From Porphyra umbilicalis (Eukaryota > Rhodophyta > Bangiophyceae > Bangiales > Bangiaceae), in NCBI GenBank assembly GCA_002049455.2, contig KV918963.1:62001-126000 (forward strand): a stretch of 64,000 nucleotides of DNA, given 5' to 3'. Below are positions 1-64,000 of this stretch, in pieces; positions within the stretch are counted from its first letter, which is position 1, and every line of letters begins with the position of its first letter. A program made the translations under genes and the position numbers. A model generated the notes under the pieces. That model did no database searches. It was not told the DNA's origin and was given only the letters and a program-made list of their open reading frames with translations.

Positions 1-19
1 ATTTTCGACGATGAGACAC

Positions 20-1897
20 TCAACGCAGTTGCTGCTTGCCCACTTCGGCCGCCTCAGCAGACACAACGCGCCACAACTCATTGGGAGACAGCGGGAGGGG
101 AGCACCTCTGCGCGCCCGACTGGCCAGCGCGCGGCACCGCAGATTGGCCGCAGTGGACGCCATCAATCCCATTGCCCGCAGACGACACGCGCCGTCGTTG
201 GCAGCGTCACTTGCAATTTCGTCCCATGTCTTGCACAAGAATTTGTCCTGCTTCTCTTGTAGCTTTGCCCGCTTGGCCCGTGCCGCAATCGACTCCAAAG
301 ATTTATTCTCCTTGGCATTGGCCTCCCGTGCACGCTTGGCGTGGCTCTTGGCCAGCTTTTCTGCCTCCCTGGCCGCTGCCACCACGGAAATGGCGGCGAT
401 GACCTCATCAGCCGTCAAAACGGTCCCGCGTCCAGCCGTTGACAGGATCCCGTTGACCACCCGTGGACACGACATGTCCTTCCGCACGACAGGAATCAGC
501 CGCCGCGTCAGCAACTCAAGGTCGGTACCCGCGACTGGAGCGTCCGCGCCCTTGCTAAGTTCCTCATCCGACACCACCGTAGGGTCCAGGGGCCACATCC
601 CCACGCGACGGAAGGCCGTCCGCAGCGCCTGCTCCGTCAGGGTGTCAGACGCCGCCGCCGAGATAAAGCGCATTAGATCTGGTGTGTTGAACTGCCGCCC
701 GGCGTCCCTGCACTCGAGAGCGGCCTCACGGACACGCGACCGCACCTTGGGCTGGTATCGGCCGAACGCGCTCGAATTATCCAGCGCCTGCAAGATGTGG
801 GGCATCTTGGACGGCTCTGCGATCACGTGCACGTTAGCGCGCAGCAGGGTCAGCAGACCCGCGGGGGACAGGTGCACCTTGGCTCCGTCGAGCGAAAGAA
901 TCGTGGCCTCGCCCGGGTAGTAGGAGCGGGCAAAGGAGGCAAACTGCTGAGCCCAAACGTCAAAAACCTCTTTAGTGAAGCCTGGAGGAGACCGGCGCCT
1001 CACAATCGCGCCGTCGTTGAGAAAGGTGGCAAGAGCCTTGTCCTGCTTCCCGCCGTCCCTTTCGGTCGTGGTCACAAACGCGTGACCGGTCGCCTGCCCG
1101 TCGACAACCACAAAGTGAGGCGCCACAACACCCCCCGCCGACACGCAAAACGCCGCCGTGCACGCGCCCGCTCCCGAAGCAAACGACGGCAGGACAACCT
1201 CGGGTTTGCGTAGACCGACACCGCGAATAATTCCGCCACGACCCTCCACCGCAGACGTCCGGGCGTGCACGTGAGTCTCGTTCATGTTCCAGACTTGACG
1301 GGCGGAGGTGATGGCGTGATCTCGGTACAGCAGTGTCAGTAGGGCGTTCCAGCGCGCCACCACATCGGGTCTCGAGTTGCGGGCGCGACCCTCCTCCATC
1401 GTGCCGACCCGGTACCGCCTCAGCCCTTGGTGGCGGCTCAAAAAGCCAGTCATCCAGCTACGCCCGGGCGACAGCGAACCGTTAAATTGGGCCTGTGCAG
1501 CGGCCTGCCGCTCCGGCTACAGCTCTGCGAGGTAGGAGGCACACACTCGAGAGAGAGCGTCTTGGGACAGCCCACGACCGATCGTCGCATTGACGACAAG
1601 ATACTTGGACAGAAGGTCCTCCTTGTCCGAGGAGAAGAAGGGTGACGGGCCGGGCCTGCGCAGGGCGCCTCCACGAATAATGAAGCGGCGCGCCTGGGCG
1701 TAGGAGAGCCCAAAGCGCTCGCCAAAAGCCTTGGTAGTCAGCTCCCCGCTGCGCACGAGACGCAGGCCCATAAGCCTGGCCTGGTGACTGGCAGCTTCAC
1801 CATCCGCTGTGGCAGGCGGCCGCTGTGGCGCCATTGCGAGACACTCAGAGGGGGGGGGTGGGGGCAATGGTGTTCTCAGTCTGTGAGATTGTGGCAA
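20..1897 (-). pseudogene. pogo/Tigger-like DDE transposase with one in-frame TAG
   Basis: DNA cut-and-paste transposase of the pogo/Tigger/Jerky branch of Tc1/mariner (DDE_1 type). The upstream part (1897-1520) holds a helix-turn-helix-like segment (GLSYAQARRFIIRGG) and the CENP-B-like region. TAG at 1517-1519 interrupts it, and the same frame then continues without shift through GRSWMTGFLSRH into the catalytic domain. Three acidic positions can be placed: WNMNET near 1280 (the usual first D is N), LSLDGAKVHL (D) and QALDNSSAFG (D), ending with TGA at 20-22. About 625 codons in total is a normal length for the family. The start could be ATG 1897 or the internal ATG at 1834. The lost first acid and the TAG make it probably dead. 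No terminal inverted repeats could be placed, and the left end may lie outside the window. Confidence 0.8.
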
Positions 1898-2187
1898 GTG
1901 CGCGCAGTGTGGGGCACATGGCCCCGAGAGGTACCAAACCGGATGGGGACGGTCGGGGGGAAGAAGACGCGGGCATCTGCAAGAGAGAAGACGGCAGAGT
2001 CACCAGAATGTGCGCCCACGGTGTCATCAGAGCATGTACTTACGCATCAATTTGATTTCCGAGAGTGCGCTTTTCTTTTTCTCTCGGCGTGCTGCTCGGT
2101 CCCACTTGCTGTCTTTTGGGCGCGCTTCACACCGCAGGCGGGCTCACGAGTTGGCGCGTTCAATGGTGTGCATCATGTTTGCCTGCC

Positions 2188-2206
2188 TTTTTTTTTTTTT
2201 TTTTTT
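2188..2206. repeat. Poly-T tract (19 T)
   Basis: A homopolymer T run lies in the stretch between the transposase and the first MITE. It could be the poly-A tail of a retroposed sequence on the minus strand, but no LINE or SINE body is recognisable beside it. Nothing else is identified in 1898-2547. Confidence 0.6.
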
Positions 2207-2549
2207 AGAAAAACTGGTACATGGGCGTTCCACCCTCTATTCTGACACCGCCGAACCCGATCTTATTAGTAAACACTGTTGATTTGCCACACAATCCCGA
2301 GTTGTCACGAACTGGCACAGTTGTCACGAGCTTGCACATGACGGATATAGTTTATTTTGCTCGTGCGATCGACCGAAGACCCTGAGACAGCCGGGACGAA
2401 AAATCTGGCGATTGACAGAGCAGCGAGGCAGTGATCGCCCGAGATCTCAGTCGGAACGAGAACGATCGGGCCTGTGCGCTGTGATAATGCATCGCTGGAA
2501 AGGGGCTGTCATGTGCGCAGGGGTGTCATATAACCGGATAATGACTGTA

Positions 2550-2947
2550 TTGCTGATCCCCGAATTTTGTTCTGGTGGACAGAGACTGACTTGCGGACCG
2601 ACTCTCTCCACCAATCAGATGCGCCTCTGGGACTGACTTGGTGCTCCTGATTGCTTACATGTGCCCATACAGCCCGGAAATCAACATCAGCTCCTCTTTT
2701 TTTTTGCACTTCTGGCAAGGAGACTGTAGAAAATCTTAAGATCTCGCGTGGGCAGCCTGCTCCGTGCCAAGAAAATCGGACCAAGCGACAACAACAGTGA
2801 GTTCTGCTGGATGCAAGGTCCTGGTACCAAATGCGGGCTTTCTATTGGCTTCGATGCCCTCTTACTGTCGTTTTAGACCAATAGAGTGCTGTTATTCACA
2901 GTCAGTCTCTGTCTCTGTCCCCCAGGATAAAATTCGGGGATCAGCAA
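2550..2947. mobile_element. MITE A, TA-flanked, 398 bp
   Basis: Non-autonomous element with terminal inverted repeats beginning TTGCTGATCCCCGAATTTTG. The two ends match as inverted copies, extending through the GGACAGAGACTGAC motif, and TA lies on both sides (2548-2549, 2948-2949). The second copy (39,613-40,011) is in the opposite orientation and nearly the same length. TA target duplication and TIR-only structure point to Tc1/mariner mobilisation (Stowaway-like). It carries no coding potential. It sits about 600 bp upstream of the cysteine-rich ORF. Confidence 0.85.
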
Positions 2948-3536
2948 TACTAGAAGCTTCGCTAATGATTGGTCGCAGATCGCCACCGTGTACAGCAATG
3001 AATTGCATTACATGAGGTGGCTTTTCTCTTGTGCACTTGCGCGCTCACTGCGTTTCGAGGTGCACGGTGACGGCCGCCACACGTCCCGTGCGCCGGGTGC
3101 CCGCTGGATCCGCCTCCGTCTCATATGGCGCGCGTGTGTCGACGGTGGCGCCGCGGCGGTGGGGTCATGGTCGCCACGGGGTGAGGCGCGCTTGGTGTCG
3201 GTGACGCCTCTTTGCTCGGCGCTCTCGGCTAGCCGACCGGTGGTGACGGCGGGCCGCGCCGACGGCGGCCAGCGGGGGACCGGTACGTTTAGCGTGCTGC
3301 CGCCGCTGACGGGTGGGGCGTGTTGGGGTGGTGTTGCAACGAGCGGGCCCCGGCTCCCGCTCATGGGCGTGCGCAGCTCGACTAACGCTCTCCCTTTTTG
3401 CTAATCGTTTTGATACCGGCGACGCCCGTGCTGTACCGCCGCGGCCCCGGTGCGCGCGGCTGTGGGACCGTGGCGGCAGCACGTTGGGGCCGTGTGTCAG
3501 GCGCGGCCACGTGTTCCCTCCCCATACGGGGCGACC

Positions 3537-3884
3537 ATGACTGGCGCCAACCCGTCGTCATCATCCAGTAGCTCTGGGGTGGTCGATACCCACGACGTGG
3601 CCGACGTCTCCCTTGTCGAGGCGGCCGCCGCGGCGGACCGCCACCACGCCGCCGGGGTGGGCGACGGCGCCCCCCCCCCCGTCGTCATGGGCGTTGGCGA
3701 CGGCGTCGGACAGTGCGCTGGCGCGCACTGCGCGTGCCTCGACGGCTGTGGCTCGTGCAACTGCTGCTCGTCCGACCCGATGCTCCGCGACGACTGCCTG
3801 TACACGGGGTCCGAGACGTGCTTGGCGTCGTGCTTCTCCGCGTGCATCACGGGGTGTGTGGCGTGCCTCTGCTGCGGGGAGTAG
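3537..3884 (+). CDS. Small cysteine-rich protein, unknown function
   Basis: ORF of 115 codons from ATG 3537, in a good initiation context (GCGACCATGA), to TAG 3882-3884. The N-terminal half has a poly-Ser run and Ala/Gly/Pro-rich sequence. The last 50 residues are packed with cysteine and end in CITGCVACLCCGE. The tail alternates Cys with small hydrophobic residues, which resembles palmitoylated or CYSTM-like membrane tails, but there is no convincing family match. Dense, evenly placed Cys codons in only one frame make it more credible than the overlapping GC-rich ORFs. The open frame continues upstream to 3450 without another ATG, so the start is inferred. No intron or TATA box is obvious. 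Confidence 0.45.
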   Translation: MTGANPSSSSSSSGVVDTHDVADVSLVEAAAAADRHHAAGVGDGAPPPVVMGVGDGVGQCAGAHCACLDGCGSCNCCSSDPMLRDDCLYTGSETCLASCFSACITGCVACLCCGE

Positions 3885-4059
3885 CTGCGGGGGTGTGGCG
3901 TGCGCACACCGTGGGGGTCTGTCTTTATTGTGTTTTTTGGCGGGGGGGTGGGGGGTGGGGGTAAGCTGGATGTACGATTGTTTTTTGGTTGATTGCTCGT
4001 GCCCTTTGCCGACACAGTTGGGGAGTGTACAGATGGGCTTCTTGTTGAGACCGAGCGCT

Positions 4060-5950
4060 TGCTAGGTGGGGCGGCCCCTTCCAGGCGCGCCGGGTGCGGC
4101 GGCGGCGGCGAGCGGCGAGGCGGGCGATGTGTGCGAGGGGGAGCTTGCCCGCCGCGGGCCCTGGCTTGACCCAGACCGGGTCGCCCGCCAGTGTGGGCGC
4201 CCACTGGCAGGCGCCGGTCTGGGGGCAAACGGCGCCTGTGCTGGCGGCGCCGCGCCGGCGCGGCGCGGCGACGCAGGCACGGTGCGTGGTTTGGCGGGCG
4301 CCGCACGGCCGGCGGCGTCGGCCGCGTGTGGTTGTGGGCGGGTGGGCGCCGGTGCGACAGTGGCGGTCGACGGCCGCCTGCCTGGGTGGCCGCGGGTGTT
4401 GGCCAACGCGCAGCAACGTCTGGGGGGGCTTGGTGGTGCCGCCCCTCCTTTTGGAGACCCGCGTTTGTCTGCCCCACCCGCCGTGTGCGACACCGCGTTG
4501 CGGCGCTCACGCACAGTGCCAAACAGGCACCGGGGGGGGCCACGGCCTCACGGGGAGTGCCGGTGCTGCGGCAGCGCCGCTGCCGCAGCACGCCTCGCGT
4601 TTTGCCCCATTGTGGTTTGTCGACGCCCGCGCATACGCGCTCGCGTGCAACGAGCGGCCCCACGTGATGGTCGCGGGTTGCGCGGCGCGACCGCTATGGC
4701 CGCTGGTCTGTGACCTAGCTCGCCGCTCAAAGCCGCGTTGGCATCGTGGTTGCGGCGGCGCGTGCTCGCCGCTGCGGCCGCGTGTCCTCCACCTGCGGCG
4801 GTTACCGGCGCCCTCTGCAGCGCGGGTCGCGGCTCCCCGACGGGCGGCTGCTGCCACCACGCGGGCGGCAACGGCACCCGTGCCGGCGGCCGCCCGTCGA
4901 CGCTGCGGCGCGCGGCGGGGGGGATGTTGCCCGACGCCCGTGACGCGACGGGCGCGCGTGCCCGCCCCTCGAGCGGCGGCACGCCGCCGTCTCCCGCCGG
5001 CGGCAGCCGCCTCGGCCGACCGCCCCCCGGTGGTGGCCGCGGCGGGGGTTAGGCGCCCGCCGCCAGCGGCGGCGGTGGTGGCGGCGGCGCCGGGGGGGGC
5101 GCCGCCCGACTGGGGAGGGCGGCGCGGCGCTTTTCCGGGCCGCCGCCGCAATGGCGGGCCGGTCGGCCGCCGCGACGGCGCGCCAGTTGCCACGGTCGTT
5201 GCCTCGGGGGACCCCGCCCCGTCGGTCGTGCGCGCGGCGCAGGGCTTGCTGCGCCTGCGCCTGCGGCTCGCCGCGGGCGTCGACGGCGGGACCGGGGTGT
5301 GCGCGCGGCCGGCAGTGGGCGGCGGCGTCCCGTTGTAGGCGGAGACCTGCCGGTCTGCCATTCGGGCGAGGCGGCACCCCCTGTGGCCGCGCGACCGCCT
5401 CGGTTTCGCGTCTTGCGGGAGTGTCCGCCGCGGCCCGGTCATCTCGCACAGGTTGTCGGCGGCGCCCATCAGCGTGCGCCCGTCAGGTTGGGGTCCGTTG
5501 GGGGGGAGCCTCAAGCTGCTCGCGCTGGAGCGGTTGATGGGGCAACCACCGGGGCCTGTGCCTGGCGGCCGCCCTGCAGACGCACGCAGGGACGCTCGCT
5601 GCGCTGACGTTGACGTTGCCGGTCGACTGGTTCTCCGACGCGTTGGTAGCGTCGCGGGACGGCGTCGACGGGGGGCGGGCCGTGCTCTTCTCCGCCCTGC
5701 GGTGGCGGGAGCTGCTCGGCATTCACCCGGCCGACTTTGCGGCCGCGGTGCGTGCCGCGCCCGTGTGGACAGCGGTACTATTTGACAGCGCGGAGCGTTG
5801 GTCGGCTTGTACGAGCGGGGCGTCTGCCTCGACGGCATGCTGGGGCAGGAGCTGCTCGAGTTGGGGCTGTCGTCATCAGCGGGCGAGCGTGAGTTTCTTC
5901 ATCGCCAACATGATTGGTGGCCGTGCCGTGCCGTTGGTGTAAACGTCGGT
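4060..5950. other. Very GC-rich block, no assignable gene
   Basis: Both strands carry ORFs of 200-440 codons, but they are Arg/Ala/Pro/Gly-rich and overlap one another, as expected by chance at this GC content. The best coding-like piece is on + from about 5610 (TLPVDWFSDALVASRDG) to 5790. It may continue in another frame (DGMLGQELLELGLSSSAG, 5840-5890) with faint resemblance to the end of a SAM domain. This would be a broken gene at best. Nothing here is called as a CDS. Confidence 0.3.
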
Positions 5951-6203
5951 ACGAGCGGCACTGGGGGTTCTTGAGCGTGGAGCCTCGGGTGCGACTCGAA
6001 CAGGTTTTGCTGAAAGACTAGCGGGCGCGCGCGGCGGCGAGCCGCTGTCTCGGAGCATCTTTTTGAGCACAGCTGTCAACGCAGCGCTGTCCGGGGCGCT
6101 GGAGGTACGGTGGGCGCTGCAACAGTGGCGGCCGCCGCCGCGTCGTATTTACCTACACGCCGAGCGGGGGATGGCGTCGGGCGTCGAGCGGATGACGGGA
6201 ACG

Positions 6204-6342
6204 CGCATGCTGCGTCGTGCATTCTCTCATCATGAGAGAGCACACGACACAGCATGCGTTCCCAAGGAGTGCTGGATTATTGAGAGAACGGCTGTACAAC
6301 CGATCATCGGCTGCACGGCCGTCCTTTCAAAGATTCAGCACT
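6204..6342. repeat. Two adjacent near-perfect hairpins
   Basis: Two inverted repeats lie 9 bp apart. The first, 6204-6258, has 27-nt arms (CGCATGCTGCGTCGTG against CGCATGCTGTGTCGTG as reverse complement) meeting at a palindromic TCATGA centre. The second, 6268-6342, has about 36-nt arms starting AGTGCTG and centred on CCGATCATCGG. Almost no loop is left in either. They could be relics of a small foldback element or the stems of a small-RNA precursor. The surrounding 5950-6900 otherwise shows no gene. Confidence 0.6.
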
Positions 6343-6901
6343 GCAAGTGTTGCTGACGTATCCGTCCGACCCCAACTCTTAGCAACTGGCCTCTGATGAA
6401 GGCTTCATCTCATCCCCACCGGAAAAGAAAAATATGGCTCGCCTCAGGAGAGTCTCGCGGGGTCGGAGGTCTTTTCCGTTTCCGCTGGAGCGCTCCCGTT
6501 CTCCTGCTGGAAAATGCACCCAAGAAAATGTCTGTACCAGTTCTTCTTGCGGGGAAAGGTTCGCATTAGGGGAGATTAGGGTGGCTACATTAGGGCGGAT
6601 GCGGCTTAATCCTCCTATCCCAGCAAGCCCAGATCGCCACCCCCTCAAGTCCAGAGCTATCCGGCCATCCCCCTCCGTGCGGGGAAAGGTTGGGACAACC
6701 TTTCCCCACGGAGCCTAACTCGGGACCCTCGTTCCCACGTGTGTCCTCTTGCCCAACACGGAAAAAGTTATTTGCGTCGGGGAAAGGTCCACGAGTAAGG
6801 TTGTGGAGCCAGTGTTCGCAGGTGCCGGATGTTGGTATCCGCTTCGGAGCTCGAGCCGATCGCAGGCCGCTCTGGCCTGGCTGCCGTCTTACTGACGACT
6901 G

Positions 6902-8160
6902 TCACTGCTCCTCCTCGCCACCTCCCCGCAACCGAGGGAGATGACTCGTCGTCTGGCGAGTGCCCCTGCCGCCTTGGCGGTGCCTGGGGACGGCGGCCGC
7001 CGCACGTTCTTCCTGCGGCACCGCGCCACATTCATTGGCGGGGGCCGTCGGGGGCCACCGGGAGCCGCCCGGGAACTTCCCAGGGAGGCGCCCCGCCCCG
7101 CCAACGGTGCTGCACCCCGCACCGCCATGTCGGCGCCCATCCTCCGCTCGGCGACTGGCGGCGAGTGGGGTTCGGCGTCGACCGCGGCGGCGGCGACCGC
7201 CGCCGCCGCCACTGCCGCCACCCCCACCCCCCCGCCGCCGCCCTCTTCGGCCAGCTGCCGCCGTGGGGAGCCTTCCCGCGCCGCCGCACGCCTCCGCTGG
7301 CCCCGCTGCGAAGGCAACGACCGCCGGTCTCCCGTAGCCAACGCGGCCACAGCCCTCGACGGCGGCGGCGGCAGCGCCCCCGCCGCCGGCGTCGGTAGGG
7401 CCGCCCGCCGGCTGCAGAGTGGGGATCGGAGCGCCGAGGAGGCGCCGCCTCCGCCTGGGTGGGCGTTCGATTTCGCGGCCGTAGGAGGGCGTCGAAGAGC
7501 AGCTCGTCAGTGCTCGGCGTGGCGCCGTCCGGCGGGGGGCCCGCGAAGTGGGCGCCGCCGGGCGACCGGGGGCGGCCGGAAGGGGGTGACGGACGGGGTG
7601 TTGCGGGAGCTCCGGCCGCTTCTCGGGTCGGCGGTGGAGCGGGCGGCGGCGGCGGCGGCTCGTGCGAGGAGGGGCTCTTCGGCGGCGGTGCTTGCGCCCG
7701 ACGCGACGGCCGTGGCCACGACCACCGCCGAAGCGGGAGGGGGGGAGAGGGCGTCCGCGCCGGCGGGGGAGGCGGAGGCCGCCGCCGGCCGCCGGCGGCT
7801 GGTCACCACCGTCGCGGCCACGGCGGCCGTCGCCACCCGCAGCCACGTGCTCATCGACGGGCGAAGCGCTGTGTTGGCCGCCGCCGCCGCCGTCGCTGCC
7901 ATCGCCGTCCCCTTCTTGCCCGCCGTCGATGGCATCGCGGCGCGGCTGACACGCGACTGCTGGTGTCGGCGACTGGGGCGTTGCCAGACGGTGGAGCGGG
8001 GCTCGTAGCGGCGGTCATTGCGTGCCTGACCATCCCGTCGCCGCCGCCGCCCGCGTCCCCGTTGGAGGTGGGCAGCCACGGCGACGGCGGCGGCGGCGGC
8101 GCGGGGGTGGGGTTGCAGTCGGGTGCGGGGGGGATGGGGGTGGAGCCTCCCCCACTGTAG
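6902..8160. other. GC-rich block with overlapping ORFs on both strands
   Basis: This block is about 75 percent GC with long Ala/Gly/Arg/Pro ORFs on both strands (a plus frame spans 6941-8008, a minus frame 7846-6902). No domain or motif was recognised. Runs of GCC/GCG triplets explain the open frames, so no CDS is called. Confidence 0.3.
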
Positions 8161-8404
8161 CCCCTCGCGCACGTCACGGAATCCGCCGCGCTCTCTGCCG
8201 ATGTGTTGCGGTCGGCGGAGGCGGGCCCCGCGGAAACTTTTACCGCCTCGCACTCCCTGGTGCGCTCTCGTGCGCGCGTGTGCTCGCAACAGTCCTCGTG
8301 TGGCCAGTGACACAGCAGGGTCGAAAGCTGCGCTCATACAGAAAAACACATACTTCGACAGAGAACGACTCAATCTGTTTCAGGGGAACAGAGAAATGCG
8401 ATAA

Positions 8405-8890
8405 GAGCAATCCCAACAATGTCGATTATCGTAAAAATATGGACCACGTGTCCCCACGTGTCTAACGTGGCACCATATGCGGAAACTAGCACCACCGACA
8501 ACGTCCCGTATGCAGAACTTCCGCAAATGGGCCAGAAACGATTTACAGCGCCGAGATAAGTTCAACCGGATAACCCAGAGGTGAGTTCGGAGGCAGTCGC
8601 GAATCAAGGGTGGGCTTCCTCATAGAAGCCAGATTTGGGGACGTCAGAGGCCGATTACCGACCGGTCCGAACGGGGCCGGCCCGTTTTAGACGAAATGGA
8701 GCGCTGTCAGTGGCTCAGGAGGGCTCCGAGACGATCGTGATGGTCACCACGTGTGACATTCTTGATCGCACCGAGGGTTTGGCGCTGGGCCGTCGGCGGC
8801 CCTGGGTGATTCGTGTCCCATCGCGCGACCAGCCCCGGTCAAACATCACCCAAGCTAAACTAGTCATCGTGTGACATCGCAGGTGAGTGG
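8405..8890 (+). repeat. Tourist-like repeat, copy 1
   Basis: Begins after TAA (8402-8404) with GAGCAATCCCAACA, the type of terminus seen in PIF/Harbinger MITEs, which duplicate TWA. It is homologous over about 450 bp to 11,788-12,260: shared CCACGTGTCCCACGTG, a shared CAACCGGATAA motif, and a shared GCGCTGTCA segment near the far end. The right end could not be fixed, so only the left boundary is firm. It may be mobilised by a Harbinger transposase like the one at 13.2 kb. Confidence 0.55.
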
Positions 8891-9138
8891 CGTACGCTTC
8901 GCTGCCGTGCATCGATCTCTGCGAACAATCTGTCGGACGTCGAGGCTGGTACAGGAGCAGTCACTTAAGACCACTCATATTTGACACAGCCTCGTTCGAG
9001 GCCGCATAACGAGCCGTAGACACACCAGCAAGGAGGGTGAGAAAACCAGTTCGCGTTCGAGTCTCTCACAGACCCTGCACTCGACGATTCTCCAACCACG
9101 GTTTCCAGCCTCCAGACCGCGAAGTGTTCGAGTCTATG

Positions 9139-10705
9139 TCACTTGTCAGGCACTGGAAAACACCCTGCAGCCACGGTTCGGGAGCACGTAATGTACTGGC
9201 GCAGTCTGGAGGGAGTTTGTGCTATACTCTCAATTTCTTCCTTTAGATGACTACCCATACTCATCACCTCTATAGGTAGCCAGTCCAGATGACTCGGTGG
9301 CAATGACAGCCGTCGGGCCAGGAGGCGGCTGTCGTCCGCCCCCCAGGCTGGTGCCCGGCTAGCGGGCGATAGCACTAGAAGAGGGCGCAGCACGTATCTG
9401 AAAAGGCATGTGAATTGGTAAAGAGCCCCAACAGCGATGAGGGTGACGGCGGCGGGTGCCGCGGGGGCCGGCTGCGACCGGCGGGAGCCGCGGGGTGACT
9501 GCTGGTTGTTGGCTCCCCTGGCCATCTGAGTGGAACACAAGAGAAACAGTGAGCAAAAGCAATGAAGGGGGGGGCATTGGGGGGCGAGGAAGGAAGGGGG
9601 AGGGGGGGTAATGAAGAGGGGGGGGGGGGGAGAGGACGGGGAAAAGGTGCGGTAGCTCGACGACCAGAACGGCGGTGCTCGGGCAGAATTAAGCAAGACG
9701 AAGACGGCGGGGTCGGACAGCGGCTCTGGGGGGGGCAACAGCGGAGCGCTCGAGGATATAGCATGCAAAGGAAGGGGGGGATGACGGCGGTAGGCGAGGG
9801 TCAAAGTCGGGGAGGGGATAGGTCACTGAGGCGGCGAGTGCCACGCAGAAAGCCGCAGGCGGCTTCGAAGCCGATCGTTGGACAACATTTTGTGCGCTCG
9901 AAGTCGAAGTGGCGCCCTTCGGGTCAATCATAATCGCAGATTGTTGGCCAATCATGTCCTGGATCATCGTACAAAGAAACAGATCAAGCGTTTAAGCCAA
10001 TCACAGCTCGATTGAGCAGACGTTGGTTCGCTTCAGATGCCCGCCCAAACTGCTTCAAACCCTGAGGAAGGCCCAAGCAGGAGCTCTGAGCTGGTCCTAA
10101 CGGCACGCCGTGGCGCCCTCGTCCTGCCGTTGTGAGGACGTCCGCTGCATTCGCCAGTGTCTCTCAGGCGCCACCATGGCCCTTTCCCCTGCCTCTGCCG
10201 CCACCCCCCGGACTGCCAGCCTCCCCCCCCCCCTCTTCTACCTGTGTGTAACGCTGCCCTCTGCTTCGTTGTGTTTTCCTCGACGCCCCCCTCTCCATTC
10301 TTTGACGAGCCGCACCTTCCCTTCTCCTCTGATGTCTTTCCCCGTCCTCCCCCACCCCTCCCCCCCCCGGTCATGTTCAGCTGTTCTTTTCCTTTGCTTC
10401 TGTTGCTGTATGCATCCGATGGCTCCAGCGCAGACCTGACCACCGCACAGTTGATGTGTCCCCGCACTTCGACCCTCACCGCACCACCGCTTGGCCGATG
10501 TTACATGTTCTGGTTGCTCACCCGTCCTTGTTTATATACCAGCACTTTCCCCTTCGTTCTGCTTGGTCCGCTAGCGGGCACCAAAGCGGACGGCGACCCG
10601 GTCGTCGCCGCCCACGAGCAGCCCAGGGCCGTCACAGCCGGTATCGGCTTCGACAGGTTTACCTATAGCGATGCGACTTTCTTGATCTTACAAGCAAGCA
10701 GTTGA
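9139..10705. other. Head-to-head pyrimidine-rich regions, unassigned
   Basis: Two stretches read outward from about 9,970-10,030. On minus, a C/T-rich tract ends CTTGTGTTCCACTCAG at about 9,529, a strong 3' splice-site shape, followed by an open frame (MARGANNQQSPRG) containing a hydrophobic stretch (VTLIAVGALYQFTCLF). On plus, a similar C/T-rich tract runs 10,190-10,420, and TATATA lies near 10,532. The two sides share short C/T-rich motifs and could be diverged inverted copies. Neither side gives a recognisable protein, so no gene is called. Confidence 0.3.
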
Positions 10706-11289
10706 GTGTTAGAGCTGGAGTATTGAGATGCAGTCAATTACTCCAACAGGACGCGGCTACGTATCGAAAAAGACCCCCAGCACGCTCGAGCGCTGACACC
10801 CCTCCCCATATGCTTGAAACAGACTCCAACGGATGTGCCCTCAGACACAGGAAACGCCGATTTTGGGGACGCAGGCCTCGCCCGGAGCGGAGACTCGAAC
10901 GGCGATTCATTGGCAGAAACAGACTCGAACAGGAACTGGTTTTAGCATGTACCCAGCAAGACCACTTTTGCATGCGTGCCGCGTGCTGAGCACTGTCGAG
11001 ATTCGCATGTACTGCATGACGGCCCCGTGGGGGCCGGTCGCTCCCAACGCGTCGCCACGTCGTGCCATGCGGCTGGTGGACCTGTTTCTGCTTATAGTGG
11101 CTCAACGCCTCTGGGTGGCCGATCAGGCCGGGAGCCTCGCTACCAGGCCACCGGACGTCATCTCCGCAGGACGGGCCGCAGGACGGGGCGCAGGAGAGTG
11201 TGCCCCTCGCTGTACTCCACTGAACAGGCCTGATTGGCTTAGTACGCTGCTCCGACCCAGCTTCGTGCTTACCCCAGCAACGTTGTCCG

Positions 11290-11784
11290 TGCCGTCGCTT
11301 CCGAGATCAAGTGAGGTCGAACGTGTCACCGTTCTGAGCGCCGCCCTGCACAGGAGTTGCCCTGAGACACGTGGTGATCATAAACCAGGCACCAATTCGC
11401 TTGACGATCGCCTCCATGACAGCACATTGACGCCAGATTCTGTTCCCAATAGGCTTTGTGTCACATTTTTTAGCAACGATCGGGCTACGATCGCCCTTCC
11501 ACACAGCTACGATTGCTCATCGACACGCGACACGCGCGGCAGAGTCGACTGGGACGTCTGAGCCGGTTGAGTTCGGAGGGTCACAACCATCAACACGCGC
11601 TCTCATTTCCGCATGTAAAAATAATGTAGCCTACCCTTTTTTGATAAGTACATGGCCTCTGTCAGCATCAGTTCGGAAAGGCTCGACGCCAGTTCGACAC
11701 CCAATCAAACAGCCACACGTTTGCTTACGTGGCGCTCTTAAATAGTTCGGAAGCGGCTCGATGCGAACATTGTTGGCGTTGCTC
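11290..11784 (+). repeat. Dispersed repeat D1, copy 1 (TAA-flanked right end)
   Basis: Homologous to 25,010-25,507. Landmarks shared in order are CACGTGGTGA, paired ACGATCG motifs, GAGTTCGGAGGGTC, AAGTACAT, CGTGGCGCTCTTAA and a terminal GGCTCGATGCG...GTTG..TGCTC followed by TAA. The right terminus reads GAGCAACGCCAACA on the other strand, the same class of terminus as the adjacent Tourist-like repeat. The two elements abut across a single TAA (11,785-11,787). Confidence 0.55.
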
Positions 11785-11787
11785 TAA

Positions 11788-12260
11788 GAGCACTTCCAAC
11801 AGTCTTCTGCATCCACAAAATATGGCTCCACGTGTCCCACGTGGCCTTCTATGTGGAAGATCCGAGTCCTGCACACAAACAGCAACGTTATTCCCAAATT
11901 TCTCTCCACATAGAGGACTAAAACAATTCTGAAGAGTTAGATAAGTCCAACCGGATAATCTGCGTGGGGTACGGACGCGTTCGCGAACGCCGGCCGAGTT
12001 GCCGTAAAATCGGCCGATTTGGGGCGTCCGTCGGCCCATTCGCGACTGTGTCGAGCATTTCACGTCAATCCGAGCGCTGTCACGTCGCTGACAAAGCCAA
12101 TTGACGACCGCGATCGTCGCAACGTGTGGCAGCGTTTGATCGCACAGCCGAACCGCACAGCCGGATTTGATCCGCCGGTCGGTGGGTGCCGCGTGGGGCA
12201 CGAGGACCTGGTCATGCACAGACCGCGAGGCGCAGGTGAGCCATCATTGCGCGCGATTGC
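11788..12260 (+). repeat. Tourist-like repeat, copy 2
   Basis: Starts GAGCACTTCCAACAG directly after TAA 11,785-11,787 and is homologous to 8405-8890. The terminus and the TAA duplication fit PIF/Harbinger MITEs. Its right end is unclear. The stretch 12,260-12,800 shows no gene. Confidence 0.55.
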
Positions 12261-12800
12261 CAACACCTGTGGCCATTCGGTCTCCATGTCCGGCCATGCT
12301 GCCGGTTTTGCCCCCTGCCGAGTATCATTAGGCATGGACGCTATCTCGCAGAATCGGGCATCATAAAACGAGTCATCTCAAAGGCTACGCTTGACACCGC
12401 GTCCGAGACCAGCATCAAGGCGTGGCAGAACCAATCGGCGGGCATAGGCTGTGCGCCAGTCAGGGTGGCGCAGGGCCCCACAGGGACAGATTCGTCGTTG
12501 ACTGCGTGACAGCCCCGTGGCGGCCTGCGCTGCTCGGCAGGCCGTCGCATGGCTGGATTGTGCCGTCCTGCCGGAATTCGAGAGAGGCATCGAGAGACCC
12601 CTGCCACGCATCATGTGCGCCTGACAGGCACCGTTCTGTTGCCCGCACGGCCATCAGCCGAATGGTTTTCTTTATTAGAGGCTAGCGGCAGGGGGCGTGC
12701 TGACCGCACCCCGTCATTGGCAGCAGCCCAATCAGTGTAATAAAATGACGGGCCCCGGTGGCGCTGCCACGGTGACCCGCGGCAGTGTCGGGCAACCATT

Positions 12801-12806
12801 TATAAG
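12801..12806 (+). promoter_or_regulatory. Possible TATA box upstream of the Harbinger transposase
   Basis: TATAAG lies in the sequence ATTTATAAGCCC, 25 bp before a tandem repeat block and about 430 bp before the transposase ATG. The position suits a transcript whose leader includes the repeats, but this rests on the motif alone. Confidence 0.3.
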
Positions 12807-12825
12807 CCCTCGCACGGCATGGCCG

Positions 12826-13215
12826 CGTGATGCACGCCGCCGCGCACCACCGCCCAGCGACCGACGTGGCGCCCATCGACGTGGCGCCCAACGACGTGGC
12901 GCCCACCGCTGTGCGCGACCGTCGAGGGCCCCATCTTCTTCGCGGCTACTTTTTTCTGGCCGGCGGCGTGACGCACGCCACCGCGCCCCACCGCCCAGCG
13001 ACCGACGTGGCGCCCACCGACGTGGCGCCCACCGACGTGGCGCCCACCGCTGTGCGCGGCCTGTCGAGGGCCCCATCTTCTTCGCGGCTACGTTTTTCTG
13101 GCCGGCCGCGTGACGCCCGACGCCGCGCATCACTGCCAAGCCACCGGCGTGGCACCCAACGACGAGTGCCGCCGTCGACCGCCCAATCTTCATCGCGGCC
13201 GGCTGTGTCCGGCCA
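12826..13215 (+). repeat. Tandem repeat, about 141-bp unit, 2.8 copies
   Basis: Units begin CGTGAYGC at 12,826, 12,967 and 13,109 (spacing 141 and 142). Each contains a nested 15-bp repeat GACGTGGCGCCCACC, three times in units 1 and 2 and degenerate in unit 3, followed by GTCGAGGGCCCCATCTTC. The array ends just before the Harbinger transposase start. Many transposons carry subterminal arrays that bind transposase, and this is a candidate for one. Confidence 0.75.
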
Positions 13216-13233
13216 TTGCGCGGCCGGCAAGCA

Positions 13234-14670
13234 ATGGAGGACGAGGCGGGTCGTGACGAGCTCAAGCTGGCCGCCGTTTTGGGCGCCCGGGTACGCTTTG
13301 GAGTACGCCGTGCGCTGCTTGTCAACCTTGAGGGTCGTGTGCGGAAGCGTGTGGGAGGCTCTCGGCGCGGGCGCCGACCCAATCGGCGGCGTGACTTTGA
13401 CATGGGCGCGTATTCCATTCTACGTGACTATTTTGGCGTCGACGGGGAGCCGCCTGTTTACGGTGAGGATGCTGTCGAGGAGCGCTTCCGGATGCCGAGA
13501 CCTGTCTTCAACCGGCTGTTCCGCGCCATCTACAGCCAGCCCTACTGTAGGCGCACCGTCAACGCTACCGGTCAACCACAGTCCCACGCGATCCAGAAGG
13601 TTGCGGCTGCCTTGCGGGTTCTTGCCTACGGCGAGCCATTTGATCGCTCAGACGAGTACTGCTGCCTGTCGCGCTCGACCATCGGAGAGGCCGCGCAGCG
13701 CCTGACGGAGTTCATCATCAACAAGTGGGAGCCAATGTACCTGAGACCTCCAACGGACAAAGAGCTCGAGCACATCCTGGCGCGTAACGCGGCCCGCGGT
13801 ATGCCGGGGTGCATCGATTCCATCGACTGCACGCATTGGCAGTGGGCCAAGTGCCCTAAGGCCCTTGGTGGGCAGTACCTGGACCGCAAAGGTAAGCGCT
13901 CCGTTGTTATTGAGACCGTCTGCGATGAGGACCTCTACATCTGGCATTTGTTTGTTGGGTGTCCAGGGGCTTAGAACGACAAGAATGTGTTGGCCTGCTC
14001 TCCGTTGATGCTGGACGTAAGCGCGGGGGTCTGGCCGCCAAGGACGTATAGCTACACACTGAATGGCCGCTCCCGTCGCTTGCTGTACTACGCAGCCGAT
14101 GCTGGGTACCCGCGATATGCTCTGTTTGCTCTGCCTCACCCGAAGCCTGATACTCCCCGACTAGTGGTGTACAATCGCCTGCAAGAGGCTGTGCGAAAGG
14201 ATGCCGAGCGTCTTTACGCTGTGTGGTGGTCGCGGTGGTGCATCACGAAGTACACGGCGCGGTACATGTCCGTGCCGCGCTTGATCAAGATGGCCAAGGC
14301 AGTCGCCATCTTGCACAACATGGCCGTCGAGCACAAGCGCCACGGCTTTGTTTCACAAGTTCGAATGGCAGCATCAGAAGGAGAAGAACGACCAGATAGC
14401 GACGGCAAGCGGACGGCGAGCTTCACCAAGGATGCTGGGCCTCGACAAGACTGCGTGTGGGGCGTGGCGCAGTCTGCTGATGACCTCAACAATGTAGCCG
14501 ACAGTCAAGGCCCCATCGTGGGTTCCGCACGGTACATGTACATGGCCGAGACCGAGGCCAAAAGCACCAGCAGTCACCTCTCGCTGCTCTCGGACTTGGC
14601 GGAGCACGTTTGGGCCGACCGCGGCCGACTGCTCGCACCTTATGCGCGCTTGCCGCGGGCGGCTGAGTGA
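13234..14670 (+). pseudogene. PIF/Harbinger-type (Plant_tran/DDE_4) transposase with one in-frame TAG
   Basis: Transposase of the PIF/Harbinger superfamily. ATG 13,234 begins a basic N-terminus, then DFDMGAYSILRDYF, then the helix region SRSTIGEAAQRL. The catalytic core shows the family signature MPGCIDSIDCTHWQW (first D), then LFVGCPGA. TAG at 13,972-13,974 stands exactly where the family has Leu, followed without frameshift by NDKNVL (second D), and later AILHNMAVEH with the E. The frame ends at TGA 14,668-14,670, 478 codons counting the TAG. A single substitution of TTG would create this stop. All three acids are present, so the copy looks recently disabled. A Myb/SANT-like partner lies 3 kb away, facing it. 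Confidence 0.9.
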
Positions 14671-14899
14671 GGTTTTTAGCGTTGTGTGTGTCAATGACAA
14701 CGTCTCGCTGTCACACAAAGGTTTTTTCTTCCCGCTGGCCGGGTTTATTTTTCCTTGATCACATTGTTATCGTCATTTTGCTGCGGCTTGCACGCTGCAC
14801 CACCATTCGTCTTGCTGGTGCTGCGGCTTGCGCGCCAGCAACGGACCCGCCGCGGTGGCGAAGGGCGGACCGCGCTTAGTCGAGCGCCGCTACGGCGCC

Positions 14900-14998
14900 G
14901 CGGTGCACTTCCTCGTGCTGTGGCTGGCGCCGCGGCCGGCGGGCGCCGCGGGCGGCATTTGGCCGGCGCCGCGGCCGGCGGGCGCCTCGGCCGGAAAG
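14900..14998. repeat. Short GC-rich direct repeat
   Basis: The block TGGCGCCGCGGCCGGCGGGC, followed by GCC, occurs near 14,926 and again, starting CGG, near 14,961. Each is itself largely palindromic. The remaining sequence 14,671-15,200 holds no recognisable gene. Confidence 0.5.
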
Positions 14999-15219
14999 GC
15001 CGGTACGCGTCGCAACTCTGCCGCGAGGTACGCACCATCAAGGCACGCGGCAGTCACACAGCCACCGCCGCCACGGTGAAGCCATGCATGCCAGCGAGTT
15101 TCGGCAAGAGGGGAGGGGCGTGTGTGTGACGGCTTGCCGAGAAGAAACATCAGGCGACTGCGCGTCACCCCTGCAAAAAGATGTTGGCGTAAGGAAGGAT
15201 CCTATGTCTGAGTCCACAG

Positions 15220-15422
15220 TACCTCAAATACAGCCGTTCTCCTCAGATACAGCCGTTTTCCCAAAAATCCCGCATTGCAAAAGAGTTCTAAATCCGTTCT
15301 CCCAAAAATCCCGCACTCCAACTGTTGCAAAAAGAGTTCCAAATCGGCCTCTGCGGGGTCGTAGAGGCCGATTTGGAACTCTGTTGCAACAGTTGGAGTG
15401 CGGAAGTTTTGAGAAAAAGGCT
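15220..15422. repeat. Snap-back element with a 40-bp perfect-type hairpin
   Basis: The core arms 15,313-15,352 and 15,363-15,401 are reverse complements except for a 1-nt bulge and one mismatch, with a 10-nt loop (GCGGGGTCGT). Weaker pairing continues outward (TTCTCCCAAAAATCCC against TTTTGAGAAAAAGG), and a partial third copy of the arm lies at 15,253-15,293. The outermost ends read ACAGCC and GGCTGT. It looks like a foldback MITE, immediately beside a second MITE at 15,428. Confidence 0.7.
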
Positions 15423-15427
15423 GTGCA

Positions 15428-15873
15428 TTGCTGACCTTCAAAAAATGGCGGTTGCAGAGTGGCTGCAATCATTCAACAGCGTACGTGGACCAATGGAAAA
15501 GCTAGCAATCATGTGATTTCCCAACACAGTCGCCTCATATAGTTCTGCGCACTGGAAACGCACATCAGGATCTCAAGAAATCTGAAGAAATGTATGGATC
15601 TCATGAAAAATCACAGGTCTGGCCCAAAACCCTCTCCATCCGCTCTTCAGGCCCAAGCAAGCGGCCCAAAAAGTTCAGGAAATTTCAATGTGGGCAATGG
15701 CTCTGCGTGACTTCTGGGAGACACGTTCATTGGCTTGCAAGAATACTGGCGGTAAGTCCCAGCCAATAGTTTGATCTTGGCTTGTCGAACAGCCAATCCT
15801 ACATCATTTCTTTGCTGTGTCGTCGGCTTTGCTTCCCTTCTCTCTGCAACCGCCATTTTTTGGATGTTTGCAA
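15428..15873 (+). mobile_element. MITE family M2, copy 1 (446 bp)
   Basis: TIRs are of the form TTGCTGACCTCCAAAAAATG, continuing into GCGGTTG. The right end is followed by TA, while the left flank reads CA where TA is expected. Internal landmarks shared with the other three copies are GCGTACGTGGACCAAT, GGAAACGCACATC and TCTGGCCC. The first eight TIR bases equal those of MITE A, B and C, so one transposase may have moved both families. It lies between the two convergent Harbinger ORFs. Confidence 0.8.
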
Positions 15874-16215
15874 TAGTGTAGCCAATGTTGATGGAGACAT
15901 TTATCTTGAAAAAAACTGGGAGCAGGCAAGGACATTGAAGTGTCCGACAGAAAACGGCAAGGTATGGAAAAGAAAAAGCTTATCTCTACTTTGCGTACAT
16001 GGCATGCGCTCTACAGCACAACCGTGAAATGGAGTAGCACGGCACCACGAGTAGCTGCAGAGTTGACAGTCAAGGTAGGCCAGACAAGGCGCGGCGCGAG
16101 CAAACCATACAAGCAAAAAACAAAGCAAACAAATGCATACTGGTTGCGCCACACAGTCCACAGCAAACACTTGGTACCCACTTTTGGTCTTGGCCTCGTC
16201 GATGAAGGCCAAGGA

Positions 16216-17088
16216 CTACTCCCCGCCGTTATCATTGTCGTCTTTGTCTCCATCGCTTGATGAGCCCCAGTCCATGCCGTTGACGATGCACTCGTCGATG
16301 CTCATGCCGTTTGCGCGCGCTCTGTCCAAGAACAGCTGCTTCTTGGCGACATGCGTCGAACGGCCTCGAATGGAGGAGGCCGCGCGTAGGGTTGGTGGCA
16401 GGGGGGGCCGGGAGCCAGAGACGCCTGCGCGGCCGCGACGGGCGCGGCTGCCACGCGCCGCACCCGAAGAGCTATCGCCCTTGTCCCCGTCAAAGACATG
16501 TTTCCCGTTGTCGGCATCAGAATCGCTGCTGCTGCGCAGTGTTGCCGTTGCCAGGACCAATGCCGCAGCAGCGCTTGCGGCGTCCTCGATGGACGCTGAT
16601 GGTTCTGGCATCGTCGTCGGCGGCGGTGGCGGCGGTGCCACAGTGTACTCCTCAAAGTCGTCGATGGGCACGTTGTTCGGGTCGAGTTCAGGTGCGGGCG
16701 ACCCGGCATCCGAGTCAGTCTCCGTGACGGACCCGGCCTCCTCCTCATCGTTAGACACAAAGGAAAAAACTCGGCGCTCACGTTGGCCGGGAGCTCCTCT
16801 GCGCACGCAGGCACGGGCACCGCGCCCGCGAGCGCCACCGCGGCCGCGGCCACCGCGTCCACTGCGTCCAGCTCCGCGTGCGACTCCACCTCCACGACGA
16901 CCTCCGCGTCCCCGGCCGCTGACAGCAGCCGCAGCAGCTGTTGCGTGAATCGCCTGCTGCATCTCTACTTCCTCAGCCTCATCTGGAGCGTTCATGTTGG
17001 CCACGGGATGGCCATCAGGTTCGTTTCGCAGGCGGCGGCTGGCCTCGCGCGCCCACCAAGCGCGACCCTCCTCAGTGTTGGCAGCCAT
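16216..17088 (-). CDS. RGG-rich low-complexity protein, possibly the C-terminal part of the Harbinger ORF1
   Basis: ORF of 290 codons from ATG 17,088. After a 45-residue head (AWWAREASRRLRNEPDG) comes a GRGGRRGG-rich stretch typical of RNA- or DNA-binding tails, then an acidic Ser/Asp region and a final segment HVAKKQLFLDRARANGMSID. It lies in the same frame as the Myb/SANT-like ORF just upstream, separated from it only by TAG 17,098-17,100 and three codons. It may be a second cistron, an exon, or the continuation of one protein past a nonsense codon. Its function is unknown. Confidence 0.5.
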   Translation of the reverse strand: MAANTEEGRAWWAREASRRLRNEPDGHPVANMNAPDEAEEVEMQQAIHATAAAAAVSGRGRGGRRGGGVARGAGRSGRGGRGRGGARGRGARACVRRGAPGQRERRVFSFVSNDEEEAGSVTETDSDAGSPAPELDPNNVPIDDFEEYTVAPPPPPPTTMPEPSASIEDAASAAAALVLATATLRSSSDSDADNGKHVFDGDKGDSSSGAARGSRARRGRAGVSGSRPPLPPTLRAASSIRGRSTHVAKKQLFLDRARANGMSIDECIVNGMDWGSSSDGDKDDNDNGGE

Positions 17089-17097
17089 AGGCGACGA

Positions 17098-18201
17098 CTA
17101 AAACGCCACAGTGCTGCGATCAGCTTCCGACTGGGCGATGGAGTTAAGAGCCGTCGTGTGCGCGACCGACTCGCGCTGCACTGCCGCCTCGATGCGTGAA
17201 AAGGCCTTGGCGGCCTTGGTACCAATAGGCCGCTCTTGAAAGCCACTCTGCCGGCGCTGCTTCCTGGCGAGCTCGTAGGTAGAGCTCGTGGGCACGTTGA
17301 ACAGGTCCTCCTCCTCATCTTCCTCCTCTGAGGAATCGGGAGCCAAACGACGTGGAGCCCCCAGCGCCTCCATAGTGGCAGCGGCACTAAAGCGGTCCAG
17401 CTTCTTCAGCACGTTCCATAGGCGCAGCGGCTGGTCGTCTAGCTTGGAGACAACTTCCGGCTTGAAGCCCTCGTAGGGGCTCAGGCCATGGTACTTGGCC
17501 AGGGCGGCATTGAAGACATCTTCCGGCGATGGGTTGCCGGTCAGCTGGTGCCTCAACACCGCCACGTAGCAGTTCTTGAAGCGGTCGACCGTCGGGAAGA
17601 TGTTGTAGCTGAGCTCCTTGTGGATTTCTGACGTGGAGCGGGAGCGGCGGCGCTCTACCCGCGGCATATCATCTGGCAGCCGCGCGCGGAAGCGGCCGCT
17701 GTAGTCCTCCTTGAAGGTGTCGAGTCGCTGGTCAATGCCAACTTCCGCGTTGAGCGTGGCATCCACGTACACGGAGCAGAGGACCTCGCGCTCGTCACGA
17801 GTCCAGGAGACGCCCCGCACGCCACGAGGACTGCCAACAACGGCAGCCAGCACGACATCAGGGCCTTGGGGTGGGGGGCTTGGGCCTTGGGGTGGTGGGC
17901 TTCGGCGCACAGGAAGGATCTCATCGTCTGTCTCACGCGCCCCTTCGTGCATGGGAGCGCCAAGAGGGGCAGCGGGGGGGGTTGCGCTTGTAGTGCCGGC
18001 CACGCTCTGGCCGCCGAGATGATGTGCTTGTGCTGCCGCGCTCTGGCCGCCGTGATGTTGTTCAGGGGAAGACGGGTGGGGGCTGGGGTTGGAGCCGGCC
18101 ATGTACTGGCCGTCTTGGATGATGTCGGAGCCGGCCATGTTCTGGCCGTCTTGGTCTCGTGCAGTCGATGATGGGGCGGGATCGATGTTGGAGCTGGACA
18201 T
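17098..18201 (-). CDS. Myb/SANT-like DNA-binding protein, PIF/Harbinger ORF1 type
   Basis: 367 codons from ATG 18,201. The first 120 residues are low-complexity (repeated QNMAG, GGQS). Then comes a trihelix/SANT-like block, VSWTRDEREVLCSVYVDATLN through IFPTVDRFKNCYVAVLRHQL, and the NAM-associated pattern Y-x-G-x-F-K near LSPYEGFKPEVV followed by LRLWNVLKKLDRF. This matches the second protein of PIF/Harbinger and related elements, which binds the element ends and helps transposase enter the nucleus. It is convergent with the transposase at 13.2 kb, so the two may form one element of about 5 kb. The stop is TAG at 17,098, followed by more open frame. Confidence 0.65.
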   Translation of the reverse strand: MSSSNIDPAPSSTARDQDGQNMAGSDIIQDGQYMAGSNPSPHPSSPEQHHGGQSAAAQAHHLGGQSVAGTTSATPPAAPLGAPMHEGARETDDEILPVRRSPPPQGPSPPPQGPDVVLAAVVGSPRGVRGVSWTRDEREVLCSVYVDATLNAEVGIDQRLDTFKEDYSGRFRARLPDDMPRVERRRSRSTSEIHKELSYNIFPTVDRFKNCYVAVLRHQLTGNPSPEDVFNAALAKYHGLSPYEGFKPEVVSKLDDQPLRLWNVLKKLDRFSAAATMEALGAPRRLAPDSSEEEDEEEDLFNVPTSSTYELARKQRRQSGFQERPIGTKAAKAFSRIEAAVQRESVAHTTALNSIAQSEADRSTVAF

Positions 18202-18384
18202 GTCTTGGCCGCCGTGGTGGTCAACTTGGACTCAGGGTCGGCCTCGGGCTCCGGTGCGGGTTTGGGATACCGCAGGGCCTTGCAGGTCAACGGCGGCAAA
18301 TACACAGAACGTTACCCCCTGTGGCGGCGAGAACGGAGGCTAGAACCGACGGCGTGGGGGCAGTGGGCCCAGTAGCTGCGGCTC

Positions 18385-19140
18385 CTACCACTCGGGCGGC
18401 TGTGGCTTGTTCACGTCAATCCACCGCAGTCCGCGCTCGCCGTTCGCGTCGGGCCACGTTTGTATTTGGATCCAGCGAGGTGCGGTCCGCGCCTTTGCCG
18501 CGCCTCGTTCCTCCGAGAGACGCCGCTGCCGCTCCTCCCAGTCGACGGTCACAACGTTGCCGTCTCGGTCCGGGGGAAGGTCAACCCGCGGCGTGGACGC
18601 CCAGGGGCACGGGCACCACGGGGGACACGTGGGGTGGTGAGGTCCGACGGTGATAGCAAGGCGGCCAACGAAACAAAGCCGGCGTTGAGCCCGGCGCTCC
18701 GCTGTGCGACATAAATAGCTGGGCTGGCTGCCAATCCAGCGCCAGCCCCAGTCCGGATGAGGTGAGGGCCGGCGCGCCCACGGGCACGGGCACCGGTCCG
18801 GGCAGATTGAGACGTTGGATCTCACAGACTGCGCGCTCTTGCACTGGGTGCAGATGCTACGTAGGCCCCGTTGGAGCTGGGCCTTCGTGATTGCTCGAGC
18901 AGGGGGCCCATGTGCCGGGCGAGGGGTGTACGCAGGAGCGGCCTTGTCTGCAGCTGTACTTGCCGCCAGGGGAGCAATGAAGGAGTCAGCAGGTGCGGAC
19001 GGCGTGGCCGTGAAGTTGCCGGCCACAAGAGCACTGTAGGAGTCAGCAGGTGCGGACGGCGTGGCCGTGGAGTTGCCGGCCATCGTGGGCATGGGGGACG
19101 AGGGGGCGGGTAATGCGACTGGGGGCGCCGAATCCGCCAT
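18385..19140 (-). CDS. Unknown Cys/Trp/Pro-rich protein with in-frame tandem repeats
   Basis: 251 codons from ATG 19,140. Near the N-terminus a 19-residue unit (ATPSAPADS-type) is duplicated, seen as a 57-bp direct repeat starting at 18,982 and 19,039. The middle has two copies of a CP-x-x-CPCPWA motif with spaced cysteines that could bind zinc, and the C-terminus is charged (VDWEERQRRLSEERG). No family is recognised. It lies upstream of the Myb/SANT ORF on the same strand, but at least two in-frame stops separate them. It could be an exon of a longer gene. Confidence 0.35.
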   Translation of the reverse strand: MADSAPPVALPAPSSPMPTMAGNSTATPSAPADSYSALVAGNFTATPSAPADSFIAPLAASTAADKAAPAYTPRPAHGPPARAITKAQLQRGLRSICTQCKSAQSVRSNVSICPDRCPCPWARRPSPHPDWGWRWIGSQPSYLCRTAERRAQRRLCFVGRLAITVGPHHPTCPPWCPCPWASTPRVDLPPDRDGNVVTVDWEERQRRLSEERGAAKARTAPRWIQIQTWPDANGERGLRWIDVNKPQPPEW

Positions 19141-19809
19141 GGCAGGACGCCGTAGCGTCAGTAGCTACGTGCCGAGCTTCGTCCGCAGTACCAGACGTTT
19201 CCAGGTCGTCAAACGAGTCACCGCTATAGCGCCTGCAGCAGTGCACTCCACAAAACCGGTCCCAACAGTGCGCTCCACGGAACTGGCCCCCTCAAGAGGT
19301 GCCTGCGCCCGTACAACGCTCGTGGTGCGTCGGGAGCGCAAAGGCGACCGCGGCACCGCGGCCACAGGAACGAGTGACGCTGCGCCGTGCCCTCCGTGCA
19401 CCGAAACCCTGCCCCGCGCATATCAGTTGATGGCCGTCAAACCGCCGTTCGTGCGGAGACCTGCCGCTAGCGTGCGGAGGCATGCTGTTAGTGGTGCGTG
19501 GCTTGCGGCCATTGGGCGATGCGAAGCCGTGGCCAAAAAGGCTCGCCGCGGGCCCCACGCGCGGGGACCAGAGAACCGGCCAAACGACCTGCCTTCTACA
19601 GCACGGTTTGTGCGGATGGGGGCCGGCTTGCTGCCCCTGTCGCGCTCGTCTCCTGGGACTTTTCTGTCGCGCTGGAGGCCCGGCGCTGTCACACGGTCCT
19701 AAAAGGGCTGACCTGCTGCGGCCCGGGCGCCCATCTGAATTAATCAGGGAGAAACAGGCTGGTTTGGGTAGTCAGCCGTGCGACGTTAGGGCTCAACAAA
19801 GCGCGCAAA

Positions 19810-20257
19810 CGTGATTCATGGCCCTTGCTACACTTGGTGCAGGTGAGACACGACACAGGGACGGCTGCACACGTATCCCGACCTGACAACCTCGCCGAGC
19901 GGACACACCAGGAATGTAAACATCCTTGCACGTGCACATCCCTGAGTGGAGCTCCGAGCATCTTTGCCTATTTCTTGATGGTCCCTCCCTCTCACGCTGG
20001 GGGACCGTTCGCCTGACACTGGGTGCCCTGCGTCAGGAACGGCTCAACGCCGCTGTCCCGCCCCCAACGTACTTGGTGCCAGTGGGTCTCAGATCGAGTC
20101 GGTCCACCAAAACCTGGATTCGGGCACCGCCTATGGTCCGGTCGTGGAGGCACACCACCCCACTTGATCCGACTGTTTTTCTTTTGCGACGCGTGTCGGA
20201 ACCACATCACACGCCAGCACGCCAGCCGAGATTTGTGATATTCTATTTGATCTTCTG
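19810..20257 (+). repeat. Dispersed repeat D2, copy 1
   Basis: About 450 bp, closely matching 23,612-24,059. It starts GTGATTCATGGCCCTTGC and contains GAATGTAAACATCCTTGCAC, CTGGATTCGGGCACCGCC and GAGATTTGTGAT. Homology resumes on the far side of the inserted MITE (about 20,827-20,940), so the repeat is at least 560 bp long. No protein is recognised in it. Confidence 0.8.
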
Positions 20258-20826
20258 CTGACCTCCAGAAAATGGCGGTTGCGGAGTGGTTGCAGTCATT
20301 CGACAGCGTACGTGGACCAATAAAAGGGATAGAAACCATCTGAGTTCCTTACAAAGTCTCCTAATGCAGCTCTGCGCATTGGAAACGCACATCCGGATCT
20401 CAAGAAATCTGAAGAAGTTTGTTGATCTCATGGGAAATCATGGGTCTGGCCCAGAACCCTCTCCATCCGCTCTTCAGGCCCAAGCAAGCGGCCCAAGAAT
20501 CTCAGGAATTCTTAATGTGGGTTGCAATGACTCTGCGTGACTGGAAACGCACATCTGGACCTCAAGAATTCTGAAGAAGTTTGTTGATCTCATGAAAACT
20601 CACAGGTCTGGCCCAGAACCCTCTTCATCCCCTCTTCAGGCTTAAGCAAGCTCAGTCATTGGCTTGCAAGAATACTGGCGGCAAATATCAGGCAAGAGTT
20701 TGATAACTGTCAGCCAGCAGGTTGATCTTCGGTTGTCGAACAGCCAATCCGACTTCATTTCTACGCTCTGTCGTCGGCTCTGCCTCCTTTCTCTCTGCAA
20801 CTGCCATTTTTTCGGCGGTTAGCAGA
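20258..20826 (+). mobile_element. MITE family M2, copy 2, with internal duplication
   Basis: Same family and orientation as 15,428-15,873. Left end TGCTGACCTCCAGAAAATGG, right end CATTTTTTCGGCGGTTAGCA. It is longer than its relatives because an internal block (GGAAACGCACATC...CAGAACCCTC) is repeated at about 162-bp spacing (20,377 and 20,541). It is inserted inside repeat D2. Its target dinucleotides have decayed from TA. Confidence 0.75.
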
Positions 20827-20843
20827 ACCGAAATTGTATCTCA

Positions 20844-21473
20844 TCACTTCATTCGTTGATTGCTTGCAAACCGTGGAAAAGACGGAAGCGCGGCAGCGCG
20901 TTGGCTGCCTTCTGCTGATTCGCTCCTGCTGACGCGGCCGCGTCTCAATTTCCACAGCATCGCCCCGTCGGCGTCGCGGCCGAAGAAGCGCAGCTTCCGC
21001 TCTCTGTAGCGCGCGCTGCCGCCGCCCGTATGGCGGGGCGGCAGCACCCCAGCGGGAGGCGGCGCTTTACTCTCGCTCGCGCTGCCGCCGCCCGTATCAC
21101 AGGGCGGCAGCCCCCCCGCGGGTGGCGGCGCATTACTCTCGCTAGCGCTGCCGTCGCCCGTATCGCGGGTCGGCAGCCCCCCCGCGGATGGCGGCGCTTG
21201 ACCCCCTTCCCCGTCGCCCGTCGAACCACGCACGCAATTCCGCATTCCGCTGGCGTCAGCACCACGCCGAGCCAACAGCGTGTGCGGCAAGCGGCAGTGA
21301 CCGCGTGCGGCGCGGCTTGCAGCCGCTGCCGCCGAGCGCGTCGCACGCTGCCACCGCAACGGATGAGAAATCTTGCGGCCAGTCGGCCACCTACGCACGG
21401 GAAGGGCACTCAGGCGGCCGCCACGTCTACATGGCGGCCACAAAACCGCATGAACGAACACAAAAGAGAACAC
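20844..21473 (-). CDS. Unknown protein with 20-residue tandem repeats
   Basis: The open frame of 209 codons contains three copies of a 20-residue unit of the type SASESNAPPPAGGLPPCDTGG, encoded by 60-bp repeats at about 21,008-21,205. Because the unit is a multiple of three and the third copy keeps frame, translation is plausible. The first 75 codons look like GC-driven noise, so the true start may be the internal Met before RNCVRGSTGDGEGG. The C-terminus runs into repeat D2. No family is recognised. Confidence 0.3.
   Translation of the reverse strand: MFSFVFVHAVLWPPCRRGGRLSALPVRRWPTGRKISHPLRWQRATRSAAAAASRAARGHCRLPHTLLARRGADASGMRNCVRGSTGDGEGGQAPPSAGGLPTRDTGDGSASESNAPPPAGGLPPCDTGGGSASESKAPPPAGVLPPRHTGGGSARYRERKLRFFGRDADGAMLWKLRRGRVSRSESAEGSQRAAALPSFPRFASNQRMK
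21008..21205. repeat. 60-bp tandem repeat, three copies
   Basis: Units share GCGCTGCCGCCGCCCGTAT, then GGGCGGCAGC and GGCGGCGC, and diverge by several substitutions. The spacing keeps the minus-strand reading frame. Confidence 0.7.
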
Positions 21474-21805
21474 CAGAATGATTTACGCGCCGTACGCCAC
21501 CCTGTTCCTTCTCAATGCCCACTTAACACCAATGCAATGAAAAAATGGTCGCGTACAAGACGGTTGCACCTAAGCCTCCGAACGAGGCCCGCAAAGGGCG
21601 GTCCCGTTCCCCCCACCACCCTACAAGACAAAACGAACACAATACGCGCCCACGCAAGCGGGTGCCGGCCCTCCACCGCGACAAAAACAAACAACATGCA
21701 ACTAGTAAAAGGGAGGCCAACCGCGAGCCTCGGTACGAGACCTGCCGACCCTCCACCCCCGCTGTCCCCATCTCACCTTACACACCAGGGCGATGCACAC
21801 GTACC

Positions 21806-21979
21806 ATGGATCACACGTCGATCGGCCACGCGCTGGCCGCCACAGCCGGCCCGGCAAGGGCCCTGGTTGTCGCCCTGGTACTAGTCACCAAGTTGGCTTG
21901 CGTACTGCTGCCCGCGGTCACGCGCGTTCTCGGCCGTGCTCGTGGCCGTGCCAACCTTCAGCTTGTCCCGTACAAGTGA
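21806..21979 (+). CDS. Possible small membrane protein (57 aa)
   Basis: ATG 21,806 sits in a strong context (CGTACCATGG). The product has one likely transmembrane helix (ARALVVALVLVTKLACVLLP) followed by a basic tail. It is short and has no recognised family, so it may be chance. It lies 94 bp beyond the 3' end of the convergent 331-codon ORF on minus. Confidence 0.25.
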   Translation: MDHTSIGHALAATAGPARALVVALVLVTKLACVLLPAVTRVLGRARGRANLQLVPYK

Positions 21980-22072
21980 GACGCCAACGAGAATGACGTC
22001 ACTCTCGACACTGCCGCTCGCCACCGCCGCCCTCGGGGCTGGAAGACCGGCTGCAGAGGCCGCCCCATCACG

Positions 22073-23068
22073 TCATGCGACGTCGTTGGCGGCCGTGTCG
22101 GCCTTGGAAGGCAACATGGCCGTCGCGGCGCGGTCAAGGGTGCCTTGGTACTCCTTGTGAAGCGTGGACATCGCCTTGTAGCACGCGGCGGCCCAGCGAA
22201 CAGCCGTGCGGTACGTCTTACCCGCAGAAGCGAGGTGCTTGTCTACAGCGGCAGTCTTGTTGGCGAGCAGGCGCATGATGGTGTAGTCCGGCGCCGACAG
22301 GGCGCGGGGGATGTTCATCTGCGCCTCGAATGCCGCCGCGCTCGTGCCAATGTCCTCAACGGCCATCGCGGCCGCCTCGAGCTCGTCGGGCCTCGCTGGC
22401 TGATGCTCGGCCATGCTGCCCTGCGTTACGCACGTGCCGGTGTCTTTGCTGGCCTCGTTCCAGGCCGCGTCATCCGCCACCTGAACCTTCTTACCACCGA
22501 CTTTCTCGCATGCCAGCGGGCCGTCGACTGCCTTGCGCTTGCCACCGTGGTCGGCCATGTTCAAGGCCGCTTCAACAGGCACGTCCGGAATAGAAAATGC
22601 CGGACCCTCAAAATCGGACAGCGTGTTGGCCGCCACGCAGGCAGGACCCCGAGAAACGCACAGGCCGGCGTCGGCCTTGCTCATTCCTTTGCCCTTGTCG
22701 TCACCGCCAACGCGTCCCGCCGACAAACCGACGGCAGACGCGTCCCCAGCACCGTCAGCGGCCGCGTGCACGGCCGCTTCACCGCAAACGTTGGCCACCT
22801 CTTGCGCGTCCCTTGCCGCTCCATTGCGTCCAACATGATCGGCGGCGGCCACAGCCGCCGCCGCAATAACCGCGTCGCCATCGGCAGCGGCGTCTCGGCG
22901 GCCGGCCGCATCGTGGCCGGCGCCGGTGGGCGCCGCAGACATCGGGCCCACAGTGGAGGCCCAGTCGCCCAGCTCACGAAAAACGCGCTCAAATTTGGCC
23001 ACGTGCGTGGCCACAAAGGGTGTGTGCGTCGGGCTGGCTTCAGCACTATCGCCCACGGGCGACGACAT
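22073..23068 (-). CDS. Unknown Ala-rich protein (331 aa)
   Basis: 331 codons from ATG 23,068 to TGA 22,073. Composition is protein-like in one frame only: charged and aromatic residues are mixed (HVAKFERVFRELGDWAS; AFSIPDVPVEAALNMADHGG; KTYRTAVRWAAACYKAMS). There is an alanine-rich middle and a helical C-terminal 110 residues that may be coiled (IMRLLANKTAAVDKHLASAG). It has no catalytic motif, signal peptide or membrane helix. It may be the accessory protein of a transposon, but that is a guess. The start is chosen as the first ATG of the frame. Confidence 0.5.
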   Translation of the reverse strand: MSSPVGDSAEASPTHTPFVATHVAKFERVFRELGDWASTVGPMSAAPTGAGHDAAGRRDAAADGDAVIAAAAVAAADHVGRNGAARDAQEVANVCGEAAVHAAADGAGDASAVGLSAGRVGGDDKGKGMSKADAGLCVSRGPACVAANTLSDFEGPAFSIPDVPVEAALNMADHGGKRKAVDGPLACEKVGGKKVQVADDAAWNEASKDTGTCVTQGSMAEHQPARPDELEAAAMAVEDIGTSAAAFEAQMNIPRALSAPDYTIMRLLANKTAAVDKHLASAGKTYRTAVRWAAACYKAMSTLHKEYQGTLDRAATAMLPSKADTAANDVA

Positions 23069-23399
23069 GGCAATGGCGATGGGCGATGAGGTGGGGTAGG
23101 GAGGATTTTGGCAGCAGGCTCAGCGTGGGAGTGGGGTCCGGCGAGTCGGGGGCAACGGCGGGTGGCGTGCGTTCAGGTCCTCGTTGGCGCCCGGCGGGGT
23201 GCTGAAAAGCCGTCGGATCACGCAGCCATGCCCCTCTCGCATCGCGCACCCCCCCCCCGCTGTGCCCGTCTGGCTACTCCTCTCGACTTCTGTGGCCTCA
23301 CGTCGCGTGTCCGTTCCACGTCGGCTCACGCAGCGCAGCATGAAAACAAGCCTATGGCCCGCCAATGGAACCTTCTCTGCGGCCATTCATCTCCAGCCA

Positions 23400-23585
23400 T
23401 AAACAATCTGGCCGCGCGGCCGCCCGCGTCAGCCTAACAAAAAGAGGGGGCTTTGTATGGTCAGCTGTCTGGCCCTACTCTGCTTACTCTGCTTCCATTC
23501 TTTTCCAGACGATACGCAACCTGGCTGCGCGGCCGCCCGCGTCGGAAGGCAAACGAAGGGGGGTCTGTGTGGTCAGCTGTCTGGT
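23400..23585 (+). repeat. Tandem duplication, about 115-bp spacing
   Basis: CTGG-C-GCGCGGCCGCCCGCGTC followed by GGTCAGCTGTCTGG occurs at about 23,409 and again at about 23,523. It sits directly before repeat D2 copy 2. Confidence 0.6.
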
Positions 23586-23611
23586 ATTGAGCCCTCTAGA
23601 ACGAGCACATG

Positions 23612-24059
23612 CGTGATTCATGGCCCTTGCTACACTAGGTGCAGGTGGGACACGATGTAGGGGCGGCTACACACGTATCCCGACCCGAGAACCTCGCCGA
23701 GCGGACACACCAGGAATGTAAACATCCTTGCACGTGCACAGCCCTGAGAGGAGCTCCGAGCATCTTTGCCTATTTCTTGATGGTCCCTCCCTCTCACGCT
23801 GGGGGACCGTTCGCCTGACACCGGGTGCCCTGCGTCAGAAAGAGCTCAACGCCGATGTCCCGCCCCCAACGTACTTGGTGCCAGTGGGTCTCAGATCGAG
23901 TCGGTCCACCAAAACCTGGATTCGGGCACCGCCTGTGGTCCGGTCGTGGGGGCACACCACCCCACTTGATCCGACTGTTTTTCTTTTGCGACGCGTGTCG
24001 CAACCGCATCACACGCCAGCCGAGATTTGTGATGTTCTATCTGATTTACCGAACTTGTA
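23612..24059 (+). repeat. Dispersed repeat D2, copy 2
   Basis: Close match to 19,810-20,257, with homology resuming after the inserted MITE (about 24,522-24,620: CATCACCTCATTCATTGATTGC). It retains the ACCGAACTTGTA segment at its MITE junction. In copy 1 the equivalent segment lies on the other side of the MITE. Confidence 0.8.
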
Positions 24060-24521
24060 TTGCTTACCTCCAAAAAATGGCGGTTGTGGAGAGAACGGAG
24101 ACAGACGCGACGACGCAGCATAGAAATGAAGTCGGATTGGCTGTTCGACGAGCCACTATCGTACTAATGGCTGAGAGTTGCCGCCAGTAATCTTGCAAGC
24201 CAATCAACGTGTCTTGTTGGAGTCACGCAGAGCCATTGCAACCAACAACGAGATTTTCCGATATTTCTGGGCCGCTTGCTTGGGCCGCTTGCTTGGGCCT
24301 GGAGAGGGCATGGAGAGGGTTCTGGGCCAGACCTGTGATTTCTCATGAGATCAATAAATTTCTTCAGATTTCTTGAGATCCTGATGTGCGTTTCCAGTTC
24401 GCAGAACTGCATGAGGAGACCTTGTAAGGAACTCACATGGTTCCTTGCCTTTCCATTGATCCACGTACGCTGTTGAATGATTGCAACAACTCCACAACCG
24501 CCATTTTTCGGAGGTCAGCAA
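24060..24521 (-). mobile_element. MITE family M2, copy 3 (462 bp)
   Basis: Ends TTGCTTACCTCCAAAAAATG and its inverted partner, with intact TA on both sides (24,058-24,059; 24,522-24,523). Orientation is opposite to copies 1 and 2. The internal sequence GTTGCCGCCAGTAATCTTGC at 24,178-24,197 is the unoccupied version of the site where MITE B sits in copy 4. Confidence 0.85.
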
Positions 24522-25009
24522 TATCCCATCACCTCATTCATTGATTGCAAATCGCGGCAAGAACGACAGCGCGGCAATGCTTTCGTGGCCTTCGATTCGG
24601 CCGAGTCGCGCTTGCGAGAACGTCTCCTCTCCCCGCAACGAAAAAGCCGCCCCCGTGATGGGGTTTTGTGGTCTCGGCCGCGTGAAGGTCTGCGCAGCGT
24701 CCCCCCCCCCCCACCCAACGGCGAGGCTGCCGTCGATACGAGGACTGGTCACTGGGAGACTGCGGCGCACCCATCAGGGGATCTTCTGACGTTATAACAG
24801 CCGCGCCGGCCACCGCCCCCCGCCCATGGTGGACCGCAACGCCCCGCAGACCTGTATTCCAAGGGACAGAAACGGGCATCCTGGACTAGTCGCCGTCAAC
24901 TGCGGTCCACGTGCCCTGCCCTCAGTGGATGTTCGAGTGAAGTTCTCTTGCTCGTCCATCTAGACACGGCTGGCCCCACAACGTAGGTGTCGCGGTCGCC
25001 TTCGGAAAC

Positions 25010-25507
25010 GAGTCGACCCGAAGGAAACGGAAATCTGATCAGGTGACGGCGCTTTAAGCACTCTGAGGCACGTGGTGACCTGAAACGTGTCTGTCTCATG
25101 ACGGATGATCGCCAATGATCGCCGATGATCGCCGGAACGACTGCATATTCAGGCTAGAATGGACATGTAAACCTGTTCCGTGTCATCCAGTTAAGGACGA
25201 TCGAAGGACGATCGGCCGCTCAAATGACGTCGACTGACGGGGGATCACGCAGCGCCCCTCTCACGGTGATGCGAGATGTCTGGTTGCGTGAGTTCGGAAG
25301 GTCGCAACCACCAACGTCGCCTTTGCATTCCGCAAACTGATTCATACAGTAGCCCCCGTTTTCTACCAAGTACATCACGTCGCCCACAACCTTTGTGAAA
25401 CCCTTTCGTAAAGAGCTCGCCAGCCAATCACTGGCGTACACGGCGACATACGTGGCGCTCTTAATTTATGTGGAACTGGCTCGATGCGGACGTTGTTGGA
25501 AGTGCTC
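25010..25507 (+). repeat. Dispersed repeat D1, copy 2
   Basis: Homologous to 11,290-11,784. Right terminus GTTGTTGGAAGTGCTC is followed by TAA (25,508-25,510), a PIF/Harbinger-type end. It includes a short array of GATGATCGCC-like 10-bp units at 25,103-25,132. Confidence 0.55.
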
Positions 25508-25639
25508 TAAGGTTCGTATCGGTTCCGGCTGGCGGACGACGAGAAGAAAATTCCTCGGGCGCAGGTTGCTATATATTTCGGTTGCGGCCGGTTCTGGCCT
25601 ACTGACTGGTCCGCACCAGAGTGCCGATGGGTTTCCGCC

Positions 25640-27000
25640 GCCGCAGGCGGTAGTGCCCGCGCGCCGCCCCCGCGCAGGTGAGTCGACGCGCCGCGCCCGT
25701 CGCCGCCGCCACTGGCGGCGGCTGCCGACGCTGTCCCGCCCACCCGCGAAGCGTCGTCGGCCCTCTCCGTCCCCGCCTCCGACGCCGGCAGCGGCAGGCC
25801 CTGCGGCGGCAGCGGCGGCGGCCGCGGCGGCAGTGGCGGCGGCGGCGGCGGCGGGGGCAGTGGCGGCGGCGGCGACGGCGGCGGCGCCACGGGCAGCTGC
25901 CCCGCAACGGCGGGCGGCCGCCACGGGCGGCCGGCGGCGGCAGCGGCGGCGGCGGCGGCGGCGGGTGCGGCGGGGCCGGGTGCGGCGGCCGCCCGCGGCG
26001 GACCGGCGGTCACGGCCGCCGCCGCCGCCCCCCCCGCCCACCGGCGGTAAGGCGGCGGCGACGCCTCGGCGGCGGCGCCCGCCGCGACGGGCGGCGGCAG
26101 GCGCGACGGGGGCGGGGCCTCCATCGAGCGACCGCCGGCGGCGGGGGGGAAGGAGGGGGGGAGGGGGGAGGGGGGACCGCGGCGGGCGCCACGCGTGCGG
26201 CCGCGTCGGCGGGCGGCCGCATGGGGGGCGCGCACGGGCGCACCCGCGGGCGACGCGAAGGTGGGGGGGAGGGGGGGGGGGTAGCGACGGGCGTGCGCCG
26301 CCGGCGGCGCCGCCGCAGCCGCGGTCCGCCGCGGCGCGGCTGGCGGGCCCGCGCGGTCGGCCGCGGACCGGGCGGGCGGCCCGCGGGCGGGGGGGCGACG
26401 CGTCTCAGGCGAAAAAAAAAAAGAAAGCGGGCGGGGCGGCGGCGGCGGCCAAAGGCGGCGACGAGCCGTGCGGCGTGAACGGCGCGGGGCAGCCAAAAGT
26501 GGTGGGGACGGCCACGGCGTGGCCGGGGGCGGGGCGCCCGCGTTGCACGTTGGCGGCGCCACGCACGCGGGCGGCGGCGGCGCACAGGTGCGCAGCGGGG
26601 CAGGGGCGACGTGGGCGGCGGGGGGGGCGGGGCGGGGGGCGGGGGGACCGCCCCGCGTGGGATCGAGCCACACCTCACACCAGCGCGGCCGGCCGGCCGC
26701 GCGCGCGCGGCAGCGACGGCGGCGGCGGCTGCTGCGGCGGCGACGGTGGTGGTGGTGGTGGGGGGAAAGGTGGTGGTGATGGTGGTGATGGTCATGGTGG
26801 TGGCGTTGACGGTGGCGGTGACGGTGGCGGTGACGGTGGCGGTGATGGCGGCCGAGCCGTGGGCCGTGGAGGGGAGACGCGCCGTGGCGGGCGGCCGCCG
26901 CCGCCGTTGCCGTTGCCGTTGGCGTCGGGCGCAGCACCCGGCGATGGCGCGCGGAGCGGTGGGCGGCGCGGCTGCGCCGCGCGCTGACGCGCAGCGGCGC
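25640..27000. other. Extreme GC block with trinucleotide and G-run low complexity
   Basis: Long GGC/GCG runs and poly-G tracts (for example 26,150-26,175 and 26,262-26,281) give open frames of up to 530 codons on plus and about 476 on minus that are almost pure Ala/Arg/Gly/Pro. 26,740-26,850 is a GGT/GGC/GAT microsatellite. G-quadruplex formation is likely. No domain is seen and no gene is called. Confidence 0.5.
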
Positions 27001-27094
27001 GGTTTGGACTGTGGAGGGCGGCGGTTTCGGGTCCGCGGCTCACAGACCAGCAGCGGTTGCACGCGCTGTCCAGGAGTAAGTAGACACTCACGTA

Positions 27095-27535
27095 TTGCTG
27101 ATCCCACAATTCTGTCCTCATCGACCAGGAACGGTTCCCTGCGGTACGGTTCTTGTGGAACTGGCCATCTATTGGTTAAACGCAGCCGTAAACAGCTGCT
27201 CAGCACGAATCTGAGACGTCCTATTGGCTCTCCAACCGCCACCTCCGTGCAGAACCGAGATCCTTCTTTTTCTTTAGATTTTCTTCTGATCCCTTCCGTG
27301 TCAAGGGAGCAACCGGCCCGCAATCGTTAGGATATCGAGATTTTCTGGAAGATACGCACAAAAGTGCAGAAAAACGAAGGCGTCGATTGTGCGATTGGGG
27401 GCCGTACGGACACATTCTGTAAAGATCGGGCCGGACATGCACTGCTGTCGGACTGCTCGACCAATGAGAGATCTGCATTCATTGCCGTTCCACTACCGTT
27501 CCGAGGCGATGAGGACAGAATTGGGGGATCAGCAA
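27095..27535. mobile_element. MITE C, TA-flanked, 441 bp
   Basis: TIRs of about 40 bp begin TTGCTGATCCCACAATTCTG (left) and TTGCTGATCCCCCAATTCTG (right, reverse complement) and extend through GTCCTCATCG and GGAACGG. TA lies on both sides (27,093-27,094; 27,536-27,537). It shares its terminal 11 bp with MITE A and B but has a different interior, so it is a sister family. Confidence 0.85.
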
Positions 27536-27652
27536 TATATGTCTGGGGACAAGAAATCGCCGTCAGCTTGGCTGAGAAGGCGATTATCGGTCATGGCATG
27601 GAGACACTTTTCGTCGGACACATCATATGACACATTCCCACGCGCACGGGCA

Positions 27653-29255
27653 TCGCCGGCCCGGCAGGAAATCACATCGAGCATGCATCGGGCTGCATCG
27701 ACCATCTAAACCGGCTTTCGATGGGCGTTTTTGGGCCCATCCGAGTCTTCATGGAAGTGCATCGCCCGATGGACACACAGTCGTTGAAAGGAACCCAACA
27801 ACACGTCCGTTACTGCCTCACGGTCTGCGCCGAGAGTCTTGACCGCCGTTACAGCTAGCATTAAGCACGGGCACTCTCGCGAATGATTGGTCCAGCTGCT
27901 ATCCCCGTTGCATAAGGGACAGATCTTGCTCCGACAGGTATGCTGCTTACTGTGGAGGGGCACTGTAAATGTAATGCAACGGGAATGTGAGCAGCAGTGT
28001 GCGGCATCCACGACGAGCTTATCTGCTCAAGGACCGAGCGAGGCCGCAAGAGCGAACGGGCCTGACTTATGTGTCTGAGAATCGCGCGCGAGGAGATGGC
28101 CGCCAGCAAGGCGCGGTCTTATACTGTAGCGGGCTGTCCCTCTTCTGCTTGCGCCTATTTGGCCCTGCCGGGCGGGCATGCTAGGAGGGGGCCCCGCCCC
28201 TGCGGCGCCGTGTCCCACAGCACCCAGACCGTCGTCACCCGAGCGGCCGCCGCCGCCCACGTCGGTTGCGGTGGCGGTCGCGGGCGGGAGTAGCTTCACC
28301 ATCCCCCCCGGGCGGATGCGGCTGCGAGGTGCCCCGCCCCCCCCACCCTGCTACACGCCGTCGCCGACGGCCTCGTCGTTGGCGTGAACGCGCAACCTCA
28401 GCGCCGCCCTCCCGTCCGACGTGCCTGTGATCCGCGCGGCGCTGGCGCGGCCGATGTGTGACCCCCGCTGGGCGCCGGCGTGGCGACGCTACCGCTACAC
28501 GTTCGCGGTGCGGGGGAGGGGGGATGGCGGCGTTGGCGTGTTTGCCCGCCACCGTTTGTGGCACCTGTCCGGTCCGGCTGGCGGCAGCGGTGGCGCGTCC
28601 GCCCCCTCGTCGGGAGCCGCGCCGGCCCTCGTCTGTTGCTGCCGCCGTTGGCGACGGGTTCGCAGGCCGTCTGCGCGGGGAGCGCACAGGGCGGGCGGAG
28701 GTCCCTCGACGGGCGGACGGATTCCGCAAAGGGGGCGCCACTCGGCGTCGCGGCGACGGTGGCCCGACCGCCGCCGCTGGATCGCCTGGCGCCCCACCGC
28801 GGGCGTAGCTGGGGCGAGGAAGCGCGTGGGGGTGGTCGCAAACCACGGCGACAGAGCGGCTGGGGGAGCTGTCCGGCCCCGTGGCGGGGCGCCGGCAACG
28901 GTAGCGGCAGGGTGTGCCGGGGTCGCGTGCTGGCGTGCTGTCGGGGAATGCCCTGTGTTGGCCTAATTGGAATGTCGCTCCACCTCCATTATGTACCAAA
29001 ATACGGTTCACCCTGGTCAAACAGTTATTGCGTTCAACTCAGTAATAGAACACTCACGCTATTGGACAAACCTCTTGCTGCGACCGTCACAAGCGACGAA
29101 TCATGGGAGCGGAGATTCTGAGCCGGCTTCCTCGGCGTACAGTCATCGAGGGTCCATCGAAGATCCACCGAAAGGGCGCGTCGATGGGGTTCTCAAGGCC
29201 CCATCGGAAGCCATCGAGAATCCTTGTCGATGGATGTTTCCTGCCCGGCCGACGA
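27653..29255 (+). mobile_element. 1.6-kb TIR element P, left copy
   Basis: 1603 bp bounded by short inverted termini TCGCCGGCCCGGCAGGAAAT and (reverse complement) TCGTCGGCCGGGCAGGAAAC, with CATCGA-rich subterminal repeats at both ends. A second copy in opposite orientation is made of 29,874-30,732 plus 57,863-57,115. No transposase is recognised inside. A minus frame near 27,900 has CPLCNGDSSWTNHSRECP, resembling the zinc motif at the end of non-LTR reverse transcriptases, but it is isolated. Long internal length and subterminal repeats suit a MULE- or hAT-like non-autonomous element. No target duplication is visible. Confidence 0.65.
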
Positions 29256-29873
29256 TGAGTACGGGTTGGAAAGTGTTCTATTTTCTTTTATGTGTCCGAG
29301 GGCATCTTTTCTTTTTGTTTCTGATGCGACTCTTCTGCTTTGCGTCCTTGCCCTGCGACGAACAGGGACGCCCAAGGGACGCCCGCGGCCAGCGGCAGCC
29401 GCCTCATGCTTTTTTAAAGTGAGCACCATTTTCCCCCTCTGTCCTCACCCACCTATCCTCTGCCAAGCAACTGTGTGGAGATGCCGCTCAGCCAGAGATG
29501 TCCGTCAGTTGGCTTTGGTCTGACCGCAGCATCGCACCTCGCCCGCCGGTAGCAGCAGCATGCCTGCTATGGGCAACGTGACGACTGACAAGGAACCCTC
29601 GACCGCTCGTCCGCCTCCTTCACCTCGTAAAGACGGTAAGAGGTGAGTAAGCGCCCAGGACCACGGCTGCGGCGTCGCCGACGGCCGCGTCACGTGTTCG
29701 GTGCAGGACAAGCACCCACTGACACTCGATTCGCGGTGACGCTGGTGCCCGTCGCGCCCGCTGGACGTGGACGCGATCATAACGCAGCTGCAGCTGCAGC
29801 TGCAGGCGGCGCTGGCGCACCGGCACTCCAACCTCTTTGTCGTCGGCGGGGCAGCTACAAGGTCCAAGTCCCA
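29256..29873. other. 618-bp spacer between the two inverted P elements
   Basis: Pyrimidine-rich DNA with GTGAGT-type donor (29,643) and GTGCAG-type acceptor (29,701-29,706) shapes and a short CTGCAG run encoding LQLQLQ in one frame. It could hold fragments of a spliced gene, but no exon structure gives a continuous protein. Confidence 0.3.
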
Positions 29874-30732
29874 TCGTCGGCCAGGAAGGAAACATCCATC
29901 GACAAGGATTCTCGATGGCTTCCGATGGGGCCTTGAGAACCCCATCGACGCGCCCTTTCGGTGGATCTTCGATGGACCCTCGATGACTGTTCGCCGAGGA
30001 AGCCGGCTCAGAATCTCCGCTCCCATGATTCGTCGCTTGTGACGGTCGCAGCAAGAGGTTTGTCCAATAGCGTGAGTGTTCTATTACTGAGTTGAACGCA
30101 ATAACTGTTTGACCAGGGTGAACCGTATTTTGGTACATAATGGAGGTGGAGCGACATTCCAATTAGGCCAACACAGGGCATTCCCCGACAGCACGCCAGC
30201 ACGCGACCCCGGCACACCCTGCCGCTACCGTTGCCGGCGCCCCGCCACGGGGCCGGACAGCTCCCCCAGCCGCTCTGTCGCCGTGGTTTGCGACCACCCC
30301 CACGCGCTTCCTCGCCCCAGCTACGCCCGCGGTGGGGCGCCAGGCGATCCAGCGGCGGCGGTCGGGCCACCGTCGCCGCGACGCCGAGTGGCGCCCCCTT
30401 TGCGGAATCCGTCCGCCCGTCGAGGGACCTCCGCCCGCCCTGTGCGCTCCCCGCGCAGACGGCCTGCGAACCCGTCGCCAACGGCGGCAGCAACAGACGA
30501 GGGCCGGCGCGGCTCCCGACGAGGGGGCGGACGCGCCACCGCTGCCGCCAGCCGGACCGGACAGGTGCCACAAACGGTGGCGGGCAAACACGCCAACGCC
30601 GCCATCCCCCCTCCCCCGCACCGCGAACGTGTAGCGGTAGCGTCGCCACGCCGGCGCCCAGCGGGGGTCACACATCGGCCGCGCCAGCGCCGCGCGGATC
30701 ACAGGCACGTCGGACGGGAGGGCGGCGCTGAG
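29874..30732 (-). mobile_element. TIR element P, right copy, proximal half
   Basis: 859 bp, almost identical to the reverse complement of 28,397-29,255; the few differences I can see lie near the terminus (GGCCAGGA for GGCCGGGC, one A/T change). It stops at CTGAG (30,728-30,732), where the Copia-2 LTR begins. The remaining 749 bp lie at 57,115-57,863. Insertion of Copia-2 and a later inversion explain the split. Confidence 0.75.
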
Positions 30733-31149
30733 TGAGATTTGTGAGAATTGTAAATTGCGAGTATTACCGACTGACGGGTGGCGCCAAACCACCCGTCATC
30801 CCCGCGGATGCGCGACCGCTCGGGGCGGGGCGACCCGCGCCGCATGCGGTACGCTGCCGGTGGCAGGCTGGACCTGCCAGGCAACACCGGCAGCGCCACG
30901 CCACGTGAGGGTGCCAGCGCGCGGACGCTTACTGGGGCTGCAAGCATTGTGTCTGCTTTGGGGCTATGCCTGCTTTGGAGAGGAGGGGCGCGACGGGTGC
31001 GCGCGGACGCGCGGGGTGGGCGCCGGCCCGGGGGTGCGCCGCAGGGCGCACGCCCAAGCCGCGGCTCGCCCTCGCCCCCTTTATTAGGACGTCACACGGC
31101 TGCGGACTAGCCCCGCCGAGTGGGGCATCAAGAAAACGCATTTTTTTCA
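30733..31149 (+). repeat. Copia-2 5' LTR (417 bp)
   Basis: Begins TGAGATTTGTGAG after the target duplication CTGAG (30,728-30,732) and ends TTTTTTCA. 30,772-31,149 matches the truncated 3' LTR at 57,864-58,241 base for base in length (378 bp). A perfect 10-bp inverted repeat TGACGGGTGG/CCACCCGTCA at 30,772-30,798 could fold at the RNA level. The LTR start is set by the matching CTGAG beyond the other LTR (57,859-57,863, inverted). Confidence 0.75.
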
Positions 31150-31162
31150 TGGTAGCAAGCCC
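31150..31162 (+). other. Copia-2 primer binding site
   Basis: TGGTAGCAAGCCC directly follows the LTR. It begins TGGTAGCA, complementary to the 3' end of many initiator-Met tRNAs. This differs from the half-tRNA-type site in Copia-1 and Copia-3. Confidence 0.5.
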
Positions 31163-31473
31163 TCTCCTTTGCGTCTCTGTGGATAAGACCGTTCCTGGCG
31201 CGCGGTTGCCGGTGTCTCCGTGCCCTCCTGCCGTTGCTCTTGGTGGTGGAGGCCAGACCCCGTCGCGCCCCCGGCTTGGCCGGTCGAGCCTGTTGTGTGT
31301 GCGCGCGTGCCGCGCCGTGTGGCCGCTTCGAAGCAGTGTGTGCCCCCCCCCCTCCCCTTGTCGCCGCGGCTTTCCGTGGTCCCCGTGGGGCCGTGTCCTT
31401 CCCATCGCCCCCTGCTCCACCTCCGCTTCCCTCCACTCCTGTGCACTCTCTTCCCCGCTCCCGCCTCTTCGTC

Positions 31474-32284
31474 ATGTTGGGCGCCTCCGCCGAGACGGTC
31501 GCGTCGTCGGCGGATGCCGGCCTTCGGTACGGTCACTCGCATGCCCCCGCCTGGGCGGGGCCCGACGGCTTCCCCAAATATGAGAAGGACGTGCTGGTGT
31601 GGCAGAACCTGACCACCCTGCCCACGGACAAGCAAGGCGGCGCCATGCGCATGGCCCTCACCGGCGTGGCGGCTGAGGCGGCGCGACAGGTCAGTGTCGT
31701 CGATCTCACCACGGCCACCGGCCACGAGACGCTGCTTGGCGTGCTCCGCACGTCTTTTGGAGGCAGCGACGGACAGCGCGGGCACGCGGCTTACCGCCGC
31801 CTGCGAGGGCTGTACCGCGGCGACAAGTCCATGGAGGAGTACATGGCCGCGATGGGCGTCGCGCTCGCCGACTACCGTAACCACGGCTATGCCATGTCGG
31901 CCAAGATGGGTGCGGCCATTACACTGGACCAGGCGGGTCTCGACGCCAGCCAGCAGGCGTCCACGACGGCGCTGGCCGCGTCCCTGCGCGGGCCGGCCGG
32001 CTCGGCGGATGGGGCGATTGCCACGGCTCTGCGGGACCTGTTGGGGGGCGAGGCGGTGCTGGAGTCGTCCCCCAGGGCGGCCATGATGGTCATCACCTAC
32101 GCGCAGCACCAGGCGCTGACTGCCCGTCAGACGACGCCGCGCCCTCGTCCGCGCGGCTCGCGCCGGGCGCCGCCTAAGGATGGGGACCTCGGATGCTGGC
32201 ACTGTGGCATCACCGGACACATCCGCCGGGACTGCCACACGCGCCTGGCGGGGGAGACGGCCAAGGGTGCCGCGGGTGGCGAGG
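31474..32284 (+). pseudogene. Copia-2 gag (separated from its pol)
   Basis: Retrotransposon capsid/nucleocapsid. It starts at ATG 31,474 (an in-frame open region exists upstream). The gag-like helical region includes FPKYEKDVLVWQNL and SMEEYMAAMGVALADY. Near 32,194-32,238 is a complete zinc knuckle, CWHCGITGHIRRDC (CX2CX4HX4C), that would package RNA. The frame is cut at 32,284 in codon position 1 by the Copia-1 5' LTR and then reads into the LTR to a stop at 32,335. Its partner protease-integrase-RT lies inverted at 61,052-58,242, whose first retained base is codon position 2. The element was therefore a single gag-pol ORF before interruption. Confidence 0.8.
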
Positions 32285-32702
32285 TGTTGGACTGTGATGC
32301 TCGTCGCCGGCTCCACTGGCGGTTCGCGGATGGATGATGGTCGGTGACCCTTATGGTACCCCACAAGGTACATTTGCAAGACGTGGTCAAGTTGCACACA
32401 TTCGTGTTGGGTGATCTTGGGGCGTTACTTTTGGCATGTTTTGGATTTGATCTTCGCTTTGCTCTTGTGGCTTTTGATTTGGTGAGTGATTCGATTTGGT
32501 GCGAGGGCGTGGGCGTCGGTGTGGGCGCGAGAGGGGGGAGCACTTGGGCCGCTGGGGACTATTTGAGAGGTGCTCTCAGTTGGGAGAGGCGGGCGAACCT
32601 TAGGACAACCAACAAAGCACGTTCGCACACACACACACAAGCTCAAGCCACTCAACCACTTCGCCGTGGTCCCCCAACTCCTATCCCCACTGCGTTTCAA
32701 CA

Positions 32703-32720
32703 GGTTATGGGCCCAGAGCC
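32703..32720 (+). other. Copia-1 primer binding site, half-tRNA type
   Basis: GGTTATGGGCCCAGAGCC starts directly after the LTR. Its first 14 bases are the reverse complement of the anticodon stem-loop region of initiator Met-tRNA, the same unusual site known from Drosophila copia, which is primed by a cleaved 5'-half tRNA. Copia-3 has GGTTATGTGCCCAG at the same place. Confidence 0.6.
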
Positions 32721-32863
32721 GGGGCTGTGACAAGAGCAAGGTGTGCCAGCTGGTGTCGCGGCGGTCACGGCAAGTGCGAAGAGGACGAGGTCAAGGTGGT
32801 TCAAGGACGTGACGGTCAAGGCGCACGGCTCGGCAAGGTCGGGCGCTACGACAAGAAGACATC

Positions 32864-35800
32864 ATGGACGGAGGTGCTGCCGGCATGGGCGGCATCAAGA
32901 TCGACAAGCTGACGGAGACGAATTTCCACGAGTGGCGTCAGCGCATCAAGATGGTCCTCGCGCTGCGCGACCTGGACGATACGCTTGACGAAGACGGCAA
33001 GCCGACGGACGCGGAGACCCGCGAGTTGGCGGTGTGGAAGCGTCGAGACACGAAGGCGAGCGCCATCATCGGGCTCACCCTTGGGTCTGAGCAGCTTGAG
33101 GACGTGTCGGGCTGCAAGACGACGGCGGAAATGTGGTCGAAGCTGCAAGGTGTCTTCCAGCGCAAGAGTTTGATGAACAAGATGAAGGCGCGACGCGAGT
33201 TCTACACCGTCGAAATGACCGTCGGCGAGGGCATGCTGGGCTACATCAACCGCGTGCGCAAGCTCGGCGAGAACCTCAAGGCCATGGGCGGCGAGGTGAC
33301 GGAGATGGACGTTGCCATGAGCGTCCTCAACGGGCTGACGTCAAAGTACGAGAACCTGCTGGTGGCTCTCGACGCCAAGGGCGAGGACGAGCTGAGCCTC
33401 GACTTCGTCAAGAGCCGCTTGCTTCAGGAGGAGCGGCGACAGGCGGACAAGTCACCGGCGACGAAGCGCATTGGCGACATGGCACTCGTCGGCGCCAACT
33501 ATCGAGGTCAAGGCCGCCGCGGTGACCTCTTCAAGATCGAGTGCTACTACTGCCATACGTTTGGGCACATCTCTCGCGATTGCCCAGAGCTCAAGGCCAA
33601 GAAGCAGAGACAGGACCAGGCGGCCGCGATTGCGGCTGACGATGGTAGCGACAGCGACGACGCCATCTGTCTGGTGGGCAATGCAGCTGACACCGATGAC
33701 ATCTCCAAGTCGTGGCTTGTGGACTCTGCGGAGTCTGCACACATGTGCTGGATGCGCGGGTGCTTTGACGACTACCATACGACCACGGGACGGAGCGTCA
33801 CGATGGGTGACAAGGGGTCCTTAGCCACGGCGGGCGTCGGAACCGTCGTGCTCAATGTCATCGTTCACGGCAAGACGCGCAAGATCAAATTGGAGAAGGT
33901 ACTCCATGTTCCTACATGGGGCTTCAACCTCATGTCGGTCGGCATGATGGAGGAGCGTGGGGCGGAAGTGTCATTCAAGGGCGGTAAGACGATCATCAAG
34001 ATGAACGAGAAGACTGCTGCGTGCGGCACTCGTAAGAACGGGCTCTACCACCTGGACATGGCCCCACTGTCGGATATTTCTGCGGTGGCCTCTCTTCAGC
34101 TCTGGCATGAGCGCCTTGGGCACGTCAACGTGGCTGGCGTTAAGCGGATGATCAAGAACAAGGACATCAATGGACTCAAGTGCTCTTCCATGGCGGTCAA
34201 GGACGTCTGCGAGCCGTGCGTGTATGGAAAGGCGGCTATGACGCCTATGCCTAGTGCAGGAGGAGGTCGGGTGACCAAGCGCCTGCAGCTCGTGCACTCG
34301 GACCTGAGCGGGCAAATGTCGGAGCCGTCGCGTGGCGGTGCGCTCTACTTCGGCACTTTCACCGACGACTTCTTCCGTTGGACCGACGTGGTCTCCCTGC
34401 AGAAGAAGAGCGATCTGCTCTCTGAGTACAAGAAGTGGCTGACTAAGGCCCAGCTGCACACGGGAACCAAAATCAAGATCCTGCTATCCGACAATGGCGG
34501 CGAGTACGTGTCGAACGCATTCAAGGCTCTTCACGATGAGAACGGCACGACGCACCAGACCACTGTGCCCGACACGCCGCAGCAGAACGGAGTTGCTGAG
34601 CGGCTCAACCGAGTTCTCGTGGAGATGGCTCGCACCATGATGCGACACAAGGACGTCGATCAGGATCTTTGGGCGGATGCCATCAAGACGGCGGTGTACA
34701 TCAAGAACCGCGTCACGAGCAGGGTGCTTCCCGTTGGCAAGACGCCTTTTGAGCTGTGGACCGGGAATCAGCTCAACGTAAGCCACATGCGGGTGTTTGG
34801 GTCGACATGCTGGGTCGTGCTGCACAAGAGTCACATCGACGGCACGTTTGGCGACAAGGCGGCGAAGGGCGTCTTCTTAGGCTATCCCGACGGCAGCAAG
34901 GCGTACAAGGTCATCCTCGAAGACGGCAAGGTCGTCAAGGCACGAAGCGTCGTTTTCGCCAAGACGAACGTAAGCGAGGTCGCAGAAGTTGCGGAGAAGC
35001 TTCCCGAAGACGAAGTTGTCGAAGTCGAGACGGGCTTGCGTTCTGCAAGCGACGGCGAAGACGTAGATGCTGACAATGACGACAAGGACGACAAGCAAGA
35101 CGATATATCTGACAAGTACACGGACGACAATCAAGGTAGTGGCGGCTCTCAAGACACGCTGCGTCGAAGCGGCAGAGCGCGGCGACCACCTGTCGAGTAC
35201 TGGCGACCGGTGAGCCTGGTTGCTCACGAGGCGCACACGACGTACGTGCAAGCCGTTCAAGGGCAAGAATCGGCCAAGTGGAAGATTGCTATGGACGAGG
35301 AGATGGAAGCCATCCGCAAGAACAAGACTTGGCGCTTGACGGATCGGCCGTCCAGTCGACGCGTGCTGAAGGGCAAGTGGGTTTACAAGGTCAAGAACGA
35401 GGTTGGCAAGAACGGGAACAACACGACGCGGCACAAGGCGCGCCTGTGCTTCATAAGGAACCGGCAGATCAAGGGGCTCGACTTCAACGAGACGTTCGCG
35501 CCGGTAGCCAAGTTTACCACCATTCGATGCATCCTGGCGATGACGGCGGCGAACGGGTGGGAGCTACATCAGATGGACGTCAAGATGGCATTCCTCAACG
35601 GCGACCTTGACGAGGAGGTCTACATGGAGCAACCAGACGGCTCTGTCGATCCGACGTATCCTGACAAGGTGTGTCGTCTCCTTCAAGCGCTGTATGGGCT
35701 GAAGCAAGCCCCCAAGATGTGGTAAGCCAAGCTCGACGACTTCCTCAAGTCGCAGGGGTTTGACAACATTGACCCGGATGCATGCCTCTACCTCCTTATG

Positions 35801-36790
35801 GATGACGGCGAAATCATCATCGTCCTGGTGTACGTCGACGATCTTCTTTCGGTGGCATCAAGCCTGGCGGCGATCTACAAGATTAAGGACGCTCTGCACA
35901 AGCGTTTTGAGATGAAGGACCTGGGCGAGGCGAAGGTCATCCTCGGGCTAGAGATTAGACGTGACAAAGCGTTGGGCACCCTCAAGCTGTCGCAGGGCAA
36001 GTACGCGGCGCAAGAGCTGGAGAAGTTCGGGATGGCGGAGTGCAACCCGATCGGAACGCCGCTGGAGGTGGGCTTGCAGCTGGTCAAGGCCAACGAGAGC
36101 GACGAAGTGCTGCCCTACCGCGAAGCTGTCGGCAGTCTTATGTACCTGATGGTCAGGACACGTCCTGACCTCGCCTTCGCCATCGGGAAGCTAAGTCGTT
36201 TTGTCTCGCGCTACGGCAAGGAGCATTGGGCGGCGATTAAGCGCGTTCTATGGTACGTCAAGGGTTTGATTGACAAGGGGCTGGTCTTCCACAAGAACTC
36301 TTCCTGTGTTCTACAAGGCTTTAGTGATGCCGACTGGGCGGGTGACCACGAGACGCGACGTTCTACGACGGGCTTCACCTTCATCTTTGGCGGAGCAGCC
36401 GTCAGCTGGGGTTCTAAGTTGCAGAAGACGGTGGCGCTGTCAACGATGAAAGCCGAGTACATGGCTCTATGTGAGGCCAGCAAGGAAGCTGTTTGGCTAA
36501 ACAAGCTCGTGCAAAGCGTTGCAACTCAAGGGCTGCGGACAGTGATCTCGGGCGGGCCGATCAACATCAAGGTCGACAACAGCGGGTGCATTGACTTCTC
36601 CAAGAACCCCGTCGAGCACAAGCGCACCAAGAACATCGACATTCGATACCACTTTGTGCGCGAGGCCATCACGTCGGACAAGGTGACACTGGAGCATCGT
36701 GCAACGGACGACATGGTGGCGGACCCGATGACGAAGGAGCTCGGCAAGACCAAGCACGACAAGCATGTCGAGGCCATGGGGCTTTGCTGA
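32864..36790 (+). pseudogene. Copia-1 gag-pol polyprotein with one in-frame TAA
   Basis: Single frame of 1309 codons from ATG 32,864 to TGA 36,788. Order: gag (UBN2-like, FHEWRQRIKMVLALRDLDDTL), zinc knuckle CYYCHTFGHISRDC (about aa 227), protease-like WLVDSAES (canonical DSGA altered to DSAE), integrase with HERLGHV and CEPCVYGK, the acids in HSDLSG, LSDNGGEY and NGVAERLNR, reverse transcriptase MDVKMAFLNGDLDEEVYMEQ, LYGLKQAPKMW and YVDDLL, and RNase H GFSDADWAGD and ADMVADPMTKEL. TAA at 35,723-35,725 directly after APKMW is the only break; the frame resumes at once with AKLDDFL. The altered protease motif and the stop suggest that it now depends on other copies. Confidence 0.9.
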
Positions 36791-37243
36791 ATACAAGAAC
36801 CGCCGCGGCAACAAGCAAGGAGGAGTGTTGGACTGTGATGCTCGTCGCCGGCTCCACTGGCGGTTCGCGGATGGATGATGGTCGGTGACCCTTATGGTAC
36901 CCCACATGGTACATTTGCAAGACGTGGTCAAGTTGCACACATTCGTGTTGGGTGATCTTGGGGCGATACTTTTGGCATGTTTTGGATTTGATCTTCGCTT
37001 TGCTCTTGTGGCTTTTGATTTGGTGAGTGATTCGATTTGGTGCGAGGGCGTGGGCGTCGGTGTGGGCGCGAGAGGGGGGAGCACTTGGGCCGCTGGGGAC
37101 TATTTGAGAGGTGCTCTCAGTTGGGAGAGGCGGGCGAACCTTAGGACAACCAACAAAGCACGTTCGCACACACACACACAAGCTCAAGCCACTCAACCAC
37201 TTCACCGTGGTCCCCCAACCCCTATCCCCACTGCGTTTCAACA

Positions 37244-37304
37244 CCTCTGTCTCGCGCTTCGCAAGGGCACCCGGACCCACAGCAAGGGGTAACGTGCGGC
37301 TCAT
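37244..37304 (-). pseudogene. Displaced 5' coding end of gene X
   Basis: ATG at 37,304 (minus) opens 20 codons (MSRTLPLAVGPGALAKRETE) that run straight into the Copia-1 3' LTR at 37,243. On its own this would be dismissed. However, its last bases are the pentamer CCTCT (read on plus), which is also the flank of the solo LTR at 61,473, and its reading phase matches the frame that starts at 61,479 exactly once one pentamer is removed. It is therefore proposed as the start of gene X, moved 24 kb by inversion. The region 37,305-37,480 (minus, upstream) would hold the promoter; no clear TATA box is seen. Confidence 0.6.
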
Positions 37305-38190
37305 TCCAAATTAGGAGGGCACCCCGAAGCACCACAAGCCCTGGGGAGATCATATCCAGCCGTCGTCGTCCCGGCGACGACAGCGGGCCTGCGACGGGCC
37401 ACAGAAGGCAGACGGTGCCAGGCCCTCGAACCACGATCACAATGCGCTGGATAGCTCGCAGTCACATCTCACTGCATCTTGCATTGTCTGAACCAATCAA
37501 AAGTGCCGCAGAAGAGTACAAATGTGACCGTTAAAGCCAGAAGTGGGGGCAGCGGGCACCAGCCGCCCGGGTTATACCTTGAGGGACCGCTGCGTCAGCC
37601 GCCGCGCCCCCCCGGCCCCCAATTCCCCCCCCCCCACCCCCTCCCCTCGCCCACAACCCCCCGTCCCCCACTCCCCCCCCCTTCTTCCGTGCGCGCCGCC
37701 GCGGCCTTGCCACCGGAGCCGCGACCTGCGCCAGCACTGAGACGACTGCCTTCCACCGCTCACTTCCAATCTGCCGTTGGCTGGGTCCCCCCAAGGCGCC
37801 CGAGTGTCAGTTGCTCAGCCGTCGACGACAGTAATAAATTCGCGACGAGATCGCCGTGTTTACGGAGTTGTCAATGTGTGCACCACATCCATTTATATTA
37901 GATAGTTGTGAGACACACATGTTTTAATCGCGATCAATTGTGACATCGGGAAACGTCTTCTACTTGACACTGTGGAGTCCACGCCATCATCCATTCATAT
38001 GGCACGCACACGCATTGCTATTGCTATGAGCCCAATTTTGGCGGATGCCAAGCGCTACGCAAGCAACAGAGGGACTTTACATTTCAACAATAACTCTTCT
38101 GATTTTTGTGTAACTCCACTGAATGCGTTAAATGTTGAGTGTGGTCGACTTGCTGTCAAATTTGAGAGAAAGGGGTCGGATGGCCATGGC
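37305..38190. other. Intergenic, with C-rich tract
   Basis: 37,600-37,690 is a C-rich low-complexity run. From 37,830 to 38,160 the DNA is AT-richer than its surroundings. No gene or repeat family is recognised. Confidence 0.4.
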
Positions 38191-39325
38191 TGACGGCGTC
38201 GGCGCCGTCGTCAGCATCCACTCTGTCGGCAGCGTCGCGATCGCTGCCGCGCCGCCGCCGCCGCACACCAAGTCGGCTGCGCGGCGGCGGTGCGGCGGCG
38301 CGGCAGCGGCGGCAAAGAGGTCGCGGCCAGGCGCACGCGGCAAGGCGGCGACGCGGTGGCGCGGTGTGGCAGTTGGTGCGTGAGGGATGTTTGCGCGCTG
38401 GTAGGCGGAGAGAAACGGATTTCCGAGCGGCGGCGGCTGCAAGGCGAAAGCTGTAGAAGCCTGCCCTGCCGCCACATCCGACGTGCGGCGGCCGCCGCGG
38501 CGGTGGCGGCGGCATGATTGCTGCCGCGCCGCCGCCGCCCAACAACAGGTCGGCGGCGCGGCGGTGGTGCGACGACGCGGCGGTGGTGGCAGGGCAGAGG
38601 CGGCACGGCGGCTGCGCGGCCGCTCGGGGGCGCTGTTTGTGCGCGGGGGCTGCTGCTGCACTCGTAGGCGGGGAGGGGAGGGTTTTCGGGCGGCGGCGGC
38701 GGCTAGGCAGGTTCTGCTAAAGCCCGCCTCGCAGCCGTATTTGACATGCGGCGGCCTTTGCTGCCGCAGCGGCGGCGCGATTTTTGCCGCGCCGCTGCCA
38801 CCGCTCACCAGGGCGGCGGCGCGGCGGCGCAGCGGCGGCGTGGCGGCGGCGGCGCGGCGGGGGCGGCAGTGTGGCGGCAACAAGAAGGCGGCGGCAAGTT
38901 GGCGGCGCGGCGGCGCTAAGGGGCCATTGGTGCGCAGGAGCTGTACCTGCGGTTTTCGGCGGGGGGGGGGGGGGGTTCAGGCGGCGGCGGCGGCGGGGTG
39001 CGCGCTAAAAAAGCCCGCCCCGTCGCCGTACCCTATATGCCGCGGCCGTCGCCGCGATGGCGGCGGCGAGATTGCTGCCGCGCCGCCGCCGCCACACACC
39101 AGGTCAGCGGCGCGGCGGCGGTGCGGCAGCACGGCCGTGGCGTAAAGCCGCCATCATCGGGGCGGCGGCGCGGCAGCGCGGGGGGCTTGTTTGTGCGCGT
39201 GGGGTGTTTGTCCGGTCGTCGGTCGCTGGATGGGGGCTTTCGGGTGGCGGCGGAGGCGGCGGCGCTGGTGTTGAAAAAGCCCGCCCCGCCGCCGCACCCG
39301 TCCAAGAAGCCTGCACATCTTACAG
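38190..39325 (+). repeat. GC-rich tandem array, unit about 280 bp, four copies
   Basis: The landmark GATYGCTGCCGCGCCGCCGC recurs at 38,239, 38,516, 38,779 (variant) and 39,070, spacing 277, 263 and 291 bp. Each unit then has a CAGGTCGGCGGCGCGGCGG segment, a TTTGTGCGCG segment, GGATTTTCGGGCGG-like and AAGCCCGCC segments. Unit lengths are not multiples of three and frames shift between units, so it is not coding. The units are diverged and so not a recent expansion. Confidence 0.75.
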
Positions 39326-39482
39326 CTGAGCCCGTTCGTGACACCCTCACGGGGAATGACATGGACCACGCCAAGGATTGCATCTGAGCCAAGGATTGCA
39401 TCTGAGCCAAATGCGCGCCAAGCAGGACAGCTGTGGTAATGACGCGCTAGCGGCCGGAGTGCTCATGAAAATATTCTGAATA

Positions 39483-40332
39483 TTGCTATCCCCCAAAACA
39501 GGGCGGTCGCAGAGAGAAGGGAGGCAGAGCCGACGACACAGCATAGAAATGCAGTTGCATTGGCTGTTCGACAAGCCACGATCGTACTATTGGCTGAGAG
39601 TTGCCGCCAGTATTGCTGATCCCCAAATTTTGTCCTGGGGGACAGAGACAGTGACTGACTGTGAATAACAGCATTCTATTGGTCGAAAACGACAGTAAAA
39701 AGGCATCAAAGCCAATAGAAAGCCCGCATTCGATACCAGGACCTTGCATCCAGCAGAACGCACTGTTTGTTGCCTCTTGATCCGATTTTCTTGGCACGGA
39801 GCAAGCTGCCCATGCGAGATCTTGAGATTTTCTACTGTCTCCTTGCCAGAAGTGCAGAAAAAAAGAGGAGCTGATGTCAATTTCCAGACTGGATGGGCAC
39901 ATGTAAGCCATCAGGCGCACCAAGTCAGTCCCAGGGGCGTATCTGATTGGCGGAGAGAGTCGGTCCGCAAGTCAGTCTCTGTCCACCAGGACAAAATTCG
40001 GGGATCAGCAATAATCTTGCAAGCCAATCAACGTGTCTTGCAGGGGTCACGCAGAGCCATTGCGACCGACTATGAGATTTCCTGAGATTTTTGGGCCGCT
40101 TGCTTGGGCCTGCTGAGGGCATGGAGAGGGTTCTGGGCCAGACCTGTGATTTGTCATGAGATCAACAATTTTCTTCAGATTTCTTGAGATCATGATGTGC
40201 GTTTCCAGCGCGCAGAGCTGCATGAGGACACTGGGTAAGGAACTCACATGATTCCTAGCCATTCCATTGGTGCACGTACGCTGTTGAATAATTGCAACCA
40301 CTCTACAACCGCCATTTTTTCGAGGTCAGCAA
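39483..40332 (-). mobile_element. MITE family M2, copy 4, containing nested MITE B
   Basis: TA at 39,481-39,482 and 40,333-40,334. The right TIR is typical (CCATTTTTTCGAGGTCAGCAA) and the left TIR is degenerate (TTGCTATCCCCCAAAACAGG). Without the nested 399-bp element and its duplicated TA it is about 449 bp long, like copies 1 and 3. Orientation is as copy 3. Confidence 0.85.
39613..40011. mobile_element. MITE B, nested in M2 copy 4
   Basis: 399 bp, same family as MITE A but inverted relative to it. TIR TTGCTGATCCCCAAATTTTG and its inverted partner TTGCTGATCCCCGAATTTTG. Flanked by TA on both sides. The empty site is preserved in M2 copy 3 (24,188-24,189), which proves both the boundaries and the TA duplication. 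Confidence 0.95.
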
Positions 40333-40818
40333 TACTACGGCCGATCCTCACTTTGAACCAATCAGACGAGCCTGATACCGGCTTGTATGAGCATCTTGAC
40401 CAGAAATGATCATGAAATCTCGAACCGTACAATTGGTCGACACGATGACGAAGCGCTTGGCATCGGCCAAAATCGAGCAAACAGCAATATAATCGTCCTG
40501 AGAAGTTGGACTTTGGGCTGAGGCAAATATTACGCGATAACTTCGATATCACAAAACAGTACCGTTGTGTGCATTTGCTATGAGGCCCTGCGTCAAAGTT
40601 ACTTATTTAAGCAGTGACCGGTGGGGAGCAAGTGAAGCGCGTGTGCGTGTGTGGCAATCGTCGTGACCTGGCCGGCAGTCCCGACCTCAGTCACCTCCAT
40701 CGGCAACGCATTCGCGACCCCGTATCCGAGACGCGTCCTCGTCTCCACTGGCGCGTGCTGACGACAACTACCGCGAGGCTGATGTCGCGTTTACACTGCC
40801 AAGCTTCTTCCACACACT

Positions 40819-43800
40819 ATGAAGCGGAGGCGGTGCACTGTCGAGGGATGTGATGACCGACGTCTGTTCACTCCCATGCACTTTGGCCGTCACGTGCGCA
40901 TTAGGCACCGGCTCGCAAATGCCGCGAATGGCGCGGACCATGCTGTCACACCATCACTGCGTGATGTGTTTTCCAACACCTGCACAATGTCTGGAGCGCG
41001 CATTGCAGCTGCACATCAGATGTGCTTGTCGGTCGAGAGGGCGACCGACGCGACGACAACGCCGTGCAAGGACGCGCTCCCCACGCCAGCATCGCTCAAG
41101 ACCGCAGTGCGGAACGAAAAAAAAGCGCATGCTACGGAAGCTGGGATGGATGCAAGCCGTCGTCAAGACAAAGGTTGGTACTCACCATATCCTCCTCCGC
41201 AAGGGTCTTCAAGCTGTGCAAGACTGTCTTTCGGGGGCCTCGACCGTCAGGTGCGAGCGGGGATCAGATGAGTGTACCTGTGCTGCGGGCGTGTGTTACA
41301 CGCCAAATGCATCCCACGTTTGGTCAGATGCAGACTCCCAAAATGGGGCAGATGCAGCAACATCAAGATTGAAAGGCTCAGACGTCCATTCCCGGACCGC
41401 GACGCCAACAACCGCGTGCGCAATGTGCACGCCATCGGTCTCGGAAGGAGGCGACGTTCCAGACCCACCCGTTCTGCAAGACGCAGACGTACTGCGGGAC
41501 ATCTTTGATGGTCGTGCATATTGGGCCCAGCGCGTGGATGTCAACCACGTGTTTGGCTTGCGCGCACTGATGCTGGCAGTGGCACTCTACTCAGATGGGA
41601 CGGTGGTGACCTCCTCCGGTGGTACTTTCTCTCACATTCCCGCTTCTTTTCATTGCGCCTGCTAGTTGTGGCCAGTGGTAGCATCATCATACCATCTTCG
41701 ATTGATTTCGATACCATCTGTACCATGCATCTCGCTACATTCCAATAGCTAACGGGCCCGTGCCACTTATGTTTTGGCCTTTCTGTCTCTGCTCATTGTT
41801 TCCCTGGCAGTTGTTTCGGCGTACCCACTGCGAATGAGAGTGATGAACATCGTGTCAAAGGCGCCAGAATGGGTCGTCGTGGCATACATGCCTCAGGTAC
41901 GGTCTCGGTACGAGGCAATGTCTCAATCCAAGGCTGCAGAGGCTCGAGCAGAGATCCTCCAACGCACCACCGCGCTGGTCTTCCGAGATGTCATGCTTGC
42001 CAGTCACTTTGGCACGGAGATGATTTATGATCATCACCACCAGTCCGAGACTTATTCTGTACGTGTCGGACCAGCCCGAAGAGCGCGACATTGTGTGTCT
42101 CAAGCGGCATGGTAGCGCCTACGACTGCACGCCATGTATGGCACGCTCTACATCGTGTGGAGTTCGGCCTTCCAGAAGTAACTCTCCCAAGAAGCGGAAC
42201 GTGCTCAAGACGGTCAAACTGCAGCTCAAGGTGGCGCGAATGCGGGGTATACGGGGTAACGGTGTCGTCATCAATGCCATTGAGACCGCCAACAGCATCC
42301 ACTGCGTTATGCCAGCACTCGCCGGCTGGGCAGGTCTGGGTTCCGGTCCGCTGCTGCTATACCAGATCTTTGGGTTTGACCGGCTGCATGTACGTTGCAC
42401 GTTTGTTTCTTCTTTTGACTATTTTCTTCTACTTCTTGCATGCGATTGCGCAAGACGGCATCTTGACTGACAAGATATCCATGCCATGCACACTCCATGC
42501 AACTCACACCCTCGTGCTCCTTATTTTGCCGCCCACAGGTGTTGGACCTCGGCATCTGCAGGACGCTGACAACAGCTGTGCATGCCTTTGCTCATGAGCT
42601 CGCCGGAACAAAGAAGCTCGCGCACGGCACAGCGTGAGAGATGCTGCGGATCGCCAACAAGCGGTTTTTGTTCGCGTGCCGAACGCATTGCGTCCCATCC
42701 ATCTTTCCCGGGTATCTTTTTGCTCGTCTTGACAGATGCACTGTTTCAACGGTGAGCAATGTGGTCAAAATGACATCGCGATGCCGACAGATGGTGGTGC
42801 GCAATGTGATCATTTCTGACGTCGCTGGGCATAGCCCTCGCTGCTTCGTTTGCCTGACTCCATGCATGTTCCACAGGTACTTTATCAAATATGGAGAGAA
42901 ACAAGCTACCTTGAAAGACAAAAAGCACCGTGAGGCGGTGCACTTCTTGGCTTTCGCCGCGGCCGGCGTATTCGGGCGGACAGGCGCCGGAGGGCGGGAT
43001 CACCGCGTCCTCACGTGGGTTCTCTGCGAGCTCGCCGCGATCTTGAAGAGCGCCTTCGACGTGCGTCCGAAGACTTGGGCGCACGCCAAGTCGGTCTGCC
43101 GTCGGATGAGTCGCTGGAGTGAGAACGACTTTCAGACACTCTTTGGGCCCTCGCACACAACTAAGCTGCATCGCGCCGTGTCTCATTTGTTGGATGAGTT
43201 CATCCTTCGAGGCAACCTTCAAGACGGCAACACAGGCGTCAACGAGGCGCTGCACAAGTTTGTCAAGCAGGCATTTGCTCTCACGAACAAGAGTCGTGAC
43301 AAGGCAGCACTGCAAATGGTGTTGACAGAGCAGATTGATAGCCTTGTACGTCGGTCGCGGTAGGTATCAAAAACACTTGCCAAAACAGCTGAAACGGTGC
43401 GCCGCGTGCGTGCTCGTGAAGCGGTCAGCTCTGTCTCGGAATTGGCAGCCACGTCAGGCTTGGTCGCCTTGAACGAGGCCTTGCATTGCTCTACATCTGA
43501 CCACATCACGACTCAATCCGGGGCATTGCTTCCTGGTGCGGGAGACCATCGAGCGCGCGGCGAGCGCACTATGCTCTGGGCAACAAGGGACCTGGGCGGA
43601 CGCGCATGGTATGACTGGGTGCGCTACCATACGGACGACGGGACTGTTCGTGTCGGGCAGGCACGGGCAGTTGTTGCGGCGCACAACGGCACCCTCATGC
43701 GCACTGTTGTTCTGCATCGTGCTGAGTACGCTAGCACCGTACTCGACTGTCACTTCACGCCGTATGGGTGCAAGATGCTGCAGTGGTGCAGTCAGATTGG

Positions 43801-44154
43801 CGAAGGAAAGGTACACCCCGACCTTCAGGCCATTGATTCGCACCAGGTCATCGAGGTACTGTGCGTAGAGCACGACTGAGAGGAGTGGGTGGATCGTGTC
43901 AGGGTGTGTCGACTCCCCCAGAGCTTTGCTTCTGATGCGAGCGACTGGCGCGACTATCGCTTCTTCATCAACAACTTCGTGTGAGGAGAGGGCGAGGGTC
44001 GAGAGTACGTGATGATGTGTGCATAAACCTCTTTGAGAATCTGGATGATTTTGCTGACAATCTGCTACATTTGCTGACATTGGATGATATCTCATCCGTC
44101 ACACCTCTTCCACGAGTGGAAACTCGTTGGGTCCTCGCCACCCCAAAGACCTGA
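40819..44154 (+). pseudogene. Multi-exon DNA-transposon protein (Plavaka/KDZ-like), broken
   Basis: Starts at ATG 40,819 with a C2H2 finger (CTVEGC...HFGRHVRIRH). Then LRDIFDGRAYWAQ and ALYSDGTVV; an intron of about 200 bp (donor near 41,625, acceptor CCCTGGCAG at 41,810); PEWVVVAYMPQV; LILYVSDQPEERDI with a C-x2-C; a second intron (GTACGT 42,390 to CCACAG 42,538); VLDLGICRTLTTAVHAF; NKRFLFACRTHCVPSIF; HLLDEFILRGNLQDGNTG followed by a conserved-looking NEALHKFVKQAFALTNK; and a C-terminal VCINLFENLDDFADN. This order resembles fungal and algal Plavaka (CACTA-like) or KDZ transposases; the exact family is unsure. Breaks: in-frame TGA 42,635, TAG 43,361 and TGA 43,877, plus frame changes near 42,020 and 43,990. 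Confidence 0.6.
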
Positions 44155-45236
44155 ATCACTGCCAAGCGTGTGATAGAGATGCTCTCAAACGGCCTCAAAG
44201 GCCCTTTTCCTGAGGCTAGCCCACAGGCTAAGTCATTCGGGAGTGTCTTGGCCGTGAGAGCTGTTCAACCCAGAATCGTGGTCGCATCAGAGACGCCCGT
44301 CCTCGCTGTGGGTCTCTCTGGTGGCGTCGAGGAGGCACACCTGCGCGATTGGCGATTGTGAGACCACAGGTCCAACGAATCATCTGCAATCAGTCCTGCA
44401 CGGACTCGGTTTACTTCCTGTAGCCCCCCAGCACGTGGTCAAAAAACTTTCCTCGTGTTTGTTTACAGGCAAGGTGACGCTGACTTGGGCCACTGGACGC
44501 ACTGGGGTGGATTGAGGACCCACCTTAACGCTTGAGATGCATTTGAAATGATGTCCTAACCGGATCAGAGAACTCCAGCCGACACAGTTGTTGCGGATGG
44601 CCGGATGGTTGCACGCATTTGCCTGCCTTTGGTATGATTATGAACTGCCCTAAGGTCAGGTTAGCGGTCAAGGCCTCACGGTCTGAGTCTTAGAATCGAC
44701 CGGTCGCGGCCGAGGACATTGCAGCAGAGAAATGACATATATGGACTAGAAAATGACGACAAGATGCAAATAAGTATGTCTTTGAGCACGTCAAGAGCCA
44801 TCCCGATGTCATGTACAGCGCTCGAGATGCGGTGCGATGCACAAAATGACATCCAGATGCAGGTGGGCACGGCTGCCGACGATGGGCGTGCGGACGGGGG
44901 CTCGGGAAGACGAGTGCGGGAAGCGATGGACTTGCGCACAAACAAACAAACAAAAAATAGGCGATCCATCCGAGGCGTCGCGGCCCCGGTGCCGCCGCTG
45001 CGGCCGTCGCAGTGGCCCGACGGGCCCGCCAAGGCGTCTTGCCCCGGGCGCGGTGGCAGCCGCTCCGCACCTGTCACCCACCGTGGACCCATCGTGCCCT
45101 TGGGGGCGGGCAGCGGCGACTGTTCAGCGGTGGGAAGCGCTCCCCACCGCCCCCCCCCCCGGCGCGCCCGCCGCCACGCCCGCCACGAGCAGCTGGCGGT
45201 CCCTGCGGCGCGCCTACCCCCTTCCTTCCCCCCGCC
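44155..45236. other. Intergenic, no feature recognised to 44.9 kb
   Basis: 44,155-44,900 has no gene, repeat or TIR that I can support. From 44,980 the sequence becomes GC-rich and may contain the upstream part of the condensin-like gene, but no homology can be assigned before about 45,240. Confidence 0.4.
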
Positions 45237-47500
45237 ATTTGGGGGCGACGACCTTGAAGCCGTCGGGGAGGTTCCCCAGCCCCCCTCCAGCGTTGGCCTC
45301 ACTGGCGGAGAAGCCGACGCGGCCCTCTCCGCCGTCGTTGGGTTGCTCCTCGCAACCGTCGACCTCGTCGGCGCCCACACGCTGCTGCTCGCTCGCCCCG
45401 TTTTGGGGGAAGGGTGCCGCCGGCGACCACCGCGTCGGCCGCGGCGGCGGCAGCCAAAGTCAATGCCGCGTCGGCGGCGGCCGCGGTGGCGCTGCTGCCG
45501 GCGCTGGCCGTCGCCGCTACGGGCGGGTGCGCGTTGGAAGAAGCAGGGGCCAGCGTTGAATGTGCGCTGCCGACGGCTGGTGTCGCCGCCGCGGCCGCGG
45601 CGGCCGGGGACGACTACCAGTCGGCGGTGCGGGCTGCGGCGGTGGTGAGCTTCGGGGACCTTGCCGCCCGCTTCTCCGCCGCCGTTGTCACACCGGCGGA
45701 GCCGCTGCTCGCCCTCGCGCTGTCCGAACCGTCGTCGGTGGTGCGGTCGGCGAGCGTTTTGGCCGTCGGGCGGCTCTTGCTCGGGGCTACGCTCAAGGCG
45801 CGGCCGGTGATGGGCGGCCTCGCCATCCTCACTTCTGACACAGACGGGTGCGTACCCGCGCTCGGGCGATACCTCTTGGCGCGCCTCGAGACCAAGGTGC
45901 CGGGAGCCGTGTACAAGCTGCTGCCGGCAATGCTTTTCGCGTGGGCAGGGCGGGATGAGGAGCGCCGCTTTCGCAGGGGTCCGGGGTTCTTCTTTGGGCT
46001 TGGTCGGGCGTGAGCACCAAGCGGACGCGGTGGTGGAGAAGCTGCACGCGCGTCTGGCGGCCCTGCGGGAAAAGCCGCAGACAAAAACCGGCATGCTCCT
46101 ATCGAGAAAAAACGGCATCAGTGAGACAATGACCGGTGTCTGAGACCTCCTCACGGCAAAAAAGCGGCATACCTGGGCTCATGAGGACCGCAGAAACGAG
46201 GGACTGCGGCAGAGCTCTGTCACTCTCATGCGTTCATTTCATTATCGACCAATAGGGATGGAGAGCGTCGTTGCATCCAAACCACAGGCTGGTGCACGCC
46301 CCTGGACAGGATCTCAAATTGTACCGATCCGTGATTATTCCAATTTATCATTCCCCACATACGGCCAGCAACGTAACGTTGACCTTGAGCATGACAAATT
46401 GGGTCCATACGCGGTCCCGGGTCGGCAACGCGCCGACCAAAGCGAGGGTAAAGATGCAAAGCAGATAAGAAGCAAAGACACGTGCCGATGATCCTGGTCC
46501 AACATGGAAGTGGGGGAGAAAGACACCGAGGGGAGCAGAGGGGCAGCGAGAAGCAAGGACGTTGGGGGACAGGGGGGAAGAAAGAAAGGAGAGAGAGACC
46601 GCGCCCTTCAGTTACTCAACTCTCCACCCGCCGTCGCCCGCCGTCCGTGCCGCCACGCCCGTCCGCCCGCCGTCCCGTCCCCCGCCGTTGGCGCGGTGCG
46701 CCGTCCGCGCGCTTGGCCGCGTGCGCGCGGCTACAGCAGTGGGGAGGAGCGCGGGGGAAAAATGAGCTCAGGAGGGGGGGGGAGGGTTGTGGGGGGGGCG
46801 TGATGGACGGATGGTGTGTTTCGATGGGGCGTCGTGGTTCTCAAGATGAGGCTGAGCGACCGTCGCAGGGGCTGCTGGCCTCGGGGCCACCCTCATGTCC
46901 TCGGGGGCACCCCCTCCTGACGGCCCTTGTTGAGCCCCTCTCCTTGTCCAATGAAATGGGAGGTGGGGAGCAGCAGGCGACGGTGAGAGGCGGTGAGCGG
47001 TCGCCGACAGTCGATCCCCAGCGGGAGCCACAAAACCGGAATAGGGAGTCGAGTATGCCGGTTTCTGTTAGGAGATGCCGGTTTTCCGCCCGGTTTTTAC
47101 CGTAGGGCGGCGGTTGGGTTGCCGGATGAGACGGGGGGGGGGGGGGGCGGGGCGGGGGGGGTCCGGCGTGACGGCCGACGAGGGGGGGGGGGGGGGGATA
47201 CGGAGGGCGACCCGCCGTCGCTGCCCGTCGATGAGGGCGACGGCAACGGCGACGGCGACGGTAACGGCGACGGCGGCTGTGACGGTGACGGTGTCGACGC
47301 GCCGTCGCGGCCTCCCGCCGACGGCGACACGGACGAGGAGTCGCCCACATTCGACCCCCGCCGGGGCAGCCGCCACCCTCACCGCCCGCGATGTGGCCTT
47401 TTGCCTCGCGCAACAACCTTCCCCCGACCGCTCCGTTTGGCTGGCAGCTGGGTTGCCCGTCCTAGCCCACCACCTTGGCGCCGAAGACGTTTTGAGATAA
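45237..47500 (+). pseudogene. Condensin subunit 1 (CAP-D2)-like gene, fragmented
   Basis: Condensin's HEAT-repeat subunit binds and compacts mitotic chromosomes. The match is to the C-terminal Cnd1 region: DDYQSAVRAAAVVSFGDLAARF, then EPSSVVRSASVLAVGRLLLG, SDTDGCVPALGRYLLARLE and VYKLLPAML (45,610-45,938) correspond in order to the family pattern VVRSNIVIALGDLA / VRKNALMVLTHLIL / D-D-R-I-A-LAK-FF-EL / IYNLLPD. After a frameshift, ADAVVEKLHARLAAL (46,023-46,070) fits the following LVEKLC-R-F motif. After a 1-kb insertion, TARDVAFCLAQQPSPDRS (47,374-47,430) fits R-D-LAYCLSQLP-ER. A weaker segment (GDDLEAVGEV) lies at 45,243. At least two frame changes and the insertion make it non-functional unless spliced unusually. 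Confidence 0.6.
46078..47096. mobile_element. TIR element inserted in the condensin-like gene
   Basis: The two ends are inverted: AAAAACCGGCATGCTCCT on the left and, reverse complemented, AAAAACCGGGCGGAAAACCG then GCATCTCCT on the right, with further CCGGCAT repeats just inside both ends. Flanking coding homology on either side (VEKL motif left, RDVAFCL motif right) defines it as an insertion. No transposase frame is recognisable; the interior has a G-rich tract at 46,770-46,800. The right border is blurred by the poly-G region that follows. Confidence 0.6.
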
Positions 47501-48121
47501 AACGCTATACTTTGACACCCACGTCGTCGTCCCGAAACGACTGTCCCGCCTCTTATCCAACGTCGAGGGTCACTCCATCCTCGACCACCGCACGCCCAGC
47601 CTCACGCAGACCCGTGCCGCCCGCACGCCCTGGCCCGCCCAGCCCTGCCCTCACTGGCCCGCCCGCCCCGCGGGCCTCTCCCGTCTCTCCGCCGGCCCTA
47701 TTATGGCCGTCTCCCGGCCCTTGATGGAGCGCGCTGCGCCACGAACGCCAGCCCCGCGTCCGACCTGCTCTTGGTCGCGGACTGACGATTGGCCCGCACC
47801 GGCCGGATCCAGTCCGGATCACGTGCTGGATCAAGCCGCGGCTTACAAACGCCATCTCACAGATGTGGCGCCGCGAGGCAGTCGACAGCCTGGTGCGGCG
47901 GCTAGCCGTCGGGCTGGTGGCGACGCGGGGACAGGCGCCCCCCCGACCCTCGTGCTGGCCAAAACGCCCAGTCTCTGCCGACGCGCGCGCGTCTACGCCG
48001 CCCGCCATGCGGCCTGCGGCGGCGCCGCGCCCGCGGCGCACCCACGACAGAAAACATGCACGGCCGCCGCCGACGCAGGGGAGGAGTGACCGATGCGGCA
48101 GACCGCTGAGTCGTGCTTCTA
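47501..48121. other. No assignable gene
   Basis: C/G-rich sequence with overlapping ORFs on both strands; a minus frame crosses 48,299-47,553. A piece on minus (CEMAFVSRGLIQHVIRTGSG) looks protein-like but matches nothing I know. Confidence 0.3.
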
Positions 48122-48749
48122 TGGTGCGTGTCCCAAAAATGGGACATCGCAGTTTTTTCTGTTTTTCTCGGCCCACTGGCCTTCTGCAACGGTCCGGTAA
48201 TGTAATGCGACCCACTCGGTCCCACTGTGATTTCAGAAAAGCCCCTGACAGTGTTAGCAGAGGTGGCACATCCTGACGTGTCATGGGGGAAAGTGTCATT
48301 CATTGCAACTTCGACAGGTGACGATCACGCGGGCCAATCAATTGCACACATGCTAGAGCAGGCATGTGCTGACAATTTGTGCACGAAGAAAAGGGCACCA
48401 CCTTACCAATTAAAACGTGAAAAAGACCCCCATGTAGCCCCCTGTGAGGAAAGCACGATTTGGGACACCCCTGATCGAAGCTCCAGTTAGCACATGAGCT
48501 TTGGCGTTGCAAACCTTTCACCCCAAGAACCTGAAAAAGACTGGCTCTAAGATCGGGGCTATCTGAGAGGTCCACAGAACAGGGCCCACAGGCGGGTATT
48601 AAGGAGTTGTCAGCCAAGCACGCGTCGGGAGAGGCTCTTTCCATGAATGCCAGTCGAGAATTTTATCGTACCCGACGCCGCCTGCCCCCGTGCAGAGATG
48701 TGTCAGTCCTTCAGAAAACGCGCATGTCTCATTTTTGGGACACGCACCA
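48122..48749. mobile_element. MITE D, TA-flanked, 628 bp
   Basis: TIRs TGGTGCGTGTCCCAAAAATG, and the reverse complement of CATTTTTGGGACACGCACCA, with TA on both sides (48,120-48,121; 48,750-48,751). Left GGGACAT against right GAGACAT is the first TIR mismatch. TA duplication again indicates Tc1/mariner-type mobilisation, but the terminus differs from MITE A-C. It could be served by a pogo-type transposase like the one at the window start; this is untested. Confidence 0.85.
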
Positions 48750-49659
48750 TACAACCACCGTCGCCCCGCCCCTCACTAGCGCCGAGGCAGCTCGAGTGCG
48801 GTTTCACCGATCAACGGCACGCCCGCGTCGCCGTGCCTGGTGGTCTTGGTGTCGCCACGGATGACAGGTTCCACGCGAGACCACGCCGCATGGCGCGCGC
48901 GCCCTGCGGCGTGAGCCAAACTCGGCGTCGCGTTTTCTATCAAACGCCCATCCCATGCATTCCCCCACCCCCCCCAGAAGCTAGGGGGGAGGGTGGGTAC
49001 TCTACCTCTTCATTCTAGCGGCTGCCACGGCCACGTCTGCGGCGGCAGCCGCCTCCGCGCTACGGCGCCTAATATTTCCAGGCACCCCCCATTTCCCCAC
49101 CAGACAAGACCGTGTCTTGGGAGCAGTCAATATCATATTTGTATGAAATTGAGACGCTCCTCAGACACGGTCAAGCCCTGACACTTTTATCAGAGCGTGT
49201 ACGGAGCAGCACCAAGAATGATATGTATACAAATCGGACGCGGAGCACCACACCATGAGGCAAGCGAGAAAGCTCGCAAAAGTACAGCGTGCCAGCCCGT
49301 GGCTGTTCAAAGCAAGAACCTACTGTGCACGTGTGCACGCTGGCGCTCGTCCAAACTCCTCGCGCGCCACAAGCGCACTTCTCATCAAGACAAACCTGTA
49401 CACGAGGCAAACAACAGGACCCCAAGAGCGCACGACGCTTGCCGCCCGCCTCACATGCCGCGACCGTCATTCGGCGAGCTTAGAGCGCCACCCACCGACA
49501 CGTCAGCTCCCCAGCCTCACATCATGCCCTTGGCGTCGGGCACGTGGCAGCGCCCGCATCGGCCGCCGCTCGGCGACGCAGCACCGCGCGGCAGCGGTGG
49601 CGGCGGGCGGCACACGCCTTCCCCACGACTGAGATCTTGCGCTTGTTGATGAGACTCAC

Positions 49660-49785
49660 CTGCGCGGCGGCGGCGGTGGGGGGCGGCGTGGCTGACGCCG
49701 GCTTGGCGAGCACGACCATGTCGGCAGCGGGCGTTGACATCGGGGACGGGGTGGGGGTGGCCGTCATCTTGATGGCAACCAGGGC
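49660..49785 (-). other. Possible isolated exon
   Basis: A 126-bp open stretch (42 codons, Ala/Pro/Thr-rich) on minus is bounded by a good acceptor (TATCCCCCTCAG) and a perfect donor (GTGAGT). The flanking sequence 48,752-49,659 and 49,786-50,280 gives no continuation that I recognise. It is listed only because both splice signals are strong. Confidence 0.25.
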
Positions 49786-50280
49786 CTGAGGGGGATAAAG
49801 AAGAGCCAGACATATCCGCACATTATACTCGTAATAATCCATAATCCATGCCGCAGCCGCGTATCCATATCGTACTCTGTTCATTTACCGCCGGATATCC
49901 TGAGCCTGAATGACTCTGCAAAGGCCGGATATGATATAATCTGAATCGAATTTCCACCTTGCCTGATCCGGCTCACATATTCTGCGCCGCAGTGCCGGCG
50001 CGTGCCCAGCGGGGGGGTCCCCACCCTGTTCAACCGCCATCATCTGGCAGTGCCAAGCGGCGATCTTGCCGGAAAATTCCCGAACGGTTCTGTCCCGTGT
50101 CTGAAACCGCTTTCCTTGCTGTCAACGGCCCGCGCAAGATTCCGAACGGGCACCCCTGGGTGAGCACACGAGAGTTCCAACGATCACTACCGACGAGGAC
50201 CGCTGCACCATCGAAATCAGTCCCAACAACCAATTGGTACTTGACGGCGGTTCATCGCGACTAACGCTTGGGAAGAGACA

Positions 50281-50530
50281 CGCGTATTTAAATCACATGT
50301 AAGACTGTAACTGGAGAGATGTATCCTTTCATTTCATTTCGTTTCAATTTTAGACTTCTTCCAGATCCATCATTCAAGAGAATATATTCAATCTGTCTAT
50401 CCCAACCATGTTCAAAATCCTACTAATTGAATATCCGACTATAATATTGATCCTGACTCTGTCCGTCCCAGCAAGATCTGATTTTGGATAAATGACATCG
50501 CCAAATACTCAATCCAGAGTGCATGTGACG
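50281..50530. other. AT-rich island
   Basis: About 250 bp at roughly 64 percent AT in an otherwise GC-rich window, with TTTCATTTCATTTCGTTTCA and many TATA/ATAT steps. It has no ORF. It ends about 100 bp before the Copia-3 3' LTR target site. It could be a matrix-attachment-like or origin-like stretch, or a fragment from a different compositional source. Confidence 0.5.
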
Positions 50531-51097
50531 GGATGTGGATTATATTCTAATGCAACCAAAAGTGCCTGATTCCAAAGCCCCTGATGGCAACCTGCGAGAC
50601 GGGGAGGCACAGGCGCCGGCGTCCTTGGGCGGTGTTGGCGAAACCGTCCCGTAGGCCACGCGTGCAGTTTGCCCCGCGTGGCACCATCCTGGGTGTCGAG
50701 TAGGGTTGGGTCGTCGGTCAACTTTCTCTTCGCCCCCGGGGCCAGTCCCCTGGCGTGACCCTATAAATACTCTCCCAGGCGTTTCCCATCTCATGAGCAG
50801 CTGTATGCCGGCACCCCGCACCGCACTGCACCGCACCGCGCAGTCCCTCCCTCGCCTGGTCGTGTCGAGCACCGCCCCGTACGCTGGCGGCACCCGACAC
50901 TCTCGGTCGTCACACCGCTTGTCCGACACGAGTGCATCTCCTCGGGGGGGAGACCGCCATCCCGGTTGTGCTTCCGCGGTGCTGCTGGTTGTCAGTTGGC
51001 GTGGCACCTGCAGGGACACCCGTCCCTGTGGGCGCCGCCCCCGGGGGGGGGGGCGTAATAATCAGGCCACCCACCCCCGGCTCACTCGGCTCCATTA

Positions 51098-54000
51098 CTC
51101 CCCCACGTGGGACGTCTTGGGGTGGGCCGCGCATCCCGAGGCCCCGAACCCTTCGAGCGAACGCAATTGTCCCCAGGGGCTTGGTCAAGATGTCGGCCGT
51201 CTGCTCCGCCGTCCTGACGTACTGCACCACGAGCGTCCCGTCAGCGACGCGCTCCCACACGAGATGGTGGCACACGTCAATGTGCTTCGTCTGTGCACTT
51301 ATCACGGGGTTGTGCATAATCGCCAGGGCGCTCTGGCTGTCGCACCAAAGCGCTACGCTGCCAGCCTCCTCCGTCACAAAAGCCCGGAGCCGGCGGAGCC
51401 ACACGCTCTCCTTGGCCGCTCCCGCCGCCGCGATGTGTTCTGCTTCCGTAGTGGACGCCGCCACCGAGGGCTGCAAATTGCTGCCCCAGGTCACCGCTGC
51501 CCCACCGTAGAGGAAGATTATGGCGGACGTCGACCGTCGGTTGTCGCGGTCCGCCGCAAAGTCGGCATCGCAGAACCCGGTGAGCTCGCCCGCACCGGAG
51601 AACCAAAGCCCCAGCTCAGCGCTCCCTTTCAGGTGGCGGAGGACCACCTTTCCGGCGGTCAGGTGCTCCTCCGTCGGGGCGGCCACAAACTGTGTGAGCC
51701 GCCCCACAGCAAAGGCGATATCCGGCCGGGTGCTTGTGCTCTGGTACAACAGGGACCCGACCAGCTCTTGGTACCTTCTGGTCAGGTCCGCATTCAAGTA
51801 CCGCCCAACCTTGCTGAGGTGGGCGCCTGCCCTCATGAGCAGTTGCACCGGGTTGGCCTCCTCGAGTCCAAAGCGCGTCAAGAGCGAGGAGCTGTACTGG
51901 CGCTGATGCACCCGCGTCGTCCGCGCCCCAGCATCGCGCTCGATATGTAGCCCGAGGAAGTAGGCCGGCTCCCCCATCTTCTTCCTCTTGAATGCGGTGG
52001 TATCCGCCGCCTGTCCCGCCTGCGCCGCGGCCACCGTGGGCGCCGCTACGAGGAGGTCATCCACATACACCAGAATGAAGCACACATCCCCCCCTGGCCC
52101 AACGCGATTGAAGAGGCATTCTTCGGCCTCACACGCCTCGAAGCCGGCGCGCTCCAAGGTCTCGCGCAACTTCCGGTACCACGCCCGTGCCGCCTGCTTG
52201 AGCCCGTAGAGGGCCTTGCGCGAGCGGCACACCATTCCGGGTGCCCCGGGTTCGTAGCCGCGCGGCTCCCGAATGTAGAGCTCCTACTCAACCTCACCGT
52301 TTAGGAAAGCTGTTGCCACGTCAAGCTGCAGCAGCGCCAGGGAATGAATGCTGCAGTGTGCCAGGAGCATACGGAGGGTGGTTTAGCGGGCCACAGGCGC
52401 CCAGGTCGGCGTGTAGTCAATCAGCGGGATCTGAGTGACCCCGCGCACGACGAGCCGACCCTTGCTCTTCACGATCTCCCCGTTGGCGCCACGCTTCCGC
52501 TCACAGAGCAGCTTCGTCTGCGTCACCTTCTTTCCGGATGGGAGCGGCATCATCTTCCACGTCCCATTGTCCCACAAGGCCTGCACCTCGACGCAGTTGG
52601 CCGCATCCAAGGCGAGCCAGTCCGCCTCCTTGCGCGCCTCGTATATGCACATGTTGTCAGGCCCGCCACGGCCGCCGGCGGTGAGCGCCCAGGCGCGCAG
52701 ACCCTTGCCCCCGTTCTCGGCCCCCTGCGTACATTTCGGCCGATTGTGCAGGCGGAGCGAGCGGCGGGAAGCTCCGGTCCCATCACCGTCGTGGGTGCAT
52801 GCATCCGTTGTGCAAGCATGTGCTCCTGGACTGTTTGATTGAAGCGATCGGCCACTCCGGTGTGCTGGTGTGCGTAGGGGGCGGACGTCTCGTGCCGGAT
52901 ACCCTTGTCACTCATCCACTTGTCGAATGTCGGGCCGCAATACTCCATGCCGTCATCGTTCCGGATGGTCAGGACGCGTTCCCCCGTCACATTCTCCCAG
53001 AGGTTGAGCACCCGCATAAGAGCGTTCGTGGCTTGCCCATTCTCGGCGATGGGCGTGATGACCTTGTACCTGCTGTAGTCGTCAACCGCCATCATCATGT
53101 ACCGCCGCCTCTTTGGGGTGGGGACAGACCTGGGACCGATCACGTCAGAGTGCACGAGCACTAGAACACTCTCAGGCTCCCGGTCGGATGCCATGTATGG
53201 CGCGCGCACCAACTTCCCCATGATGCAGGGTTCTCAGGGAGCCCCCTTCAGGGTCGCCAGAGCCGAGCGCGTCAGGTCCATCCCGTTGACCGCCTCCCAC
53301 GTCCGCATCAGCCCGTCTACGGACAGATGCGCGTACCGCCGGTGCCAGAGCGCGGCCTTCGGGTCTGAACCGCCCGTGCGCACCTCCGTAGCAGGCCCAC
53401 TCGTCCCAGCGACCTGGTCAGGCAGCACAGAGGGGGCGCCCCCCGCCTCAAGCACACGTGGCGTAGCCTCCTCCACAGAACGCGACGAAGAGGCCTCCTC
53501 CGCACCCATGGGCGGGGCGACCGGGTCGGGCGGGGCGGCCGATGCCGCCAGTGCCTTGTCGCCATCGCCAACGGGCCCCTGCGTGTGGAGGACATGGATG
53601 CCGCCGGCTGTCGTGCCGCGCAAGATGGTGGAACCCGCGTGAAGAATGCGCAACCCAGCATCGGTGAACTCTGTCGTGTAGCCCGCACGCCAGGTGGTGC
53701 GGACAGAGAACAGGAACATGATCATTTCTGGAACGAGGAGCACGTCCCGCAGGATTATCTTTGTTCCGTCCACGCGGAGCACCGCTGTCCCGCGGGTTGT
53801 TGCACGCGTGGTAGTGCCGTCAGCGAGGGTGATGGTCACGGGACGCCCTAGATGCACGTCGCGCAGGCGGGCGGCCGTACCACACATGTGGTGGGAAGCC
53901 CCGCTATCCACAGCCCACCCGTCGCCGGCCCCCCATGCACCTGCATCGTTTCACACCCTGTGGGCCAGTAGCGCACCGCCACGGCGGATGTTCATGTCGG

Positions 54001-54949
54001 CCACCTGGTAGGCCAACATGGCGTACCCGGCCTCCTCCTCGTCCTCGCCCACGTCTGCCTCGAGGGCAAGTCGGGCCAGACCGGCCGTACCCGCGTCGTC
54101 GTCCTCCGCAGGGGGCACCACGGCATTCTGCTTGGGTGCGCCAGACCGCGCACGGCAGTAACGCTGGATGTGACCGAGCTGGTCACACTTGTGGCGGCGG
54201 TGGTTTCGGTAACGATCCCGGAGAGGGCGCCGGTCTTCGTCTGCCGCGGCTGCCAGGGCCGTGGCCGCTTCCTTCTCCGCCTTGTCCTGCTCCTGGATAC
54301 GCTTGGCGCGCACGTCCGCGGCGCGCAACATAGCGAGCGCCTTGCGCACGGTAATGTCGTCGCGCTCCTCCATGGACGAGAGCGTGTGCTCGTACTTGGA
54401 GGGGATCCCCCCAAGGAGAGCACCTAGCAGCCAATTTTCGTCGACTGTGATGTCGAGCTCTTGCAGCAGCGCAACAAGTTCCCAGGCCCGGTTGAAATTG
54501 CGAACGAGCGTCTCGTTGGGTCTCATTTTCAGCATGTTCAGCTGCCGTCGGAGGGCATTGGCACGGAAGGTCCGCTTGGGATGAAACTCCTCCCGGAGCG
54601 CCGCCCATAGACCACGCCCCGTCCGGTGCCGCCGTAGTTTGGCGCTGTGGTGCGCCCGCACGTTCAGCATAATTATGACCCGCGCGCGCTCGCCACGCTG
54701 CCGCTGCTCGTTCACCGTCTCATCCCAGGAAAGCGCCGCTGTTGCGGGGTCTGCAGGGACCGTTCGCATCTTGTCCGCCGCCAAGCCGCTGCCACTGCCG
54801 GCCGCAGCACTGCCGTCGGTGTCGTCGTGCAGCGGCTCCGTCTTGGAGGCCCCGAGGGTCGCCCCCGATCGAAGCTGCATCCCCATCGCCGGATGTCCAG
54901 CCGACGACGTGATTTGTGGCTCCGCTTCTGGGTGATTTGTGGGGACCAC
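51098..54949 (-). pseudogene. Copia-3 gag-pol, multiply interrupted
   Basis: Gag from ATG 54,949 with the region FHPKRTFRANALRRQLNMLKM and a damaged zinc knuckle (HKCDQLGHIQRYC, first Cys lost). TGA 53,951, then protease DSGASHHMCG in the same frame, AALWHRRYAHLSVDGL, TGA 53,234 where the integrase zinc motif should have Cys before EPCIMGK, and integrase HSDVIGP, RNDDGMEY and GVADRFNQT (last acid D for E). A frame change near 52,800 leads to RT: RLVVRGVTQ, TAA 52,383, LDVATAFLNGEVE, TAG 52,284, ALYGLKQAARAWYRKL, YVDDLLVAAP, and RNase H GFCDADFAADRDNRRST and ADILTKPL. Four stops, one frameshift and a shortened integrase tail: dead copy, older than Copia-1. Confidence 0.85.
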
Positions 54950-55410
54950 GAGGCCTCACAAGTCGTGAAACCGGAGAAGGTACTCAATCTCGTGGCTCCA
55001 GGCCATGTAGTTGTCATTGTCCAACTTCGATGTGACCCGAGGTAATTACTGCCCGCCCGACGCCATGATGTCGGTTGGCAGAGTCAGCTCCGCTGCAGCG
55101 CGGCGGAGCCCTTGCACGTCTGACGCACCGCGTACCTTGGCCCCACCCCCGCGCCTCGTGAGTCGCGTCAGTGGCGTGCCGGCACCGTGTTGCCGGGGTC
55201 GCCCGCCTTCGCGGTCGGCCCGTCTGCCCACACCGGTGCCTCCACCAGTGCTGTCGGCGCAGCTGGTAGCTCCTCTACCAGGGCCGGGATGTCATCACAC
55301 GGCGCCTCTGCGCCGATGGTTGTACAGCCGGGATCCCCGGACTCAGCTAGCCGCGCCGCCAGCCACTCCTACGAACTCAGCAACAGTCCGTACGGTGTGC
55401 GTAATGGGTC

Positions 55411-55426
55411 GCCTGGGCACATAACC
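55411..55426 (-). other. Copia-3 primer binding site, half-tRNA type
   Basis: Read on minus directly after the 5' LTR: GGTTATGTGCCCAGGC. It differs by one base in the first 14 from the Copia-1 site and matches the anticodon-arm complement of initiator Met-tRNA. Confidence 0.55.
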
Positions 55427-55895
55427 TGTCGGCGAAGCCAATCCGTAGACCACGCGTGCAGTTTGCCCCGCGTGGCGCCCTCCTGGGTGTCGAGTAGGGT
55501 TGGGTCGTTGTTCAACTTTCTCTTCGCCCCCGGCGCCAGTCCCCTGGTGTGACCCTATAAATACTCTCCCAGGCGTTCCCCATCTCATGAGCAGCTGCAT
55601 GCCGGCACCCCGCACCGCACTGCACCGCACCGCGCAGTCCCTCCCTCGCCTGGTCGTGTCGAGCACCGCCCCGTACGCTGGCGGCACCCGACACTCTCGG
55701 TCGTCACACCGCTTGTCCGACACGAGTGCATCTCCTCGGGGGGGAGACCGCCATCCCGGTTGTGCTTCCGCGGTGCTGCTGGTTGTCAGTTGGCGTGGCA
55801 CCTGCAGGGACACCCGTCCCTGTGGGCGCCGCCCCCGGGGGGGGGGCGTAATAATCAGGCCCCCCACCCCCGGCTCACTCAGCTTTAACAGGCGG

Positions 55896-57114
55896 CCGCC
55901 CTGCGGGGCGCGCCGCCTCGCGCTGGGGTGGGGGGGGGCGCACCGGCGGTCGCCTGGGCGGCGGCCCGCCGCACCGCCGCCCGCCGCCGCCGGCGCGTCT
56001 GTCTGCCACTGGCGGCACGCGGCGGGCCGCCCGCGGCGAAGCCGGGGTGGGGTGAAGGCGGCGGCGGCGGCCTCCCGGGGCCCCCCCACCCGGGCGCCTC
56101 CGCTGCCGCCGGCCGCCGCGCGGCGGCGGCGGAGGCGCCGACGGCGCCGCCACGGCACGCGTTCGGGGGCCACCGCGGGCGCACTGGCCCGCTTCGGTGG
56201 CGGTCGCGGCCGACCGTCGAGGGGCCGGCGGGTGCGGGCGGGCGGGCGGGCAAGAGCGACGCCGCGGCACGGGGCGAACGGCGCGCAGCGGGCACGGTGT
56301 TCAGAGTGTGGTGTTGTGGTAGCGGTGTGTATCTTTTTTTTCTGTCTCTCTCCTCCGTTGCCTCACCGCCCACTGCTTATGTACCTACCGGCAGTGTCGT
56401 GGTCGTCCATCTGGCCCTCGCCCGCGCGTGTGCCCGCCTGTTGCCCACGCTGGCCCCAAACGCCCACACCCGACGGCACGCTCCGCGCGCCCCGGCTTGC
56501 ACGCGGTTCCGCCACGTGCCCCTCAGCGCCCGTTGCGCTGGCGCCCCCTCGTGCGCTCGTGCTCCCACGCAGCGCCACAGTGGCGGCAGCCGCCACGCGG
56601 CTCCGCCCCCACGACCCCCGGTGTTGCGGCTCCCACGCAATCCACCGCTAACGGTCGTGTCGGCCGGTCCAATCTGGACCCGGCCACAGGCAATTTCCAA
56701 ACCGTGGGGAAATTGCTCCGCCCGGTTGAGCTACCGTAATCTCACTGCCAAAACCCGGTCCGGGCGGGGCCGGGGGGTGTCGGGCGGGCGGCGAACCGCC
56801 GGCGGCCGAGCGCCAAGACAAGAAAAATAAATTCACAAGCACCAAAAAAAAAAGCAAACATACCCGCACCCCCTCGGCACGCGGCGCGTGCGCCGAGCGC
56901 AAAAAGGCTGCGCAGGGGCCCGCCTCCACAGCGGCCAAGCCGCGCCAGCACATCGCGGTCGTGCCCGCCCCCGCCCCACCGGGTCGCAGATCAGGGTCTG
57001 GGCCAGGGGCCTCCCCGCCCGACCGCACGCGTCGACGTCAAAACGCACCAGCACCTCGCTGCGGCCGTGCAGGGCGAGCACGAGGGTGACCATGCACACT
57101 TCCTTGTGGCAGTA
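55896..57114. other. GC-rich unassigned stretch
   Basis: ORFs overlap on both strands with low-complexity products. A minus frame at 57,150-56,990 (EVCMVTLVLALHGRSEVLVR) reads like protein but matches nothing I recognise. 56,690-56,717 holds a small inverted repeat (CAATTTCC/GGAAATTG). AATAAA occurs at 56,825. No gene is called. Confidence 0.3.
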
Positions 57115-57863
57115 TCGTCGGCCCGGCAGGAAATCACATCGAGCATGCATCGGGCTGCATCGACCATCGAAACCGGCTTTCGATAGGCGTTTTTGGGCCC
57201 ATCCGAGTCTTCATCGAAGTGCATCGCCCGATGGACACACAGCCGTTGACAGGAACCCAACAACACGTCCGTTACTGCCTCACGGTCTGCGCCGAGAGTC
57301 TTGACCGCCGTTACAGCTAGCATTAAGCACGGGCACTCTCGCGAATGATTGGTCCAGCTGCTATCCCCGTTGGATAAGGGACAGATCTTGCTCCGACAGG
57401 TATGCTGCTTACTGTGGAGGGGCACTGTAAATGTAATGCAACGGGAATGTGAGCAGCAGGGTGCGGCATCCACGACGTGCTTATCTGCTCAAGCACCGAG
57501 CGAGGCCGCAAGAGCGAACGGGCCTGACTTATGTGTCTGAGAATCCCGCGCGAGGAGATGGCCGCCAGCAAGGCGCGGTCTTATACTGTAGCGGGCTGTC
57601 CCTCCTCTGCTTGCGCGTCTTTGGCCATGCCGGGCGGGCATGCTAGGGGGGGGCCCCACCCCTGCGGCGCCGTGTCCCACACCACCCAGACCGTCGTCAC
57701 CCGAGCGGCCACCGCCGCCCCCGTCGGTGGCGGTGGCGGTCGCGGGCGGGAGAAGCATCCCCATCCCCCCCGGGCGGATGCGGCGGCGAGGTGCCTCGCC
57801 CCCCCCACCCCGTTACACGCGGTCGCCGACCGCCTCGTCGTTGGCGTTAACGCGCGCCCTCAG
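57115..57863 (+). mobile_element. TIR element P, right copy, distal half (inverted segment)
   Basis: 749 bp, the same length as and about 95 percent similar by eye to 27,653-28,401. It starts TCGTCGGCCCGGCAGGAAAT and ends CTCAG (57,859-57,863), where the Copia-2 LTR follows. Joined in inverted orientation to 29,874-30,732 it makes the second complete 1603-bp P element. Confidence 0.75.
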
Positions 57864-58241
57864 TGAAAGAAATGCGTTTTCTTGATGCCCCACTCGGCGG
57901 GGCTAGTCCCCAGCCGAGTGGCATCCTCATACAGGGGGCGAGGGCGAGCCGCGGCTTTGGCGTGCGCCCTGCGGCGCACCCCCGGGTCGGCGCCCACCCC
58001 GCGCGTCCGCGCGCACCCGTCGCGCCCCTCCTCTCCAAAGCAGGCATAGCCCCAAAGCAGACACATTGCATGCAGCCCCAGTATGCGTCCGCGCGCTGGC
58101 ACCCTCACGTGGCGTGGCGCTGCTGGTGTTGCGTGGCAGGTCCAGCCTGCCACCGGCAGCGTACCGCATGCGGCGCGGGTCGCCCCGCCCCGAGCGGTCG
58201 CGCATCCGCGGGGATGACGGGTGGTTTGGCGCCACCCGTCA
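57864..58241 (-). repeat. Copia-2 3' LTR, lacking its first 39 bp
   Basis: 378 bp, homologous over its full length to 30,772-31,149. The missing 39 bp are those between 30,733 and 30,771. The upstream junction joins directly to reverse transcriptase codons (LARRFTD), and both parents carry ACCGAC at the break, so a deletion between short homologies removed the end of RT, RNase H, the purine tract and the LTR start. Confidence 0.85.
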
Positions 58242-61057
58242 GTCGGTGAATCGCCGCGCGAGCATCGATGCCTCGCACTCGAGAAAAGGATAGGTCTGCC
58301 CGGTGGCCCACAGCAGGGCTCCGGTGGCGCGGCGGTAGAGCGTGAGCTCAGCCGCGGTCAGGGGCGACGAGACCTCCGCGCGGCGCGCTGCCGAGACGGA
58401 AAAGGCGACGATGGACTCGACGTATTCGTCCAGGTTGACGCGGAGGGAGAGCGCGCCTGATGACATGTCCACGACCGCGGCGACCGCCAGTCCGGTGAAC
58501 GTGAAGGCGCCGACCTTAATGGAGCCCGCCGCAAACCGCTCCCGCAGGGTCGCCTCGAAGCGACGCACCTCCGAGGCCGTCCCACCGAAGAGGAAGTCAT
58601 CGACGTGGACCGCCACCGCCAACACCAGCACCCCGTCCGCGTGCCGGGTGTAGAGGCCGTGGTCAACTGTCCAGCGGACCAGCCCTGACGCTCGCATGAG
58701 GACGAGCACCCTCTCGTACCAGCGGCCGGGGGCGTCGGTCAGGCCGTAGGCGCATTTGCACAGGCGCCAAACGACCCCCGCCGGCGCGCCAGACTGCGGC
58801 GGCGGCTGCACGTACACGGCCGCCGGTCGGTCCAGGGGCATGCCCTGTAAGAACGCAGTGCGCACATCGATTGTCCGCAGCAGGAACCTCCGCGACGCCA
58901 GCGCCGAGAAGAGCACTCGCAGGGTGGCGCGCGCCGCCGTCGGGGAGGTGCTGTCGACCGTGTCCTGAACACGGTCAACAAGGCGTGGCGGATGCCTTTG
59001 TGCCGGCCTGGCGAGACCCAGCGGCACCCGGCCCGGGCGCCAGGTCACTGTCCAACATCGCCAGCCCGACCGCGTATTCCGCCAGCCCGCCCTGCTCAGC
59101 GAGGGGCCGGTTGAGCAAGGCCGCCTCGGCGGACCCGTTGGCATTGGCCGGGAGCGCCAAGAAGCGGCGGGCGCCGCCCTGCCTGGTGCGCCCCGCCCAA
59201 GCCGACGGCACGGGGGGAGCGGCCGGCGGGGGCGACCCCACACGCCGTTGCGTAGCGTGGGCACCCGCCAACATGGTCGCCGTGGCATCGGAAAAGGGCG
59301 AGGGGGCGTCCGACTCCGAGTCATACGACAACCCTGACGACGAGGCCGACTCCGAGGACGAGGCTGAGGCCCCCTCGGCGGGCGCCGGGGCAGCCGCCGG
59401 CTCTTTGAAAGCCATGGCCGCCAAGACCACCGGCCGCACCTGGCTGCCGTGCCGGGTCACCCAGCGGTTGCCGTGCTGGAGCCGGACGGCGTCCTTGGCG
59501 ACCGCCACGTCCGCGACGTGGGCGAGCCCTTCCCAGGCACCCGGCGATGAGTGGACCCCCTCGGTCCAGTAATATACCACGTCGCCCACCGCCCACAGCC
59601 TCGGGGGGACATTAGTGGCGTTCCGCGCGAGAGCCATTTGCATCGACACATCTGCTTCCGATTGGGTGTGCGCCGCCCGAGCGGCATGTAGCAGGGAGAG
59701 GTGCGTGCGCAGAGCATTGTCTCCACGCACACGCCGGTCCCCGAGGGCCGGCAGCGATTCCGTCAGGGCAGCAGGCAGCCGAGGCGCCGAACCGCACATG
59801 CGCTGGAACGGCGACACGCCGTTGTGGATGCTCATGCTGTTCTTAGCCAGGCAGGCCAGGTCCAGCAGCTCCTGCAGGGGTGCCGCCGGGTGGTGTTGCC
59901 GCAGCCGGCGCACCATTCCTTTGAGCGTCTGGATGTGCCGCTCGACAATGCCGTTGGAGTCGTGCGCCTTGCCCGCCGTGGACAGCGCCACGACGTTGAA
60001 CCGCTCTGTCATGGAGCGGAACAGAGCGCTGTCAAACTCCGCGCCCGAGTCCGCCAGGATCGTGCGCGGGGCGCCGTGGTGCACCAGCCACCCGGCCAGC
60101 ATGGCCCGGGTCACCGTGGCCGTCTCCTTGTTGGGGATGGCCACGGCCTTGCTGAACCGCGAGCCCACGTCGACCATGTGCAGGAATGTCGCGTGCGGGG
60201 GAATGTACGCCAGATCGACCGCCACCGTGTCATTGAAAGGCATCGACCGCGGGATGGAGACGAGCGGGCGGGGCGGCCGCGGAGCGTCGCGGCGGCAGGC
60301 ATCACACGAGACCACTGCCGTGACGACGGCGCGGAACACTTCCGGGTCCGAGACACCCTGGTCCTCCAGCAGGCCGATGAGCCGGGCAGCAGCACAGTGC
60401 CCGTACTGGGTGTGGAGCTTGCGCACCGCCCGGTCCAGGCCGGTCGAGTCCTTCGTCAGGATAGCCACCAACACGAGGTGCACGTCCGCCGACACGGCAA
60501 GGCGGACCTCCTCCGTGTCCACTCTGGTCAGCGCATTCAAGGTCAGGTGCCCCGCGCCGGACAGGGCCAGGGACACCGCCGCGGTGGGCGAGGCGATCAG
60601 CATGCGCCGAGCGTGGACGTCGAGGACGGCCCCCATCGACGCCAGCGAGGCGCTGCTAAGGAGAAGGGGCAGGGAGCCCGCCACTACCCAGGTCGTGACG
60701 TGGCACCGTCGGTCGCCGACGCGGATGGGCAGGGTGAACTGCTCCACGGTGCGCTGCGACGCTCCGCCGCCGAAGGTAAAGACGGCCGACGCATCCACAG
60801 ACCGGATCTCCGCCCGAGATGCAGAGTCCAGGCGTGCCACGTAGGCGGCCACTCAGGCCACGCCCGCAATGGTCGCCGTGGCGCCGATGTCAAAGATGAC
60901 AAGGCCCACCGGGTCCTCCGAAAACGCGTTGACCCCGCCCGCCGTCGCCAGCACCAGGTGGCACTTGTGCTGGTTGGCGTACGTCGCCACGCCCCCGCCC
61001 CCATCAGCGCGGTCAGCAGCGGCAGGCGGCCCCGCAGGGCCACCCCCACCACCCACG
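58242..61057 (-). pseudogene. Copia-2 protease-integrase-RT (separated from gag)
   Basis: On minus, the protease region reads VIFDIGATATIAGVA, then TGA 60,853 where Trp is usual, then continues in frame. Integrase has HTQYGHCAAA and CDAC (HHCC zinc site) and the acids in VAVDLAY, ILADSGAEF and NGIVERHIQ. Then comes a chromodomain-like or linker region (WAVGDVVYYW) and a Ser/Glu-rich stretch, after which the frame changes near 59,000 to RT: VDSTSPTAARATLRVL, TIDVRTAFLQG, CAYGLTDAPGRWY and VAVHVDDFLFGG (HVDD instead of YVDD). The RT N-terminus is shortened and the end, with RNase H, is deleted into the LTR. Confidence 0.85.
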
Positions 61058-61473
61058 TGTTGAAACGCAGTGGGGAAAGGAGTTGGGGGACCACGGTGAA
61101 GTGGTTGAGTGGCTTGAGCTTGTGTATGTGTGTGCGAACGTGCTTTGTTGGTTGTCCTAAGGTTCGCCCGCCTCTCCAAACCGAGAGCACCTCACATATA
61201 GTCCCCAGCGGCCCAAGTGCTTCCCCCTCTCGCGCCCACACCGACGCCCACGCCCTCGCACCAAATCGAATCACTCACCAAATCAAAAGCCACTAGAGCA
61301 CAGCGAAGATCAAATCCAAAACATGCCAAAAGTAACGCCCCAAGATCACCCAACACGAATGTGTGCAACTTGACCACGTCTTGGAAATGTACCATGTGGG
61401 GTACCATAAGGGTCACCGACCATCATCCATCCGCAAACCGCCAGTGGAGCCGGCGACGAGCATCAGTTCAACA
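61058..61473 (-). repeat. Solo LTR of the Copia-1 family
   Basis: 416 bp, minus orientation, starting TGTTGAACTGATGC and ending CAACA. No internal sequence follows. Its flanks do not match each other (CGTGG and CCTCT in element orientation), but each matches the flank of a Copia-1 LTR 24 kb away. At the four sites where the two Copia-1 LTRs differ it agrees twice with each. Confidence 0.9.
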
Positions 61474-63843
61474 AGAGGGTACTGTCCCGAGCGCCGCGAG
61501 CGGCGATCCAGCTCGGTCTGCGGCCGTGCGCGGCGCCGGCAGAGATCCGTTGGTGGCGGCGTCGTGGGAGGCGGCGGACGACTCGGTGGGCGGCGCCTGT
61601 GGCGATCCGGTGTTGGCAGTGGCCGGGGAGGCGCTGTTGGCTGCGCCGATGGAGGCCGCACTCGAGGCGGTGGAAGGGGCAGAGTTGGCGGCGGCGGGCG
61701 AGGCGACTACCATTTCGGCGGGCGGCGCCGGCGGTGACCCAGCTTCTGCGGCAAAGGAGGCGTTGTCCCCCTGGCTGATTGATTGCACCGACGACACAGT
61801 CTGAAACCGGTACTGACGATGAGCGCGCACCACCGCGTCCGCCGAGCGCTGTTGTCGCCAACAAGAAGCGCCGACGCTCGATGAAGGCGACATTGCTCCG
61901 CGAGCTTGCGCACAAGGATGATCAGGATGACACCGACGGCTCCAACGGGTCCGCCGTGGCGGCCTTGCAAGAGCAAGCGGCAGCGCATGCGCGCTCATCC
62001 GAAGCGGCAAGCACTACTGCCGCTGATGCTGGCATGGCCTCCACCAAGACGGGTTAGGCAGGCGCGAAGGCACCGCCGGCGGCGCCGCCGGCGAGCGTCA
62101 AGCGAGAAACCCAAGCCAAGGCGGTGCCGTCGACCAGCACCAAAAGAAAGTCACAGGATGCGACACCCGCGAGCACGAAGAAGGACAAGGGTAAGGGCCC
62201 AGTGGTGGACCCAAACGAGCTCTCCGGGGTGGCGCTGACTCTGGCCGTCCGGCGCGAGGTGACTGCGCGCACGCTCGCCCTCTTGAGCAACCCGGAAGAC
62301 GCGGACGATGGTTATCTTTGCAATGACGACGCGCGGATGATATATTTCGCCTGCATCATGGCGGTGGCGCCGGCAAGCAGTGAGCTGGCGGAGGTGCTGG
62401 CGCGGGAGACGGCGGTTGTGAACGCGCGGCTGCGGCCAGCAGGTGCAGAGAAGAAGATGACGACGGCGCGCACGACGAACATCCTCGGCCAGTGCGCGCT
62501 GGCTCGCTCAACGGCCCACCATGGCTTGAGCACGTGGATCTGGGGCATGCGGACGTCGCTTGTTGTGTACGACACCACGGAGTTGGACTACGACGGGAGC
62601 GACAGCGATGAGCACACTCGGGCTATCGGTCTCTTGTGGCTGAAGGGGCGGCGCTTCCTGAACACGAAGCGTGGGCGCATAGCGCTGTACAATGTGTGCG
62701 CCTACTTCATTGATCGGTACGACGTGACAGACGCCCTCAAATATGAGTATCATCAGGGGCGATGGGTGTTGCGTCTCACGCTGGCCGTTATTGCGCTTAT
62801 CCTCGCAAAGGAAAGGAGCGTGCGTCTGTGTTGTCATGGGAGTGTTGTCTCCATATGACTTCATTTTATGGCGTTTGGCTGTTACGAGCTGCATTGGACT
62901 CCTACACCCCACATCTGACGACATCCCACATATCATTTGGTCTGCATCTGCTTTGTGCATTTGGACTGCATCTGGCCTGACTGTGACTCTGTGACTTGTG
63001 CAGATTCGAGCTCACCTTCTTTCCGACGCGTACACCGCAGGTGGGCTGTAAAAGATGATGGGTAACGTGAACCCGTCCCACCGCGGGTACTTCTGCGAAG
63101 AGCTTACGGCTCTGCGCGCCGCGGCGTTGCAGACAGACTGCCAGTGGGTCAAGCTCTTTGCCACGGACGTGACGGACCCCTACTCGGGTGCGTTGAAGGA
63201 CCCGGAGTCCACGATGGGCACCCACACGCGGATCGACAATCTCGGGCGCCGTACCCTGCTCGTAGGGTCGCAGACCGTGCTGCGGGCCATCCAGGACTTG
63301 CTGAACGACGACAGCGACGCCGAGGAGTCCGATTTGGCCCCGGAACAGGACGTCGTCCACGTTGCCGTCCCAATAGCGGCGACGGCGCCGTCCGCTCGCG
63401 ACGAGAAGCGGCGGCAGTGTCTGATGTCTGCTGCTCGTGTCGGGACGTCAGCTGCACAAGAGCTGGCTGTCAAGGCCGAGGGTAGTGTCGTCGCCCGCGC
63501 CCACGACGACTTCTCCATGTGGCTCTCTTCTTCTGAAGACGGGTCGTATGACCGGGAGTCGGACGACAGAGTCATGGAGTTTGAGGATGGGGCGATGGAG
63601 GGCGCCGGGGCGTTTATCGGCGCGGAGCTACACATGGCTGCGGTACAAGACCCCGAGGCGAAGTTTGATACCCAGTGGATGAAGTACTTTGGGACAGAAA
63701 GCGAGGAGATGGAGGAGGAGGAAGGCGACAGCGAGGACGAGGAGGAGGAGGCAGGCGACGGCGAGGAGGAGGAGGAGGAGGAGGAGGGCGATGGCGAGGA
63801 GGGGGAGGAGGAGGACGATGGCGAGGAGAATGAGGAGGATTAA
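61474..63843 (+). pseudogene. Gene X: unknown protein with acidic C-terminus, 5' end displaced
   Basis: The frame from 61,474 (EGTVPSAASGDPARSAA) is Ala/Gly-rich. It shifts near 61,780-61,804 into the frame with KKRRRSMKATLLRELAH, has TAG at 62,055 and continues in frame with a Lys-rich linker (TKRKSQDATPAST) and a helical domain: LAVRREVTARTLALLSN, DDARMIYFACIMAVAP, HHGLSTWIWGMRTSLVVYD, IALYNVCAYFIDRYDV. A phase-0 intron (GTGTTGC 62,766 to CTTGTGCAG 63,003) leads to an exon with TAA at 63,049, then NVNPSHRGYFCEELTAL and a Glu/Asp-rich tail (63,709-63,840) ending at TAA. No family is recognised; it could be a host or transposon protein. An alternative acceptor at 63,054 would skip the TAA. 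Confidence 0.55.
63709..63843 (+). repeat. GAG/GGC microsatellite encoding an acidic tail
   Basis: Runs of GAGGAGGAG interrupted by GGCGAC encode (E)n-G-D blocks at the C-terminus of gene X. Such tracts expand by slippage and are common in chromatin-associated proteins. After the stop (63,844-64,000) no further feature is seen. Confidence 0.6.
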
Positions 63844-64000
63844 GATGGCGAGGAGGAGGAGAAAAGCGAGTGACAAGAGCTCCAACTTTCTCTTTGGTTT
63901 GTTCTTCTTGATTTGCTGCTGTGAGTGCCATCGCTGTTCTCTGTCGAGGTTAAACGAGAAGCTCCACGCATGTGTACACAAGGATTGCATTTGGTATGTC

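Follow-up and report, generated by a model that had tools for sequence, protein, structure and literature searches.

Why do two parts of one retrotransposon of Porphyra umbilicalis lie on opposite strands, 24 kb apart, and why do two LTR insertions next to them lack matching target duplications? We examined this question in a 64,000-nucleotide stretch of contig KV918963.1 (the window). Very probably, a 23.8-kb segment (37,244-61,057) was flipped when the 3' LTR of the element Copia-1 and an LTR of its family, inverted relative to it and 24 kb distant, underwent a reciprocal homologous crossover. An inversion between two Copia-1-family LTRs had been proposed in a preliminary description of the locus, and it is now supported by intact ancestral junctions in paralogues at both sites.

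Retrotransposons at the locus

The elements involved, and the segment between the breakpoints, are as follows.

32,285-37,243, plus strand: Copia-1, a full-length Ty1/copia-type element nested in Copia-2 (LTR pair; gag, integrase and RVT_2 domains in three pieces)
30,733-32,284, plus strand: left part of Copia-2, the LTR at 30,733-31,149 and the part after it (matches positions 2459-4015 of locus L017, on C37, at 91%)
57,864-61,057, minus strand: right part of Copia-2, with integrase, RVT_2 and the LTR at 57,864-58,251, inverted and 24 kb away (matches L017 from 4011 on)
37,244-61,057, no strand: inverted segment, 23,814 bp (both ancestral junctions intact in paralogues)

Copia-1 has the features of Ty1/copia elements, namely TG...CA LTR ends, the 5-bp duplications of its family and the domain order Retrotran_gag_2, rve, RVT_2. 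Its last reading frame has 4,927 homologous proteins, the best among the matches listed being up to 90% identical (JGI sources); these proteins give no information on the junctions. In Copia-2, RVT_2 was found with an E-value of 3.3e-17, rve stayed below the Pfam cut-off, and no Pfam domain was recognised in 31,156-32,283. The LTR pair of Copia-2 is 96% identical, its right LTR being without approximately the first 30 bp of the left one. A scan of ten other reading frames in the window yielded no host gene for synteny.

Target duplications at the breakpoints

32,285-32,702, plus strand: 5' LTR of Copia-1, away from the breakpoints, the reference LTR (LTR alignment)
36,826-37,243, plus strand: 3' LTR of Copia-1 at the left inversion breakpoint, possibly chimeric towards its 3' end (exchanged flank; parsimony over three LTRs)
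61,058-61,473, minus strand: solo LTR of the Copia-1 family at the right inversion breakpoint (own-sense flanks CCTCT and CGTGG, exchanged)
32,280-32,284, plus strand: left target duplication of Copia-1, CGAGG (the empty site on C37 reads CGTGG)
61,053-61,057, minus strand: right target duplication of Copia-1, CGTGG, now adjoining the solo LTR (flank reading; empty site on C37)
37,244-37,248, minus strand: one target duplication of the solo LTR, AGAGG, now adjoining Copia-1 (flanks; host-repeat paralogues)
61,474-61,478, plus strand: the other target duplication of the solo LTR, AGAGG (single AGAGG in four of four paralogues)

Homologous copies in opposite orientation are present at both breakpoints, the 3' LTR on the plus and the solo LTR on the minus strand. 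The two LTRs of Copia-1 differ by 4 mismatches in 418 positions (99% identity), and the solo LTR differs from either of them by 14 mismatches and one 2-bp gap (approximately 96% identity). Copia-1 is preceded by CGAGG and followed by CCTCT; the solo LTR, read in its own sense, is preceded by CCTCT and followed by CGTGG. Neither Copia-1 (32,285-37,243) nor the solo LTR (61,058-61,473, minus strand) thus has a matching target duplication of its own. LTR alignment and flank reading showed that the preliminary description had given the LTR positions, orientations and flanks correctly to the base, and the flank swap it proposed was reproduced: the exchange gives CCTCT/CCTCT (5/5) for the solo LTR and CGAGG/CGTGG for Copia-1, where the duplication agrees in 4 of 5 bases only. 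Four random 5-mers from the window restored the duplications equally well or better with a frequency of 6e-5 (200,000 draws, with the partner LTR taken as given). Perfect, unexchanged 5-bp duplications flank all 11 other testable close copies of the Copia-1 LTR family. These 11 come from the LTRs with the highest match scores (40 of 722 candidates were scored), so that the baseline describes close rather than older copies. We rejected a chance match of the short flanks, as empty sites exist in paralogues.

Ancestral junctions in paralogues

The first junction is the Copia-1 site inside Copia-2. Query pieces 31,785-32,284 and 60,558-61,057 (minus strand) adjoin on C37 with the 5-bp overlap CGTGG; that is, in this Copia-2 relative the sequences ending at 32,284 and 61,057 (minus strand) are contiguous and have one CGTGG in common. 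The matches of the left and right parts of Copia-2 on L017 overlap by the same 5 bp. Two more distant relatives, on C67 and C79, contain both pieces in the same order and on the same strand, with the matches 84 and 147 bp apart, so that three relatives support this junction, the close one on C37 by its exact 5-bp join and the two distant ones by their order. A weak relative on C345 supports nothing: the right piece was matched there in three stretches and the left piece found no match, though the locus extends far enough to contain it.

The second junction lies in a repeat, present in many copies, into which the solo LTR is inserted.

37,244-39,222, minus strand: part of the host repeat, including tandem repeats, relocated by the inversion (continuous match in L024)
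61,474-63,474, plus strand: remainder of the host repeat, to the limit of the fetched loci, outside the inversion (continuous match in L024)

All four long-matching paralogues of this repeat (C292, C463, C410 and C33) join the sequence at 37,244 directly to that at 61,474, and the 5-bp overlap is AGAGG, in single copy, in each of them. Ancestral contiguity at both ends was thus directly observed, in paralogues that are copies in the same genome, rather than the same locus in another individual. Judged from these sequences, the present order at the locus is derived, because both ancestral junctions occur intact elsewhere in the genome. Given this contiguity, flipping 37,244-61,057 rejoins both Copia-2 and the host repeat of the solo LTR, and this one flip suffices to explain the present order. 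Both restored junctions have exact 5-bp overlaps, with no duplication or deletion at the breakpoints. Relatives without Copia-1 in the present order had been named as a finding that would speak against the inversion; the paralogues without Copia-1 have the other order.

Because the duplications are swapped at the exact LTR ends and the LTRs are in opposite orientation, a crossover between the inverted LTRs is the likely cause of the flip, and we infer that the joins were made within the LTRs. No uninverted haplotype was seen in the genome assembly when it was queried with 44,700-46,200, from inside the segment: this query was matched at full length at its own locus only, and the other 39 of 40 scored matches (92 candidates) covered approximately its first 200 bases or less. 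Searches with breakpoint-side sequence returned nothing above 94% except the locus itself and two 210-bp pieces of the host repeat at 96-97%. Haplotype and flank searches of the assembly therefore found no second allele.

Copia-2 and the palindrome

30,728-30,732, plus strand: left target duplication of Copia-2, CTGAG (flank reading)
57,859-57,863, minus strand: right target duplication of Copia-2, CTGAG (flank reading)
28,397-28,401, minus strand: empty Copia-2 site, with CTGAG once, in the opposite arm of an imperfect palindrome (overlap of two arm matches)

Copia-2 provides a third check on the flip, as the un-inverted element is flanked on either side by CTGAG and its empty site is present in the other arm of the palindrome. 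It had been suggested that Copia-2 regains CTGAG through the flip. The letters are indeed present on both sides, but they are correct with or without it; what the flip restores is Copia-2 itself, which now occupies 27 kb on two strands and would return to 4,746 bp on one strand, Copia-1 excluded. The empty site is the overlap (28,397-28,401) between 27,652-28,401, which matches 57,114-57,863, and 28,397-29,257, which matches 29,872-30,732 inverted; it is unbroken in all four other copies fetched (L061-L064). Up to the very point at which Copia-2 inserted, the arms of the imperfect palindrome (27,652-30,732) show 3 differences in 861 bp. The outer arm, moved off by the insertion and then by the inversion, has 33 differences in 750 bp.

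LTR alleles and position of the proposed crossover

Alleles were compared in 30 aligned LTRs, the three in the window and 27 others, where the C76 element was counted as an LTR pair by its flanks (its LTRs are 5,348 bp apart, versus the usual spacing of approximately 4,541 bp, and the match of its 5' LTR stops two bases short). LTR position 268 is G in all 27 others, and a 23-mer with C at this position occurs three times in the genome, exactly in the three window LTRs. The common 268C hints at sequence exchange between them. It does not fit a single simple crossover, and would require a short patch of conversion, a source element common to the LTRs or a recurrent mutation.

Parsimony over the three LTRs requires 18 changes if one crossover is placed between positions 294 and 395, and 19-20 for other placements, a gain of one to two changes that weakly suggests chimeric breakpoint LTRs. 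The three-LTR alignment, which had been recommended for locating the breakpoint, thus gave a broad placement only, since most differences are private to the solo LTR. Site 395 is also variable elsewhere in the family, with T in 5 of the 211 copies in which the exact context contains C or T; C62 carries a T copy and a C copy on one strand, 4,539 bp apart, which is approximately the distance between the two LTRs of an element. When allele matches were simulated in a simple way, with uniform sites, one allele matched by chance with P of 0.065-0.084 and two or more with P of 0.002-0.003, the latter being too low if site 395 is mutable.

It is conceivable, though we put it forward tentatively, that the locus is a natural gene-conversion experiment, in which the palindrome arms were homogenised up to the Copia-2 insertion, the separated outer arm diverged, and the inverted LTRs swapped a short patch (268C). 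In that case, conversion between inverted repeats would stop sharply at insertions.

Order of events and alternative explanations

The nested insertions suggest four steps. A copy of a repeat family would first have gained Copia-2 (duplication CTGAG), and another repeat the partner LTR (duplication AGAGG). Copia-1 would then have inserted into Copia-2 (duplication CGTGG, the left copy of which probably changed later to CGAGG). Finally, the inverted LTRs would have recombined and flipped the segment; Copia-2 and the host repeat would each have been split in two, and the two LTR insertions would have traded duplications.

One variant of this scheme, which we consider rather unlikely, has a partner that was still full-length when the segment flipped and whose interior was removed afterwards through recombination between its LTRs. 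Of the 27 other LTRs examined, 3 are solo LTRs; such LTRs are thus not rare in the family, and interior loss could precede or follow the inversion, but nothing in the sequence calls for a full-length partner. The variant alters the order of events, not the inversion.

An assembly artefact, in which the assembler turned the segment around by way of the inverted LTR pair while the living genome is uninverted, is improbable. The junctions do sit in 418-bp repeats, and the genome contains 211 near-identical 3' ends of the family by our count; an artefact would have taken the place of just this ancestral order, and the present order is read from the assembly. Against this, the window contains no N and Copia-1 is resolved despite its 99% identical LTRs, which together suggest a long-read assembly; the breakpoint LTRs differ at 14 sites and by a 2-bp gap; and both reciprocal joins are on one contig. 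With hundreds of family LTRs available, a wrong join would presumably more often link unrelated places. We infer that the assembly is correct here.

A real inversion that arose at the LTRs through end joining or template switching during replication is the least credible explanation: the chimeric-LTR signal that would prove homologous crossover is weak, but both junctions retain a complete LTR and complete 5-bp flanks without loss or gain, and end joining would presumably rarely rebuild two whole LTRs.

Comparison with known systems

LTR-mediated inversion by homologous crossover is a known kind of event, and the present case is an unusually complete example: a retrotransposon-mediated inversion is well documented from one genome, and the sequence of events can be read from the way the insertions are nested. 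Where a genome is rich in repeats, paralogous empty sites can serve in place of a missing relative in tests of rearrangements, and a genome-wide screen for exchanged duplications is therefore possible from one assembly. A search of the open-licence literature (titles and abstract openings, Porphyra and red algae included) found no comparable red-algal case.

Inversions between human and chimpanzee have likewise been ascribed to retrotransposons (PMC2603318), there non-LTR elements, L1 and Alu, recognised by species comparison, here LTRs in one genome. Potential natural inversions of approximately 4-103 kb in Candida albicans also have breakpoints in long inverted repeats (PMC6591007); exchanged duplications, present here, are not mentioned in the part of that report available to us. 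In Saccharomyces cerevisiae, a study of Ty1-Ty1 recombination similarly reports a chromosome II inversion with Ty1 at both breakpoints, but after induced breaks and between whole elements, unlike the LTRs here; in the available part of that study, no events between same-arm inverted repeats were found among four isolates described in detail (PMC9879454).

A further close parallel is inversion 2z3 of Drosophila buzzatii, generated by Galileo (PMC2775673). Galileo is a DNA transposon with 7-bp duplications, whereas LTRs, 5-bp duplications and a 24-kb segment are involved here. The uninverted order of 2z3 came from sequenced uninverted chromosomes, and ours from paralogues in the same genome; both breakpoint copies of 2z3 are chimeric, a property for which our LTRs give a weak signal. 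The available account of 2z3 nevertheless has the same signature as our locus: a copy of one element at each breakpoint, the two facing opposite ways, together with exchanged duplications and single targets in uninverted sequence.

Exchanged target duplications

The preliminary description had proposed that a segment of the window was inverted by recombination between two Copia-1-family LTRs, with their target duplications swapped, and all of its coordinates and flanks proved correct when the sequence was re-examined. The window covers positions 62,001-126,000 of contig C203. The host is probably Porphyra umbilicalis or something very near it, since a stretch of T-complex chaperonin from the genome shows 100% identity over 495 residues with a protein of that species and 92% with one of Pyropia vietnamensis. 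The features of the proposed inversion are:

32,285-37,243 (+), Copia-1, a Ty1/copia-type element with LTRs at 32,285-32,702 and 36,826-37,243; the 3' LTR is the left breakpoint
61,058-61,473 (-), solo LTR of the same family, the right breakpoint
37,244-61,057, inverted segment

The two LTRs of Copia-1 show 4 differences in 418 positions, and a domain search gave matches to gag, integrase and RVT_2, arranged as in copia elements. The solo LTR is free of Copia-1 interior on both sides. As a baseline for duplications, 27 further family LTRs were fetched from the genome (83.8 Mb in 665 contigs, window included); since they belong to the top-matching copies (722 candidates, 40 scored), the baseline is valid for close copies. 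Duplications were testable in eight LTR pairs (seven normally spaced, the eighth, on contig C76, with its LTR starts 5,348 bp apart) and in three solo LTRs, the remaining 8 of the 27 LTRs having one end in hand. The 5-bp flanks were identical in all 11 testable copies, a baseline to which Copia-1 and the solo LTR are the exceptions. Exchanging flanks between these two yields a 5/5 match and a 4/5 match, a result that random 5-mers from the window reach at a frequency of 6e-5.

Ancestral junctions in paralogous copies

Two 500-bp pieces of Copia-2, the element around Copia-1, were used in separate searches: one ends at 32,284, the other starts at 61,057 on the minus strand. Both match contig C37 (92% and 88%), where they adjoin with a 5-base overlap, CGTGG. 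This locus is a Copia-2 relative without Copia-1 inside; Copia-1 is therefore nested in Copia-2, whose half with integrase-like and reverse transcriptase domains now lies 24 kb off on the other strand. Because the single C37 target has the sequence of the right flank, CGTGG, the left flank of Copia-1, CGAGG, probably carries a later change. In two more distant relatives (C67 and C79) both pieces are present, their order and strand are the same, and gaps of 84 and 147 bp separate the matches; on C345 the right piece matched and the left was not found, though that locus is of sufficient length for it to have appeared.

Searches with 500 bp from 37,244 and 293 bp from 61,474 addressed the multi-copy repeat hosting the solo LTR. 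Both pieces match four loci (C292, C463, C410 and C33) at 90-94%, and at each of the four they adjoin, in opposite directions as the uninverted order demands, with a 5-base overlap, AGAGG. The remaining matches are shorter, mostly tandem repeats, and have no bearing on the junction. At 61,764-61,766 all four long-matching paralogues have about 1.15 kb extra, the flanking matches overlapping by 3 bp; either the window copy has lost this stretch, or the others gained it through an insertion with a 3-bp target. Two of the four (C463 and C33) carry a Copia-1-family LTR and interior within their tandem-repeat part.

These empty sites are paralogues rather than alleles. They demonstrate ancestral contiguity, not the existence of the assembled order in a living chromosome. 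That a crude assembly flip produced the present order is argued against by a gap-free window in which near-identical LTR pairs are resolved.

Copia-2 and its palindromic surroundings

Once un-inverted, Copia-2 would extend from 30,733 to 32,284 and, after the interruption by Copia-1, from 61,057 down to 57,864 (1,552 + 3,194 = 4,746 bp, including 5 bp of duplicated Copia-1 target), with CTGAG on both sides. Its flanking sequence is a repeat family whose site is unbroken in all four other copies fetched (L061-L064), and an empty site lies at 28,397-28,401 in the opposite palindrome arm. At 58,966-58,977 Copia-2 is about 0.7 kb shorter than the C37 copy, which fits an internal deletion in the window element. 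Both LTRs of one element are expected to begin alike; at 58,245-58,280, however, roughly the initial 30 bp of the left Copia-2 LTR are missing from the right one.

The surrounding imperfect palindrome (27,652-30,732 and 57,114-57,863) differs at 3 of 861 sites in its inner arms and at 33 of 750 in its outer arms (Fisher p 1.3e-8). Divergence shifts exactly at the Copia-2 insertion site, the last outer mismatches being at 28,394-28,395 and the next at 29,138. This suggests that gene conversion between the arms was halted by the insertion, although the outer left arm is less like the four other family copies than the outer right arm, which counts against a simple conversion reading.

Other elements in the window are:

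50,633-55,884, LTR-like direct-repeat pair, 96%; frames in between (minus strand) have copia gag and RVT_2 domains
19,810-24,020, LTR-like direct-repeat pair, 95%
13,975-14,667, Plant_tran transposase domain (E 1.4e-19) in an open frame
17,101-18,231 (-), frame matching NAM-associated below the cut-off

Putative crossover position and relative ages

Parsimony on the three window LTRs weakly favors an allele switch lying between LTR positions 294 and 395, a placement that needs one to two changes fewer than the others; by arithmetic from the LTR alignment, positions 295-394 correspond to 37,120-37,219 and 61,082-61,181. As changes private to the solo LTR extend up to position 350, the crossover would more likely have fallen in the 3' part of the LTR. 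The key right-hand site, 395, is not unique: of 211 copies in the genome whose exact context carries either C or T there, 5 have T, and contig C62 has a T copy and a C copy 4,539 bp apart. At position 268, C in its exact 23-base context occurs in the genome only in the three window LTRs (G was counted among the 27 aligned LTRs alone), which hints at sequence exchange; this position lies left of the favored switch and would require a separate short patch. In simulations with uniform mutation, one allele matched by chance at 0.065-0.084 and two at 0.002-0.003; on that assumption coincidence is not rare for one allele and is rare for two.

The Copia-2 LTRs, aligned over 388 columns, differ at 14 sites and by one gap, and the solo LTR departs from the majority letters of the 27 other LTRs by 12 substitutions (two of them also in the Copia-1 LTRs) and a 2-bp deletion. 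Judged by these counts, both Copia-2 and the solo LTR seem old and Copia-1 seems young, though the Copia-1 count (4 of 418) would be blurred if its 3' LTR is chimeric. The inversion would be younger still, because Copia-1 takes part in it.

Comparison with known inversions

We judge the preliminary reading of an inversion to be right: it is a textbook kind of event, for which the evidence within one genome is unusually complete. The Galileo inversion of Drosophila (PMC2775673) shares with it an exact exchange of duplications at the ends of elements (here LTRs) in opposite orientation, with joins that neither lose nor gain sequence; the chimeric breakpoint copies described there are weakly matched by the LTRs of the window.
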